From: Eucommia ulmoides
Taxonomy: Eukaryota > Streptophyta > Magnoliopsida > Garryales > Eucommiaceae
Direction of reading: 5' to 3'
Assembly: GCA_016647705.1 (NCBI GenBank)
Contig: CM028325.1
Location: 30,174,474-30,238,473, forward strand
Length of the DNA: 64,000 bases
The notes under the pieces were generated by a model. It saw nothing but the letters and a program-made list of their open reading frames with translations, was not told where the DNA came from and did no database searches. Both the position numbers and the translations under genes were made by a program. Positions 1 through 64,000 of the stretch are shown one piece after another. The stretch's first letter is position 1; each line of letters opens with the position of its first letter.

Positions 1-38
1 ATTTGGTTTCGAAATAGATAGGTTTTTCACACATATCA
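1..38 (-). repeat. 3' LTR (first 38 bp) of a minus-strand LTR element, cut by the window edge
   Basis: Read on the minus strand this begins TGATATGTGTGAAAAACC and continues into a stretch with the CTATCTATTTCGAAA signature. The same sequence, with a few differences, begins the other LTR at 4591 (TGATAGGTGTG). It follows a polypurine tract directly, so it is the start of the 3' LTR. The rest lies outside the window. Confidence 0.8.
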
Positions 39-54
39 ATACCCCCAAACTTAG
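39..54 (-). other. Polypurine tract of the leftmost LTR element
   Basis: On the minus strand the sequence reads TAAGTTTGGGGGTAT immediately before the TGATATG start of the LTR. A purine-rich AAGTTTGGGGGT tract abutting an LTR is typical of plant Tat/Athila-type Ty3/gypsy elements and primes plus-strand DNA synthesis. Its position fixes the element's orientation as minus. Confidence 0.8.
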
Positions 55-2238
55 AATTTTACTAGTCTTCGAGCAAAACACTAACACTAAACTAAACTAA
101 CTAATGAACTAACCAACTAAAAATGAAAAACTAAACTAACACGAAAGAAGTATATGCATGTAAATATAAAGTTCAATCGAAAGGACCAATTTGTTCCTCC
201 CTCAACATCCCTAAATCTTATCAAGTTCGAGAAGTAACCCACACCAAGTGGTGTTCTAGAATTTCAAAGATCAATAACAATAAAAATCATTCTAGATCCA
301 TTTGAAGTGTGTGTGTGAGAACTCAAATGTGTAACTAGTTAAATACCGGATTCGATTATTCAATCGTTAAGCTCATAACTTAAACCGTTGAAGGATTCAG
401 GAAAACCATAGGCTTGATTGGAGTCTACATCCACTAATGTAGGCTCGGATATTCACAGAAATCAATAGGGCTTGGTTTGGCTTTGGAGAACGACCACGGG
501 TATCATTTGAATTAAAAATAACAAATCGATTTAATTGATCGATACCCGAGGTAAAATCGCTTGTCGCTATCCTCTCTTATAACCCCACATTCTTAGGATA
601 CAATTCTGAATAAGATAAGAAGATCCCTGTATTCACTTCTCAAAAGAAAAGAAAATGAAAACGATATTCACGTTTTTGTTTTTTTAACAACATATCCCTA
701 AATTAATTCGAATATTTACAGTTGTAGGAGAGTGTAAAAAGAAGTTAGAGAAACACACCCCCAAACTTATTCAAATTTATAAAATTTTAGGAATATGTAA
801 AAGAAAGAAATTATAGAAACACCCCCTCAAACTTATTTTAGGAGCGTGCAAAAAGAAATACGGAAGTGACAAGTGAATACACTAATACCAAATCAATAAA
901 CATTTATCAGAAACCCAACCACTCACTTGATTTCACTCAATTTTGAAAATTAGGCTTGGCGACATTGGGTTAGGAAAAATTTAAATGAAAAGAGTATTTG
1001 AACGTTTTCAAAATTGATTACGTTATCGGCTTCGACATGAGAAATAAAGAATGAAATTTTCAGGTTAGTTACAATGGTTCAAGCGAAAAAATGACGGCCT
1101 AAATCACGTCTTCGGAATTACCTTACCTAGGATTCCGTCTCAAGTTTCCCCCTAATCAAGTTCTAGTCTCCTCATTTTCTATCATGAGCTTAATATTGAA
1201 TAATCAGCGTCTAATCGTTAAGATTATTATACATTGAGTTCAAATGTCGAGCGATTTTAGGATCGAAATAATTTTTATCCAATCGACATGTTAAGCACAC
1301 AAAACACACAAGGAAGGTATTACCTCCGACCTCAATATGCAATTAGGGGATAATTCTCACCATCGGGTCTTGGCCCAAATGAACTCAACATCTAAACATG
1401 AAAATACAACTTTATACATACACAATTCTAAACTAAATCTAATACTAATATACATTAATTAATCTAACACTACTCATGCAAAAACAAAAAATTAAACTAA
1501 CTAAACTAAAAATTTAAAAACTAAAACATTCATAATAAAATATATACATAAACATAGATTTGTACATCAAAAATTTTGCATTTTGTTCAAAAAATTAATA
1601 ATGGTTCATCATTTTCTACAAAAAATCAAAATGGATGAACATCCACTAAACTATCATCCATTCCATCCCATCCAGGCCTGAACATGGCAGTGTTCTATCA
1701 TCAGTGAACCCAATAAACATCTAGCATGCATGCAAACAAAATGAGTTGAACACATTCCTAGGGAATAAGACTTATTCAATACTGTTCACCTGATAGGAAA
1801 TTCTTTTCCACCACTATCATGTTGGAATGGAAATTATGGCGGTTGCAAAAAGTGCGGCAGCAATGCTGAAGCGATAGCACATGAACCTGTGGATTTGATC
1901 TGGCGCACACATTAATCACAACGTTTCAACAAAATATGAACAATGTAGTATGCAACTTTGTTTCACACAATTGAACAATCCATAGAAACTAAGTTATCAC
2001 AAAAAATCAAACCAAAATCCCAAAGTGATAAAGAAAATCGTGAAAATAGGGTTGAAAATTGATTTGTGGTGGATGATTTGGGGGTGGAAATCACAAATTT
2101 TGTAATATGGAAGGATGATTTTAAGCTATTGGAACGGTTTGGAAGTGAGGTTTTAGAGAGAAGGAAGAGGTTTTGGGGGAAAGAACCTTGTGATATCAAT
2201 TTTTTTGACAAAACGGGGGTTGTTTAACTGCAGAAGGT

Positions 2239-2483
2239 CCACCGCTTAGGCGATGGAGCCTTTTTTTTTAAAAGAAAACCTTTTTGACATTTATTCACCT
2301 AGGCGAATTTACGCCAGTGTAAAATTATTTTGTTCTGCTATTAATCCGCCTAGGCGGTGGAGCATATTTTCAAAATTTGTTGCATCCTGTATTTTTACTG
2401 CCTAAGCAATGGGCCGTTTTTCTTGAAAAACACACAACCTGTATTTTTACCTCCTAAGCTGTGGTTTACCGCTTAGGCGGTGG
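2239..2483. repeat. Cluster of CCTAGG-centred palindromes (internal region)
   Basis: Six variants of one palindrome recur at about 2239, 2294, 2346, 2399, 2451 and 2468. The best copies are CCGCCTAGGCGG (2346-2357) and ACCGCTTAGGCGGTGG (2468-2483). The others carry one to four substitutions, e.g. CACCTAGGCGAA and TGCCTAAGCAATGG. The consensus CCACCGCCTAGGCGGTGG is its own reverse complement. Spacers between copies are unrelated to each other. The same palindrome recurs at 4232-4413, 55166-55304 and 61636-61775. Confidence 0.8.
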
Positions 2484-3037
2484 GCCTACAACTCTTACTT
2501 TCATGTTTTTCTCAAATTTTCAAAATACGGCTCCACCCCGTACGTTTCCACTTTGCTTGTTCAACGTGTTTAAACTTAGAACACTTCCCCAAGCGTCCAC
2601 ACTCCTAAATTCACTTCCGAACACGTTCCGAAACCATTCCAGCTTCCAAAAAGAATAAATAATCAAATAAATAGTAACAAAAATCGGGTAATTTAATACC
2701 CTAAGTTTCATTTCAAAAAAAAAATATAGCGCTTGAGTACCGTCCCCAGCTAGACTTTCATGTTGTTAAGTATTTATAGATAAGGAATTTGGGCTCAAAT
2801 GCTCAGTCAGATCAAGATCATGGCTTGAAGTCGGTTTCTCCTCTCAGTCCTTATCATTTGCAATAAGCTCCATCTCGGGATTGAGAATTAAGAATTTCAA
2901 TATTCTTCATCGTTTCTCGCACCGCTTGATCTCATTAACACAATGAAACAAAAATAAAAATTAAAAACAAAACAAAAATAAATGTTAGGATTAACAATCG
3001 ACCACTTAGTCGCAATATCAACTTAAAATTCACATAA

Positions 3038-3056
3038 ATCCCCAGCAACGGCGCCA
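3038..3056 (-). other. Second, upstream-like copy of the tRNA-Asp primer-binding site
   Basis: The plus-strand sequence ATCCCCAGCAACGGCGCCA differs by one base from the main primer site at 3171-3189. Both copies are followed by the same AAAACTTGGTA, and both are preceded by ATTCACA(T/C)(A/T)AA. The ~133-bp spacing suggests a local duplication of the LTR/leader junction, or template switching between related elements, so that two candidate priming sites now lie in tandem. Confidence 0.7.
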
Positions 3057-3170
3057 AAAACTTGGTACGTTGACGGGACTAGAATACGATACATTTGCTT
3101 CTCCTATTTAAAACTTAAGTCTTGAGCCGTTACCGTGTATCTCTGGAAATATTCAATAAAATTCACACTA

Positions 3171-3189
3171 ATCCCCGGCAACGGCGCCA
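3171..3189 (-). other. Primer-binding site complementary to tRNA-Asp
   Basis: The plus strand reads ATCCCCGGCAACGGCGCCA, which matches the 3' end of plant tRNA-Asp(GTC) including CCA. The minus strand therefore carries the complementary primer site TGGCGCCGTTGCCGGGGAT, six bases from the end of the LTR. This site is used by Tat/Athila-type plant gypsy elements and identifies 3196-4591 as the 5' LTR. Confidence 0.85.
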
Positions 3190-3195
3190 AAAACT

Positions 3196-4591
3196 TGGTA
3201 GGGGCGTAAAACATACCGCTACTTACTTTCGCAAGTATACAAGGTCTAAGTTTTAATATAGTGGATCTTGAAGATCGGATATCGTTCCCACAGAGAAAAG
3301 TGTGAATAATTGAATACAGCAATTTACGTAGTCTCATGTTATCCTGATGATTAAAGACATGATTTAAAATTAATCTAAGCTTAAACTACAATTAGTGGGT
3401 TATTCCTAACTAAGTTGATTAATTAGGGATTGATTTCGTTCACTTAATACATGTTTGATTTCATTTAGTTAACAATAACGGAGTTTAGGTATCCGACAAT
3501 CTCGGTTCGTAAACTCCTCCGCCACCTCTTCCGAGTGTAAGACGAGGGAATACGCGACTTCATGTCAACGAAGAGGTCCCACTAAATATCCTAATGACTC
3601 TAGGCCATGTGAGTCTTGACCCAACGTCATCGATTGCACACTAACTAATGCCCTCCCGGGTCATTAGGTCGTAACAATGTGTTTACCCTAATACTATTAC
3701 AAGCATACTAAGATCGTCATCAAATGATAAACACAATCGGACTTAAAAGCAACAACCGTTAAAGAAACATATATTAAACCAAACGAGTATTTACACAACT
3801 ACATTTATCCCTAACTAATCTTTAATTAAACTAACATGTTCTTAGCCAATACAACATTAAATCAAGAGGAGATCATCAATATCAACAATAAACATTAAAT
3901 ACAAAGATGGAAACAAGGGAAGAAAAACCAAATCTCAAAGTGGAGTAGTCCACTTTCGCCAAAGAACAATCCTCCCGAACTTCCTCTTCTCGATTGATGA
4001 ACTTCCTCTTCTAGCTCTTCAAGAATTGGCCAAGAGCACTTCCTAAATCTAACCTAATCTACTTCCTAAATTACCTAAACCTAACTAAGGTAGAAGGAGA
4101 TCTTCAAATATCAACCGGTGCTCTCTCTCACGTGTCAGCGTTCTAGGGGTTAGGGGAGAAAAAGGTTTAATAGGCAAAGTTTGGAAAATATCTTCAAAAT
4201 ATCTAAAAATAGATATTTCTACGCAGAGTGTCACCGCCTAAGCGGTGGTTGGTGGTTTAAGTCGGTTTAAGCCTCTGTCGGATCTTCGCCTAGGCGGTGG
4301 TTTCTCTGCTTAGGCGGTGGCTGCTGGCATAACAATCTGTCGTTTTCTCGCCTAAGAGGTGGTTCAGCCCTTCAACACTCTAATATTCTGCCTCTTTTCC
4401 GCCTAGGCGGTGGTCTTCATTCACTGAAACCTTGTTTTTCACATTTTGTTCACCGTTTCTCCACCGTTTTTACTTGTTTATTGCCCTTTAACGTCCCTTC
4501 ACCTGTTTTACACTAAAACAAACTAAAACACAATTAAATATAACTAATAACAAATTCGATTTCGAAATAGATAGATTTTTCACACCTATCA
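3196..4591 (-). repeat. 5' LTR (1396 bp) of the leftmost non-autonomous LTR element
   Basis: On the minus strand the LTR begins TGATAGGTGTGAAAAATC (ending at 4591 in window numbering) and ends CCCCTACCA at 3196, followed by a six-base spacer and the tRNA-Asp primer site. The matching 3' LTR start is at 1-38. The five bases beyond the LTR are GTCAA. Their duplicate would be outside the window, so the TSD cannot be checked. The LTR was inserted into an older LTR whose remainder is at 4592-5307. It contains a second palindrome cluster. Confidence 0.75.
4232..4413. repeat. Cluster of CCTAGG-centred palindromes (inside the LTR)
   Basis: Five copies lie at 4232-4248 (CACCGCCTAAGCGGTGG), 4287-4300 (CGCCTAGGCGGTGG), 4307-4320 (TGCTTAGGCGGTGG), 4349-4362 (CGCCTAAGAGGTGG) and 4399-4413 (CCGCCTAGGCGGTGG). 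Start-to-start spacings are about 55, 20, 42 and 50 bp. The variants are mostly single transitions from the symmetric consensus. Confidence 0.85.
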
Positions 4592-5307
4592 GTCAACCGC
4601 CCAATTCAGGATGTAGCCAAGCCAAAATCTCTTCGCCCATCGGTCGACCACCCATTCATCACCTGTCGACTGGACGATTCAGAGAGTTTCATAAGTCGAC
4701 CTATCTGTCGACTTAGAGATTCAGAGAATTCATTCTCTGATCACAAGTCGACTCACTTGTCGACCTAGAGATTCAAAGACTTATTGTTTTAAACTCAGGT
4801 CAACCGAGAGATTCAACAACTTCATTCATTAATCACTGGTCGACTTACCTGTCGACTGAGAGATGCTGGAATCCTCTCCTGAATTCGTTTTAAATCCAAT
4901 TTCATCGACGTTTTCGTTTTTTTAACTAATTTCTTTTCTCGATTAGCCCCACTAAATACTTAAGTTCAATTTTAGTCAATTATCGTTATTTTTTTTTTCA
5001 ATTTCACATAGGACCAAATAATTTAACTAATTAGGATCCTATAAAAACACACATAATTTTGAAAAACATTTTGTTTCGTGTGTGATCTTAACCGGGATAC
5101 ATTAAGAGTTATAATTTAACTTGAGTTATTTTTCCTAGGTTCTTCAATTTCTTCAAACTCTTTATCTTTCATCATCTTTAACATTACCACAATATCTTCA
5201 TGATCATTTTTATCATTGGAATTAATAAACGGAAACACTCAATAAAATCGTTAGTTCCACAAAAAAATATCAACATTTAATTGTCCATCAAAATCTTAGG
5301 ATGAACA
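4592..5307 (-). repeat. Remnant of a ~2.3-kb LTR (family S) split by the leftmost element
   Basis: This matches the first third (minus-strand sense) of the complete family-S LTR at 49329-51662. Shared landmarks, in order: a GTCGAC palindrome cluster; a CATAGGA...TTAATTAGGATCCTA stretch; a GTGATC...GGATACATTAAGAG stretch; and the terminus TTAATTGTCCATCAAAATCTTAGGATGAACA. On the minus strand the terminus gives a TGTTCATCC start. The rest of the LTR should lie left of the window, beyond the inserted element. GTCGAC palindromes are dense at about 4640-4860, e.g. near 4643, 4667, 4694, 4707, 4746 and 4758. Confidence 0.75.
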
Positions 5308-5635
5308 GAAACTCTAATTGAGGTTCAAAAATTCAAAAGAAAGTTTTGGTGTCAAAATGAAAATTTACTTATTTTTTTGGGCTAAATTAATCAAATTAAA
5401 ATGAATATTGAAACTTTGTATTTTTTATTTGGTCAATTTTAGTTTTCAAAATTTAAATGAATTGAAATCAATTTTTTTTAAAAAAATTCATTTTGACCCT
5501 AAAGTTCGAGTATTTTCGAAAATTCATGAGATTGGTGAACAAATAATTTAAACTCGATTAAATTTTAGACAATCTAATTATATTTTATATAAAAAAAAAA
5601 TAAGAAATAATATATATATATATATATATATATAT
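5308..5635. other. AT-rich stretch with no recognisable gene
   Basis: No coding potential or repeat family could be assigned to 5308-5610. It contains poly-T and poly-A runs and ends in a (TA) array at 5611-5635. It may be the degraded start of the LTR that follows. Confidence 0.5.
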
Positions 5636-5663
5636 GGGGTTGCGTGCATTTGCACGCAACCCC
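5636..5663. other. Perfect 13-bp inverted repeat (hairpin) after a TA array
   Basis: The left arm GGGGTTGCGTGCA and right arm TGCACGCAACCCC are exact reverse complements separated by TT. The GC-rich arms stand out sharply from the surrounding AT-rich DNA. The hairpin lies directly after 25 bp of alternating TA. It could be a cruciform or a transcribed hairpin; no family was recognised. Confidence 0.85.
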
Positions 5664-7918
5664 ATGGGCTGCAATTGTAGCACCCTATGCCCAAAGAGAG
5701 GCTACTTCAGCAACCCCTCTTTTCTCTCTATGTATATATTAAAAAAATACTAATAATAAAAAAGAAAAAAAAAAAAAAAAAAGGGAACGGCTGCCTATAA
5801 AAGGCAGCCATTCCCTCAGCAAAAAGGGGATTTTTGGCGAGATGCTTTTGAGAATGCTTGGGCTGAGAGAGAGAGAGAAATTAGAGAGAGCTTTGGGGTG
5901 GGTTTCTTCAAGACAAAACACACACACATTTATATATATCTAAAAAGGGTTAAAGGTTTTTGTCGGGTTTTTTGTTGAGATTTTTGGCCAACTCTCCAGA
6001 GAGAATTGAAAGGGGTAGGGACCAAGTCTCAAGGGGATTTGAGTTTTGCCAAAAGTAGAAAAAGAAGATGGAGAAAAAAGAGGAAGAAACACTCTATGCC
6101 CAAGTAAGTTTTCCTACTCTTCAACTATACCTTTATTTTTTTTAAACCGCTTGAAAGGATGAACCTAAAATTGGATAAAACTTAAGAGGACGTTCTATTG
6201 GAACACAAAATCGATTTATTTTTCTGCATTTATTTTCATATTCTGCGCCTTACTGCGCTTTTATTTTGTTGTAAATATTTTTTATTATGCACCTTTCCTC
6301 ACTTTTATTTTGGTTGTATTTATTTTTCAGTTCTGCTTCTTTCCGCGCTTTTATTTTCCTGTTCTACTCCTTTCCACACTTTTATTTCTGCAATTTTATT
6401 TTATGCACTTTATATACTGTTATTATGTTTCTGTAAATATTTATTTTCTCGCATAAGAAAAATGAAAAAAATGAATTGATCTTTATTGTTATAAAAAAAA
6501 TAAAAAATAAAAAATCAGAGAAAGAAAGAGTGTTCTGTATCACCGTTTCGAGTTTCTCAATCAGTGTGAAATTTTCAAATGGTTGGGGGTTCTGAGTTTG
6601 GGGTAAGTTGATAAAATGGAAGGAATAAAAATTTTGTTGGCATTCCACATATTATAAAAAACGTAAAAATAGTTTCTTTGTAAAATGAGTTTTTTCTAAA
6701 AAAATATAAAATCATTTTGGCTTTTAAGAAATACAAAAAATTGTAAAAAAAAAATATAATTTTTTGAAAAGGGAGTATTCTTGAAAAGTCAATAAAAGGG
6801 AGTCATTTTAAATGGTTTTCACGTAAAAAAAAATTTGTGTGTTTCTTTAAGAATGAAAATTTTCTCAAAAATACGTTTTATTATATTTTCCAAACCAATC
6901 CACTCCCTTGTACAGTCTCTTCTAAAAAAAAAAAATCAAAATTTTATTTTGGCATGCATTCATATTCCTTCATTTTATCAAAATATCCCAAACTTAAAAT
7001 TTGCTATATTAAACCCGTCGGGGTCATCTTTATTAGATCATCGATATTTTATAAGTGACCATATCAGGAGAACATTTAAAAAAATAATAATAAAAACAAA
7101 ACAAAATTTGTTTTTTTTAATCTATTTCAAAAATAGTGTTCTCTTTATAAAAAAAATGAAAACCAAATTAAAAAATTAAAACGAAAAAAAAAAACCAAAA
7201 AAAAATAAAATGTTTTATCCATGTTTAAAAAAATATTAAAAAAACCAACAAACACGAATTTTTTTTTAAAAAAAACATTCTATTTCAAAAAAAATGGTTT
7301 TCTCTTTAAAAAAAATGTGAAAAACGATTTTTTTTTTTTAAAAAAAGTGGAAATTGAAACAAAATTCAAAAAAAGAAAAACAAAATATAAAATATAAAAA
7401 ATTAGAAAATAATAAAAAAAAAAAACAAATTAAAAAATCCAAAAAAAAATCTATTTATTAAAAAAATAGAAGGAAAAGAAAAACAAAAAGAATAAAAATA
7501 AAAAAAAATAAAATTTAAAAAACAATTAAAAATAAAAATAAATAAAAAAATAAAAAATTTTAAAGGAAAAGATTTCAAGGTCAAATAAAACATTCGGAAT
7601 AAAATTTTAATTGGACTTAATTAGATAAAGTACCGTCTTCGGACCGTGCTTTTTGTAGTCAAAACTCTACTTAAGTCATTTTTTAAATCATTTTTAAAAA
7701 TCCGGTGACCTAACACACCATTTAAATTCAATGCTAGGTGGTGACTCATTTTTATAAAATTGACTTAAGTTATTTGATAAGAAAACCGACGCTTTAAAAA
7801 TTCCCTCTCTTTAATATTTTTTTCAAAAAAAAAAAAAAAAAAAAAAGCTTCATATATATTTAGTTATTATATATTTATATTTATTTTATTTTTGTTTTTC
7901 AAAATTCGGGGTGTATCA
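5664..7918 (+). repeat. LTR remnant of the TGTAGACAC family (left end unclear)
   Basis: The 3' half matches the complete LTR at 33214-35688. Shared blocks include a TTGGACTTAATT(A/G)GA...AAGGTACCGT stretch, a CGGTGACCTA(A/G)CACACCATTTAAA stretch, and the end GGGG(T/C)G(T/C)(A/G)TCA at 7918. A likely core promoter lies near 5783-5815: TATAAAA at 5796-5802 sits in the loop of an imperfect hairpin whose arms are GGGAACGGCTGCCT and AGGCAGCCATTCCC. From 6660 to 7600 the sequence is poly-A/poly-T rich and non-coding. The next 170 bp (7919-8087) could not be assigned. Confidence 0.6.
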
Positions 7919-8087
7919 GCAGGCCTGACAGAAGTCTTTGTTCTAACACTTGAACCTGTCCCTTGATCGACACTTTTATTCAAGTCTTCTTAAACTAACA
8001 ATTTTTCTCTCATCAAAATGCCTTTTGGATGTCCTGTTGAACTAGCAAAGCGCGCATTTTAACATACCACAAACTGAAACTGGTTTT

Positions 8088-8391
8088 GGCATAAAACCCA
8101 ATCTTGCATGTACATATTTTAATTTCATTTTAGAACATTTAGAAAGGATTTGGGTTTAATGTGTTATTTTAAATTTTACTTTAAAATTTTTTAGGGGTCA
8201 TTATGGTATTACAAATTTAGTTTCAATATTTTTGGGAGTTAATATGTTAATTTTAATTTGACTTTACAAATTTTGGGGGCTAATTGTTATTTTAAAATAT
8301 TAATTTTATCTACTAGGTCTAAATAACATTTTAAAATTATGAAAGAGGGGGTTAATGTAACTGTAATAATAATAAAAACAAGTCTAACCTA

Positions 8392-8422
<31 letters not shown>

Positions 8423-9863
8423 TATATATATATATATATATATAAAGATAAAAATGTGGCATCTCCTAGAACAAGCCACACACCAAAATAAAATAAAATA
8501 AAATGTAAAGCTTGAGGCGTTGGAAGTTGTAGAAAAAATAAAACAAAGTCTCCCTCTATATAAATTTTCCTCTCTTTCTCATTATTTTTTTCACTCTCTA
8601 GGCTCTATCTCCACTTCTCTCTTTTGTCTATCATGTAAGTTCCTATCTCTCTCTCTTTCTCTCCCTATGTATATTTGTGTGTGTGTATATATAATTATGT
8701 AATATATATATATATATGAAAAAAAATGTGTCGAGGGTTTGGAAAATATAATGGGTATATTTATATACAGATATATCTAATTTGTGAAGAATTCAATTTG
8801 AAATAAAAAAATAATTTTTTTATTAAAATGATAATTTTTACTATTTTGTTGACTAATAAATATTATTAACAGTTGGATAATATTTTTTCGTAAATTAAAT
8901 TATTAATTAGAAAAATTTTGTAATTGTTGTAATAAAAAATTTTGTACGGTTAATATTGACTTAAGAACTGGACGTTTAATAATTTTATATAATTAAGAAA
9001 AATTTGGAATGGGAAAAATTGCATTTTTATTGTAACGCATTTCACACATTACATTGCATATAAGATTGATTTAGATAAATTCTTAGTTTAGACTCTTTTG
9101 TTGTTAAGTTCATAGGTGACGCTGATTACGACAATATTCCGATGATAGCAAAATAGCAGTGCAATTTTCAATGTGAGTGTACTGTTTTCTGTGTAAATTG
9201 TCAATTTATATTTTTGTATTAAAGTGTGAAAATAAAAGATTTATTAAAACGGATTATTTTATAACGTTAAATGGATCAAATAAATGGTTAAATGTAAAAA
9301 GTGATTTTTATTATTATACTGCTATGCCATAGTATGATCCCGACAGGAGGGCATGTCCCGCGAAATGTTGTTGGTCCTAACAGGAAGGTATATCTTATAA
9401 GACGTTGTGTTGTGACCTGGGAAGAGGGCAAGTCCTGCAGGTTGTTAATATATATTGTTGTTGTTGTTGATTATCATTATGATATGGTGGTTTATACCAC
9501 ATATTGGCTCTTACCATTAGAGATATTAAATAGCCCTAACATTGATGGTAACCTTAGGTTGCACAGTTAGACAAGTTATGGTACCGTTATAACTCCCGAT
9601 CGTGAAGTGAAACGATCATATGGTTAGTATGAAAATATATATGATATTTTATTATATGAAAGTTTATTTGATCAATAATTAAATTCAGTTGTTTTATTGT
9701 GACAATATTTGTGAGATTTTATTTCTGCTCAATGTGCAATTATATTTATGTTTTGAAAAGTGGTGTTTAGTAAATATACTTTATCCATAAATTATTTTTA
9801 TATTATAAAGACATTGCACTTCTAAAATATTTTGTTTCAAGTACTCCAGATAGAAGTGGGTCA
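8088..9863 (+). repeat. Truncated LTR of the hairpin-block family (family H)
   Basis: The order of landmarks matches the complete family-H solo LTRs at 27973 and 35873. They are: an AGAACATTTAGAAA stretch near the start; (AAT)n/(TA)n at 8391-8444; a CT-rich leader at 8545-8680; a TTCATAGGTGACGC...GTGAGTGTACTGT junction near 9110-9190; an array of GGACATGTCC-like palindromic units at about 9325-9440; and the conserved GATCGT...ACGATC block at 9578-9616. The end is missing because a family-S LTR starts at 9864. The second sequence here with this structure is 17744-19297, which continues past the break point. Confidence 0.65.
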
Positions 9864-12140
9864 TGTTGGCCCAGTGAACTACCCAAGAAGGAGTGAATTG
9901 GGTAGTTATAAAAATTTAAACAATTAAAACTTTCAACACTTAATTTATCAAATAATTAATTTATCCTAAATCAATTATTATCTTTATTACGCAGCAGATA
10001 AATGTTCATATTTTAAGTGCACATCCAAACAAAATATGATAAAAAATAATAACAAAACAGTACACCAAGATATATCTTGATTTGACAAGCTAACCTTACT
10101 TAATTCAGTCCCCCGAACTCCACAGAGATTCGTAACATCTAAACCCATGATTTTTTTTAACAGTAGGAACCGAACCCTTACAACGATTTTTTTTCTAGGC
10201 TCAGAATCAACCTTTACAATTTTTCTTTTCCCAGGTTAAGGAAGAACTTTATCTTTTTACCAGGCTAAAGACTAACCCAATTCTATTACAGAAAGAATCA
10301 CAACCTAATTCTTTTACAGGTTAAAGATCAAACCTCACAACTCTCAAAAGTATCGTTTTACTAGGTAAGGATTGAAACTTACAATTCACGCAAAATTAAT
10401 TCAATTTAAGGAAGAATCAAAACCCAATTTTTTTCAAGGAAAAGAATAACCTAACCTTTTTATACCTTAGGATAAAGATTAAACCTCAACTTTTTCACCA
10501 AAAAAGATTGAAACCTAACTACCCTGACTTGACACCGACCCAATTGTGTCTAATCCGCTCAAACTCATAAATGCAAAAAATTATGAGTTTCTTCCCACTT
10601 GGAGCTTCTACCACCTCGAAACAGTTATACTCAATTAATTTCCCAAAATTTATTACGTGATAGAATTAAAGTGAAGCTAATTAATATCTGATTAATAACA
10701 AGTGTAAGTAACACAAATTATAGCACGTAATTAGATAATAACACAAAATTGTTTTAATTTTTTTTTATGCTCTTAAATTTGAAAACAAATTTTTTAACGA
10801 TCTTAAATCCAAACAATCAACAATAATAAGAAATCTAAATTGAGAACAATAACTTGGAAAGATCTCACTAGGAAAATATCGAAGAATGAAAACAAGATTG
10901 CAAAACAGCACAGATCGGTTATGCCAATTCAACAACGCTTTAGCTCAAGAACTTTGATCACAAAATCTCTCGAATAATCTCAACAGTATGATAACTCTTA
11001 GAAAAGTTTAGGAACTGATGGTTCTTGATATTTTATCCAATTTTCGCAGGTCTATTTATATAGAATAAGATTAAGTCTTCCAACTATTAGTTTTCAAAAT
11101 ATATGCCTCTAAAAGGAACTTATAGACCCCATATATCATATTCATTCAATTCTGGTGTATTTAACTTAAAAATAACTTTTAAAACTTTTAATTAAGTCCA
11201 TAAAATATTAATCACAAATATAGGAAGTATTTAGTTGCTAAAATTGAGAGAATCTTTAACTAAATGGACCAAATCAATAAGGATATCAAAATATATGTAC
11301 CATATCTCTAGTATGTTCAAATCCCTCGTAATATTCCATTGGAATCATAAAAAATGGCTAGTTTTTTTTTTTTTTAATCAAAATCTCAAATTCCTCGAAA
11401 TCTCAACCGAAACAGTTGGTTAACCAAACCCTGCCTTGTCGGTTGACCAATTGATTCAGCGTGCAAACCAGACCAAAACCATACAGGTAGTCGGTTGACC
11501 GAACTCCCCACGGTCGGTTGACTGATCGATTCAAAGTGTTTTTCCAGTTAAACTACACCACAGTTGGTCGACCGATTGCCCTCCAATCGGTTAACCGACT
11601 GGTTCAGAGACTTTTTTATTTCCAGCCTAAGATTCATCGGTTACCTGATTACCTCTTGATCGGTTGACCGATTGATTCAGGATCTTCACATTTTGCTCCA
11701 AAACCTCACTGTTTCAATTAATTGACTAATCCTTTTCGGATCAGTTAACCGATTGATGCTGGTTGGTCAATTTCTTCACCAATTTCTATTCCAAAACTCA
11801 CTGTTTAATTCAATTAACCGATTATTTTTCTCGGTTAAATAAATTGACTCAAAATTTCAATTTTAAACATGATTTATACTTAGGTCAATTTTTATTTTTC
11901 AATTTCACATAGGAGCACATATTTGAACATTAATTAGGATCCTAAAATTCATAAAATCAAATACACAAAAATATAGCTCATTTAATAGTGTCGTGTGTGA
12001 TCCTAATTCGGATTGCATTAAGAGTATAAGAGTATTGAGTTGTTTTTATCTAATTTCTTTAGGATCTTCAATAGATAAAACTCATTTTCAATCATTAGAA
12101 TATATGTCGATTATCATAGGAAATAAATATTAACCATAAC
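9864..12140 (-). repeat. Family-S LTR, minus orientation (5' end truncated)
   Basis: The plus strand starts TGTTGGCCCAGTGA, as in the complete copy at 49329 (TGTTGGCCTAATGA). It follows that copy through the repeated CAGGCTCA-type units (about 10140-10510), the CTTCTACCACCTC stretch, the TCGGTTGACCGA palindromes and the TTAATTAGGATCCTA stretch. The expected far end (GGATTAACA) is not found, and similarity fades after about 12090. The duplicate of the five flanking bases GGTCA (9859-9863) was not found either. It could be the 3' LTR of a minus-strand element whose interior is the pseudogene at 12288-13645. That link is inferred from position and orientation only. Confidence 0.65.
11416..11830. 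repeat. Cluster of TCGGTTGACCGA-type palindromes
   Basis: About ten copies of a 12-bp palindrome occur at roughly 11416, 11439, 11491, 11514, 11564, 11586, 11637, 11659, 11740 and 11815. Examples are TCGGTTGACCGA, TTGGTCGACCGATT and ATCGGTTAACCGA. Several are followed by TTGATTCAG or a close variant. The palindrome core alternates between GTCGAC, GTTGAC and GTTAAC, the steps expected from C-to-T decay of GTCGAC on one or both strands. Spacing is 20-50 bp, with unrelated spacers. Confidence 0.85.
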
Positions 12141-12287
12141 CGATCATCTTCAGACAAACCACAATAAACTAATTACTACTTAGTCAAGTACCATAAATCC
12201 TAGATTAAACTATTACAGACCAAAGTACCAAGGCGAGACAAGTTCAAATTACACAACACTACTGAGAATGATAAAACATAAAATCTA

Positions 12288-13645
12288 ATGAGGACCCTGT
12301 CCCATGAATGGGTAATACGGTCCCAGCAGACTAGTCGTCGGTTGCTGTAAATACTGACCACCAGGCTGAATGCTTGAACTCGAGGGCATTTGCTGATAAT
12401 ATGGCATTGATGGTCCTGCCCTTGACCACCCTATTGCAATGGATCATCCGAAGGATTGTTGTGCTCCGAATGTAGTTTGTCTGCTATAATACTGCTGGGC
12501 ACTGAACTGTTGTTGGCCAACAAACTGTGAGCTCTGCAAAATTTGGAACATATGTTCCATATTTCCTGTGATCCTCCCAAATCCAACCTCTATAGTTTCC
12601 GTGATCCTCCCATATCTGTTGTCCATGGACACTCTCATCTCAACCATACCATTTTCAATTCCTGACATTCGGTAATCTATCATCTCAGTGTATTCCTGAA
12701 GATCATCAACTTGATCTCAAAGCATGTCCATCTTTTGATCTGAACTCAACTCTTCCTCTTCATCATCATCATCATCTTCTTCTTCAACCACCCTTCTTGG
12801 TTTCTCTTCACCCCTCTTTTTCACCCATCTATTTCTCTTGAATTCATACCCCATTAGAATGCAATTACTCACATTTATCCATGTCGAGGTCACCGTGAAG
12901 AATTTCATTTATTCAGGATCAAATTCCACTCCGAAACGGTCAAATATTCTTTAAAGCGTGTCTCCATAGGGTAGCACTTTAGAGGATTCCTTTAGATGGT
13001 ACGTCATGTGTTCCATCATGATGTTAGATAAATCAAGTTTTCTCCCCTCAACAATCTCATTCAACAAGTACAAATCAAACTCATTCACATTCGCATGACT
13101 TCTTCCACTTGGCACAATCGTATACGTAATCATCGAATGAATGAGTCGATGTTCAAGTGATAGCGATCTCACTCTATCTCCATCCAACCCAAACTTATTG
13201 GCAATCTTAATCCTATTAAAATTCATCGCAAGCAAATAAGTGGTATTATAGGAAAACACATTTCCTCTATCCAAATTCAAAAAATGCTTAAGCTCTGCCG
13301 TATCAAATCTAATTTCCTTCCCTTTAACAAACGACATCATTTGATTATCCCTAAGTATAAGATTGCTATAGAACATTCTCACCTAAAGAGGCATCCACTC
13401 ATTACTTTGGGAGACAAAATTGGTCCACCCTAAAACTCTAACATATTTTTCAAGATCGAGATTTTTCTTCTTTAATCCAACAAAATCTATGGGTTTACGA
13501 CACACAACTTTTCGATTTGCAAATTCATTTTTGAATATTATTTCTTTCTCCTTGCTCTCAAAGTGGACATTGTCGTATTTGGGTTTTTCCCGGGCAAGGT
13601 CTCTTGATTCTAGGCATTTTCACACTACTTTTAACTTCAATCAAT
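12288..13645 (-). pseudogene. Pseudogene of a putative plant transposon protein (Transposase_32-like)
   Basis: One minus-strand reading frame runs about 450 codons, interrupted only by in-frame stop codons. It starts near KCLESRDLAREKPKYDN (about 13640) and continues through WTNFVSQSNEWMPL, a stop, then VRMFYSNL. The central domain follows (FVKGKEIRFDTAELKHFLNL, then MTYHLKESSKVLPYGDTL). Next come WINVSNCILMGYEFKRNRW, an acidic run of D/E residues near 12770, and a coiled region with QTTF/QQ repeats. It ends in MGQGPH. The domain order resembles the putative plant transposon proteins often found between LTRs in legume and other dicot genomes; this assignment is from memory of the family. At least two stops are TGA in place of probable CGA, consistent with methylated-CpG decay. 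Function is unknown. Confidence 0.6.
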
Positions 13646-13979
13646 CAAGAAAACACAAGAAATTTAACTAGATAAAGTGAACCAACCGAAACCCTAGAAG
13701 ACATGGAAGAACCAACCTTATACTGGAGCTTTTAGTTTTCCAAACACTAGATCTGAGCCCTAAATCTTCAAATCCAAGCCAAATCGTGATGAACTCTTGA
13801 AGATTTGGATGAAAAGTGCTTGGGAGAAGAAGGTTTGTTTTTGGAGAAATGTGTCTTCAAACCCGAAATAGGGTAAAATGAGGGGGCTAGGAATTTTAAA
13901 TCCCGTAACAGTTGGTAGACCGACAGGTCTTATTTTGTCCATTTTATCCCTATTTGATCAACTAGCTCAATTTTTACCT
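13646..13979. other. Unassigned stretch upstream of the transposon-protein pseudogene
   Basis: The sequence lies 5' of the pseudogene (minus sense) and probably belongs to the same element's leader. One palindrome-like CAGTTGGTAGACCGACAG occurs near 13908, reminiscent of the family-S palindromes. No primer site or LTR end was recognised. Confidence 0.4.
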
Positions 13980-14312
13980 CTAATTTTTATCCACACATAT
14001 TATTTAAAGGATTTTTTTTTTAAAAGAATACCCATTTTTAGATAACAATTTAAAATGGGCCCCATGAACAGTGGTCCAATACAATAAAACACCTAAATAT
14101 TATTTTTTATTTAAGAAAACCCCATGCAAAAACACACATGCGCCATTCTTTCCAATTCTTATCATTTTTTTCTCTCCATTGAGTGGGCCCCACCTCTCTT
14201 TCTCTCTCTCCCCCCCACTTTATTATATTTCTCACACTTTCTCATCTCTCCTCCAGTGGGCCCCACCTCTATTTCTCGTTTTTTCTCTCTCGTTTCTCAC
14301 TCTCATCTCTCA

Positions 14313-14346
<34 letters not shown>

Positions 14347-14376
14347 TTTTTCTGTTTGTCTGTCTCTCTCTCTCTA

Positions 14377-14433
<57 letters not shown>

Positions 14434-14577
14434 TTCTTTATTCTTTTTTTCCTTCCTTATTTTTTTTTTCCTTTTCTTTATGTTTTTTTTTTTAAAGTAA
14501 AATAAAATAACTAAAGTAAATTTCAATATAAAATTAAAATTTCGTGAGAAAAATGATCAAAATATCATGTTTATAAA
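13980..14577 (-). repeat. LTR fragment of the TGTAGACAC family, inverted copy
   Basis: Reverse-complemented, this matches 15719-16090. It has the degenerate start TATAAACATGATATTTTGATC, a GA-rich stretch (CT-rich on the plus strand, 14195-14432, ending in a TA array), and the GGGGCCCA/GGGGTTTT leader segment. Even the flanking AATCGTATTGGTG...GATTTTG is present as the reverse complement of the flank at 15690-15718. Hence this LTR start and its flank were copied in inverted orientation. Confidence 0.6.
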
Positions 14578-15718
14578 TCGTATTGGTGTTATTGATTTTG
14601 TAGTGCTTCACTGATAGTAAAAATGCGTCTTTACTACATATATAGCAAATATTATTACATAACTTTCTTTGCGTTTAATATTTAATACTTATTGTACAGT
14701 AATAATCATACAATAATTATCAAAAGATATTGTATAGTAACTATAAATGTTTGAATTTAATTTTTGTGTAAAACATACAATTATTTGTGATTAATTAATG
14801 TACAATAATAATGGTAATGAGAGATTGATTTTGTAGAAAATTTTATTGTAAATTAATCTTTTTACCAAATATTAATGTACAGTAATTTTCACAAAAATTA
14901 CAATATAGAAAAATTCCAAAGCACGAGTAACACTATCAATGCCATTTTACGTGCAAAACATGTTTCTACATATATTGTGTCATTTTACCAATTAATGTTG
15001 TACAGTAACATTTTATCTAAACTCTTTAAAAATGTTGTTGTACAACAAACATTATGTGATTATACATACAAATCCAACTTTTTTACAAAATCAATCTTTC
15101 ATTACCATTGTTGATGTACAGTAATTAATCACAAATAATTATATTACTTTATACAAAAATTGAAATCAAATATTAATAATTAATGTACAATAACTTTTGT
15201 GGTGACAAATTTGGTGTTAGTTGCTATGCAGTAACATTTGTCTTGTAGATTGTAAAAGTACATTTTCGCTATCAACGAAGTAAATTCAAATCTAATTTTT
15301 CTGCAAAATCAATTATTCATTACAATTGTTGCTGTAAAGTAATCAATTGTAAATAATTATTGGTTTCACACAAAAATTGGATACAAAATGTTAATAGTTA
15401 TTGTATAGTAATTTTCCTGAAGTGATTAGTACCATATGTTCTATCGGTAGTAAAAACACATTTTTCTTATCAATGAAGTAAAATCAAAACTCATTTTTGA
15501 AGTAAAATCAAAATCAATCCTATAAAATATTGTTATTGTTGTACAATAATTAATCCTTCTAATACGATTATTATTGTACAGTATGTATTACATATTGAAC
15601 GCAATGATAATTGTTATGCAATAAGATTTGTTATATAAGTAGTAAAAATACATTTTCTCTATTAATGAAACAAATTTCAAATCTAAATTTCTGCAAAATC
15701 AATCCCACCAATACGATT
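14578..15718. repeat. Degenerate ~185-225-bp tandem repeats with an inverted left half
   Basis: A unit containing CTGCAAAATCAATC, (T)TGTACAGTAAT, CACAAATAATTAT, ACACAAAAATTG, a second GT(A)CAGTAA motif and AGTAAAAACACATTTT recurs with starts near 15069, 15293, 15484 and 15668. The left part (about 14600-14870) carries the same unit in reverse orientation. The TGTACAGTAAT-like motif alone occurs about fifteen times, roughly every 60-100 bp. No coding potential is seen. The repeats end at the TGTAGACACC start at 15719. Confidence 0.65.
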
Positions 15719-17267
15719 TGTAGACACCGTATTTTGACCGTCTTTTTTATAAAATTTTATTTTTATATTACAATTTATATTATTTTTATTTTATTTTGAA
15801 AAAAAAAATATAAAAATAAAAGAACAGAAAAAAGGGGAAAAAAAGAATAATAAAATATATATAGAGATAGAGAGAGAGTGTGTGAGATAGAGAATAAAGT
15901 GGAGATAGAGGGGGATATGGGGCCTACAAGAGAGAGAGAAAAAAAAAGAGAAAAATATAGCCTATCTACTCACACGCCTTTTCAAGGATTGAGCACACAT
16001 TAATAGAAATGGGGTTTTGCCTAAATTAAAATGAGTAGTGGGGATATAGTGGAATTAGTGTTGGGCCTTGGGGCCCATATTAAAAAACTCTTATTTAAAA
16101 TATTTTCATACCCACACACTCTCTCTCACACACACACACACATATATCACAAATATCTAATTTGTGATATGCGAAGCATCGGTCTCCCTAACGAAATTAA
16201 CATATTTGAATTTTAGAAAATTTGACATACTTGGATCGTCCTTGGGAGCAATTAGTGTGTGTACCATTAGTGGATTATTGATTTCAAGCTTGGTGTCCTT
16301 TGAATCCACTATCTTTCCTTTTGCTTGGTTTGTCACTTTTGGTTTCCACCTTTCTTGTAGTGGCTCTTTTTTGGATTGGTTCAGTGATAATTTCCTTGCC
16401 TTTGTACGATGCTTTGAGCTGCTTTTTCCTCATTCTACTTTGTCACCGCTTTATACATGGTCTTCCTCTGGTATTGATTTCTCGCCATTTGTTGAGAATA
16501 AGTATCGATTGATTAAGTCTCTCTCTATATAAATTTTCCTCTATCTTTCACATTATTTTTTTCACTCTATTGGCTCTCTCTCCACTTTGGTAGTAAAAAC
16601 ACATTTTTGTTATCAATGAAGTAAAATCAAAACTCATTTTTGAAGTAAAATCAAAATTAATCCTATAAAATATTGTTATTGTCGTACAATAATTAATCCT
16701 TCTAATACGATTATTATTGTACAGCATGTATTACATATTGAACGCGATGATAATTGTTATGCAGTAACATTTGTTATATAAGTAGTAACAATACATTTTC
16801 TCTATTAATGAAACAAATTTCAAATCTAAATTTCTACAAAATCAATCCCACCAATACGATTTGTAAACACCGCATTTTGACCATCTTTCTTATAAAATTT
16901 TATTTTTATATTACAATTTATATTATTTTTATTTTATTTTGAAAAACAAAATATAAAAATAAAAGAACAGAAAAAAGGGAAAAAAAAAAGAATAAGAAAA
17001 TATATATAGAAATAGAGAGAGAGTGTGTGAGATAGAGAATAAAGTGGAGATAGAGGGAGATATGGGGCCTACAAGAGAGAGAGAGAGAGAAAAAAAGAGA
17101 AAAATATAGCCTATCTACTCACGCGCCTTTTCAAGGATTGAGCACACATTAATAGAAATGGGGTTTTGCCTAAATTAAAATGAGTAGTGGGGATATAGTG
17201 GAATTAGTGTTGGGCCTTGGGGCCCATATTAAAAAACTCTTATTTAAAATATTTTCATACCCACACA

Positions 17268-17299
<32 letters not shown>

Positions 17300-17743
17300 T
17301 ATATCACAAATATCTAATTTGTGATATGCAAAGCATTGGTCTCCCTAACGAAATTAACATATTTGAATTTTAGAAAATTTGACATACTCGGATCGTCCTT
17401 GGGAGCAATTAGTGTGTGTACCATTAGTGGATTATTGATTTCAAGCTTGGTGTCCTTTGAATCCACTATCTTTCCTTTTGCTTGGTTTGTCACTTTTGGT
17501 TTCCACCTTTCTTGTAGTGGCTCTCTTTTGGATTGGTTCAGTGATAATTTTCTTACCTTTGTATGATACTTTGAGCTGCTTTTCCTCATTCTACTTTGTT
17601 ACCGCTTTATACATGGTCTTCCTCTGGTATTGATTTCTCGCCATTTGTTGAGAATAAGTATCGATTGATTAAGTCTCTCTCCATATAAATTTTCCTCTCT
17701 CTTTCTCATTATTTTTTTCACTCTATTGGCTCTCTCTCCACTT
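15446..17743 (+). repeat. Direct tandem duplication, unit 1143 bp
   Basis: Unit 1 (15446 to about 16588) and unit 2 (16589 to about 17743) are nearly identical, with only scattered substitutions and small indels. They start at the same GGTAGTAAAAACAC and both end at a CTCTATTGGCTCTCTCTCCACTT stretch. Unit 1 is cut there and rejoined to the start of unit 2, whereas unit 2 continues into CTCTCTTTTGTCTATCATG. The unit holds two repeat monomers, a TGTAGACACC LTR fragment and a stretch of unknown origin at 16160-16530 (17320-17640). The high similarity suggests this is one of the youngest events in the window. Confidence 0.9.
15719..16090 (+). repeat. LTR fragment starting TGTAGACACC (duplicated at 16862-17233)
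   Basis: It begins TGTAGACACCGTATTTTGACC, comparable to TGTAGACACAACATTTTGACC at 33214. The GA-rich and GGGGCCCATA leader parts follow, then similarity is lost. The duplicated copy begins TGTAAACACCGCATTTTGACC at 16862. After it come CA-rich repeats and a stretch of unknown origin. Confidence 0.6.
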
Positions 17744-19297
17744 CTCTCTTTTGTCTATCATGTAAGTTCCTCTCTCTCTCTCTATGTATATACAAGTGTG
17801 TGTATATATAATTATCTAATCTATATATGTATATATGTTTGTATATGAATATGTGCTATTAGGTGTAGTGGGTATATTTATATCTAGATATATCTAATTT
17901 GTGAAAAATTCAATTTAAAATAAAAAAATAAAAATTTTATTAAAATAATAAATTTTAGTATTTCGTTGACTAATAAATATTATCAACAATTGGATAATAT
18001 TTTTCATAAATTAAATTATTAATTAGAAAAAATTTATAATTGTTGTCATAAAAAATTTTATACAGTTAATATTGACTTAAGAAATTGAGAGTTTAATAAT
18101 TTTATATAATTAGGAAGAATCAGGAATGAAAATTTTTGCATTTTTAGTGTCACGTATTACATTGCATATTAGATTTGTTTAGATAAATTCTTAGTTTATG
18201 CTCTACCATTATTAGATTCACAGGCGACATCGACTACGACAATATTCTGACGATAGCAAAATAGCAGCCCAATTTTCGAGGTGAGTGTATTGTCTTCTAT
18301 GTAAATTGTCAAATTATATTTTCGTATTAAAGTGTGAAAATAAAAGGTTTGTTAAACGGATTATTTTATAACATTAAATGGATCAAGTAAAAGGTTAAAT
18401 GTGAAAAATGATTTTTATTATTATACTACTATGCCACAGTGTGGTCTAGATAGGAGGACATATCCTATGGAATGTTGTTAGTCCTAACAGGAAAGCATGT
18501 CCTGTAGGACGTTGTGTTATGACCTGATAGGAGGGCAAGTCCTGCAAATGGTTGACATATATTATTGTTGTTGTTGATTATCATTATGATATGATGGTTT
18601 ATACCACGTATTGACTCTTACCATTGGAGATATTAAATGGTCTTGACATTGATGGAAACCTTAGATTGTATAGTTGTACAGGTTGCGATACTGTTATAAC
18701 TCCCGATCATGAGGTGAAACAATCCTATGGCTAGTATGAAAATATGTCTGGTATTTTATTATATGAAAGTTTATTTGATCAATTCACTTAAATTCAGTTT
18801 TTTTATTGTGAAAATATCTATGGGATTTTATTTCTGCTTGGTGCGCGATTATATTTTTGTTTTGAAAAGTTGTGTTTAATAAATATACCTGATCTATAAA
18901 TTATTTTTATATTATGAAAATAGCACATTGGTAAAATATTTTATTTCAGGTACTCCAAATAGAGGTGAGTTCACTACTAGCATTAGATAGAGTGAGAGAG
19001 TAGGCAGTCCGAGCAGTCGTTGGTTATCAGGGGTTCAAACTTTTGTGGTGTTACAGAAAAGTTGGATAGGTATAGTTAAATTTTGAGTTAGTAAATTTTA
19101 AAATTTATGTCAGTTAACATATAGTTTATATTTATTATTAGTTGGATAGTAACAAGTCTAGTTCACGTCTATTATTATTTTATTTATCATAGTGGAACAG
19201 CGGAAGTGTGGTAGTAGAGTGATTTATCTTTTACCTCTATTTCTCCATAAAAATAGAAGGGAGAAAAAATGTGGCGACCTTGGGAAACTGGATTGTT
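17744..19297 (+). repeat. Family-H-like LTR remnant ending GGATTGTTACA
   Basis: It matches 8545-9863 closely: CT-rich leader, ACAGGCGACATCGAC...GGTGAGTGTATTGTCTTCT junction near 18220-18300, AGGACATATCCT-type palindromic units at about 18440-18560, and the conserved hairpin block at 18685-18725. It continues past the break point of that copy through GTACTCCAAATAGAGGTGAG and ACTACTAGCATTAGATAGAG. It ends GGCGACCTTGGGAAACTGG...GTTACA at 19297, an end resembling the LTR end at 32126. The beginning lies within the tandem duplication. Confidence 0.6.
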
Positions 19298-19352
19298 ACA
19301 TCATTTTTTGTCGTAATTTTCTAAAAACTCCAAAAGTAATTGAGTTCAAATA

Positions 19353-19364
19353 GCTCTAATACCA
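19353..19364 (-). other. Primer-binding site complementary to tRNA-iMet
   Basis: The plus strand reads GCTCTAATACCA, so the minus strand reads TGGTATTAGAGC. This is one mismatch from the standard plant initiator-Met primer site TGGTATCAGAGC. It lies three bases from the TGTTGTGAATT end of the LTR at 19368, placing that LTR as the 5' LTR of a minus-strand element. Only about 55 bp of its interior survive, to 19298. Confidence 0.75.
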
Positions 19365-19367
19365 GTT

Positions 19368-19706
19368 TGTTGTGAATTAGGTAAGAAATCACTATTCAAG
19401 TGTCGGTTATTGTTCATGTGAATAGATCTCGTATTGCCCAGAATAAAATATAAAATTAAAATATGATTACGAGAAAAAATAAATAGTATGGTAAACACAC
19501 AAATAAATGAAGACAAGAATTTAACATGGTTCGGGAAGGTGTCCAAGATAAATGATGGAGTTAAAATATGATTACGAGAAAAAATAAATAGTATGGTAAA
19601 CACAAATAAATGAAGACAAGAATTTAACGTGGTTTGCAAGGGTGCTTAATCCACCGACAAAGACGGATCAAGGGTATTTACTATAAAGGAGTATGAATAC
19701 AAGCGG
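19368..19706 (-). repeat. Copia-type LTR, split by a later solo LTR (resumes at 24889)
   Basis: The segment ends at the primer site and contains AAGAATTTAACGTGGTTTG, a phrase typical of plant copia LTRs near the U3/R region. A ~104-bp internal segment (AGTTAAAATATGATTACGAG... at 19455 and 19559) is tandemly duplicated. At 19707 a family-S solo LTR begins. The copia LTR appears to continue at 24889 (TAACAACTCAACACTC) for roughly 270 bp, to about 25160. The exact far end was not determined. Confidence 0.6.
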
Positions 19707-20000
19707 TGTTGATCCCTAGATTTTGATAGATAATTAAGTGTTGATATTTTGGTTGAACTAATATGTTTGCTGAGTGTTTCAAAAAAAGAGTTTCATTTAT
19801 TAATTGTGTGTAAGATGTCATGAAGAAGATGTTAAGGGTGTAAAGATGGACAAAGTGAAGAAATGAAAAGTGTTGAAGACGTTGAAGAAATTAGGTGAAA
19901 ACAACTCAATACTCTTATACTCTTAATGCAACCCGAATTAAGATCACATACGACACTACTAAATAAGTTATGATTTTGTGTGTTGAAATGTTAGAGTTTA

Positions 20001-22628
20001 TGTCACACCCCACCCCGGACACTCGTCACCCTGGGACCGGTGTGACGTCGACACAATATCACCTGTACGTTCAACCAACTAAAAAAAACGATATTATGCA
20101 TACATAAATATAAAATCACATATACAAGCCATATACATCCTCTCATATGGGGGACACACCCGTTCCCAACAATAATAGCCACCCAAATATATAATAACTA
20201 TGAACCTCTCACAGATTTTCCTTAAACAGCTCATCACAAAAAAAAAAAAACTCCCACATGACTCCAATGCATGACTCTACCTAGTGTCAGTAGGGGACCG
20301 ACTCCTAACTGTTGTACCTGCGAGTGTACTGCCTTCTTAATAAAAATCATTTTTAAATAATAATACAGTCTAAATAATACAACATTTAAATGGATCAAGC
20401 ATAACGCATATAAACAAACATATTTTGAACAGTAATATAAAAATTGTATACCATGAGAAAACTCTTTCTTCCTACCATTCAGAATCATCCTCTATATATA
20501 TATTAAATATATAAATCCATCCAAACCATCAATATAAGATAATATGATAAAATACCAAAGATGATAAAATAAAACACCACATCACCATATATGATAAAAC
20601 ACCAAATACGATAAAACACCACCTCACAAACACCACACCACACCACATCACTCCACACCACACTACATCACACCACACCTTGGCTAGCCATGTGATCATT
20701 TTAATGTCACGATCGGGAGTTACAACGGTACCGTATCCCGTAGGATATGCCTTCCTGGCGGGATATAACAACACTTCGCTGGACTCTGCCAGACGGATGA
20801 AACAATGCTCCGCTGGACTATACCAGACGGGTGAAATAACGCTCTGCTGGACTATACCAGACGAGTGAAACAACGCTCCGCTGGACTATACCAGACGGGG
20901 GAAACACCGCTCCGCTGGACTATGCCAAGCGGGTGAATATCCACCACCAATCTCCACCTCACCACCATAACAACAACTCATCTCCACCTCAACAAAAACA
21001 ACTCATCTCCACCTCAATAGAAAATATCAACGCTCTACCGAAGCAGATAAAATCAATAGTATCGACAAAACAATAACAACATCATCAAACTACAAATCAA
21101 TAATATCAACATCTATTTCCAAAATCGATTTAATCCGAAAATCATATTTTTTACCTTTGTTTGAAAATTGTCTAATTTCAACGAAACCATTTTTCCCCTT
21201 TATTTTTAGAAAACCATGCATTTTTAGAAAAATAGATATTTTTCACTCTCTTTTAAAACCACCAAGTCCGACGAAAATCCCTTTTCACTAACTCACCCAA
21301 AACCTGTTTGATCCACTTCATTTTTTAAAAGCATCTAATTTAAATACAACAATTTTCTATCATATATAGATCTAAAAATAGTTTGGCAAGAAGACAGTAC
21401 ACTCATCTGGTTATCCGCTCTGAAGACTTTTTCCAACTATCCTCTACCAGTACTTCAGTACCTGCGAACCTAATAGTGACAAGACCTAAATTAATATTTT
21501 ATTTTCAATGACCTAACATGCAATGCAGACCCTAAATTTCATAATTCCCCATTTCTCAGATTTCATTGTGGAAAATTATTATGTGTCCATTTTGCTACGT
21601 TGATATTCATTGCACCAATTTATTTAGATTGGCGATTAATAAAATATTACTACGATCATGAAATTTCTTTCACGATTACGAAATGTTTAATACTAACAAT
21701 TTAATTTAACAAAAATAATACCCGATTAAAGTTTTACCTAATTTTGAATCCCCTGCCAGCCGCAAATTGGGTTTTTAGATTCTACTGGGGTGGTTTGTGT
21801 AATTTCGACTTTTTTTTTTTTTTCTTTCCTCTTTTTTTTTTTTTTTTTCTTTCCTCTTCCTCTGTTTCGGTTTCTGCTTTGCTGTTTCTGTTCGGTTTGG
21901 AACTCTCAACGCACCACTTCAACACTGGCCAACACTTAATCCTCTCGCCGATCTTCACCGCCAACGATCCGAACACATACACGGCACGCACAACATGGCA
22001 AACACGGCGACCCCACTGCCGAACGATCACCACCCCCACATCACCGAACCATCGTCGACCCTCTCTCTCTCTCTCTCTTCGTTTTTTGCTTCAGCTTCCT
22101 TTTAGCCAACCCTCAACGACATACAATCACACCCACACCACGACGGCAACGTCGAACCCACGGCCGAACACACACAAAACCAAAACCAAACTCACCTTCT
22201 CTCTCTCTAACTCTCCGCTTCGGCGACGACGACGACCACACCAACACCTCAACCATTTAACACACACACACACACACACACAATCTGATCAACACCCCCT
22301 CCACACACTTCCGCCGAAACACACACCACTGATCTCCTCTCCCTCCTCACTGTTTTCCTGTTTCTGCTTCTTGTTTCTGTTTGAACCAACCGCCGACCAA
22401 CGAAGTCTCTAATCTTGCCACTGACCGCCGGCCACCCCGCACCGTTTTGTAGACACACACCGCAGCAGCAACACACACACACAGTCGCCGAAAGACGGCG
22501 ACGAACCGCGACGATCACCAACAACGAACCACTACCAACCGAAACCCACTTCCCACTCTCTCTCCTCTATTTTTTTCTTCTTCTCTTCTCGATTCTTCCA
22601 CCCTATCATGCGTGTGTGTATGTAACTG

Positions 22629-22659
<31 letters not shown>

Positions 22660-22865
22660 TATCTTTATTTTAATTACACTAACTCCCTCTTCTTTTTAGT
22701 TAGGATATTAATTAAACCCATTTAAAATTTTTATGCTTATATAAATTATAATTTGACTCCTAAATTTTAAATCTTTCAATAATTGACACGATCTATCCCC
22801 GTTATATCCGAAATATTTTAAAACACGACTAAAATTATACATATGCCAAAAATCGGGGTCTTATA
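20001..22865 (-). repeat. Family-H solo LTR (2865 bp) with TSD GTTTA
   Basis: The plus strand runs TGTCACACCCCACCCCGGAC ... CGGGGTCTTATA and is flanked by GTTTA on both sides (19996-20000 and 22866-22870). On the minus strand it starts TATAAGACCCCG, the decayed form of TGTAAGACCCC, and ends GGGGTGTGACA. It lies inside the family-S solo LTR. It contains the hairpin array and conserved block at 20692-20935, and a GC-richer segment at 21900-22540 full of CACACA and CCGCC runs that gives long spurious open frames but no recognisable protein. Confidence 0.9.
20692..20935 (-). repeat. Conserved hairpin block plus ~41-bp hairpin array
   Basis: The block at 20692-20734 (plus strand GATCATTTTAATGTCACGATC, then GGGAGTTACAACGGTACCGT) is followed by about four units of CGCTCCGCTGGACTATACCAG plus ACGGGTGAAACAA, near 20773, 20812, 20853 and 20894. 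Each unit can form a CTGG...CCAG hairpin around ACTATA. Equivalent arrays with different unit sequences lie at the same place in the other family-H LTRs. Confidence 0.8.
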
Positions 22866-22964
22866 GTTTAGGATCCTAATTATTGATTAATTATGTGCTT
22901 CTTATGTGACCTAATTGAAAATCATGATTAAAGTTGAAGTTTAGGATCAATTCAGTCAATTGAG

Positions 22965-23365
22965 AAAAGCAATCGGTTAACTGAATCAAACATTGGGTTT
23001 TGGAGCAGAAATTGGTAAATGAATTAACTAACCAGCATCAATCAGCCAACTGATCAGAAAGGATTGGTCAACCGTTTGAAATAGTAATGTTTTCAGAGCA
23101 AAAAGTGTAGATCTTGCATTGATCGGTCAACCGATAGGCATAGTAGTCTGGCAGGTGAACTCTCTAAACCAATCGTTCAACTAATTGGGACTCAATTGGT
23201 TAACCAACTGTGCTGGAATTTGGTAGGGAAAACTCCCTAAACTAATCGGTCGACCAACCGAAGAGGGATCCGTCAACTAACTAGCTATTTTGATTGACCT
23301 GGTTTGCACGTTGTATTAATTCATCAATCGATAGACCAGGGTTTGGTCAACCAACTATTTCGGTT
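22965..23365. repeat. Palindrome cluster of the second family-S LTR
   Basis: Variants of TCGGTTAACTGA, GATCGGTCAACCGAT, TCGTTCAACTAATTG, ATTGGTTAACCAACT, AATCGGTCGACCAACC and TTGGTCAACCAACT recur about every 25-45 bp. This is the opposite-strand counterpart of the cluster at 11416-11830, but the individual copies differ and most are more decayed. Confidence 0.8.
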
Positions 23366-25160
23366 GATATTTCAAGGAATTTGAGATTTTGGTAAAAAAC
23401 TAGTCATTTTTTATGATTCCAAGGGAGAATTTCGGGGTATTTGAACCTATTGAAGATATGGTACATGTATTTTGATATCCCTATTGATTTGGTTCATATA
23501 ATTAAAGATTCTCTCAATTTTAGCAACTAAATACTTCATATCTTTATGATTGATAATTGAGAAATATTTTATGGATTTATTTGAGAGTTTTAAAAGTTAT
23601 TTTTAAGTGAATTACACCATAATTGAATGATTATGTTATATGGGGTCTAAAGGTGCCTTTTAGAGGCATGTCTTTTAAAAAGTAACCGTTGTAGGACTTG
23701 ATATCAATCTATATATATAGAATTGCGAAAATTGGATGAAATTTATTAAGAACAATCAGTTCCTATGCTTTTCTAAGTTATCATTCTGCTGAGATTTTTA
23801 GAGAGAGATTTTGTTAAAATTCTTGATCTAAAGCGTTGATTAATTTGGCATCACCGATTTAAGCTATCTTGCGATTCTGTTTTCATTCTTCGGTATTTTC
23901 CTGGTGAGATCTTTTCAAATTATTGTTCTTAATTTAGATTTCATATTATTATTGATTGCTTAGATTTAAGATTGTTAAAAAATCGTTTTTCAAATTCAAG
24001 AGTACAATTTTTTTTTAAAACGATTTTATGTGTTTATCTTGTTACATGTTTTAATTTATGCTACCCACACTTGTTATTAATCAGATATTAATTTTACTCA
24101 CATTGAATCTATCATGTAGTAAATTTCAGGATGTTAATCGAATAAAAATGTATTGAGGTGGTAGAAGTTCCTTGTGGGAAGAAACTCATTATATTTTTGT
24201 ATTTGTGAGTTTGAGCGGATTAAACTCGGTTGGGTCGGTGTCTAGTTAGGGTAGCTAGGTTTCAATCTTTTCTGGTGAAAAAGGTTGAGGTTTTATCTTT
24301 ATCCTAAGGTATAAAAATGTTAGGTTAATATTTTCCTTGAAAAGAATTAGGTTTTGATTTTTCATGAAATTGAATTAATTTTGAGTGAATTGTAAAGGTT
24401 CAATCCCTACTTGGGAAATGGATATTTATGAGAGTTGTGAGATTTTGATTTTTCTTGTAATAGAATTAGGTTAGTCTTTAACCTAGTAAAAATATAAGGT
24501 TCTTTCTTAGCCTGAGAAAAAGATATTTGTAAAGGTTGATTCTGAGTTTGGTAAAAGAATCATTGTAAAGGTTTGGTTCCTATCTGGTAAAGAAATCAAG
24601 GAATTTAGAGGTTGCGAATCTCCATGGAGTTTGGGGGATTGGATTAGGTAAGACTAGTTTGCTGAACCAAGATATATCTTGGTGTGCTGCATTATTTACT
24701 TTCTTTGTATTTTGTTTAGGTGTGCAGCTAGAATTAAACATTTATCCACTGCGTAATGAAAATAATAATTGATTTAAAAAAAATTAATTATTTGATAATT
24801 AAATGTTGAAAGATTATTTATTTAAATTTTTTATAACTACCAAATTTACCCCCCCCAAACTAGGGTAGCTCACTGGACTAACAAGTGGTAACAACTCAAC
24901 ACTCAAAACCTAAATTTCAAATACACCCAATAATGCTCACAGACAATATACAAAATTGGGTATAGAATTAACTCCCGAATAGGATCTCTCAAAAGGGTTA
25001 TTCCCTTACTCTCGCTCTGCACCCTCCACTGAACATTATCTCCTTCATATATATGGGCAAAGAGATGGATGAGATAAAAGAACCAAATCGTATTTTTCTT
25101 TTTCATTGTCAACAATTCAGGCTTGTGGTAAAGGGGGCTGATCACTAGCATGACTTCTCA

Positions 25161-27029
25161 TGCACATGAGGTGGGCGTCTATACTTTTTGAAAAGGGGTA
25201 GGCCCCGCACTTTTTTTACAAAGCTTAACAAAAATGATATCACAATCATGTTACATTCAATGTGATACTTCCAAAATTTGCAGTTTTCACATTTATGTTA
25301 CATTTAAGACGATCTTATACATATCAAAATACAGTTGAATATTACATTCAACATCCAAATCACCTTCATTAGTAAGTAATGTTACATTAAACACGTTCAC
25401 ATAATTTATGCTATTATAAACATTAATTGATGTTATTTATATTGCATTAGATGTTATATTCAACACTCATGCGGCACACAGAATTTAATGATATTATATA
25501 TAACATTAACATCACGATTAATGTTATATATAACATTGACATGCATTTTAATATAGAACTCAAAAAAAAAAAAATTAATATCTCATTTTGAAGATCATGA
25601 TTTATAGATAATTGTGGTGTAAAAATATCATTGAACAACAATCACAATTAGAAGAAATTGTAAATTTTATTTTCAGTTTCGTTGGTAATTCATTACCATA
25701 TTATGTTTCACGTCTTTAGGGGTGACAATCTATATGGAAGATAACGATTTATTAATAGGAAAAATTTAGTTTATGAAATGTTAGTAGGAATAATCGATAA
25801 ATAAATCAATTGGGTTCATTTGGTAATTTTCACACTAATTTGGGAGTTGGTGGTAAGCGCCATTTGTTTGCATTGTTACAATTAAAAAAAATAAAATATT
25901 TATTTATTTATTTATATATTTGTCTTTATTCTATGTTGATATTTAATTTAATTTAGACAATAGAGCAATGTTTTCGATCAGGATACTTCATTTTGAGAGT
26001 GGTAGTATTGAGTCTTGAAATCTTAAGTTGCATTGTTGGAAATGAAAAATCGTTAAAATAATATCCTTTGGGTATCTTAATGTATAATGATATGGTTGTG
26101 ATAGTATGTTTGAGTTTCGAAATTTTGGTTATAAATTTCGATGAGATTGTTTGTTTATTTTGGGGTATTTATGCAAGTTTCTTATTACACTCATTGTAAT
26201 TGTTCCGAACATCATATTTTTATTTTTTTTAGTAAATTTATGAGTTAAGAGTTCAGTAAATGTTTGTTTTTTTGTTTTTTTTTTTGTATCAGGTTTTGCT
26301 TGAGTTGGAAGTTTTTTTGTTTTGGGTTAATTTATATATTTTATTGAATCTTACATATATAGTGTTTACTACTTTAAAACGGTGCATATTGAAATTTTAT
26401 AAGCATAGTTAGTATTGAAGATAATTTTTTTTTTAATTTTTTGGCCTATTATGCTTTTTTATTTTCTTTTGAATGTATTTGAATTTTAATGTTCTTTTTG
26501 TTTGACTACGGTTGAAAATGAGATTTGAATAAAAAGTGTATAGTGAATTCAAACTAAAATCCAATGTAGTTATAAGGAGTTCTTTACCATATAATTATTT
26601 TTTAAATAAATAATTTTTGAAAACTAATATATTTAAACTTATTTACGAAACACACATAAAACGCAGGTTGGAAACACGTTTTTCAAAAAATGCATTTGAA
26701 TTTGTGTTTTTAAAACGAAAAACAAAAAACTGAAAATGCATAAAAAAATGTTTATACGGTTGTTTTAAAAAAATTATTTTTTTTCTTAAAGCGCAAAACA
26801 CATTTGTGTTTCTTGCCTTGCATTTTTCAGAAAACGCAAATCACATTTGCATTTAAAAAAAAAAATCAACGGCCTTGCCTTGCATTTTTTAGAAACGCAA
26901 TGTTTTCTTGAAAAGGAAAAAAAAAATCTCAACCAAAGCCTTGCCATGCGTTGCCATTAGAAATGAAAAAAAATTGCACTACTATCTTTTAAGTTTTAGA
27001 ATAGTGTTAACGTAAACTCTATTGAAATA
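25161..27029. other. AT-rich intergenic stretch, no gene recognised
   Basis: No coding sequence or element ends could be supported. At about 25230-25550 a motif of the form ATGTTA(C/T)AT(T/A)(C/T)AACA recurs at least eight times, including the near-symmetric TTATATATAACATTAACATC. Around 26660-26960 GCATTTTT(C/T)AGAAA(A)CGCAA and related phrases occur three to four times. These may be remnants of small unidentified repeats. Confidence 0.45.
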
Positions 27030-27059
27030 TTTAAGGGTATAATATATTTTAACTCAAAT

Positions 27060-27440
27060 TGACTGATTTAACTTTATCAGTATCCGATTTTTGTAGTTTG
27101 ACACGTATTTATGGGTTTCGGGATGTATTTCTGTGGTTGAGATATATTTATGTGTTCGAGACATATTTACGTGTTTTCAGATATATTTATGCGGTTTGGG
27201 ATATATTTATGCATTTTATGACATATTTATGTGGTTGACACGTATTTGTGTGTTTCCAAATGTATTTATGGGGTTGACACGCATTTATGGGATTGAAACG
27301 TAATTATATGGTTTGAAATGTATTTATGTGTTTCGAGACAAATTTATGTGCTTTAGATGTATTTTTGTGGTTACGTAGTATTCATATATTTTGAGACGTA
27401 ATTATATGATTTGAAAGGTATTTATGTGTTTTCAGACGTA
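27060..27440. repeat. Minisatellite of (GA)GACGTATTTATGTG(T/G)TT-type units, copy A
   Basis: About sixteen degenerate units with a spacing of 19-24 bp share the core CGTATTTATGTGTTT or its variants. Units alternate between a TTTCGAG-type and a GGTTGA-type ending, giving a ~39-40-bp higher-order period. The homologous array in copy B is at 32640-33125. Confidence 0.75.
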
Positions 27441-27972
27441 TTTCAAAAAATTTATTTTTTGAAGTTTGGATTGTGGTGATATTTATGAAAAATTTACGAG
27501 ATTGTTAGAATTTTAACATGGATATTGGAATTGATATTAGTCTCACGGGGCAGTCCACAAGGAATTGATCTATCTACTGCTTATGATGTTGGTTGTTGCA
27601 ATATGTTGGCTTAAAATATTGGATGAAATTGATAAACGCTGATTATGGAATATGGCAGTGGACTTGAAAAGTCATGCCAAGTGGAAAAAATTATTGAGGT
27701 CATGGACCTATTGGAATTGAGATAGATCTAATCCAGTGAGACTACCCTGATATTTTAAAGATATATTGTTATTTATTGTTATTTTTATCAGAGCAATGCA
27801 GCAAAAGTATTTTGAAACATAAGATTCTTTAGCAATTGGTTATCTGTGTTAAGTGTTACCGACCAAAGTGCACCATGTCCGTATGTTGCTGGATGTAATG
27901 TGGGCCACCGCAAATGCAGATGTGGCGAAATATGGAATAGATTTTGTCGGTTATAAAATGTGGGTGACTTTT

Positions 27973-30604
27973 TGTAAGACCCCGAATTAACACGTACGTC
28001 ATTTTAGTTGTATTTTAAAGTAATTATGAAAATTAAGGATGAAATTGGATCAAATTGAAAATCTAAAAACATTAAATCCCAACTTAGGGAGGTAAATTGA
28101 CATTTAGCTTTTAATTGAAACTTAAAGGGGTGAAATTGCAAATCTTAGAAACTTTTAAAAAGTTGAAATTGATTAAAATTAAGATTTAAAGAAAGTTGGG
28201 GGAGAAAAGAGTAATTAATTAAAAAGTTTATTATATATATATATATATCTTCATGTGTAATGATCAAAAAAATCACATCAAATTTGAAAATCAAAGAGAG
28301 AAGAAAACAAAGAAAGAAGAGAGAGAGGAGTAGCCAGGTTCGGTGCCAGCGGGGTGTGGTCAGCGTTTGCGGGGGGCTTTGCTATTCATGTGAGGTTGTG
28401 GATTTCTGTGGTGGTTGCGAGAGGGTGTATGATCGGAGAGGGCGGTGTAATCGTCCGGAGGTGGTGTGTTTCAGCGTGGAGGTGTCCGTCGTTCAACCAT
28501 CATCGTCATGTGTGCGTGTGTATTCTGTTTAGTCTGTCCGGCAGTGTATGGGGGTGATAGGTGTGTGTGCGTTTTCGGTTCTACTGGTGTGTGTGACGGT
28601 GTAAGTGGGTTTTCTGTTCGATCCGATGATATCGTCGACGTGGTGCCTATGAGTACTCTGCTTGATGACTGTGTGTGTGTGTGTGTGTGTGTGTATGTCT
28701 GCGTGCTATTCCGGTGGTGGGTGCTCTATCCATGGTGTTCGTTAGTTGTGTGTGTAACGTCGACGGTTGTTTGTGTGTGGGTGTTACTGTGCTTACGTGG
28801 TCGGCCATCGGACGTAGGCCGACTGTGTGGCTATGTGGGTGAGAGTCGATAGGGTGTGGGTGTGCTGGTCGGTCGTCGGTGAGCCTTGTGGGTGTGTCGT
28901 TGACAAATTTCGAAAGAGAGAGACGATCGGCCAACATAAAAAATAGAAACAGAGGAGAGAGGAGACGGCTGGGAACGGAACAGGAAACAGAGAAAAAAAA
29001 GAAAGAAAAAAAAAAGGGCATTACACAAACCACCCCGCTAAAAATAAAAAACTCATCTCGTGGTCGCCAAACGACTCGAAAACATGTGGAATTTCAATCG
29101 ATTATTAATTTTCATTAAATTAAATTTTATTTAGCGTTACAAATCCTAAAATCGTAACAATTTCCTAACGATTAAGTAATTTTAATTACGCGGTACATAA
29201 AATAGTAACGATTCGGAATATAGGGTTTGCATTGCGTGGTTCGGATGTTTTAGATAAGATATTAATTTAGGCTCTGTTACTATTAGGTTCGCAGGCACCG
29301 GTGTCCCGATAGAGTATGATCAGTAAAGGTTTTGGAGAGAGGATAACGAGGTGAGTGTACTGTCTTCTTGCCAAACTATTTTTCTATGTATATATATATA
29401 ATGAAATATGTATTTACTTAAACTGTATGAATTTATAAATGATATGGATCAAGCATGATTTGGGTGAGTTGGTAAACTGGATTTCCGGAAGATTCTGATG
29501 ATTTTCGAAATGAAGTTGAAAATGAATTTTTGTTGGATTTGGTAAAATCAGACGGTGTTTTTAAAAGAGAATAGAGGATATCTGTTTTTCTAAAAATGCC
29601 TGGTTTTCTAAAAATGAAGGGTGAAAAAGTGATTTTGATAAAATCAGACGTTTTCTTTAAAAGGAAGTGTGAAATATGATTTTTGAACTTAAAAGTTGGT
29701 TTTGAGGAAAAGAGATAGATGTGGTGATGTGACGATGTTGAGTAGATGATATTTATTGAGTTGTGATTCGATGATGCTGTATTTGATTTGACGATGCCAT
29801 AGTATTTATCTGTTTGGTAGAGTGAGGTTATCCGCTTCGGCGAAGTGATGTTATCCGCTTTAGCGGAGTGATATTTATCTGCTTCGGAAGAGTGATGTTA
29901 GACGTTTATACTGCGCAGTGATTATCCGCTTCGACAGAGTGATGGGTGTTCGTAGGAAGGCATATCATACGGATGGTACGGTACCATTGCAAACTCCCGA
30001 TCGTGAGATTAAAACGATCACTAGGGCTGACTAGTGTGTGTGTTTGGGATGTGTGCTTGAGATGTGGTGTTTTACGTATATTGGTTGATTTGATATTTAT
30101 CATTATGGTGATTGATATTATTTTACTAGATGGGTTGGAATGAAACTTATATGTATTACTTTATTTTCATTGCTTATATTATGGAGAATTTTACTAGTTA
30201 CGTGCTGTTTCTATACTCACGCTTGATCCATTTAGATGTTGTAGACTGAATTATTATCTTAAAAATATTTTTACTAAGAAGGCAGTACATTCGCAGGTAA
30301 AATAGTTAGGAGTCGGTCGGTCCCTTACTGGCGCTTGATAGAGTTATGCAGGTCACGCAAATGAGTCATTTGAGGAAAGTTTTGGAGACGAGATATCAGA
30401 AATGAAATCTAAGTGAGGTTCAGGGAATTTGTTTGATTGTATTTATATTTGGGACGGTGTATCCCTATTAGATGGGACTATTATATGTATTGTATAGATT
30501 TATAATTTTGTTATTGACGTATTGAGGTTGGCTAGTCAGTTGGGCGGTGCCATGTCCACGTCACGCCGGCCCCACATAATGGGTGTCCGGGGTGGGGTGT
30601 GACA
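27973..30604 (+). repeat. Family-H solo LTR (2632 bp) with TSD CTTTT
   Basis: It starts TGTAAGACCCCGAATTAAC and ends GGGGTGGGGTGTGACA, with CTTTT duplicated at 27968-27972 and 30605-30609. Copy B, around 39038-39045, shows the uninterrupted target sequence (GGTGACTTTCAGTTATGGG). It contains a GT-rich segment (28340-28860) and the hairpin array and conserved block at 29815-30019. The long open frames near 28260-29120 are low-complexity artefacts of GT/CA runs. Confidence 0.9.
29815..30019 (+). repeat. Hairpin array (CGCTTCGGCGAAGTG units) plus conserved block
   Basis: Units near 29818, 29828, 29852, 29878 and 29925 have the form TTATCCGCTTCGGCGAAGTG or a variant, spaced about 24-28 bp. CTTCG pairs with CGAAG; in the second unit CGCT pairs with AGCG. 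The conserved block follows at 29973-30019: GGTACGGTACC, then AACTCCCGATCGTGAG and AAAACGATC. Confidence 0.8.
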
Positions 30605-30741
30605 CTTTTGGTCATGGGACCCTACATAGAGAAGAATTGTTCTAAAATCGAGTGTGACTAACATAACCATGTTGTGCGATTATGAATTATTATTATTTGG
30701 TACAAAATTTCGAGGGTGAAATTTATTTTAGGGGGGTAAAT

Positions 30742-31073
30742 TGTAATACCTCAAAAATTTGTATCTTTGAAAATATTATTTTATATAAGTTTAATATTTT
30801 TGAGTTGTTTGTATAAATAATGTTTGATAATTTTTTGGAATTAAATGTTAATTTTAAATTGACTTTTAAAAATTTGGGGACTATTATGTTATTTAAAATA
30901 TAATTTTAAGAGTTTTGAGATATAATTAATATTTTCTTTATTTTAAGGGGGTATTGTGTAAATAAATAAATAAAATATATGTGTTTGAGATTAATTCTTT
31001 CTTAAAGAAATAATCAACCTCAAATCATATATAAATGGTATGCATGCCTAATTACACGTGTGATATTATGATG

Positions 31074-31122
<49 letters not shown>

Positions 31123-32126
31123 GAGACTAAATCAAATCTCATTAGCAAAAACAAGACATTGGAGCCGAGAACATGAAACAGTAAGGAATCCTAGAATTTT
31201 CTTTTTGGGTTACTAACCCATGATTATATATAGGTCTTGTTATTATTTGGAATGACTCGGTTTAGAATATTTTGGTTTGGATTTCGGCTTTGGATTTCAG
31301 GTAGAATTTTTAACTCTTTTAATATTTGTATTTAATTTCCCTCTCTTTATTATGTGATTCGTGCGAAAGTTGTTGTAAATTTTTAGTCGTTAGTTTTCAA
31401 GTTAGGATTATTATGTGGAATTTATGTGAAAAATACATCTATGTGTTTTATTTGGAAATTGATTAAATGAACGTATTAAAGGGGTTAAAATTCTACTAAG
31501 CCCTAACTCACAGTCCCATAGTTTTGATTGCAGAGCTGGTGAGACTGAAACTGCGTCAGGAAATTTTATTTGAATTCGTATTTAATATTTGTAATAATTG
31601 TATTTATTATTGACCATTGTAAAATTGACATGATAGATCGATAATTAAAATTATCGCCATAGTTGGTAAAATCTCTCAAATTTTTGTAGAACAAAATATT
31701 GATCGTTCGATTTTTATAAAAAAAAAAAAAAGCATTCGCTAGTTCATTGAGGTGAAATGAACTAATGAGCTCATTTTATCAGATTGATTATATATTAACG
31801 CAATGCAAAACATCGAAGAGATAATGGTCCATTTTTATTTGGTCAATAGGCTTGGGTTATTTTATTATTTATGTTAATATTACTATCATTCCTTTAATGG
31901 TGGATTCCCACTAAATTTGATATTATTTATAACAAAAATATATATGCGATATGTATTGTAAAATAATTAAAAAAAAATCGTAAATTTTATTTGCGAAATA
32001 CCCTGAGATATTGGCTTTTCAATTCCTCGGATTTTTATTAATAATGAGAAATCGGTCATTCAGGGTTAACGTTAATTCTTCGAGGGGAGAAACTGTTTGG
32101 CGGTCCTAGGAAACTAGGTCGTTACA
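30742..32126 (+). repeat. 3' LTR (1385 bp) of gypsy element copy A
   Basis: It begins TGTAATACCTCAAAAATTTG directly after the polypurine tract and ends GGTCGTTACA. It includes a (TAA)n microsatellite at 31076-31123 and a CAGAGCTGGTGAGACTGAAACTGCG-like segment near 31532. It aligns along its length with the split LTR 39175-48816. It shows the uninterrupted sequence (TTAAATGTTAATTTTAAATTG, 30841-30861) at the point where that copy holds the Mutator-like element. Confidence 0.85.
31076..31123. repeat. (TAA)n microsatellite
   Basis: About sixteen uninterrupted TAA triplets inside the LTR of copy A. The LTR of copy B lacks this expansion, which accounts for part of the LTR length difference. Confidence 0.95.
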
Positions 32127-32600
32127 GCATGTCCTGTGAGATATTGTTGGTCCTTGTAAGAGGACATATCTTGTAGGAAATTGTGTTGTGACTTGGTAGG
32201 AGGGCAAGTCCTGTATATATTGTATTGAAACCTGACAAGAGGGCAACCTGTAGGTAGTTGATATGATAACTCTTGATCGTAAGTTAAAACAATCCTGTGG
32301 CTAGTAAGAAAGTATGATATTTTATTATATATAAGTAAGTTGACCAGTTGATTTAAATTCGGTTGTTCTATTACGATGATATTTTGTTGGAATTTTGATA
32401 TTGCTAAGTGTGTGGCTATATTTTGTTGCAAAGTTAATTCCGAAAAAAATACTTGATCCATAAATTGTGTTTGTATTATGAAGACAGTACACCGATAAAA
32501 TAATTCAGATAGATATTGGTCCACTACTAGCGATAGGTAGAGTCGGAGTGTGGAAAAATTATTGAGACTTTTAGCGGACTTAATGTAGTATTTTTATATA
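32127..32600 (+). repeat. Family-H LTR remnant, 3' part
   Basis: It starts mid-LTR at GCATGTCCTGTGAGATATTGTTGG, equivalent to the middle of the palindromic array at 18490. It continues through further AGGACATATCTTGTAGG-type units, a decayed conserved block (32265-32295) and GGTCCACTACTAGCGATAGG. Copy A probably inserted into this LTR with GCATG at the junction, but the other half was not found, so a deletion is likely. Confidence 0.6.
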
Positions 32601-32639
32601 CATATTTTGCTTAAGTATTGAACTCGTTATATTACCTAA

Positions 32640-33125
32640 GTATTGAACTTTTGAGACGAAATATCCTTGATGTGTTTGAAACGTATTTTTATGTTTGAGA
32701 CATAATTATGTGACTAAGACGCATTTATTTATTTGAGATGTATTTGATTTTTGTAGTTTGACACATATTTATGTGTTTCGAGATGTATATATGTGGTTGA
32801 CATGTATTTATGTGTTTTGAGACGTATTTATGTGGTTGACACGTATGTATGTGTTTCGAGACGCATTTATGTAGATGAGATGTATTTATGTGTTTTGAGA
32901 TGTATTTATATGATTGAAACATATTTGGGTGTTTTTAGACGTATTTATGTGGTTGAGATGTATTTATATGTTTCTAGACGTATTTATGTGATTGAGGCGT
33001 ATTTATGTGGTTTGAAACGTATTTTATGTGTTTCGAGAGGTATTTATACGGTTAAGGCGTATTTATTTATTCGAGACGCATTTATGTGGTCGAGAGGTAT
33101 TTATATGTTTTCAAACATGTTTCAA
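32640..33125. repeat. Minisatellite of GACGTATTTATGTGTTTC-type units, copy B
   Basis: About twenty units, spaced 19-23 bp, alternate between GTTTCGAGACG and GGTTGAGATG endings, giving a 39-bp dimer. The 39-bp periodicity keeps frame, so artefactual open frames encode 13-residue repeats on the plus strand (RRIYVVDTYVCVS-like) and on the minus strand. I do not regard these as genes. Confidence 0.8.
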
Positions 33126-33213
33126 AAAAATCTGTTATTTGAAGTTTAGATTATGATGATATTTATGAAAATGTTTACGAGATTATTGGAATTTTAATGT
33201 GGATATTAGAGAT

Positions 33214-35688
33214 TGTAGACACAACATTTTGACCCCCCCGCAAAATTTTATGTTTTATTTTATAATTCACCTTCTTTTGTTTTTTTATTTCAGAAAATAC
33301 GAAAAAAGAAAAATAAAGAGAAAATCAAAATAAAGAGATGGGGTTTGAATTTGAAAGAATGAAAAATAAGAGGAGTAAATGAAAAGAGAAAAACAAAGGG
33401 AATGAGACCCCTTTTTTTTGGGTCCAAACCGGAGAGAGAGATGATAGAAAGAGAGAGAGAGATCGGAGAGAGAGTGAGAGGATAAAAAGAGAGAGGAAGG
33501 AGAGAGAGAGAGAGAGAGATCGGTGAGAGAGAGAGAGAGAGAGAAAAGCAGGCGTGGGGCCTGTCACCTGCACAACGCCAGAGAGAGAGAGAAAAGAGAG
33601 AAGAGAGAGAGAAGATAAGAGAGAGAGTCAAAGAGGGGCCACCCTTTGTCAGCACATGCAGAGAAGAGAGAGAGAGAGAGAGAGAGAGAAAATAAATAAA
33701 AAAAAGGGTTAACCTCTACCTCCTTGCCACGTAGGGCGATCTGGTGCTGCTGTGGATGGGCGCGTGATTTTATGCGCTCGTCTGTCCAAAACCTTCCTTT
33801 GTGGTTCTTTTTACAATTTTACCATTTCCCAATCCAATTTGGATTGGGCTTTGGCGGTCAGACCTAGTTTTAGGGTTTCCTAAAGTGTTTTTCACATCCG
33901 ATCTTCTCTTATAGATAAGGGACTCCTCCTGCTAGTTTATTCATTCAAAAATTGAGAGGAGTCACCCCCTTTAGAAGAGTGATTCTCAAAGCCCTTTCGA
34001 GAAGCCGTTTGCGAGAGAGGAAAATACGTGTATCTAGATTCTTGACCTAGAACATGTATATTTTTCTAATTTTTAATTCCTCTTTCAGTTTATTTTATTC
34101 TTTTCGCAATTCAAATTTCTGCAAATTTTATTTATTTATTTATTCATTGTCGTCCGTTGATCAGATGAAAACGTCAGGGTGGGTTTCTCGTGCTTAAACC
34201 TAACCTCCGATCGTTAGGTGAAAGAAGTTTTCATTATTTATTTTATTTTGTTTTATTTTGTTTACAAATTCATAAATAAAAACAAAAAAATAAAAAAATA
34301 AAGTCGTCCGATGATCTGATGAAAACGTCGAGGTGAGTTTCTCGTGCTTAAACCTAACCCCCGATCGTTAGGTGAAGAATGTTTTCGTTGTTTATTTTTC
34401 TGTATTTTCTTTATTTATTTTTATTCTTGTTATCAAAACCCTAAAAAAATAAAAATAAAAAATCCAAAAAAAATAAAATAATAAAATCTTTTATTTGAAG
34501 AAATTAATCCTTACGAACCTTAAAGTGGGTCTGACGATTCGATAAATCGTGGGAGAGTTTTTCGTGACCTCGTTTTTATTCTCCAACTCGAGTGGAATTT
34601 AGAAACAAATAATTTTAGGAAATCTCTTCTCTCGGTAAATTTTTCGTGGGATTTCTTTTAAGTATCGAAAGGATTAATTTCAACTAAATTGTTTCCACGA
34701 ACCTCCCTCGATTCTCTTATCCATAAAATTTGAGAGAATTTCAAAACGGGATTTCTTTAAATTAATCAGACAAACTCAAAGTAGATTTTGTTTTTGCATC
34801 CACTTAGCATGTTTATTGCTCGTATCATTTAGACGGCATGTTTAAGATACTTTCACCACTTACACTTTTCATACATATAGTTTTTATTATTTTTTTGCGA
34901 ATGCACGCTACTTTTTCACATCTAGTCATGACACGTGCACCGTTTCTATTTTTTATTAAATTATTGACACACATAATCACGTTAATTTATATAGTGTTTC
35001 CATATTCGATTCCCTTTATTCATATTGTTTCGCATTGACACATTTAAATTAATTTATTTCTTAGTCATCTTTGCATAAAAAATAAAATTCACATAGATGT
35101 TAGTTTTGCATTCATATTTTTTTTTCCACCTATTTTAGTTTGCCTATTTAAATTAAATAAATATTTAGGAAACATATATAAATACGCCCGGGGACCATCC
35201 GTATCGAATCCTTAATATTTGATAAGAGGTTATACCGGGGGAACATTCCAAAAAATCCAAAAACTTGTCCCACCTTATTTGTGAAAATATCAAAAAGATT
35301 TTATAAAAAGGGAATGATTTTAAAATAAAATAAAACACTTGAACTAAACTAATTGGACTTAATTGGACATAAGGTACCGTTTTCGGATGGGCGTCTTGGG
35401 GGTGCCTAACACCTTCCCCGAGCGTAACCGACCCCCGAGCCTTTAAATGAATATTTGGTTTGACCGTATTTTTTGGAGTCAATTTTTTACTTAGGTCTTT
35501 TAAATTATTTTTTAAAAATTCGGTGACCTAGCACACCATTTAAACCCAATGTTAGGTGACGACTCCTTATTTTTCAAAAACGGCCTAAGTATATTTTTTT
35601 AGAAAATTGACGCTTTAAAAACCCCTTTCTCCTTAAGATTATTTGTTATTTAATATTCTTTTCCTCTTCGAAAAAATGGGGCGCGTCA
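33214..35688 (+). repeat. Solo LTR (2475 bp) of the TGTAGACAC family with TSD GAGAT
   Basis: It begins TGTAGACACAACATTTTGACC and ends AATGGGGCGCGTCA. GAGAT flanks both ends (33209-33213 and 35689-35693). A purine-rich (GA)n tract fills 33425-33690. A ~155-bp leader segment (CGTCCG(T/A)TGATC(A/T)GATGAAAACG...CCTAACC(T/C)CCGATCGTTAGGTGAA) is present twice, at about 34148 and 34304. The 3' part contains CGGTGACCTAGCACACCATTT and TTAGGTGACGACTCC phrases common in plant gypsy LTRs. No internal region or coding sequence is seen. It interrupts the interior of copy B. Confidence 0.88.
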
Positions 35689-35872
35689 GAGATGATTGTT
35701 TTTAGTCTCACGGGACAGTCTATAAGAAATTGGGCTATCTACTACTTACGATGTTGGTTGCAAATATGTTGATTTGAATGTTTGATGAAATTGATCAATG
35801 TTGTTATGAGATATGATAGTGGACTTGAAAAGTCATGCCAAGTAAAAGAAATTATTAAGGTCATGGACCTAT

Positions 35873-38756
35873 TGTAAGACCCTAATTTTAACACGTGCAT
35901 AATTTTATCCGCATTTGAGAACATTTAGAAAATAACAGGATAGAATGTGTCAATTCTTATCCAATTTAAAATTTTAAAGGGTGAATTTGGGATTTTGAGA
36001 ATATTAAAGTTTAAAAAGGACTTAAATAATAACTTAAATGAAATTGAGGGGGATGTATGTAATTTAAATAAACATATATATATATATACACACAAAAATA
36101 ATAACTTAAATGAAATTGAGGGGGAACAGGGGACGGGAAGGATCCAGAAAAAAAAACCCGAAGAGAGGGAAAGATCAACGTGGCAATGCAAGGATTGAGC
36201 TCACATTACTACATTCATACATATATATATACACACATATACACACATGCCTGAACACAGGAGAAAAATAGAAAAAAAAAAAAAAAAAAAAGGGAAAGGA
36301 AGCAGAAACAGGGAACAGAGAAAGAAGAGAGAGACAAATGAAGATCGGTCGACAGCGGGTTTGTACATTTGGTGAGTGTTTGGTGGTCGACGATCGTGTG
36401 GGGTGGTATGCTTGGTCGCCGGAGAGCTTCGTGAGGGTGCCTTCGTCAAATTTCAGAAGGGAGGGTGGTGATTCTGTAAAAGTGGTAGGTGATCATCGCC
36501 AATCGTTTAGTGAGCACTCGGTCGGCCGTTCAGGTGCAAGTGTGCGTGTTTTGTGATCATTTTAGTCGCCGGGGTGCTCTGCTCATTCGGTGGGAGGAAT
36601 CGCCAATGGGTTCCGATTTTGTCCGACAGTGACATTCGGCGGAGTGGGCGTGTTTTTTGTTTTTTGTTTTGTGCAACATGGGTGTTGTGTGTGTGCTCTG
36701 GGTATGGTCGGCAATGTGTGTGTGTTCTCTAACCATCGACGATATGCATTTGGGGGTATTCGTCAGTTTTGTTTGGTTGGTGGGTGTGGGTGATGGGCTA
36801 GCGGTGAGTGGAAAATAGTGAGGGAGAGAGAGAGCATCGGTTGTGGGCGTGTAGGCCTCTGTTCTGGTCTGACGGAACTGTTGTTGTGGGGGGGGGGGGG
36901 GGGTTCGTCACGGCGGTCTGTGTAGGTGTACAGTTCAAATGCCGTTGGGTGAGTGTGAGGGTGATAGCCGCGTGTGGTGCGTGGCCAGCCGACGAAAAGT
37001 CCAAAACAGAACAGAAGTGGAAAAGAAAAAGGAGAAAAAAAAGAGGGAAAAATTACACAAACAATCCCAATAAAATCCAAAATCCATCTCGCGGCCGACG
37101 GAAGATTCGGAATAGGTAAAATCTAAATCGATTATTATTTTTGTTAAATTAAATTATTAACATTAACAGTTTCGCAATCGTAATAGTAATCCCCGTAATC
37201 GTAATAATATCTTAATAATCGTAAATTTGAATAAATTAGTACAATAAATATTAACGAGGTGAGATGGATAAAATAATAATCCTTCATAATAAAGTAATTG
37301 GGGAATGGAAAATATGAAATTTAGGGCCTGCATATTAGTTATTTAAACAAAATATTAATCTAGGCCTATCGTTATTAGGTTCACAGGTGCTAGTATCTGG
37401 GAAGTTTCTGACGGCAATATTTCTATAGTGCGGGAATCGAGGTAAGTATATTATCTTCTAGTTAATTTCAAAAATCTATTTTTGTATAAATTATGAAAAA
37501 TGTGTTTATTTAAAAATGAACGAATTTACAACTTATATGGATCAAGCGGTTTTGGGTGTTGGTGGAAATTAAAAATATTTTGTGGATTACGTTAGTTTTA
37601 AAAGTTTTAAAAGGGGTGGAAAATGAATTGTTGAATCTAGTTGATTTCAAAAGGGGTGGAAGTAGATTATCGAAAAATTCGTTTGTTTTTTAGATGGAAA
37701 TTGGTGTTTGGTCCGACTACGCCATAGTATTCACCTGCTAGGCATAGTCCGACAGAGCATTGTTCACCTACTAGGTATAGTCCGGCAGAGCGTTGTTCAC
37801 TTGCTAGGCAGAGTCTGGCAGAGCGTTGTTTACTTACTCGGCAAAGTCCGGCAGAGCGTTGTTTACCTACTAGGCAAAGTCCGGCAGAGCGTTGTTTATG
37901 ACCCGTTAGGAAGGCAATTCCTACGGGTGGTACGGTACCGTTGCAACTCCTGATCGTAAGGTTAAAACGATCCTATGGCTAGTCGGAGGGTGGTGTGGTG
38001 TTTTGTCGTATAAGGTGAACTAGTTGGATAAATTTATATATATTACTTTACACTGGATTGATGTATCTATTATTTTGGTTGTTTTACACTATTTGGTTAG
38101 ATGTAGTATTCGGGTGGAATTTTACTGTTGGGTTGGGATGTTATAAATATACGAGTTATTTCTGTGGCAACAAGAAAACGAAGTTTGTGGTATGTATTTA
38201 TTATATTCTATTGGAATTGGGTGGGTTAAATGCAATATTTCTTTACAGTGGCGGCAGTTGAAAATTGGTTCCTACTATGAGATACGGTATTATTGTTATA
38301 TTATTTTATTTAATTGGTGGCAGTAAAACCGGGTACGTGATTATATTATATTATATTTCAAAACATGATGTTTATCATTTATTGGTTTTGAACTGTAGTA
38401 TTTAAATTCTTATACTTGATTCATACGAAATGTTTTTATTATGAAGACAGTACACCGATAAAAAAAAAAAAAAATTGGTTTTAGGTATCGCGGCTAGGAG
38501 TTGGTCCACTACTGGCACTAGGGAGAGTCTAGAGGTAATGTCATGTTGGAGGTGAGTCGGTCGAATGTGAACCGTGGAAAGTTAAGGTATTTTAGTAGAA
38601 ATGTTTTGTGGATTTTCAGGACAGGTATATATATTTTATAGTAACACGAGTGTGTATGTATATATGTTTGATTGGATATTCGTGGTTTTGTTTGGTGACG
38701 TCAGGTCGATGTTACGCCCGGCCTCAGGTGACGGATGCCCGAGGTGGGCTATGACA
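35873..38756 (+). repeat. Family-H solo LTR (2884 bp) with TSD CCTAT
   Basis: It starts TGTAAGACCCTAATTTTAAC and ends GAGGTGGGCTATGACA. CCTAT is duplicated at 35868-35872 and 38757-38761. Copy A shows the empty site at 27707-27711 (GGACCTATTGGAATTGAG), so the insertion post-dates the split of the two copies. It contains a 16-base G run at 36888-36903 and the hairpin array and conserved block at 37715-37972. Confidence 0.92.
37715..37972 (+). repeat. Hairpin array (~33-bp units) plus conserved block
   Basis: Five units of the form TTCACCTACTAGGCATAGTC followed by CGGCAGAGCGTTG recur at about 33-bp spacing from 37728 to 37890. Near 37905 comes a diverged unit with GTTAGGAAGGCAATTCCTAC, then GGTACGGTACCGTTGC and the conserved AACTCCTGATCGTAAG...AAACGATCC (37927-37972). 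Confidence 0.8.
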
Positions 38757-39299
38757 CCTATTGAAATTGAGATAGAGCCAATCCAAATGAGACTACCGTG
38801 ATATTTTAAAAAAATATTTGTTGGTTATAAATATAGAAATATATTTATTGCTATTTTTATTAGAGTGCGCTGCGGAAGTATTTGGAAACGTAAGATTCTT
38901 TGAAAATTAGCTATCTATGTTAGGAGTTACCTACCAAAGTGCACCATGTTATATTGTGTTAGATAAAATATGGGTCACCTCAAATACAGAAGTGGCGATA
39001 CGTAGTATGAATGTTAGTAAGACATGAACTATTGGTGACTTTCAGTTATGGGCACCTACATAGAGAACAATTATTTTAAAATCGAGTGTGACTAACATGA
39101 CCGTACGATGCGATTTTGAATTATTATTGTTTGAACAAAATTTTGAGGACGAAATTTATTTAAGAATGGTAGATTGTAATACCCCGAAAAGTTGTATCTT
39201 TGAAAATATTATTTTATATAAGTTTAATATTTTTGGGACTGTTTTGTAGATTTGTGATATAAATATATATTTGATAATTCTCGGGGTTAAATAATTTTA

Positions 39300-39425
39300 G
39301 GGAAAAGTACATTTTAAACCCTCTAGGTATAAACACGTTTTTATTTGATCATTTTATCAAAAATTCCATTCAAACTAACAGAATTTTGAGGGTAAAATCG
39401 TCATTTTATATTTTTTTAATCTTTT
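39300..39425 (+). repeat. Left terminal inverted repeat of the Mutator-like element
   Basis: It starts GGGAAAAGTACATTTTAAAC and aligns with the reverse complement of 47510-47695. The right copy is longer because an AGAGGGTTTAAAA-containing stretch is duplicated there. Confidence 0.8.
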
Positions 39426-39482
39426 CTCTTTTTCTTTTCTTTTTTCTGTTTTCATTTCCATTTTCTTTTATCATTTGAACAA

Positions 39483-39503
39483 CCCCCCCCCCCCCCCCCC
39501 CCC
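39483..39503. repeat. Run of 21 C
   Basis: An uninterrupted C run followed by a long CT-rich tract (to 39595), mirrored on the right side by a G/GA-rich tract (47438-47475). It can form G-quadruplex or i-motif structures and may be prone to assembly error. Confidence 0.9.
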
Positions 39504-39604
39504 TCTCGTTCTCTCCTGCCCAAGACTCTCTTCTTCCTTCCCTCTCTCTCTCTCTCTTCCTACTTCCCTCTTCCTCCCTCTCTCTCTCTCTCCGCCAGCC
39601 AGAA

Positions 39605-39707
39605 CCACCCCTGTTACGGGGGTGGCAATAGGGGGTGTTCACCCCCCATAACAGGGGGTGGAACCACCCTGAAACATGGGGTGGTTCACCCCCCTAACAG
39701 GGGGTGG
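39605..39707. repeat. Subterminal palindromes of CACCCC...GGGGTG type (left)
   Basis: Four imperfect palindromes stand side by side: CCACCCCTGTTACGGGGGTG (39605-39624), ACCCCCCATAACAGGGGGT (39641-39659), a CCACCCTG...CATGGGGTGG block (39662-39686) and CACCCCCTAACAGGGGGTGG (39688-39707). Two more, containing CCCCTGTTATAGGGGG and ACCCCTTGTTACAGGGG, lie at 47379-47423, just inside the right end. They flank the GH3 fragment on both sides. Confidence 0.85.
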
Positions 39708-39729
39708 ATTCTTTTTTCCCTCTCAAGAA

Positions 39730-40735
39730 ATGGCCGCTGACTCTTCTCTCTTCTCACCGTTCGGCCCTCTGGTGTGCAAAAAGGATGCTAAAGCTCTTCA
39801 GTTTATCAAAGAGATGACGAAAAATACAGAATCGGTGCAAGAGAAGGTTTTAGCCGAAATCTTGACCCAGAATGCCGAGACGGAGTATGTTCGGAGATTT
39901 GGGCTAGACGGAGCAACTGACCGGGAAACTTTCAAGTCAAAATTTCCGGTGGTCACTAACGACGATCTTCAGCCAGATATCCAGCGTATTGCCAACGGTG
40001 ACAAGTCCCCGATCTTCTCCTCCCACCCCATCTCGGAGTTTCTCACTTGGTAAAAATTCTAAATCGGACCTTATTTCTGGGTACAGATTTGAATATATAA
40101 GGATCAATGACTTTCTCTCTCTTAGTAAAAACGGTAAATTTGAGATTCATCAACTGACTTGGAGCATAACTACTATACACTATAAGCTGTCAAATGCATG
40201 GAGAAATGATAAATTAACTATATAAAAGTTTATGCATATTTATACCCCACTATAGGCGTTCTAAGATTCTTTTTGTGTATTTATTGACAGGCACGCTTGC
40301 TTAGGCTAACTGCATGTAGATTACAGAGTTAGAAGTTTATATGTGACTGCTGTTCTTATAAGTAGGAATATTAATTAACATTTAATTGTAGCTCCGGGAC
40401 CTCTGCCGGCGAGAGAAAGTTGACGCCCACAATTCGTGAAGAATTGGACCGCTGACAGCTCCTCTACAGCGTCCTCAGGCCTGTCATGAACCCCGTAAGA
40501 CGAACTTCATATAATTTTTTTTTTTTTTTAATGATAATTTTTTTTTTTTACAAATGGTTGGGACCTCACTTGTTTATTTTATTTCAAGAAACGTTAACAA
40601 ATTAAAACAATGGAACAACAAGCTAAGTGTGTTTGAATTCATTGTATATGTAACAGTTATGTGCCTGGTTTGGACAAGAGAAATGGCCTCTACTTCTTAT
40701 TGATAAAGGCCGAAACCAAGACTCCGGGAAGGTTG
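39730..40735 (+). pseudogene. GH3 (fragment): GH3 acyl-acid amido synthetase fragment, 5' part (captured gene)
   Basis: GH3 enzymes conjugate amino acids to auxin, jasmonate and related acids in the cytosol. Exon 1 (ATG at 39730 to 40049) encodes MAADSSLFSPFGPLVCKKDA and then a typical GH3 N-terminus, with NAETEYVRRFGLDGATDRETF and FSSHPISEFLT. A GT-AG intron follows (40050-40391). Exon 2 (40392-40494) reads CSGTSAGERKLTPTIREELDR, a premature TGA, then QLLYSVLRPVMNP. It includes the SGTS(A/G)GE phosphate-binding motif of the adenylating fold. After a second intron, exon 3 (from 40657) reads [20 protein letters not shown] before a copia element at 40736. The exon 2/3 join is one base out of frame. 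Retained introns show that a genomic segment was captured, not a cDNA. Confidence 0.9.
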
Positions 40736-41265
40736 TGTAAGACTTAATTTCGTTATGTGAAAACCATCACACAAACATGAACATTCATATTGAATCATCA
40801 AAAATAAAAATACTGAATTTGCGGAAGCGTATCTAAATCCATAATATGAAAGTTGAAAAAATCCGAGTCCGAGTCTTTATGATCTTCCAGATCTACACTC
40901 GTTTTCTGTATATATTTCTCTCTGATAATGGGGATCAGAAGAATAAAAAAACGTTATGTGATCCTGGAACCACGACTCCTATTTATAAATATTCGTGTTT
41001 ATTTGTAAACAGTCATGTCTGTTTGTAAACAATTGCATCTGTTCGCAAACAGTCACGTCTGTTCGTATTTTCGTATTTTTTATTTTAACCCATCATAAAA
41101 ATAGAAATTACGTTTGTCTCTACACATTAATGCCCACACTTTATAATATATTAATTAAGGTCCCAAAACTTAAATTGATCATTTGAATTGGCCTAATTTT
41201 ATTTGATAGCTTATAATTCACATTTATTTAATATATAAGCCCATATATATAATTTTACTCTAACA
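40736..41265 (-). repeat. 3' LTR (530 bp) of the copia element
   Basis: On the minus strand it starts TGTTAGAGTAAAATTATATA after the polypurine tract and ends GAAATTAAGTCTTACA. It shares a CGAGTCTTTATGATCTTCCAG stretch, the repeated GTAAACAGTC(A/G)(T/C)GTCTGTT segment and the last 100 bp with the right LTR. Confidence 0.85.
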
Positions 41266-41689
41266 ATCTCCCACTTGGGCTATATATGTAACTTTATAAA
41301 TGTGAATTATACTTAATGAGCTCATGAGATTTGCTATCAAAACTTTATGCATTTTTTTAACAATCTTATCCATTAACCACACCAATATAGAACCAAAGCG
41401 ATCGTCGTTACATATTTTTCGTAACTAGACCCATCAATGATTACATATATCAATGCAACTAATGACAAAGATCAAGTGTGGATGTGTAACATGAAAATTT
41501 CATGCAAATGTGATCTTAACATGTCTATTTCCAACTGGTCCTCCTTAAACCTTAGTGAAATCAAACCACATAAAATCATAGTGAATGAAAACTGAATACT
41601 TTATTGCAGTAAATAACCATAATATCCATAATAAATATATCTATAGATAAAAGCATGTAAAATACAAACTCCCACTAAAACGATATATC

Positions 41690-43362
41690 CTGAAGAGAAA
41701 CTACACCCATATGAGTAGTATGCTCATGAAAAACCTTAGGTGGTAATCCCTTAGTCAGCGGATCTGCAATCATAGAGTTTGCCCCAATGTGCTCTATAGA
41801 TATAAGTCCACTCTAAACTCTTTCTTTTACAACTAGGAATTTGATGTCTATAAACTTTGATTTCGTAGAACTCCTGTTGTTGTTGGAATACAGTACAGCT
41901 GATTTATTGTCACAAAATAACTTAGTGGTCTTTCAATGCCATCCAGAATACGCAGCCCCGTGACAAAATTTCGCAACCATATTCCATGATTGGACACCTC
42001 ATAACAAGCTACAAACTCAACTGCTATAGTGAAAGAGGCTATAATAGACTGTTTAACACTCTTCCACGATATAGCACCTCCAGCAAGTAGATAGATATAG
42101 CCTGAACTAGATTTCATGCTATCTCGGCATCCAGTAAAATCGGAGTCAGAATATCCGATGATCTCTAACTGATCTGATTTCCGATAAGTAAGCATGTAGT
42201 CTTTTGTTTTCTGTAAGTACCTCATGACTCACTTGGTTGCTATCCAGTGATCCTTTCCAGGATTGCTTAAGTATCTGCCCAACATGTTAATAATGTATGC
42301 AATATCCGGACGCGTACACACTTGAGCATACATCAGACTTCCTACTACTGACGCATAAGGAATCTTTTGCATCTCCTGAATCTCAAAATAATTCTTGGGG
42401 CATTGGCTGAGACTAAATTTGTCCCCCTTAGCCACAAGGGTGTCACTTGATTTACAATCATGCATGCTAAACCTTTTAAGAATTTTCTCGATATAGCTCT
42501 TTTGTGACAAACCAAGTATACCCTGAGAGCGATCCCAGTGTATTTGTATACCCAACACAAAAGAAGCGTCACCAAGATCTTTCATCTCAAATTTCTTTGA
42601 TAGAAATCTATTGGTTTCGTGCAACATGCCTATATCGTTGGTGGCAAGCAATATGTCATCAACATATAAAACCAAGTAAATATGCTTACTCCTACTAAAC
42701 TTGTGGTATATATAATCATCAACCAAATTCATCTCAAAACCAAACGAGATAATAACTTGATGAAATTTGTAATACCATTAACGAGAAGCTTGCTTAAGCC
42801 CATAGATGAATTTCTTTAACTTGCAAACCATCTTCTTTGCATCTCCCGACACAAAATTTTCTGGTTGCACCATATAGATTGTTTCGTCAGTGTCACCATT
42901 GAAAAACGCAGTCTTAACATCCATTTAATGAAGCTCAAGGTCAAAGTGCGCCACAAGTGCCATTATTGTCCTAAAAGAGTCTTTCGACGAAACCGGAGAG
43001 AAAGTCTTTTTATAATCGATGCCTTCTTTCTGTGTAAAGCCTTTAACGACAAGACGGGCTTTGTATCTCTCCACATCACCTTTTGAATCCCTTTTAGTTT
43101 TAAATATCCATTTACAACCAATGGATTTCACACCTTCAAGCAATGGGACAATATCCCAAACGTCATTGTCCTTCATGGACTTTATCTCCTCATTCATGGC
43201 ATCAATCCACTTTTGAGATTTAAAACTTTCCATGGCTTGACGGAAGTTGATTGGATCATCTTCCACCGCACCAATGTCAAACTCATGTTCTTGGAGAAAT
43301 ACAATGTAATCATCTGACACTGCACTTCTTCTTTCTCTAGTAGAGCTCTTTAATTGCATATG
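41690..43362 (-). pseudogene. Copia reverse transcriptase-RNase H, decayed
   Basis: A single minus-strand frame starts at about 43362 (MQLKSSTRERRSAVSDDYIV). It contains the RT lead-in WIDAMNEEIKSMKDNDVWD and CKWIFKTKRDSKGDVERYKA, then MDVKTAFFNGDTDETIYM and the catalytic YVDD box in LVLYVDDILLATND. RNase H follows (GYSDSDFTGCRDS, SGYIYLLAGGAISWKSVKQ). Stops replace Q after ELH, Q in SRQW and R in KRVMRY; these are C-to-T type changes. A one-base deletion near 41950 shifts the RNase H end, which continues in the next frame (FCDNKSAVLYSNNNRSSTKS) to DPLTKGLPPKVF near 41740. It is the 3' half of the polyprotein and is intact in order. Confidence 0.9.
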
Positions 43363-43673
43363 TAAATTTCATTACGAGTCCAATGATATAAATTTTATAA
43401 AATTTGGACTTGTGCTTAAATTTATATGATTTTTCAAAACTTTTAGAAAATCGTAGAATTCAGGCCATTGATTGAGTTCTGGTTTTCTGGGAATCAATGA
43501 AGAAGACAATCTAATCGATGTCGTTTTAGCTTCACTGATTCAGATGGCGCATATAGTTTAATATTTATTCCGTCGCATCCGTTCACAAGTGGTGCGCTAG
43601 TTTGGTGGCACCTCTTGTAGAGCTATGCATCGTTTGGCCCATTGGTGTCCAGTGTTCGAATTTTGGAACCCAC

Positions 43674-43715
<42 letters not shown>

Positions 43716-43789
43716 AACACCAATATTTGAATTTAAATTGCATAAATGCACTATACTGTCAACATATATAGTTATAAATAATAACACCA

Positions 43790-43820
<31 letters not shown>

Positions 43821-44228
43821 TATATATATTAATTGAAACAACATGTCATCAAAGTGACCTCTCTTGTGGAAATTAATTTTATTTTGAAATATAAAAAGAT
43901 TATGTGTATGTAACTTATGTGAATATTAGTTGGCCCAAAGAAAAATTAATTTTTAATGGAATTGCATGCACACCTGTGGTAATAAACGCGTGATGATTAT
44001 TTGGTTTTACATATGAATAATAAATCGGCCCAAAGGAAGATTTATTGTTTGATATGTTCTTATTATCAGTGTTTGATTACTACACCAAGATATCACTTAC
44101 AAGTTAATATTTTTATCCAAAGATAAAATATTAATAAAGTGTCCGATATCTTGAAATGGGTTTGCCTTTATTTAAATTTATTTTTGTTTTAAAGACTTAT
44201 GTGAGCTTATTTTGTTTGTTTATTGTTC
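43363..44228. other. Untranslated leader region of the copia element with microsatellites
   Basis: Between the divergent RT and gag halves lies non-coding DNA. It contains a TCGTTTGGCCCATTGGTGTCC leader-like phrase near 43630, a (TA)n run at 43684-43712, a (GA)n run at 43803-43820 and AT-rich filler. No tRNA primer site or LTR piece was found, although one would be expected if the inversion included the 5' LTR junction. Confidence 0.6.
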
Positions 44229-45032
44229 TCTAGATTCAGCTATTAGTTCTGCTTCTAACATTACTGCTAGCATTAATTCTATTCCTATGCTAAATGACAC
44301 AAATTTCAAAGTATGACATGATAACCTCCAAATAGTTCTCGGTGTCATGGATCTAGACCTTGTGTTAAGGGTTCCTTCTCCTACACCTCTTACTGATAAA
44401 AGTTCCTCTGATGAAAAGAGGGATATTGAAAGGTGAGAGAAGTCAAATCGCATATGTCTGATGATCATTAAGAAAGCTATTCCAGAAGCATTTAGGGGCA
44501 CAATATAGGAAACGATAGAGACAACCAAAGAATTCCTAGAAGAAATTAAAAAGAGATTTGCCAAGAATGAAAAGACTGAGACAAGTACACTTTTGGCAAA
44601 TCTCATCTCAATGAAATATAAAGATAATGGGAACATTAGGGAGTACATTATGGAAATATCTAATCTTGTTCAAAGTTAAAAACACATAAGCTTGCTCTCT
44701 CTGAGGATTTGCTTGTGCATTTGGTTCTGATATCTCTTCCCACACAATTCAGTCAATTTAAGGTGAGCTACAACTGTCAAAAGGAGACTTGGTCTTTTAA
44801 TGAGCTCATCTCACATTGTGTGCAAGAAGAGGATAGATTGAAGCAAGAAAAGATAGAGAGTGCTCATTTAGCTGATACTTCCAAAGATAAAGGGAAGAAA
44901 AGAAAGAAGGATAAAGAAGTTGCAAAGGCTCCATATCAAAAGAAACAACATAAAGAAAAGAATATTGATGGTTGTTTCTTCTGTGGAGTTGCGAGACATA
45001 AGAAGAAGCAATGTACCAATTATCATGCTTAG
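44229..45032 (+). pseudogene. Copia gag with CCHC zinc knuckle, decayed
   Basis: The upstream part (about 44229-44680) reads IPMLNDTNFKV, a stop, then HDNLQIVLGVMDLDLVLR, and further on EEIKKRFAKNEKTETSTLLA and SMKYKDNGNIREYIMEISNL. This is the UBN2-type gag domain of copia elements, broken by stops. The better preserved C-terminal part (44709-45032) contains NELISHCVQEEDRLKQEK, a lysine-rich linker and a perfect zinc knuckle CFFCGVARHKKKQC (CX2CX4HX4C). Gag forms the particle and binds the element RNA. It is in the same frame as the protease-integrase that follows. Confidence 0.85.
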
Positions 45033-45056
45033 TGTGCAAAGAAAGTCACTCTTCTT

Positions 45057-46597
45057 AATCTAGTTTGTTCTGAGGTTAATTTAACTTGGGTACCTAAAGA
45101 CACTTGGTGGATAGATTTTGGTGCAACCACTCACATCAGTGTGTCTATGCAGGGCTGCCTGAGCTGTCGAAAGCCAAATGATAGTGAAAGATACATCTTT
45201 GTAGGCGATGGCAAGAAGGTTGAAGTTGAGACAATCGGGATGTTTAGGTTATTATTAAAGTCTGGTACTTATTTGGATTTGAATGAGACATTTGTTGTAC
45301 CATCATTTAGAAGGAATTTGGTTTCTATTTCTGTATTGGACAAATTTGGTTATTCTTGTTCTTTCGAAAATAATAAATTTAGTCTTTTTAAGAATTCAAA
45401 TTTGGTTGGTACTGGTTCTTTATCTTATATTGGTAACCTTTATATGCTTCATACAATTGCTTCATATCATGAAACCTTGCAATTAAGTACTCGAGGTGTT
45501 AAAAAGAAATTAACCAATGAGAATTCCGCATCTTTATGACATAAGACATTAGGTCATATCTCTAAAAGGAGAATTGAAAGACTTGTGTTAGATGGGATTC
45601 TAGATTCCCTTGAATTTGCAGATTTTCAAATTTGCACAAATTGCATAAAGGGAAAACAAACAAATATAAGGAGATTTGGTGCCAACAGGGCTACAGATGT
45701 CTTAGAACTGATACATACAGATATTTGTGGGCCATTTCCTACGGGTTCATGGAATGGTCAATAATATTTTATCACGTTCATAGATGATTTTTCACGTTAT
45801 AGCTACCTTTATCTCATTCATGAAAAGTCCCAATCACTAGATATGTTCAAATCGTTCAAAGCTGAAGTTGAAAATCAACTCAGCAAAAGGATTAAAAGTG
45901 TCAGATCTGATCATGGTGGTGAGTACTATGGTCGGTATGATGGTTCAGGTGAACAACGTTCGGGCCCATTTGCTAAATTCCTAGAAGAGTGTAGTATCGT
46001 CCCACAGTACACCATTCCAGGTTCTCCTAGCATGAATGGTGTTGCTGAAAGGCGAAATAGAACACTCAAAGATATGGTAAGGAGTATGATTAGTTATTCT
46101 AACTTGCCAGAATCACTCTGGGGTGAAGCATTAAAGACTGCAGTGTATATCCTTAATAGAGTACCAACTAAAGAAATTGTCAAAACCCCTTATAAACTTT
46201 GGACAGGCAAGAAGCCTAGTCTGAAGCACCTACACATTTGGGGATGTCCAGTTGAAACAAGGTCTTACAGGCCACATGAAAAAAAATTGGATTCAAGAAC
46301 GGTCAGTTGCTATTTTATTGGATACTCTAAAAGATCCGGGGGTTACAAATTCTATGATCCTACTACTAGATCAATTTTTGAGACGGGAAATGCCCGGTTC
46401 TTTGAGGATGTTGAGTTTGAGGGGGGAGATAAGGTTAGGAATTTTGTTTTTGAAGAGGAATATGTTGATGTTCCCACAGCTGTTATTAGCATTGATCAGG
46501 CTTCTATTTTTGACATTGTTCAAGAAGTAGATTCAAATCAAAACAATATCCAAGAATCTCTCATTCCAGAAGAACAAACTCTTCCACCTCTAGAATC
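45057..46597 (+). pseudogene. Copia protease-integrase, nearly full length
   Basis: The frame continues from gag. The protease region contains WWIDFGATTHIS, where the catalytic D-S/T-G is altered to D-F-G. Integrase has the HHCC zinc-binding part (HKTLGHISKRRIE ... CTNCIKGKQ). All three catalytic acids are present: D in ELIHTDICGPF, D in [10 protein letters not shown] and E in [13 protein letters not shown]. The C-terminal [15 protein letters not shown] and [14 protein letters not shown] follow. Stops occur at 45537 (TGA for W before HKTLGH) and 45762. The frame runs out at LPPLESESL in the right LTR, just where the RT half at 43362 should continue. Confidence 0.92.
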
Positions 46598-46985
46598 TGA
46601 GTCTTTATGATCTTCTAGATCTACACTCGTTTTCTGTATATATTTCTCTCTGATAATGAGAATCAGAAGAATAGAAAAACGTTATGTGATCTGGGAACTA
46701 CGACTCCTATTTATAAACATTCGTGTCTATTCGTAAACAGTCGTGTCTGTTCGTAAATAATTGCGTTTGTTCGTAAACAGTCACGTCTGTTCGTATTTTC
46801 TATTTTAACCCATCACAAAAATAAAAATTACGTTTGTCTCTACACATTAATGCCGACACTTTATAATACATTAATTAAGGCCCCAAAACTTAAATTGATC
46901 ACTTTAATTGGCCTAATTTTATTTGATAGCCTATAATTCATATTTATTTAATATATAAGCTCATATATATAATTTTACTCTAACA
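46598..46985 (-). repeat. Truncated right LTR of the copia element
   Basis: It matches 40868-41265 of the left LTR from GAGTCTTTATGATCTTC to TTTACTCTAACA in the same orientation. The first ~135 bp of the LTR are missing at the junction with integrase, consistent with an inversion breakpoint inside this LTR. The ten or so bases around 46590-46600 could belong to either side (microhomology). Confidence 0.85.
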
Positions 46986-47376
46986 GGCTGGTGGCCCGCC
47001 CAGTCCTCACCAGCTACTACAAGAGCGACCACTTCAAGACGCGACCCTACGACCCGTACATGGTCTACAACAGCCCTAATGAAGCCATTCTCTGCCTCGA
47101 TTCTTTCTAGAGCATGTATACCCAGATGTTCTGCGGCCTAATCATGCGCCATGAGGTCCTCCGTGTTGGTGCCGATTTTGTATCCAGTCTCCTCCGTGTC
47201 ATTCGCTTCCTCTAGCTCAATTGGAAACAACTCGCCGCCGACATTGAGTTGAGTACTCTGAACCCTACGGTGACGAATCCTTCTGGAAGATAACGCATGG
47301 CTTAGATCCTGAACCCGAACCAAGAACTAGCCCAGTTCATTAAAGAAGAATGCGAGGGCGAAAATTGAGAAGGTGT
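46986..47376 (+). pseudogene. GH3 (fragment): GH3 fragment, continuation after the copia insertion
   Basis: It reads [20 protein letters not shown], then [20 protein letters not shown], a stop, [20 protein letters not shown], further stops, LNWKQLAADIE and finally ELAQFIKEECEGEN, where TGA replaces the expected TGG. It continues exon 3 directly from TKTPGR at 40730 once the copia element and one TSD are removed. GH3 enzymes are near 600 residues; about the first 290 are represented. The right half of the enzyme, including the rest of the substrate pocket and the C-terminal domain, is absent, so this is a dead fragment. Confidence 0.9.
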
Positions 47377-47509
47377 TTCATCCCCTGTTATAGGGGGTGA
47401 ACCACCCCTTGTTACAGGGGATGATTCTAACGCGGCGGGGAGAGAGAGGGGGGGGGGGAAGAGAGAGAGAGAAATGAAGAAAATAAAAGAATAAAAAGAA
47501 AAAATCATT

Positions 47510-47695
47510 AAAAAATTAAAAAGATGTAAAAAAAACTGTTTTACCCCAACATTCAGTTAGTTTTGGCAGATTTTTTGACAGAATGACCATTTAAAAACGT
47601 GCTGATACATAGAGGGTTTAAAATAAAACGCTCAAACGAAAAGAGACTAATTAGAAATGTGCCAATACGTAGAGGGTTTAAAATGTATTTTTTTC
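47510..47695 (-). repeat. Right terminal inverted repeat of the Mutator-like element
   Basis: The reverse complement begins GAAAAAAATACATTTTAAAC and then repeats a TTTTAAACCCTCTA(C/T)GTAT stretch a second time (near 47625), before aligning with the interior of the left repeat. Next to it lie the palindromes at 47379-47423. Confidence 0.8.
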
Positions 47696-47934
47696 ATAAT
47701 TTTAAATTGACTTTTAAAAGTTTTTGGGAGTATTGTGTCATTTAAAATATATATTTTTTAAAAATTTTGGGATATTATTAATATTATTTTTATTTCAAGA
47801 GGGATAATTAGTAAAAATGAATAAATAAATAAAGTGGTCAAAATTGTTTCCTTTGTAAAGAAGAAAACAAAATCAACCTTGTATATATATATAAAGATAT
47901 GAATAACACGTGTATGTCATTATTATTATAATAA

Positions 47935-47970
<36 letters not shown>

Positions 47971-48544
47971 TAGAAATCAAAAGAAAAGGCACCAGGATCG
48001 TACGAATTATATATATATGTTTATTAAGTTACAATTTAATATTTCGAATGTTTTTGAACGAGAAATATATTCCGGTTCAGATTTCGGCTCCGATTTCAGG
48101 TAGAATTTTGTTTTTTTTTTTAATATTTGTATTTAATCTCTCTCTTGATTATATGATTCATGTGAAAATTATTGTTAAATTTTTAATTGTTAGTTTTCAT
48201 AAAATATTTAGGATTATTAAGGATTATTATGTAAAAAAATATGTGGGAAACATGTCTATTTGTTTAGTTGTGGATTGATTAAATGCACGTAGTAAAAAAG
48301 TTAGAATTCCACTAAATTTTGGCTCACAACCCCACAATTTTAATTGCATGACCGGTGAGAATGAAACTGCATCAAGAATTTTATTTGAATTTTTATTTAA
48401 TTTTTATGTAATAATTGTATTTACTATTTACAATTATAAGAGATTTGGATTTATCCTACAATTTTCATTTCATTAATATGCTATTTAAGATTTGTTTTTG
48501 TGTTGTTTGCTAATTGTGGCTATGGAGAAATATAGGAACAATAA

Positions 48545-48549
<5 letters not shown>

Positions 48550-48617
<68 letters not shown>
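48550..48617. repeat. (TA)n microsatellite, 68 bp
   Basis: Thirty-four uninterrupted TA steps within the LTR of copy B. This is the longest simple repeat in the window and is likely to vary in length. Confidence 0.95.
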
Positions 48618-48621
<4 letters not shown>

Positions 48622-48816
48622 AGAACAATTTTGTTAGTCCATTATTGAAATGTCTCGATAAAAAAAAATTACATTTACTATTTGTCGTTGTAAAATCGCT
48701 ATTGTATTGTAAAATTTCTCAGTTTTTATAAAATGAAATATTGGTATTTGAGTTTTAATATTAATTCTACAAGGAGAGAAACCGTGTAGCGGCCCTTGGA
48801 AAACCTGACTGTTACA

Positions 48817-49328
48817 TTAATTTTCTCTTTTTCTCAAATCTTATGATGCATTTCCACGGAGATATACGTAAAAACACGTAATCACTCACTTCAAATTCTA
48901 ACTCACGCCTATGCTTGTCAGCATAACTCTTTTATCGACTCTGAGCAGTCTTTAGTTTCTTAAATGATTTTCACCTTTTTTGCCATCATCTGAGCTATAT
49001 CGGGCATCAATAATTTTTGTTCTCCAACTTCAGTCCAACAGAGTGGAGTTCTGGATCTTTTACCATACAAGACTTCATACTATGTCATTTCAATTACCAA
49101 ATGGTAGTTATTGTTATAAGCAAATTCCATCAACGTCAAATGATCATCCCAGCTATCAGAAAATTCTAGAACGCAACCCCTCAACATATCTTCCAATATT
49201 TGAATTATACGCTCTGATTGGTCGTCTGTCTGAGGATGAAAAACTGTACTAAATTTTAACTTGGTACCCAGAACAACTTTAAGACTCGACCAGAATTTTG
49301 ATGTAAATTTTGAATCTCTATCTGACAC
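48817..49328 (-). pseudogene. Gypsy integrase, C-terminal part (3' of the solo-LTR insertion)
   Basis: It reads SDRDSKFTSKFWSSL (second catalytic D in SDRD), then HPQTDDQSERIIQILEDMLR (catalytic E in SER) and WDDHLTLMEFAYNNNYH. After a stop comes YEVLYGKRSRTPLCWTEVGE and, further on with several stops, YVFLRISPWK-like residues, before the frame is cut at 48817. It is separated from the N-terminal part by the family-S solo LTR, which split the codons around VS|DRD. Confidence 0.85.
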
Positions 49329-51662
49329 TGTTGGCCTAATGAGCTACCCAAGAAGGGGGTAAATTGAGTAGTAATAAAAAATTAATCCAATAATAACACT
49401 TCAAAAAATCAAATAATTAATTTTATCCTGAATTAATTATTATCTTTATAACAATGGATATATATAGGTGCACACCAAACAATAAAATATAAATAAAGTA
49501 AAGAAAGCAGCACACCACAAATTTATACTGTTCACTAAGCTATTTTTGGCTAATCCAATCTCTCAAGCTCTACGGAAAATCGCACCTACTAAACTCAAGA
49601 TTCCTTTAAACAGGTAGGAACCAAACCTTTATACAATGATTCTTTTCGCAGGCTCATAATCAACTTTTACAAAAAAAAAAAAAAATTCCCAGATTCAAGA
49701 ATAATCTTTTTTTTTTTTTCTCAAACTCAAGAATGACCTTATCTTTTTTTTTCTGGCTCAAGACTAACTTAATCCTTTCACAGGCTAAGGATTAAACCTA
49801 ATTCTTTTTATATCTTAGGCTCAAGAATTAAACCTCATAAAAAACACTCCAAGTATTCTTTTACCCAGTAAGGATTGAACAGTTACAAATTCACTCAAAA
49901 TTTAATTCTAGTCAGGAAGAATTACCCCTAATCTTTTTGTACTCTAGGCAAAGATTAAAATCTCAATCTCTTTACCGGAAGAGATTGAAACCCAAGGCTA
50001 CCCCTGATTAGACACTCCTAATAGTATCTAATCCAACACACAACTCACAAATTACAAAATTGATAAATTCTTTTTCCCACTCGGAGCTTCTACCACCTCA
50101 GATTAATTTGAACTCAATTAATGTCTCGATACTAGTGATAGAAAAATAGTGAGAATTTCAAAATCTGATTTTAAATAAAAACGAGTAGCACACAATTTAG
50201 CACGTAATCACATTTTCACAATAAATCGTTTCAAAATAATTTTTCAAGCAATTTTAAAATTCAGGAAAATGATTTCAAAGCTCACAATTCCAAGTAGTAG
50301 ATAATGATATCAAACAACAATTAATAGCAAAGAACTTAGAACGATCTTACCAAGAATCCATCGAATAAATAAAGTATGATTAGCAATGAAACTTAAAATC
50401 GGCAGCAACAATAATCCACACCAAATATTCTCAAAAATAATCTCACAATACACTCAGTATAAACTCAAAATAATCACTATCAGAAAGCTCAGGAACTGAA
50501 TAACTCTTAGATTTTGATTGATTGGGATTGTTGAAATCTAAAAAACGCAGGTCTATTTATATGAAATTAGAACAAGCCCTTCAACGGCTAGTTCCCATAT
50601 ATCATGACAAGTAATTACTCTAATAGACTCCTTATATCATTATGACTTAATCTTGGTATAATTTACTTAATTATAACTTTTAAAATATTCAATTAAGTCC
50701 CTCAAACCTTTTCTCAAACTCAATTAGATAGGATAGAAAGAATTACATGACCCAAATTGAGAAATAATCAAAATACACGAACCATAACTATAGGGATAAT
50801 AAAATATCAATCATATATCTTAAATTCTATCAAATCTCTAAGATATCTCTCATATCCTAACCATAAAATGGTTAGTAACTACTACTTTTTGGATCAAAAC
50901 TATAAAATTCTCAAATCCTAAAAACGACTGTCGGTTCATTGACTAGAAGGCGTAAGTCAATCGCCCGATTTAGGATGTATCCCAAGCCAAAAACTCTTCA
51001 CCCATAGGTCAACCTCTGCTTATTCGTCTGTCGATCGGACTATTCAACGAGTTTCACAAGTCGACCTCTCCCATTGTCTGTCGACCTAACGATTTAGAAA
51101 GTTTCACTTTTGGCCATAGGTCGACCTAGCTATCGACCTATCGATTCAGAGACTAAATCGTTTTTCCAGCTCATTCTCATCGGTTGACCGATCTTGTTGG
51201 AACTTATCTCCTTAATTCATTTTTAAGTCATATCTTCGACGTTTTTGCCCCTTTAACCGATTTATTTTCTCGGTTAACTCCTTAAATCAATTTTAATTTC
51301 TAATATTTTCTTAAATCAATATTTCTTCTTCAATTTTACATAGGAGTAAATATGTTTAACTAATTAGGATCCTATAAACAACACACATAATCATAAAAAT
51401 ATTTTTATGTTATATGTGATCCTAATTGGGATACATTAAGAGTAAAAATTAATCTAAGTTGTTTTCCCCTAGATTCTTCAAAGTCTTCGGTCTCTTAATA
51501 TCCATCATCTTTGTCAGTCTCTTTAGCATCCATTTAGCGTCCATCTCAACTTCTTCATGATAATATCTTCAATGAAACTTATAAACTGAAACACTCAACA
51601 AATCCATTAGTTCCACAAAAAATATAAATATTTAATTGTCCATCAAAATCTTAGGATTAACA
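49329..51662 (-). repeat. Family-S solo LTR (2334 bp) with TSD GACAC
   Basis: The plus strand runs TGTTGGCCTAATGAGC to CTTAGGATTAACA, flanked by GACAC at 49324-49328 and 51663-51667. On the minus strand it starts TGTTAATCCTAAGATTTTGAT, a form common for long plant LTRs. The orientation is judged from the related start at 19707. It contains repeated CAGGCTCAAGA/AGGATTGAAC units at about 49620-49990, the CTTCTACCACCTC stretch near 50088 and a palindrome cluster at 50930-51215. It sits exactly inside the gypsy integrase between VSIVS and SDRD. Confidence 0.93.
50930..51215. repeat. Palindrome cluster of the third family-S LTR
   Basis: It contains GTCAATCGCCCGATTTAGG, TAGGTCAACC, CTGTCGATCGGAC, AAGTCGACC, TGTCGACCTAACGATTTAG, AGGTCGACCTA, GCTATCGACCTATCGATTCAG and CGGTTGACCGATC, spaced 20-50 bp. 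GTCGAC cores dominate, as in 4592-4870, whereas the copies at 11416 and 22965 mostly have GTTGAC or GTTAAC. Confidence 0.8.
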
Positions 51663-51985
51663 GACACTATGGAAACCGGCGCACGGTGCAATCTGACAAT
51701 CTCGTCAATATACAATTTTATATACTTGTCCATGGAGTACATCGTTTTCACAACTAGAAAATGAACAGACTTGATAAGTCTATCAACAATCACCCAAATA
51801 GAATTATACCCCTTTTGAGTATGGGGCAATTCCGAAACAAGATTCATAGTAATATGTTCCCACTTCCACTTCGGGATAGGCAAAGGTTGCAATAATCTAC
51901 CTGGACGCTCGTGCTCGATCTTGACTTGCTGATAGATAAGACATTTTGCCACAAATTCTGTAATTTCCCATTTTACACCATTCTA
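51663..51985 (-). pseudogene. Gypsy integrase, N-terminal and core part
   Basis: It reads MAKCLIYQQVKIEHERPGRL (end of the zinc-binding domain), KWKWEHITMNLVSELP (first catalytic D replaced by N), YNSIWVIVDRLIKSVHFL and EIVRLHRAPVSIVS, and then meets the TSD of the family-S LTR. After that insertion the frame resumes at 49328. Integrase inserts the element cDNA into the host genome; the missing first Asp implies it was inactive or has decayed. Confidence 0.85.
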
Positions 51986-52655
51986 TCAATAGTATTCTCG
52001 CAAGTCCCGATATATTTTGGTACTACTTGGATGCATTGCATATGTTGAGCTGTGCGCTTCCTCTAAGATATCTTTCTTCAAATCGATATTATTAGGCACA
52101 CATAGTCTATTCTTAAACATCAAGGCTTCATCATTATCTCAGACACGATAGCCGGCTCTTTGACCATTTTTCACTTCCTCTATGATATTTTCCAATTGGG
52201 CATCCGACTTCTACGCTTCTATAATACAGTTGATTAACGTCAGTCTCGAGAGGGATATGCAATTACGTGGCCATGTTGCATTAGTATATAACCTAGCCCC
52301 TAGTGTGAACCGTCACTGTATATCATAAAACCATCACCTTCTGTCGGGAGAGAAAGTATTGGCGTTGATATCAGCCTATTTTTTAGCTCCTAGAAGCTCT
52401 GTTCACATTTGTCACTCCACTCAAATTTAGTTTTCTTGTGGGTCAAATGAGTCAATGGGTCAGCTATAACAGATAATCCCTGTACAAACCGGCGATACTA
52501 ACTCACTAATCCTAGGAAGTTTCAAAGTTTTGTCACACTCTTTGTCATTTCCCACTGAACCACGGTTTCGACTTTCTTTGGGTCAATTTGAATACTATCA
52601 CTCGAGATAACATACCCCAAAAATACAACTCACATTTACTGAACTTTGCATACAA
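51986..52655 (-). pseudogene. Degenerate RNase H / connection region of the gypsy element
   Basis: No long open frame remains. The position between RT and integrase, and scattered similarity to the pol remnants at 57930-58600 of the nested gypsy element, support this. An example is the shared ATTAGG(C/G)ACACA...CATCAAG(G/A)C(T/C)T stretch near 52090 and 57970. It probably encodes the RNase H domain in decayed form. Confidence 0.6.
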
Positions 52656-53099
52656 CTACTTTTCCCTTAAAATTTGTAGCACAGTTTTGAGATGCTCTGC
52701 ATGCTCTTCTTTATTTTGGGTGTAAATCAATATATCATCAATGAACACGATGATAAACTGATCTAGATAAGGCTGGAAGATCCGATTCATTATATCCATA
52801 AATGCAGTAGGGGCATTTGTCAACCTAAATGGCATAACTAGGAATTCAAAATGTCCAGACCTCGTATGGAATGCCGTCTTCGACACGTTTCTATCTCTGA
52901 CTTTCAACTGATGATATCTCTGACTTTCTTCTGGAAATACATCAAGATAATCACTGACCACTGGGATATCTGTCACCTGTACCTCATTTTGACTGATGTC
53001 AATCACATGCGCAAGGTATCCCTGACATCTATTCTTTAATAATTTTCTGGCCTCTAGAACTGAAATCAAACTAATAGGGCTAATGATTATGTCCCCCAA
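52656..53099 (-). pseudogene. Gypsy reverse transcriptase with an internal deletion
   Basis: The frame begins with the protease-RT linker ([35 protein letters not shown]) and jumps within [20 protein letters not shown] to the middle of the RT fingers/palm. The usual ~70-100 residues between DVFPEE and the GYHQ(L/I) motif are missing. It retains [40 protein letters not shown] and the catalytic FIDDILIYT. The enzyme would copy element RNA into DNA. The deletion makes it non-functional. Confidence 0.88.
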
Positions 53100-53119
53100 A
53101 AATACAAATTTTGAATCGC

Positions 53120-53607
53120 CTGAGACTCGGAAAGTAACTTCTTTTTAAAATAATTGACTGTGGCATGATAGACGAATAATAAATCCATACCTAGTATTAC
53201 ATCAAAATCGTGAATACTCAGGGTAATAGATCCATTGACAATTCTCTATCACCAATACAAAGCATACTGTTTTTATACACACCATCTATCAGCATCGACT
53301 TGCCTACAAGGGTAGAGATAATAATACCATGTGATAGAAAAGTATGAATTTTTCTACGTGCATCATAGACCTCGAGTTGGAGGTCTATTGGCTGATCCTT
53401 TACCAAGCCTCTAAACACTGCTAGGGCCAACACTACCTACGATGTTGGCAGAAGGTGTATGTGTAGCAGCAGATTTTGGATAATATAGAGATATGTAACC
53501 TGACTCATGACAACGAAAACATATCGGACCCGCCATAGGATAATCTCTAACGAAATGATACAGTGATCCATATTGATAGCATACGGCTGATCCAGTTTGG
53601 CTAAACG
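53120..53607 (-). pseudogene. Gypsy nucleocapsid zinc knuckles and aspartic protease, decayed
   Basis: Reading from the insertion point at 53607: SAVCYQYGSLYHFVRDYPM, a first knuckle with two Cys lost (expected CX2CX4HX4C), then CFRCHESGYISLYYP, a second knuckle also degraded at its last residues. After a frameshift near 53430 the protease follows: VFRGLVKDQPIDLQLEVYDA, then RRKIHTFLSHGIIIS, CIGDRELSMDLLP and, beyond a stop, HDFDVILGMDLL. The catalytic D-S-G is not preserved (DAR at that place). It continues gag, whose first part is at 62880-63755 beyond the nested element. Confidence 0.8.
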
Positions 53608-54208
53608 TGTCACACCCCCACACCGGACATCCGTCACTGTGGGGCCGGCGTGACGTCGACACGACCTCACCAGAATGACAATCACTATAGACGACAACAT
53701 ATACACATAAATATATAATCACAAAAGCCAACTAAATATATATTCATTCTCTACTCGGGGACACTCTTGTCCCTACAAAATTCTCAATAACATCTAAGAA
53801 AAACCCAAAACCTCTTATTTGATTCACCTCAAATGATACCCACAAGAAACTTTTTCCCTATCGCACCTCTGGATCCGACCTATTGCTAGTAGGGGACAAA
53901 CGCCTATCTACAGCACCTGCGAGTGTACTGTCTTCTTAATAAAAATATTTAAATATAATAATACATTCTAGATAATACAATATTTAAATGGATAAAGCAT
54001 AAGTATGCAAACATCACATGTCTAATAAAAATCACCATGATATAAGTACCTCATCATAATAAAAACAATGGAAATAAATCAATATATATAAGTTCCATTT
54101 AAAATCCCTCCAGTATAAAATAATCCCAATCATCCTATATAATAAATCACCAAATATAAATAAAACAGCACATCTCAAAATACCACACCACTCACTGGCT
54201 AGCTATAG

Positions 54209-54540
54209 TGATCGTTTTAACCTCACGATCAGGAGTTGCAACAATACAACATCCGTAGGAATGCCTTCCTACAAAATATCCACACCCCTTTTGGGGAGAA
54301 ATATAATCCACATCCCTTACAGGGAGAACTATCTACATCCCATGGGAAGAAATCCACACCCCTTCTAGGGAAAAATAATCCACACCCCTTACGGGGAGAA
54401 AACTATGGCATCGTCCAAATCAACAATTTCGTCTAAAAATCCATACCCCTTATGGGGAGAATATAAACCACACCCCTTTCGGGGAGAATTTTCAAAATCA
54501 CATTTACTCAAACCACACCCCTGACGGGGAGAATTTTCAA
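54209..54540 (-). repeat. Conserved hairpin block plus array of CACCCCTTACGGGGAG hairpins
   Basis: The block GATCGTTTTAACCTCACGATC with AGGAGTTGCAAC (54209-54245) is followed by about eight units of CCACACCCCTTACGGGGAGA and variants near 54288, 54311, 54335, 54357, 54381, 54443, 54471 and 54512. In each unit CCCC pairs with GGGG around TTAC, TTTT, TTTC or TGAC. Some units have lost one arm (e.g. CATCCCATGGGAAG). Confidence 0.85.
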
Positions 54541-54722
54541 ACCACGTTTTTTTTTTCTCTTTTTAAAAGTACCACCTATTTAGTAAAAACCATTTTTTTC
54601 AATTTCCTTTCTTTAAAACAAAACCAACACAATTTACCGAAAATCTATTTTTCTCCAACGCACCCAAAACCGGCTTGATCCACGTGGTTTTAAAATCATC
54701 CAAGTCAAGTAAAATCTATTTT

Positions 54723-54753
<31 letters not shown>

Positions 54754-55165
54754 CATATATAAATAGTTTGACAAGAAGACAATACACTCACCTGATAATC
54801 CGCTCTCAAAAGCTCCACCGACTCTCCATTACCGATCCTCTAGAAATTGGGAACCTATTTGTGACATGACCTAAATTAATATCTTAGAGAAAATTAACCT
54901 AATTATGCAATGCAAGTCTTATGTTCATTAATTTCCCATTCCTCACGTTTTGTTATGCTAAAATATTATTTGACGAGTTTTAACACCGTTAAAGTTTACT
55001 ATTTAAACCTAACTCATACAAACGATCTCATTGGTTATTATCTTCATTTTGATATTTTAAGGCTAGAAATCTAATTTAGAAATCATAAAAGTAAATTAGA
55101 AATGTTACCCATTCCGAATCGATTGTTGATCTTCTTAAAATTTTCTTAAGTTTAGGCTCCTGCTC

Positions 55166-55304
55166 CCACCGCTTAAGCGAACATCTCTCATTTTGCACAC
55201 TGATCTTCCACCGCCTAGGCTGACTCCCCACTGCCTAGGCAAACTCCCGCTGCTTCACTTTCTGATGCTCCACCGCCTAGGCGAAAGAACCACCGCCTAG
55301 GCGG
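55166..55304. repeat. CCTAGG-centred palindromes in the 3' LTR
   Basis: Five copies lie at 55166 (CCACCGCTTAAGCGAA), 55208 (CCACCGCCTAGGCTGA), 55228 (CCACTGCCTAGGCAAA), 55270 (CCACCGCCTAGGCGAA) and 55290 (CCACCGCCTAGGCGGA). They occur in two close pairs ~20 bp apart, with 42-bp gaps, the same spacings as in the unrelated element at 4232-4413. Confidence 0.85.
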
Positions 55305-56032
55305 ATGAAGCTCCTCCTTTATGCTCTGTTTCGGATCCTGTCGTCTCTCTCTCTCACCTCACCTCACCAACACTGGCAACTACGACTACCACCACAGTTG
55401 TTCATACACGCACAACACACGCAATACACATCCACATGCACACCACAACAATTTATAAGCATTTATCATATACACACCCAGAGAAAACACACACAACCTC
55501 CACTCTCTCTCTAACCTTTACCCATCGCCGGCCCAATTAACTGGCAGCAAGACATACACACACACACACACCAGAACACCATTGAACACACACATAACAA
55601 CACACATAACACCCACACACACTCATGATCACCACCACCATAGACAATGAGCCACACACACATGGCACACTTCACCCTCACTCAACAGAAACAGAAACAG
55701 GGGACACACACACACACACACCCACTCACTAAAACAGACAGAGAAACATACACACACACACACACACACACACACTCAACAAGCATGTGTACACACCCAG
55801 ACGACACCGCTCACCATTGACCGCCGAATACCCACCGCCGGCGAGTCCCTTTCCTCCGGTTCTCTCTCTATCTTCTTTATCTTTTTTTGGGTTTTTCTTT
55901 AGAATATTTTCGATCCCTGATCACCATGCATACATATATACATGAAATTTGTGGAGCTCACATGTGCCACATTGCCACTTTCTCTCGATCCTTCCGTTGG
56001 ATCACAATAGAATACACACACACCCAAATATG

Positions 56033-56063
<31 letters not shown>

Positions 56064-56349
56064 TTTAGATAAATTTCTCTTTTCTCCCCCCCTATTATCT
56101 TTAATACTTATTTTAGCCCAAATTATCTTCTTAAACTTCCCAAACTTTTCAAAATTATAATTTCTCCCCCAAAAGTTTTATTTCGAAAATTAGATACAAC
56201 AATTTTAAATTAAAAGTTTTCCAGAAATTTTCAATTGGACCCCTAAAATTTTAATTGAAAATTTAAATTTACCTAATTTTTTTTCCAAATTTTCTCAATT
56301 ATTCTAAAATGCAACTAAATGACGTACGAGCCTGAATTGAGGTCTTATA

Positions 56350-59300
56350 GCTCTTCCCTCCTAAAAGAAATTTCGTCCCGAAATTTTTGTCAAACCAATA
56401 ATACGTCAGATTCGCACCACATGGTCACGTTCGTCTCACGTGATTCTAGAACACTGTTTCCTATGTAGGGTCCCATAATCATAAGTCGTCCAAAATTTAT
56501 AGTCATCAGTTTTCGCCAAATCATATCCACCCAGTGCAACATTTTCATTTGCAGTGGTCGATATTATATCCAACACCCAAGAAATAGGGTGCACTCAATC
56601 GGTCACGCTCAACACGAACAGCCAACTGTCGAAGAATCTCATGTTTCTAACTGCTTTTGTTGCGCCACTCTGATAAAAATCACGATCAACAATAATATAT
56701 GCTGAAAATATCGCAGTAATCTCAGTTGATTGGGCCTATCTTATTCCGACAATAAGTTTTCCATAACTAATCCGACATTTCTTGTCAACCAGTTCGCTAC
56801 AATATCTCCCTTTAACATTTAAACCAACAATATTCACAACCAATCTCATACGCACTTTCATAAGCACAGATAGCCCAAAAATCATTAACTTCCATATTTA
56901 TCTAAGAATCTCCAATACCCTTATAAACGTTTTTCTAATATTACCGTTAACTAATTATTTCGAAATACGCTAAACCACATAGAGACGTTTTAAATCACAT
57001 CCAAAACATATCAATGTCCCTCAAAACACCTTGATATTACCAAATCATATTATTACGTCTCAAATTACATTAAACGGGTCATCTATAAGAATTCATTTCA
57101 TGCCTCCATATTTAATCAAGTCCCTGACAAGGTCACGTGCTCCAATTCCCTTTCAATCTACCCAACATGCTTCTAACATATATTCACGTATAAATATGAA
57201 TCGAAGAACATAGATACGTCCCATTTACAAAAATTCATTACATCTCAAAAGTCATTAGTTACTGACTGTAAAATATTATATCATGAGTACATATCAACTC
57301 ATGGACATTTCGAGTTATCTTTTTTCCCATGAAATCTTAATGACCTTCACATGCCGTCTCCGCTTATTGTTACCAGTGGTCCAATACATCTAGTTTCGTT
57401 CTCCTATCTCAGTTCGGTCGATTTGATTAACGTCATGTATCCTTTTCATATAGTGCTTTATACGATGCCACCCTTGATCATCAAAAAGGTATTTATTATT
57501 TTAAACAAATTCCACTACGAACTGTATCAGACAATGGAGACTTACTTTGTTTTGATAAAAAAAAAAATATTTTTCAATTCACACTACGGCGACAACACTT
57601 ATAATTTCATAATTCCAATTCAGGAATTTCAAATATTTATAAGTTTATGTATCAACATATGTTAAATTTTCAATTCAGGAGCAACTAATCATTACCGAAC
57701 GTATCATTCAACGTTCAACATTCATTGTACTACACTCCCGATGCCATTCTGGAATAGCTGCAATAACCCACCTCGATATTAATACTCGATCTTAATCCTA
57801 ACATACAAGACACCTAACAACAACTTCTGGGACTTCTCATTCTCTTCCAAACTATCAATAATGTTCACGCAACCTCGATACATATTAATATCACTGGGGT
57901 GCATGATAGATATTGAATTATGCACTTCCTTCTAAAGTCTCTTTTGTTAAATGGGGGCATTATTAGGGACACACAATTTATTTTCAATCATCAAGACTTT
58001 ATCATTATTTCTGACATAATAATCAGCTCTATAACCATTTTCCACTGCATCTCTAACCTTTCCCAACTAGACATCTAACTTCTATGCTTCTACAGCATAA
58101 GCGATCAATGTCGATTCCAAAACCAGAGTATTTAAACAGCATTGCCATCTGACCAACCGCCCTCTATACTTACAAGGGTCTCAACTTATTACATAACTTA
58201 GTGTGAACAACTTAAATGTACTCATTCCAACTTACCAATTTCCGACTTAAAGCATTGGCTCAAACTTTGGTCTTTACTGAAAAATAATGGATGGCGCGAT
58301 TGTAGTCTTTGATCAATTTTATTATAAGCAATTATTCTCAATTCTGGGGGTCGATGCATATCCCACAAATTTCATCATACAGGTAAAGTTAGTAAAACGT
58401 CAAAGCATCTACAATCACTGCCAATACCCAAAAGTTTCGGGTTCCAATTACACTTTTCGACCTTTCTCATTAAATCATAGCTTTAGCTTCAACTTCCTTT
58501 GGATTCATGTGAATACTATTTCCCAAGATCACATGTCCCAATTTACTACTCGCTCCAATCCAAAACTCACACTTACTGCACGTGACATATAATTGTTTTT
58601 CTCGCAGCATCAGCCACACAATCTGGAGATACTCTCCATGCTCTTATCTGCTCTCTACCAGATTGTCGTTTTCACCACATCACCGTCTCTGACCTCCAAC
58701 TAGAAGTATCCTCATCAAAAGCTAATTGGGAAAATACCCTAATCTTTCGCGGTTGATTAAACACACCATCAAGTCTAACCGATGAGTCACCAACACACAT
58801 CCCCAACATACCTCCCTTTTTCTTTACGAATAACACCAGGTCTTCAGGGAGAAAAACACTAGGTCCAACTTAATCGTAAGTTAACAGTCTATTTTATTGT
58901 AACGACCCGATTTCCTAAGGTCGTCACACGACTTCTCCTATAGAGACTTTCTAAACTGAAAACTAACTCACTCGAATTTTCCATACTCAATAACTTTTAA
59001 TTACTGATTTTACCATAGAAATTACAAGGTGCACTCACTCTTCTTCTTCAAATTAATCCACTCATTTTGTCTACACCACGACGATCAACTTTCAAGTCCT
59101 AAGGTTATCGTTAAAATTCCAATTTCCCATATTTTTTATTAACACGATTATATCTAATCAACTTAATGAGCCGAACGTTCACCTCTTTAAAATTTTGGAA
59201 CTTATTTTACAACAACTATGGTTGTTAATCATGCTTTCTAGTACCCCGACATTACCTCTTGGAACTACTTAAGGAAATCCCTAGCTACTAAAATATCCAC

Positions 59301-60107
59301 CGCCTAACTTGTTCCGACTGGTGCCCAACACCCGCGTACAGTATTCTGATATCTTTGTTTTAATACTTTTCTGACCTCCAGGACCCATTATCAACTAACT
59401 GGGGTACTAATTAAGCCTTCCCAACAATACACACTTTGATTCATCTAAGATAAGATTTAACTCCACCGGCAACTCTATATTTATGCGCACTTTCTATTAT
59501 CCCAGACCTACAATTCTCGGCTACTTTCTACATATCACTTTCTATTACGTTTGCTATATCTACAAGTTCCATAAACTTTTACTCTACTTTCCCGTTAACC
59601 TAGTACGTACTACCCAATTACAATTTCCTCACACTTTTAGTTCCAACCAATACCACACTTTTTTTTTTTTACATCATAAGAGTCCTTCCATATTGCCAAA
59701 AAAGGCAATTTTTATACTCATTTTGAATGCCACTTCATATTCCAACTTAAGTGTTCTAATATACTATCTAATATTTTTATCCGTCACGTAATACGCATAT
59801 AGTTGTTTCTTACTTGCCTCCCATTTCCGCCACCAACAACACAACATCACTCATATCCACCAACTGGCAATATCACCATTTTGTCGCATCACTACCTGTC
59901 AACGAGACAACCCGCCAAGCACGATGCCAATACCCTAATTAATATCATGAAAGAACTAACACTCACGTATCGAACTTACCTATCGACACCCTATCTCATA
60001 TCCCCTACTGACTAGACGACTAGCACGTCCCCCTATCTCATGGTCCTCAACTAACACAACAGCTGATAAGTCTACAGAACCTATAATCTAGGCTCTGATA
60101 CCAAAAT
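56350..60107 (-). pseudogene. Internal region of the nested family-H element: decayed gypsy pol
   Basis: It starts (minus sense) at the primer site and ends in AATTTCGGGACGAAATTTC and the AGGAGGGAAGAGC polypurine tract (56350-56362). No open frame is convincing. Parts resemble the pol region of the surrounding chromovirus at nucleotide level: 59380-59460 (cf. 53030-53140, protease-RT linker), 58650-58700 (cf. 52860-52920, RT) and 58570-58630 (cf. 52600-52690). A segment at 58906 onward starts TGTAACGACCCGATTTCC like the reverse complement of the LTR end at 32126, so a further small LTR fragment may be nested there. Gag was not found. Confidence 0.7.
60092..60103 (-). other. Primer-binding site complementary to tRNA-iMet
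   Basis: The plus strand reads GCTCTGATACCA, so the minus strand reads TGGTATCAGAGC, an exact match to the standard plant initiator-Met primer site. It lies four bases from the TGTCACACC terminus of the 5' LTR. Confidence 0.92.
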
Positions 60108-60713
60108 TGTCACACCCCACCCCGAACACCCGTCACTATGGGGCCAGGGTGACATCGACATGACCTCAGCTAAATGACAATTACTATAGACGACAATATA
60201 CACGCATAAATATATAATCACAAAAGCCAACTAAATATATATACATTCTCTACTCGAGGACACTCTTGTCCATACAAAATTCTCAATAACATCCAAGAAA
60301 CAAAACACAATACCTCTCATTTGCTTCGCCTCAAATGATACCCACAAGAAACTCATTCCCTATCGCACCTCCGAATCTGACCTATTGCCAGTAGGGGACA
60401 AACCCCTATTTACAGCACCTGAAAGTGTACTGTCTTCTTCATAAAAATATTTAAATATAATAATACATTCTAAATAATACAACATTTAAATGGATCAAGC
60501 ATAAGTATACAAATATCACATGTCTAATAAAAATCACCATAATATAAGTACCTCATCATAATAAAAGCAGTGGAAATAAATCATATAAGTTCCATTCAAA
60601 ACCCCTCCAGTATAAAATAATCCCAATCACCCTATATAACAAATCACCAAATATAAATAAAACACCACATCTCAAAACACCACACCACTACACTACTCAC
60701 TGGTTAGCTATAG

Positions 60714-61010
60714 TAATTGTTTTAACCTTACGATCGGGAATTACAACGGTACCGTAACATCCGTAGGAATGCCTTCCTAAGAAATATCCACACCCCTTAC
60801 GGGGAGAACTATCTACATCCCATGAGAAGAAATCCACACTCCTTCCGGGGAGAAATAATCCACACCGCTTACAGGGAGAAAACTAAAATCAACAACTTCA
60901 CCTAAAAATCCACACCTCTTATGAGGAGAATATAAACCACACCCCTTTCGGGGAGAATTTCTAAAATCACATTTACTTAAACCACACCCCTGACGAGGAG
61001 AATTTCCAAA
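60714..61010 (-). repeat. Hairpin block and CACCCCTTACGGGGAG array of the 5' LTR
   Basis: The block at 60714-60756 (AATTGTTTTAACCTTACGAT, then CGGGAATTACAACGGTACCG) and about eight CACCCC-hairpin units to 61010 correspond to 54209-54540. One unit differs in number or is decayed between the two LTRs, showing turnover after insertion. Confidence 0.82.
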
Positions 61011-61189
61011 CCACGTTTTTCTATCTCTTTTTAAAAGTACCACCCATTTAGTAAAAACCATTTTTTCCAATTTTCTTTCTTTAAAACAAAACAACACAAT
61101 TTACCGAAAATCCATTTTTCCCCAAAGCACCCAAAACCGGTTTGATCCATATGGTTTTTAAATCATCCAAGTCAAGTAAAATCCATTTT

Positions 61190-61232
<43 letters not shown>

Positions 61233-61635
61233 AATAGTTTGATAAGAAGACAGTATACTCACCTGATAATCCGCTCTCAAAAGCTCCACCAACTCTCCAT
61301 TACCGATCCTCTGGAAATTGGGAATCTATTTGTGACAGGGCCTAAATTAATATTTTAGAGAAAATTAACCTAATCATGCAATGCAAGTCCTGTGTTCATT
61401 AATTTCCCATTCTCTACGTTTTGTTATGCTAAAATATTATTCGACGAGTTTTAGCGTTGTTAAAGTTTACTATTTAAACCTAACTCTTATAAACAATCTC
61501 ATGGTTATTATCTTCATTTTGATATTTTAAGGCTAGAAATCTAATTTAGAAATCATAAAAGTAAATTAGAAATGTTACCCATTCCGAATCAATTGTTGAT
61601 CTTCTTAAAATTTTCTTAAGTTTAGGCACATGTTC

Positions 61636-61775
61636 CCACCGCCTAGGCAAAAAATCCACTACCTAGGCGAACATCCCTCATTCTGCACACTGATCTTCCA
61701 CCGCCTAGGCGAACACCCATTGCTTCACTTTCTGATGCTCCACCGCCTAGGTGAAAGAACCACCACCTAAGGGGA
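61636..61775. repeat. CCTAGG-centred palindromes in the 5' LTR
   Basis: Copies lie at 61636 (CCACCGCCTAGGCAAA), 61656 (CCACTACCTAGGCGAA), 61698 (CCACCGCCTAGGCGAA), 61740 (CCACCGCCTAGGTGAA) and 61760 (CCACCACCTAAGGGGA). They are position-matched to 55166-55304, except that one copy is intact here and missing there, and vice versa. Confidence 0.83.
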
Positions 61776-62473
61776 CGAAACTTCTCATTTCTGCTCTAAT
61801 TCTGATCCTGTCGTCTCTCTCTCACCTCACCTCACCAACACCGGCAACCACCACTACCACCCCTCCCAGTTGTTCATACATGCACAACACACGCAATACA
61901 CATCCACATGCACACCACAACAATTTACAAGCATTTAGCATATACACACCCAGAGAAAACACACACAGTTTCCACCATCTCTCTCTCTCTCTAACATTTA
62001 CTCACCGTCGGCCTAATTAACCGGAGACGACACACACACACACCCCAGAACACCATTGAACACACACACAACAGCACACATAACACCCACACATACTCAC
62101 GATCATCACCACTGTAGACAAGGAGCCACACACACACGGCACACTTCACCCTCACCCAACAGAAACAAAAACAGGGGACATACACACACACCCACTCACC
62201 AGAACAGACAGAGAAACACACACACACACACACACTCAGCAAGCATGTGTATACACCTAGACGACACCGCTCACCATCAACCGTCGAACACCCACCGCCG
62301 GCGAATTCTTTTCCTCCGATTCTTTTTTTTTTCTCGATTTTTCTCTAGAATATTTTCGATCCCCGATCACTATGCATACATATATACATGAAATTTGTGG
62401 AGCTTATATGTGCCACGTCGCCCCTTTCTCTCGATCATTCCATCGGATCACAATAGCAAACACACATACTCAA

Positions 62474-62478
<5 letters not shown>

Positions 62479-62548
<70 letters not shown>
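62479..62548. repeat. Compound (TA)n-(GATA)n microsatellite
   Basis: About 33 bp of TA steps pass directly into nine GATA/TAGA repeats. The partner LTR has only a (TA)n run at 56034-56055, so the GATA tract arose after insertion. Confidence 0.95.
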
Positions 62549-62549
<1 letters not shown>

Positions 62550-62879
62550 ATTTCTCTTTCCTCCCCCCCTATTCTCTTGAATACTTATTTTAGCCCAAAT
62601 TATCTTCCTAAACTTCCCAAACTTTTCAAAATTATAATTTATCCCCCCAACGTTTTATTTTGAAAATTAGATACAACAATTTTAAATTAAAAGTTTTCCA
62701 AAAATTTCCAATTGGACTCCTAAACTTTTAATTGAAAATTTAAATTTACCCAATATTTTTTCAATTTTTCTCAATTATTCTAAAATGCAACTAAATAACG
62801 TACGAGCCTGAATCGGGGTCTTACAAAACGTCTGACTCCCACCCTACCCTTGGTAGCCAGAATTTTATCCAGATACATT

Positions 62880-63755
62880 CTATCGCCGCCTGGAATATGA
62901 TTGCCCCAGGCCGTGGCTCCTAACCGATTGATCAGCTGTCAGAGCCGAAGCTCGAGGAAGTTGCGGTAGAGGGCCAGGTCCTCGAGAGGTGCTGCCTGAA
63001 TATCTGCTAGATGGCTCGAACCTACTCTTCTTGTACTGTTCACGATTTTGAATGGCTTCTTGAACATATTTCTCTATTAATTTTGTCGTGTTCACCAATT
63101 CTACATAATTTTTAATCCGCCTACCAGTCAACCAGGAACGTATTTATAAATCTAGTCATTTCTAAAATCTTCTACATCTCGCTTCCTCAGTCTTCACCAA
63201 ATCAGGAGCAAATCGGGACAGAGCATCAAATTTGATTTTATACTGTAGAATAAACATCTTCCCCTATTTCAGTAATATGAACTCATCCTCCATCTCGAAT
63301 TGATAAGGTTCAAGGAAATACTTTTCATTAAATACTGTAACGAATTGATCCCAAGTGATCTTCTTGCCTGGATTTGACATCTTCATTTCTTCCCACTAGT
63401 ATTCGGCTTCCCCTTTCAACTGGAAGGTGGCGAGACAAACTCATCTATCGTCAGTAATTCCCATTGCCTCAAATACGTGCCCTATGCTCTTTAACCAATT
63501 TTCAGCATTAGTAGGTCCCACAGTTCCCGTAAAACCCAGGGGGTCCAATTCCTTGAATCTTTTCAGAAGTACAGCATGAGGAGTGGTTGTTTCGTTTTGG
63601 GCCTTATGGCATTCCATCATTTTTGTCTGTTGTTTTGTTAGTTTCACAACAGCTTGTAATATTCGGTCAACGGCATCCAAGCTTTCCCGTGCCCTACCAT
63701 TTTTTCTTTGGGGTTCAGAATTTCCGCTACTTTCATTTTCACGGTCCATAGACAA
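62880..63755 (-). pseudogene. Gypsy gag (retrotransposon gag domain) of the surrounding chromovirus
   Basis: One minus-strand frame starts MSMDRENESSGNSEPQRKNG and includes LLKRFKELDPLGFTGTVGPT and NAENWLKSIGHVFEAMG. After a stop comes VCLATFQLKGEAEYWWEEMK (one stop inside), then KKITWDQFVTVFNEKYF, YKIKFDALSRFAPDLV and RRIKNYVELVNTTKLIEKYV. It ends in a serine/arginine/proline-rich tail near 62880. Gag forms the virus-like particle. A few in-frame stops break it. The nested element is inserted just before the zinc knuckles, which are found at 53520-53600. Confidence 0.88.
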
Positions 63756-63938
63756 AATCTTAAATGAAATTTAATAAGTAAAAGGACCAACAATATAAAC
63801 AACAGTGCATAATGCAAATGTAATATTTAATACAATAAAATAACTACCACTCACATGCCGAACCAACCTATCAACACCCTATCTTACGACTTACTACTGA
63901 TGAGACAATCTGGTACGTCTACAGAACTTATAACCTAT

Positions 63939-63950
63939 GCTTTAATACCA
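63939..63950 (-). other. Degenerate tRNA-iMet primer-binding site of the surrounding chromovirus
   Basis: The plus strand reads GCTTTAATACCA, two changes from GCTCTGATACCA, both C-to-T or G-to-A. It lies five bases from the LTR terminus TGTCACACC at 63956. Confidence 0.75.
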
Positions 63951-63955
63951 AAAAC

Positions 63956-64000
63956 TGTCACACCACAACCAGGGGTCTCGACGCCTGAGGTCGAGCGTGA
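63956..64000 (-). repeat. 5' LTR of the surrounding chromovirus (first 45 bp, cut by window edge)
   Basis: It starts TGTCACACCACAACCAGGGG, following the primer site. The TGTCACACC terminus resembles family H, but the continuation GTCTCGACGCCTGAGGTCG differs, so it is a related but separate family. Confidence 0.75.

What the first reader, a model, noticed from the sequence alone, without database searches (positions are those of the whole stretch)
9325..61010. Family-H LTRs carry a conserved hairpin block next to a hairpin array whose unit sequence is different in nearly every LTR
In eight LTR copies (blocks at 9578, 18685, 20692, 29973, 32265, 37927, 54209 and 60714) a block containing CTCCCGATCGTGAG and AAAACGATC is kept when most of the LTR has diverged. 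On its 5' side lies a tandem array at the same place each time, but with different units: AGGACATGTCCT-like, CTGGACTATACCAG, CGCTTCGGCGAAG, CTACTAGGCATAGTCCGG, or CACCCCTTACGGGGAG. Most of these unit types contain a short self-complementary stem. Replacement of unit sequence while keeping hairpin form and place is unusual and suggests a structural role (RNA packaging/dimerisation, replication or protein recruitment) or a repeat-generating process tied to the block.
Basis: partly seen in the sequence, partly recalled or inferred. Interest (0 to 1): 0.9.

Follow-up and report, generated by a model that had tools for sequence, protein, structure and literature searches.

The report
Hairpin-array intron inside plant retrotransposon LTRs
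The conserved block and its hairpin array lie in an intron inside the long terminal repeats of an abundant plant retrotransposon, and genomic copies that have lost this intron by splicing are much rarer than copies that have lost the intron next to it, so it may mark the RNA that gets copied back into DNA.

Summary
CTCCCGATCGTGAG occurs 7,909 times in this 947-Mb plant genome (reversed control: 1). A hairpin array lies 5' of it at a nearly constant offset, with stem potential above shuffles (mean z -1.8 in 55 copies; flanks about 0). "Different in nearly every LTR" is too strong: 8 window LTRs carry 5 unit families, and three families dominate the sample.

The new result is its place. Array and block lie inside a 0.6-1.1-kb intron of the LTR. 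Three genomic LTR copies lack exactly that stretch, joined at AG|GT; two of them also lack a shorter upstream intron. Thirty-eight copies lack the upstream intron, and 37 of these keep the start of the hairpin intron. Loss of the upstream intron (38 against about 2,800 uncut sites) is roughly 17 times commoner than loss of the hairpin intron (2 against 2,660).

The hairpin intron's ends pair with each other (-27.7 against -8.1 kcal/mol shuffled); the upstream intron's do not. Array types have switched repeatedly on the tree of the 3' flank.

Best reading: a structured leader intron that marks unspliced RNA for packaging, like a retroviral psi. Splicing is shown; packaging is inferred. The main rival is that this intron is simply spliced poorly.

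The parts
60108..62825 (-). 5' LTR of the window's clearest element (starts TGTAAGACC, ends GTGTGACA), next to the primer binding site TGGTATCAGAGC
53608..56349 (-). 3' LTR of the same element; 85% identical to the 5' LTR; target-site duplication CGTTT on both outer sides; purine-rich tract just before it
60419..61262 (-). intron 2 of the 5' LTR, 844 nt, CAG|GTGAGT...TTTCAG|GT; holds array and block
   Evidence: splicing of this intron shown in other copies
60788..61000 (-). array of T1 units (CTCCCCGTAAGGGGTGTGG-like; loops GUAA, GAAA and others)
60715..60740 (-). conserved block
61245..61264 (-). 5' splice site and 5' arm of the intron-closing helix P1
60425..60438 (-). 3' arm of P1, just before the 3' splice site
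53917..54791 (-). intron 2 of the 3' LTR, 875 nt; T1 array 54280-54531, block 54210-54235
20318..21406 (-). intron 2, 1,089 nt, with T5 array 20772-20932 (CCGTCTGGTATAGTCCAGCGG-like), terminal hairpin 20737-20762, block 20694-20719; P1 arms 21389-21408 and 20324-20337; the donor GT reads AT in this copy
29351..30296 (+). intron 2, 946 nt, with T2 array 29832-29941 (CCGCTTCGGCGG / CTGCTTCGGCAG-like; mostly UUCG-like loops), terminal hairpin 29948-29973, block 29994-30019; P1 arms 29349-29368 and 30277-30290
37442..38484 (+). intron 2, 1,043 nt, with T4 array 37735-37891 (CTACTAGGCATAGTCCGGCAG-like), terminal hairpin 37902-37927, block 37947-37972; the one intron of 35 in which P1 is not in the predicted fold
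18281..18949 (+). intron 2 of a B-form LTR with bulged T3-type hairpins 18446-18548, block 18700-18725; the P1 3' arm is decayed in this copy
9173..9840 (+). intron-2-like stretch of a decayed B-form LTR (acceptor CAA instead of CAG; end placed, one search placed no end), T3 units 9339-9441, block 9593-9618
32192..32295 (+). truncated copy: one T3 unit and the block; donor not found

Best explanation
The block and its hairpin array lie in the second of two introns in the leader part of the long LTR of a Ty3/gypsy element. SHOWN by the sequence: intron 2 and a shorter intron 1 upstream are missing exactly between GT...AG sites in some genomic copies, that is, they were spliced out of RNAs that were then reverse transcribed; by the patterns used, copies that lost intron 1 are about 17 times commoner than copies that lost intron 2; the ends of intron 2, not those of intron 1, are strongly complementary; the array keeps hairpin form and place while stems change by paired substitutions and whole arrays are exchanged. 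INFERRED: intron 2 is a cis signal carried only by unspliced genomic RNA. The P1 helix closes an RNA domain, the array offers several equivalent hairpin sites (probably for Gag), and the block with its palindromic CGATCG may serve dimerisation. RNA without intron 2 would serve mainly as messenger, having lost a leader stretch full of hairpins and about 25 ATGs. Array exchange would follow from template switching between co-packaged RNAs.
For: Exact splice removal: a pattern with A six bases before exon 2 gave 8 hits; six look like mutated uncut ends by their last six letters (not fetched) and two are true junctions, L049 and L050; a third, L054, came with intron 1. L050 is an LTR flanked directly by TCACC on both sides and lacks both introns. 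Intron 1: 38 exact junctions, reversed control 0, in 31 clusters at 90% identity or more over 250 bp (21 at 85%, the largest of 14), so many separate events; two lie 6.6 kb apart on one strand of C16, as the two LTRs of one element would (not checked further). 37 of 38 keep the intron-2 donor arm. Uncut sites: 2,819 or 2,865 (control 63) for intron 1; 2,660 for intron 2 A-form; B-form 0 cut against 130 uncut. End pairing: intron 2 -27.7 kcal/mol in 35 copies against -8.1 for letter shuffles; intron 1 -6.0 in 9 copies against -7.5. P1 is in the predicted fold of 34 of 35 introns. Terminal hairpin and block helix: 93.9% of cells paired, and percentage paired, covariation score and cells changed on both sides above all 500 shuffles. 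Paired C-G/U-A states in units. UNCG loops in 57 of 75 T2 units, GNRA in 39 of 77 T1 units; these two classes make 65 of 485 four-base-loop hairpins on the array side against 8 of 253 in the flanks.
Against: No RNA or protein data. Rare intron-2 loss can equally mean that intron 2 is rarely spliced. The cut and uncut counts come from patterns of different strictness. An earlier, narrower junction pattern found none. Of the 37 copies said to keep intron 2 only its start was fetched. P1 and P2 arms hardly vary, so covariation is weak (permutation p 0.10 and 0.07), and P2 is in only 16 of 29 predicted folds. For the terminal hairpin and block helix two of five measures do not exceed shuffles (number of pairs with both sides changed, 278 of 500 shuffles as high; further pair types, 500 of 500). 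G-U and A-C departures in unit stems are about equal (93 and 82) and the antisense strand folds as well (mean z -2.3), so there is no sense-strand signature. Half of T1 loops are not GNRA (38 of 77). The transcription start was not determined; only splicing shows that the region is transcribed. Shuffle tests ignore relatedness.
Confidence: 0.45

Rival explanations
1. Splicing control: pairing of the two ends of intron 2 (P1) and the hairpins keep this intron poorly or conditionally spliced, so most full-length RNA keeps it; no packaging signal is needed. Rare loss reflects rare splicing.
For: P1 pairs the 5' splice site region with the stretch before the 3' splice site; intron 1 lacks such pairing and is lost far more often.
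Against: Does not explain why an array of hairpins is kept and exchanged between P1 arms, nor the conserved block. Two of the three intron-2-less copies also lack intron 1, as if from fully processed RNA.
Confidence: 0.28
2. DNA-level control: the palindromic units are transcription-factor sites, an enhancer in an LTR intron, as proposed for palindromic LTR repeats of Sireviruses.
For: Sirevirus LTRs carry clustered palindromic repeats whose sequence differs between elements (PMC2829016, section 9 read). No strand asymmetry here.
Against: No core sequence common to all unit families was seen, only hairpin form (by eye). A single unpaired base at the same place recurs in T3, T5, T8, T9 and several terminal hairpins (by eye), and stable RNA tetraloops recur; neither is expected of sites for a DNA-binding dimer.
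Confidence: 0.15
3. Mutational by-product: slippage and template switching of reverse transcriptase on hairpins make, perfect and amplify palindromes; neither hairpin form nor position is selected.
For: Arrays of tandem repeats in expanded non-coding regions of plant Ty3/gypsy elements are described (passage of PMC6317226; it speaks of non-chromoviruses). Exchange of arrays is frequent.
Against: The recurring bulge would be removed by palindrome perfection; constant place, the conserved terminal hairpin and block, and the intron-end helix are unexplained.
Confidence: 0.12

Closest known systems
Palindromic repeated motifs (RM) in Sirevirus (Ty1/copia) LTRs (PMC2829016, section 9 read)
   Same: Clusters of short palindromic units at a set place in the LTR; sequence differs between elements while symmetry is kept
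   Different: Sirevirus units have a CGG-CCG core (except Tnd-1) and lie upstream of the TATA box; here units differ within one family, have loops and bulges, no common core, and lie in an LTR intron of a Ty3/gypsy element
Retroviral packaging signal between splice donor and acceptor (general knowledge; start of the abstract of PMC5035971 seen in a search listing)
   Same: Structured RNA domain with hairpins and palindromes lying in the intron, so present only in unspliced RNA
   Different: Here the intron lies inside the LTR itself, so DNA copies record splicing; Gag binding untested; hairpins form a tandem array of exchangeable type
BARE1, Ty1/copia (PMC3735527, passages read)
   [quoted passage not shown] spliced RNA kept out of replication
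   Different: The BARE1 splicing favours a Gag-only RNA and the packaged RNA comes from another promoter; spliced DNA copies could not be amplified from barley, whereas here they exist and can be counted
Ogre intron (Ty3/gypsy; cited in PMC6317226, passage read)
   Same: Partly spliced intron in a plant Ty3/gypsy element
   [quoted passage not shown] no hairpin array mentioned in the passage
Yeast intron-end pairing that aids splicing (recalled, not looked up)
   Same: Helix between the start of an intron and the stretch before its branch site or 3' end
   Different: In this element the helix also encloses an array and a conserved block, and may retain rather than aid

Membership tests
Ty3/gypsy LTR retrotransposon | LTR pair with TG..CA ends, 5-bp target duplication, PBS and purine tract | tested here: met
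   window 53608-62825: pair 85% identical, CGTTT on both sides, TGGTATCAGAGC after the 5' LTR
Ty3/gypsy LTR retrotransposon | gag zinc knuckle, protease, RT, RNase H, integrase domains | tested here: met
   Pfam hits on pieces from L020, L010, L012 (zf-CCHC, RVP_2, RVT_1, RT_RNaseH, Integrase_H2C2); the L014 gag hit is just below its cut-off; order gag-RT-RNase H seen in L020
Chromovirus, Tekay/Del clade | chromodomain at the end of integrase; clade by RT phylogeny | not tested
   suspected from the purine-tract region and long LTR (recalled); no chromodomain search or RT tree made
Spliceosomal intron | GT...AG ends with consensus context | tested here: met
   donor-like match (up to 6 of 20 mismatches) in 48 of 55 copies; 34 of these 48 read AG|GTRAGT exactly, the rest are partly decayed (hand count); acceptors mostly CAG|GT or TAG|GT
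Spliceosomal intron | exact removal from a DNA copy made from RNA | tested here: met
   intron 2 in L049, L050, L054; intron 1 in 38 pattern hits and L050
Retroviral-type packaging signal | located so that spliced RNA lacks it | tested here: met
   array and block inside intron 2; absent from L049 and L050
Retroviral-type packaging signal | RNA lacking it is not packaged or reverse transcribed | tested here: inconclusive
   2 of 2,662 for intron 2 against 38 of about 2,860-2,900 for intron 1; splicing rate unknown
Retroviral-type packaging signal | binds Gag | not testable with these tools
   -
Sirevirus palindromic repeats | CGG-CCG core in a Ty1/copia LTR | tested here: not met
   different cores, Ty3/gypsy element
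Sirevirus palindromic repeats | placed upstream of the TATA box | tested here: inconclusive
   the start site was not determined; TATA-like searches gave no common site
Retrozyme or other known RNA family | match to an Rfam model | tested here: not met
   no match at gathering scores in the whole window

The most novel reading that the evidence does not exclude
A plant LTR retrotransposon carries its packaging (psi-like) signal in a leader intron inside the LTR: a self-closing intron with an array of exchangeable hairpin sites that is kept up by compensatory change and swapped as a cassette, so that the genome itself holds a record of which RNAs were accepted for reverse transcription.
Probability: 0.33. 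Interest if true: 0.82.

Novelty: new variant of a known kind. Interest (0 to 1): 0.66.

Why it matters
How plant LTR retrotransposons separate the RNA they translate from the RNA they copy is known for few elements (BARE, by the passages read, was claimed as the first). Because these introns lie inside the LTR, every insertion records whether its RNA had been spliced. The thousands of insertions in one genome therefore give a ready-made test of which part of the leader is needed for copying, and of how fast an RNA signal can change its sequence while keeping its shape.

Tried and rejected
Rfam: no known RNA family in the window at gathering scores. Narrow junction pattern: no hit; replaced by one that tests a single discriminating base. 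Sense-strand test by G-U against A-C departures and sense against antisense folding: no asymmetry, so RNA level cannot be argued from these; the terminal hairpin (G-U 30, A-C 6, other 27 of 198 cells) was left out of that sum because two registers are mixed in it. Covariation of the long-range arms P1 and P2: arms too invariant to tell. A search for TATA boxes gave no common site. A transposon (TIR) origin of the P1 arms was considered and set aside: their edges coincide with splice sites used in real junctions; an ancient origin as a transposon is not excluded. "T7" (L012, 7000 minus) was kept as a one-copy label in the tree and counts but is probably a foreign join: the other LTR of that element has a T8 array and the same 3' flank. 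Type labels of five copies (L012 7000 minus, L023, L041, L042, L043) were set by hand. One antisense match (L043, 987 plus) was dropped before counting (55 of 56 copies kept); copies too short 3' of the block were left out of the tree (53 of 55 kept). Both-arm tests used 46 (P1) and 40 (P2) copies; whole-intron folds 35; intron-1 ends 9, because the pattern for its ends was strict. Species not identified: the few named entries among the best 120 relatives of an RT piece are eudicot plants, apart from one labelled Pediococcus. Literature searches listed no paper describing hairpin arrays in an intron of a plant LTR; one search listed none at all, searches showed 25 of 165, 25 of 276, 15 of 55 and 15 of 29; only open-licence papers are held and listings were read by title and abstract start. 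Papers of which passages or one section were read: PMC6317226, PMC2829016, PMC2832683, PMC3735527.
Full report
1. What was checked. The window lies in a 947-Mb genome with no name given (G000, contig C1). The contigs named include C2-C17 with lengths of 43-80 Mb. The few named relatives of an RT piece are nearly all eudicot plant entries. The 14-mer CTCCCGATCGTGAG has 7,909 exact copies genome-wide and one for the reversed pattern.

2. The element. Window 53608-62825 (minus strand) is a recognisable element: LTRs of about 2.7 kb, 85% identical, ends TG..CA, CGTTT on both outer sides, PBS TGGTATCAGAGC. Pieces of gag (zinc knuckle), protease, RT, RNase H and integrase from sister copies match Pfam, so this is Ty3/gypsy. 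The Tekay/Del clade is suspected but was not tested.

3. The array. Twenty 10-kb and twenty 2-2.6-kb stretches (covering 42 of the first 45 exact motif copies listed) gave, with the window, 56 copies, one of them (32270) added by hand; one antisense match was dropped, leaving 55. The sample is taken in order along C1 and favours copies with an intact motif. The stretch 5' of the block has local folding energy below dinucleotide shuffles (mean z -1.8; 24 of 55 below -2), unlike the 3' side (+0.5) or the stretch 5' of the donor (+0.06). Recognised unit families: T1 CTCCCCGTAAGGGGTGTGG (77 units), T2 YYGCTWCGGCRGAG (75), T3 CCTGACAGGAGGGCAAGTCCTGCAGG (39), T8 CCTGTCAGGCAAGTCCTGCAGG (14), T4 (7) and T5 (5), plus T6 and T9 seen by eye. 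By eye, T3, T5, T8, T9 and several terminal hairpins next to the block share one plan: a lower stem of 3-4 bp, one unpaired base on the 5' side, an upper stem of 4-5 bp, and a loop. L009 holds T1, T2 and T4 units in one array, so T2 may be T4 with a shortened top.

4. Paired changes. In T2 the second pair is C-G 37, U-A 32, mixed C-A 3, U-G 3. Genome-wide, in the first 100 listed of 4,970 units, my hand tally is 50 C-G, 34 U-A, 10 C-A, 5 U-G, 1 A-A. For the outer pair of T1, in the first 100 of 2,983: 78 C-G, 10 U-A, 5 C-A, 5 U-G, 2 C-U (hand tally). The terminal hairpin and block helix are 93.9% paired in 35 A-form copies with covariation score above all 500 shuffles; two of the five measures do not exceed shuffles, and the block helix itself barely varies. 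These units are related by descent, so the number of independent events is small. Departures G-U and A-C are about equal (T1, T2, T3, T4, T5, T8 together 93 and 82; terminal hairpin left out), as expected from decay after insertion; this gives no strand signal.

5. Exchange of arrays. On a tree of the 420 nt from the block onward (53 of 55 copies), array type changes at least 18 times (minimum 9; shuffles mean 30, none as low). For T1 and T2 alone there are 7 changes against 9.8 shuffled, with 60 of 1,000 shuffles as low. Array type is thus only loosely tied to the 3' flank within that group, which suggests recombination between the array and the block or flank.

6. The intron. In 48 of 55 copies a donor-like AG|GTGAGTGTACTGTCTTCT lies 288-712 nt before the block; 34 of the 48 read AG|GTRAGT exactly, the rest are partly decayed. 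Downstream lies GAAGRCAGTACAC followed by TCGCAG|GT (A-form) or about 20 nt later by TTTCAG|GT (B-form). A pattern requiring A six bases before exon 2, where uncut ends have T, gave 8 hits: six read ACGCAG, ACACAG or ACGTAG and are taken as mutated uncut ends (not fetched), and two are real junctions. L049 and L050 read exon 1 directly into exon 2; donor, array and block are absent. L050 is flanked by TCACC on both sides and also lacks an upstream stretch exactly between GG|GTAAC-type and TATTAG|GTTCGCAGG sites, intron 1. L049 keeps intron 1. A search for intron-1 junctions gave 38 hits, control 0. All 38 were fetched, 391 bases each: 37 keep the intron-2 donor arm and one (L054) reads on into exon 2. 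They form 31 clusters at 90% identity or more and 21 at 85%, the largest of 14. Two hits on C16 lie 6.6 kb apart on one strand, as two LTRs of one element would.

7. The contrast. Uncut intron 1: 2,819 acceptors or 2,865 donors with 63 in the control, so 38 cut copies are about 1.3%. Uncut intron 2 (A-form): 2,660 (the first 100 listed all end like uncut introns), so 2 cut copies are 0.075%. B-form: 0 cut, 130 uncut. The patterns differ in strictness, so the factor of about 17 is rough, but the 37 of 38 within one set does not depend on it. Ends of intron 2 pair at -27.7 kcal/mol on average (35 copies; letter shuffles -8.1, sd 2.5); ends of intron 1 at -6.0 (9 copies; shuffles -7.5). Intron 2 is 577-1,130 nt and holds 25 ATGs on average; the nine measured introns 1 are 201-268 nt. 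P1 appears in 34 of 35 predicted folds; the second long-range pair ATGGATCAAGC/GCTTGATCCAT (P2) in 16 of 29.

8. Interpretation. That the array is in a spliced intron is shown by DNA copies of spliced RNA. That RNA without intron 2 seldom becomes DNA is also shown, but two causes fit: it is not accepted as template (psi-like signal in the intron), or it is seldom made (P1 hides the splice sites). Two of three intron-2-less copies also lack intron 1, which speaks for fully processed RNA existing. The tandem hairpins of a common plan fit several equivalent protein sites, most simply Gag, but this is inference. The block contains the self-complementary CGATCG between CTC and GAG and can also form GATCGT/ACGATC; a dimerisation role is speculation.

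9. Known relatives. Sirevirus LTRs carry palindromic repeats of differing sequence (PMC2829016, section 9), so keeping symmetry while changing sequence is not new as such. BARE1 separates translated from copied RNA (PMC3735527; passages), and its authors could not amplify DNA copies of spliced RNA. Ogre has a partly spliced intron elsewhere (PMC6317226; passage). The combination found here was not seen in the listings.

10. Verdict.

Noticed in passing
window 55150-55320 and 61640-61800 (minus strand); L050: Exon 1 of the LTR leader carries a second palindromic repeated motif, CGCCTAGGCGGTGG-like, upstream of intron 1.
   Followed up: no
L012:7000 minus and L012:241 minus: The two LTRs of what looks like one element share their 3' flank but differ 5' of the block: one has T8 hairpins, the other a long CGCCTAGGCGG inverted-repeat sequence reaching to within about 20 bp of the block; probably a foreign join.
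   Followed up: partly
window 42229-42777 (minus) and 45765-46610 (plus): Open frames that look by eye like Ty1/copia reverse transcriptase and integrase pieces (not searched); 40865-41265 and 46593-46985 are 91% identical direct repeats.
   Followed up: no
window 15446-17743: A direct repeat of about 1.15 kb, 96% identical, head to tail.
   Followed up: no
window 34204-34217 and 34358-34371: Two tandem copies of a block-like CCTCCGATCGTTAG / CCCCCGATCGTTAG motif 154 bp apart in a different-looking context.
   Followed up: no
L036 (1000 and 1567 minus), L048 (333 and 1001 plus): Two blocks 567 and 668 bp apart on one strand, suggesting local duplication of intron-2 parts within LTRs.
   Followed up: no
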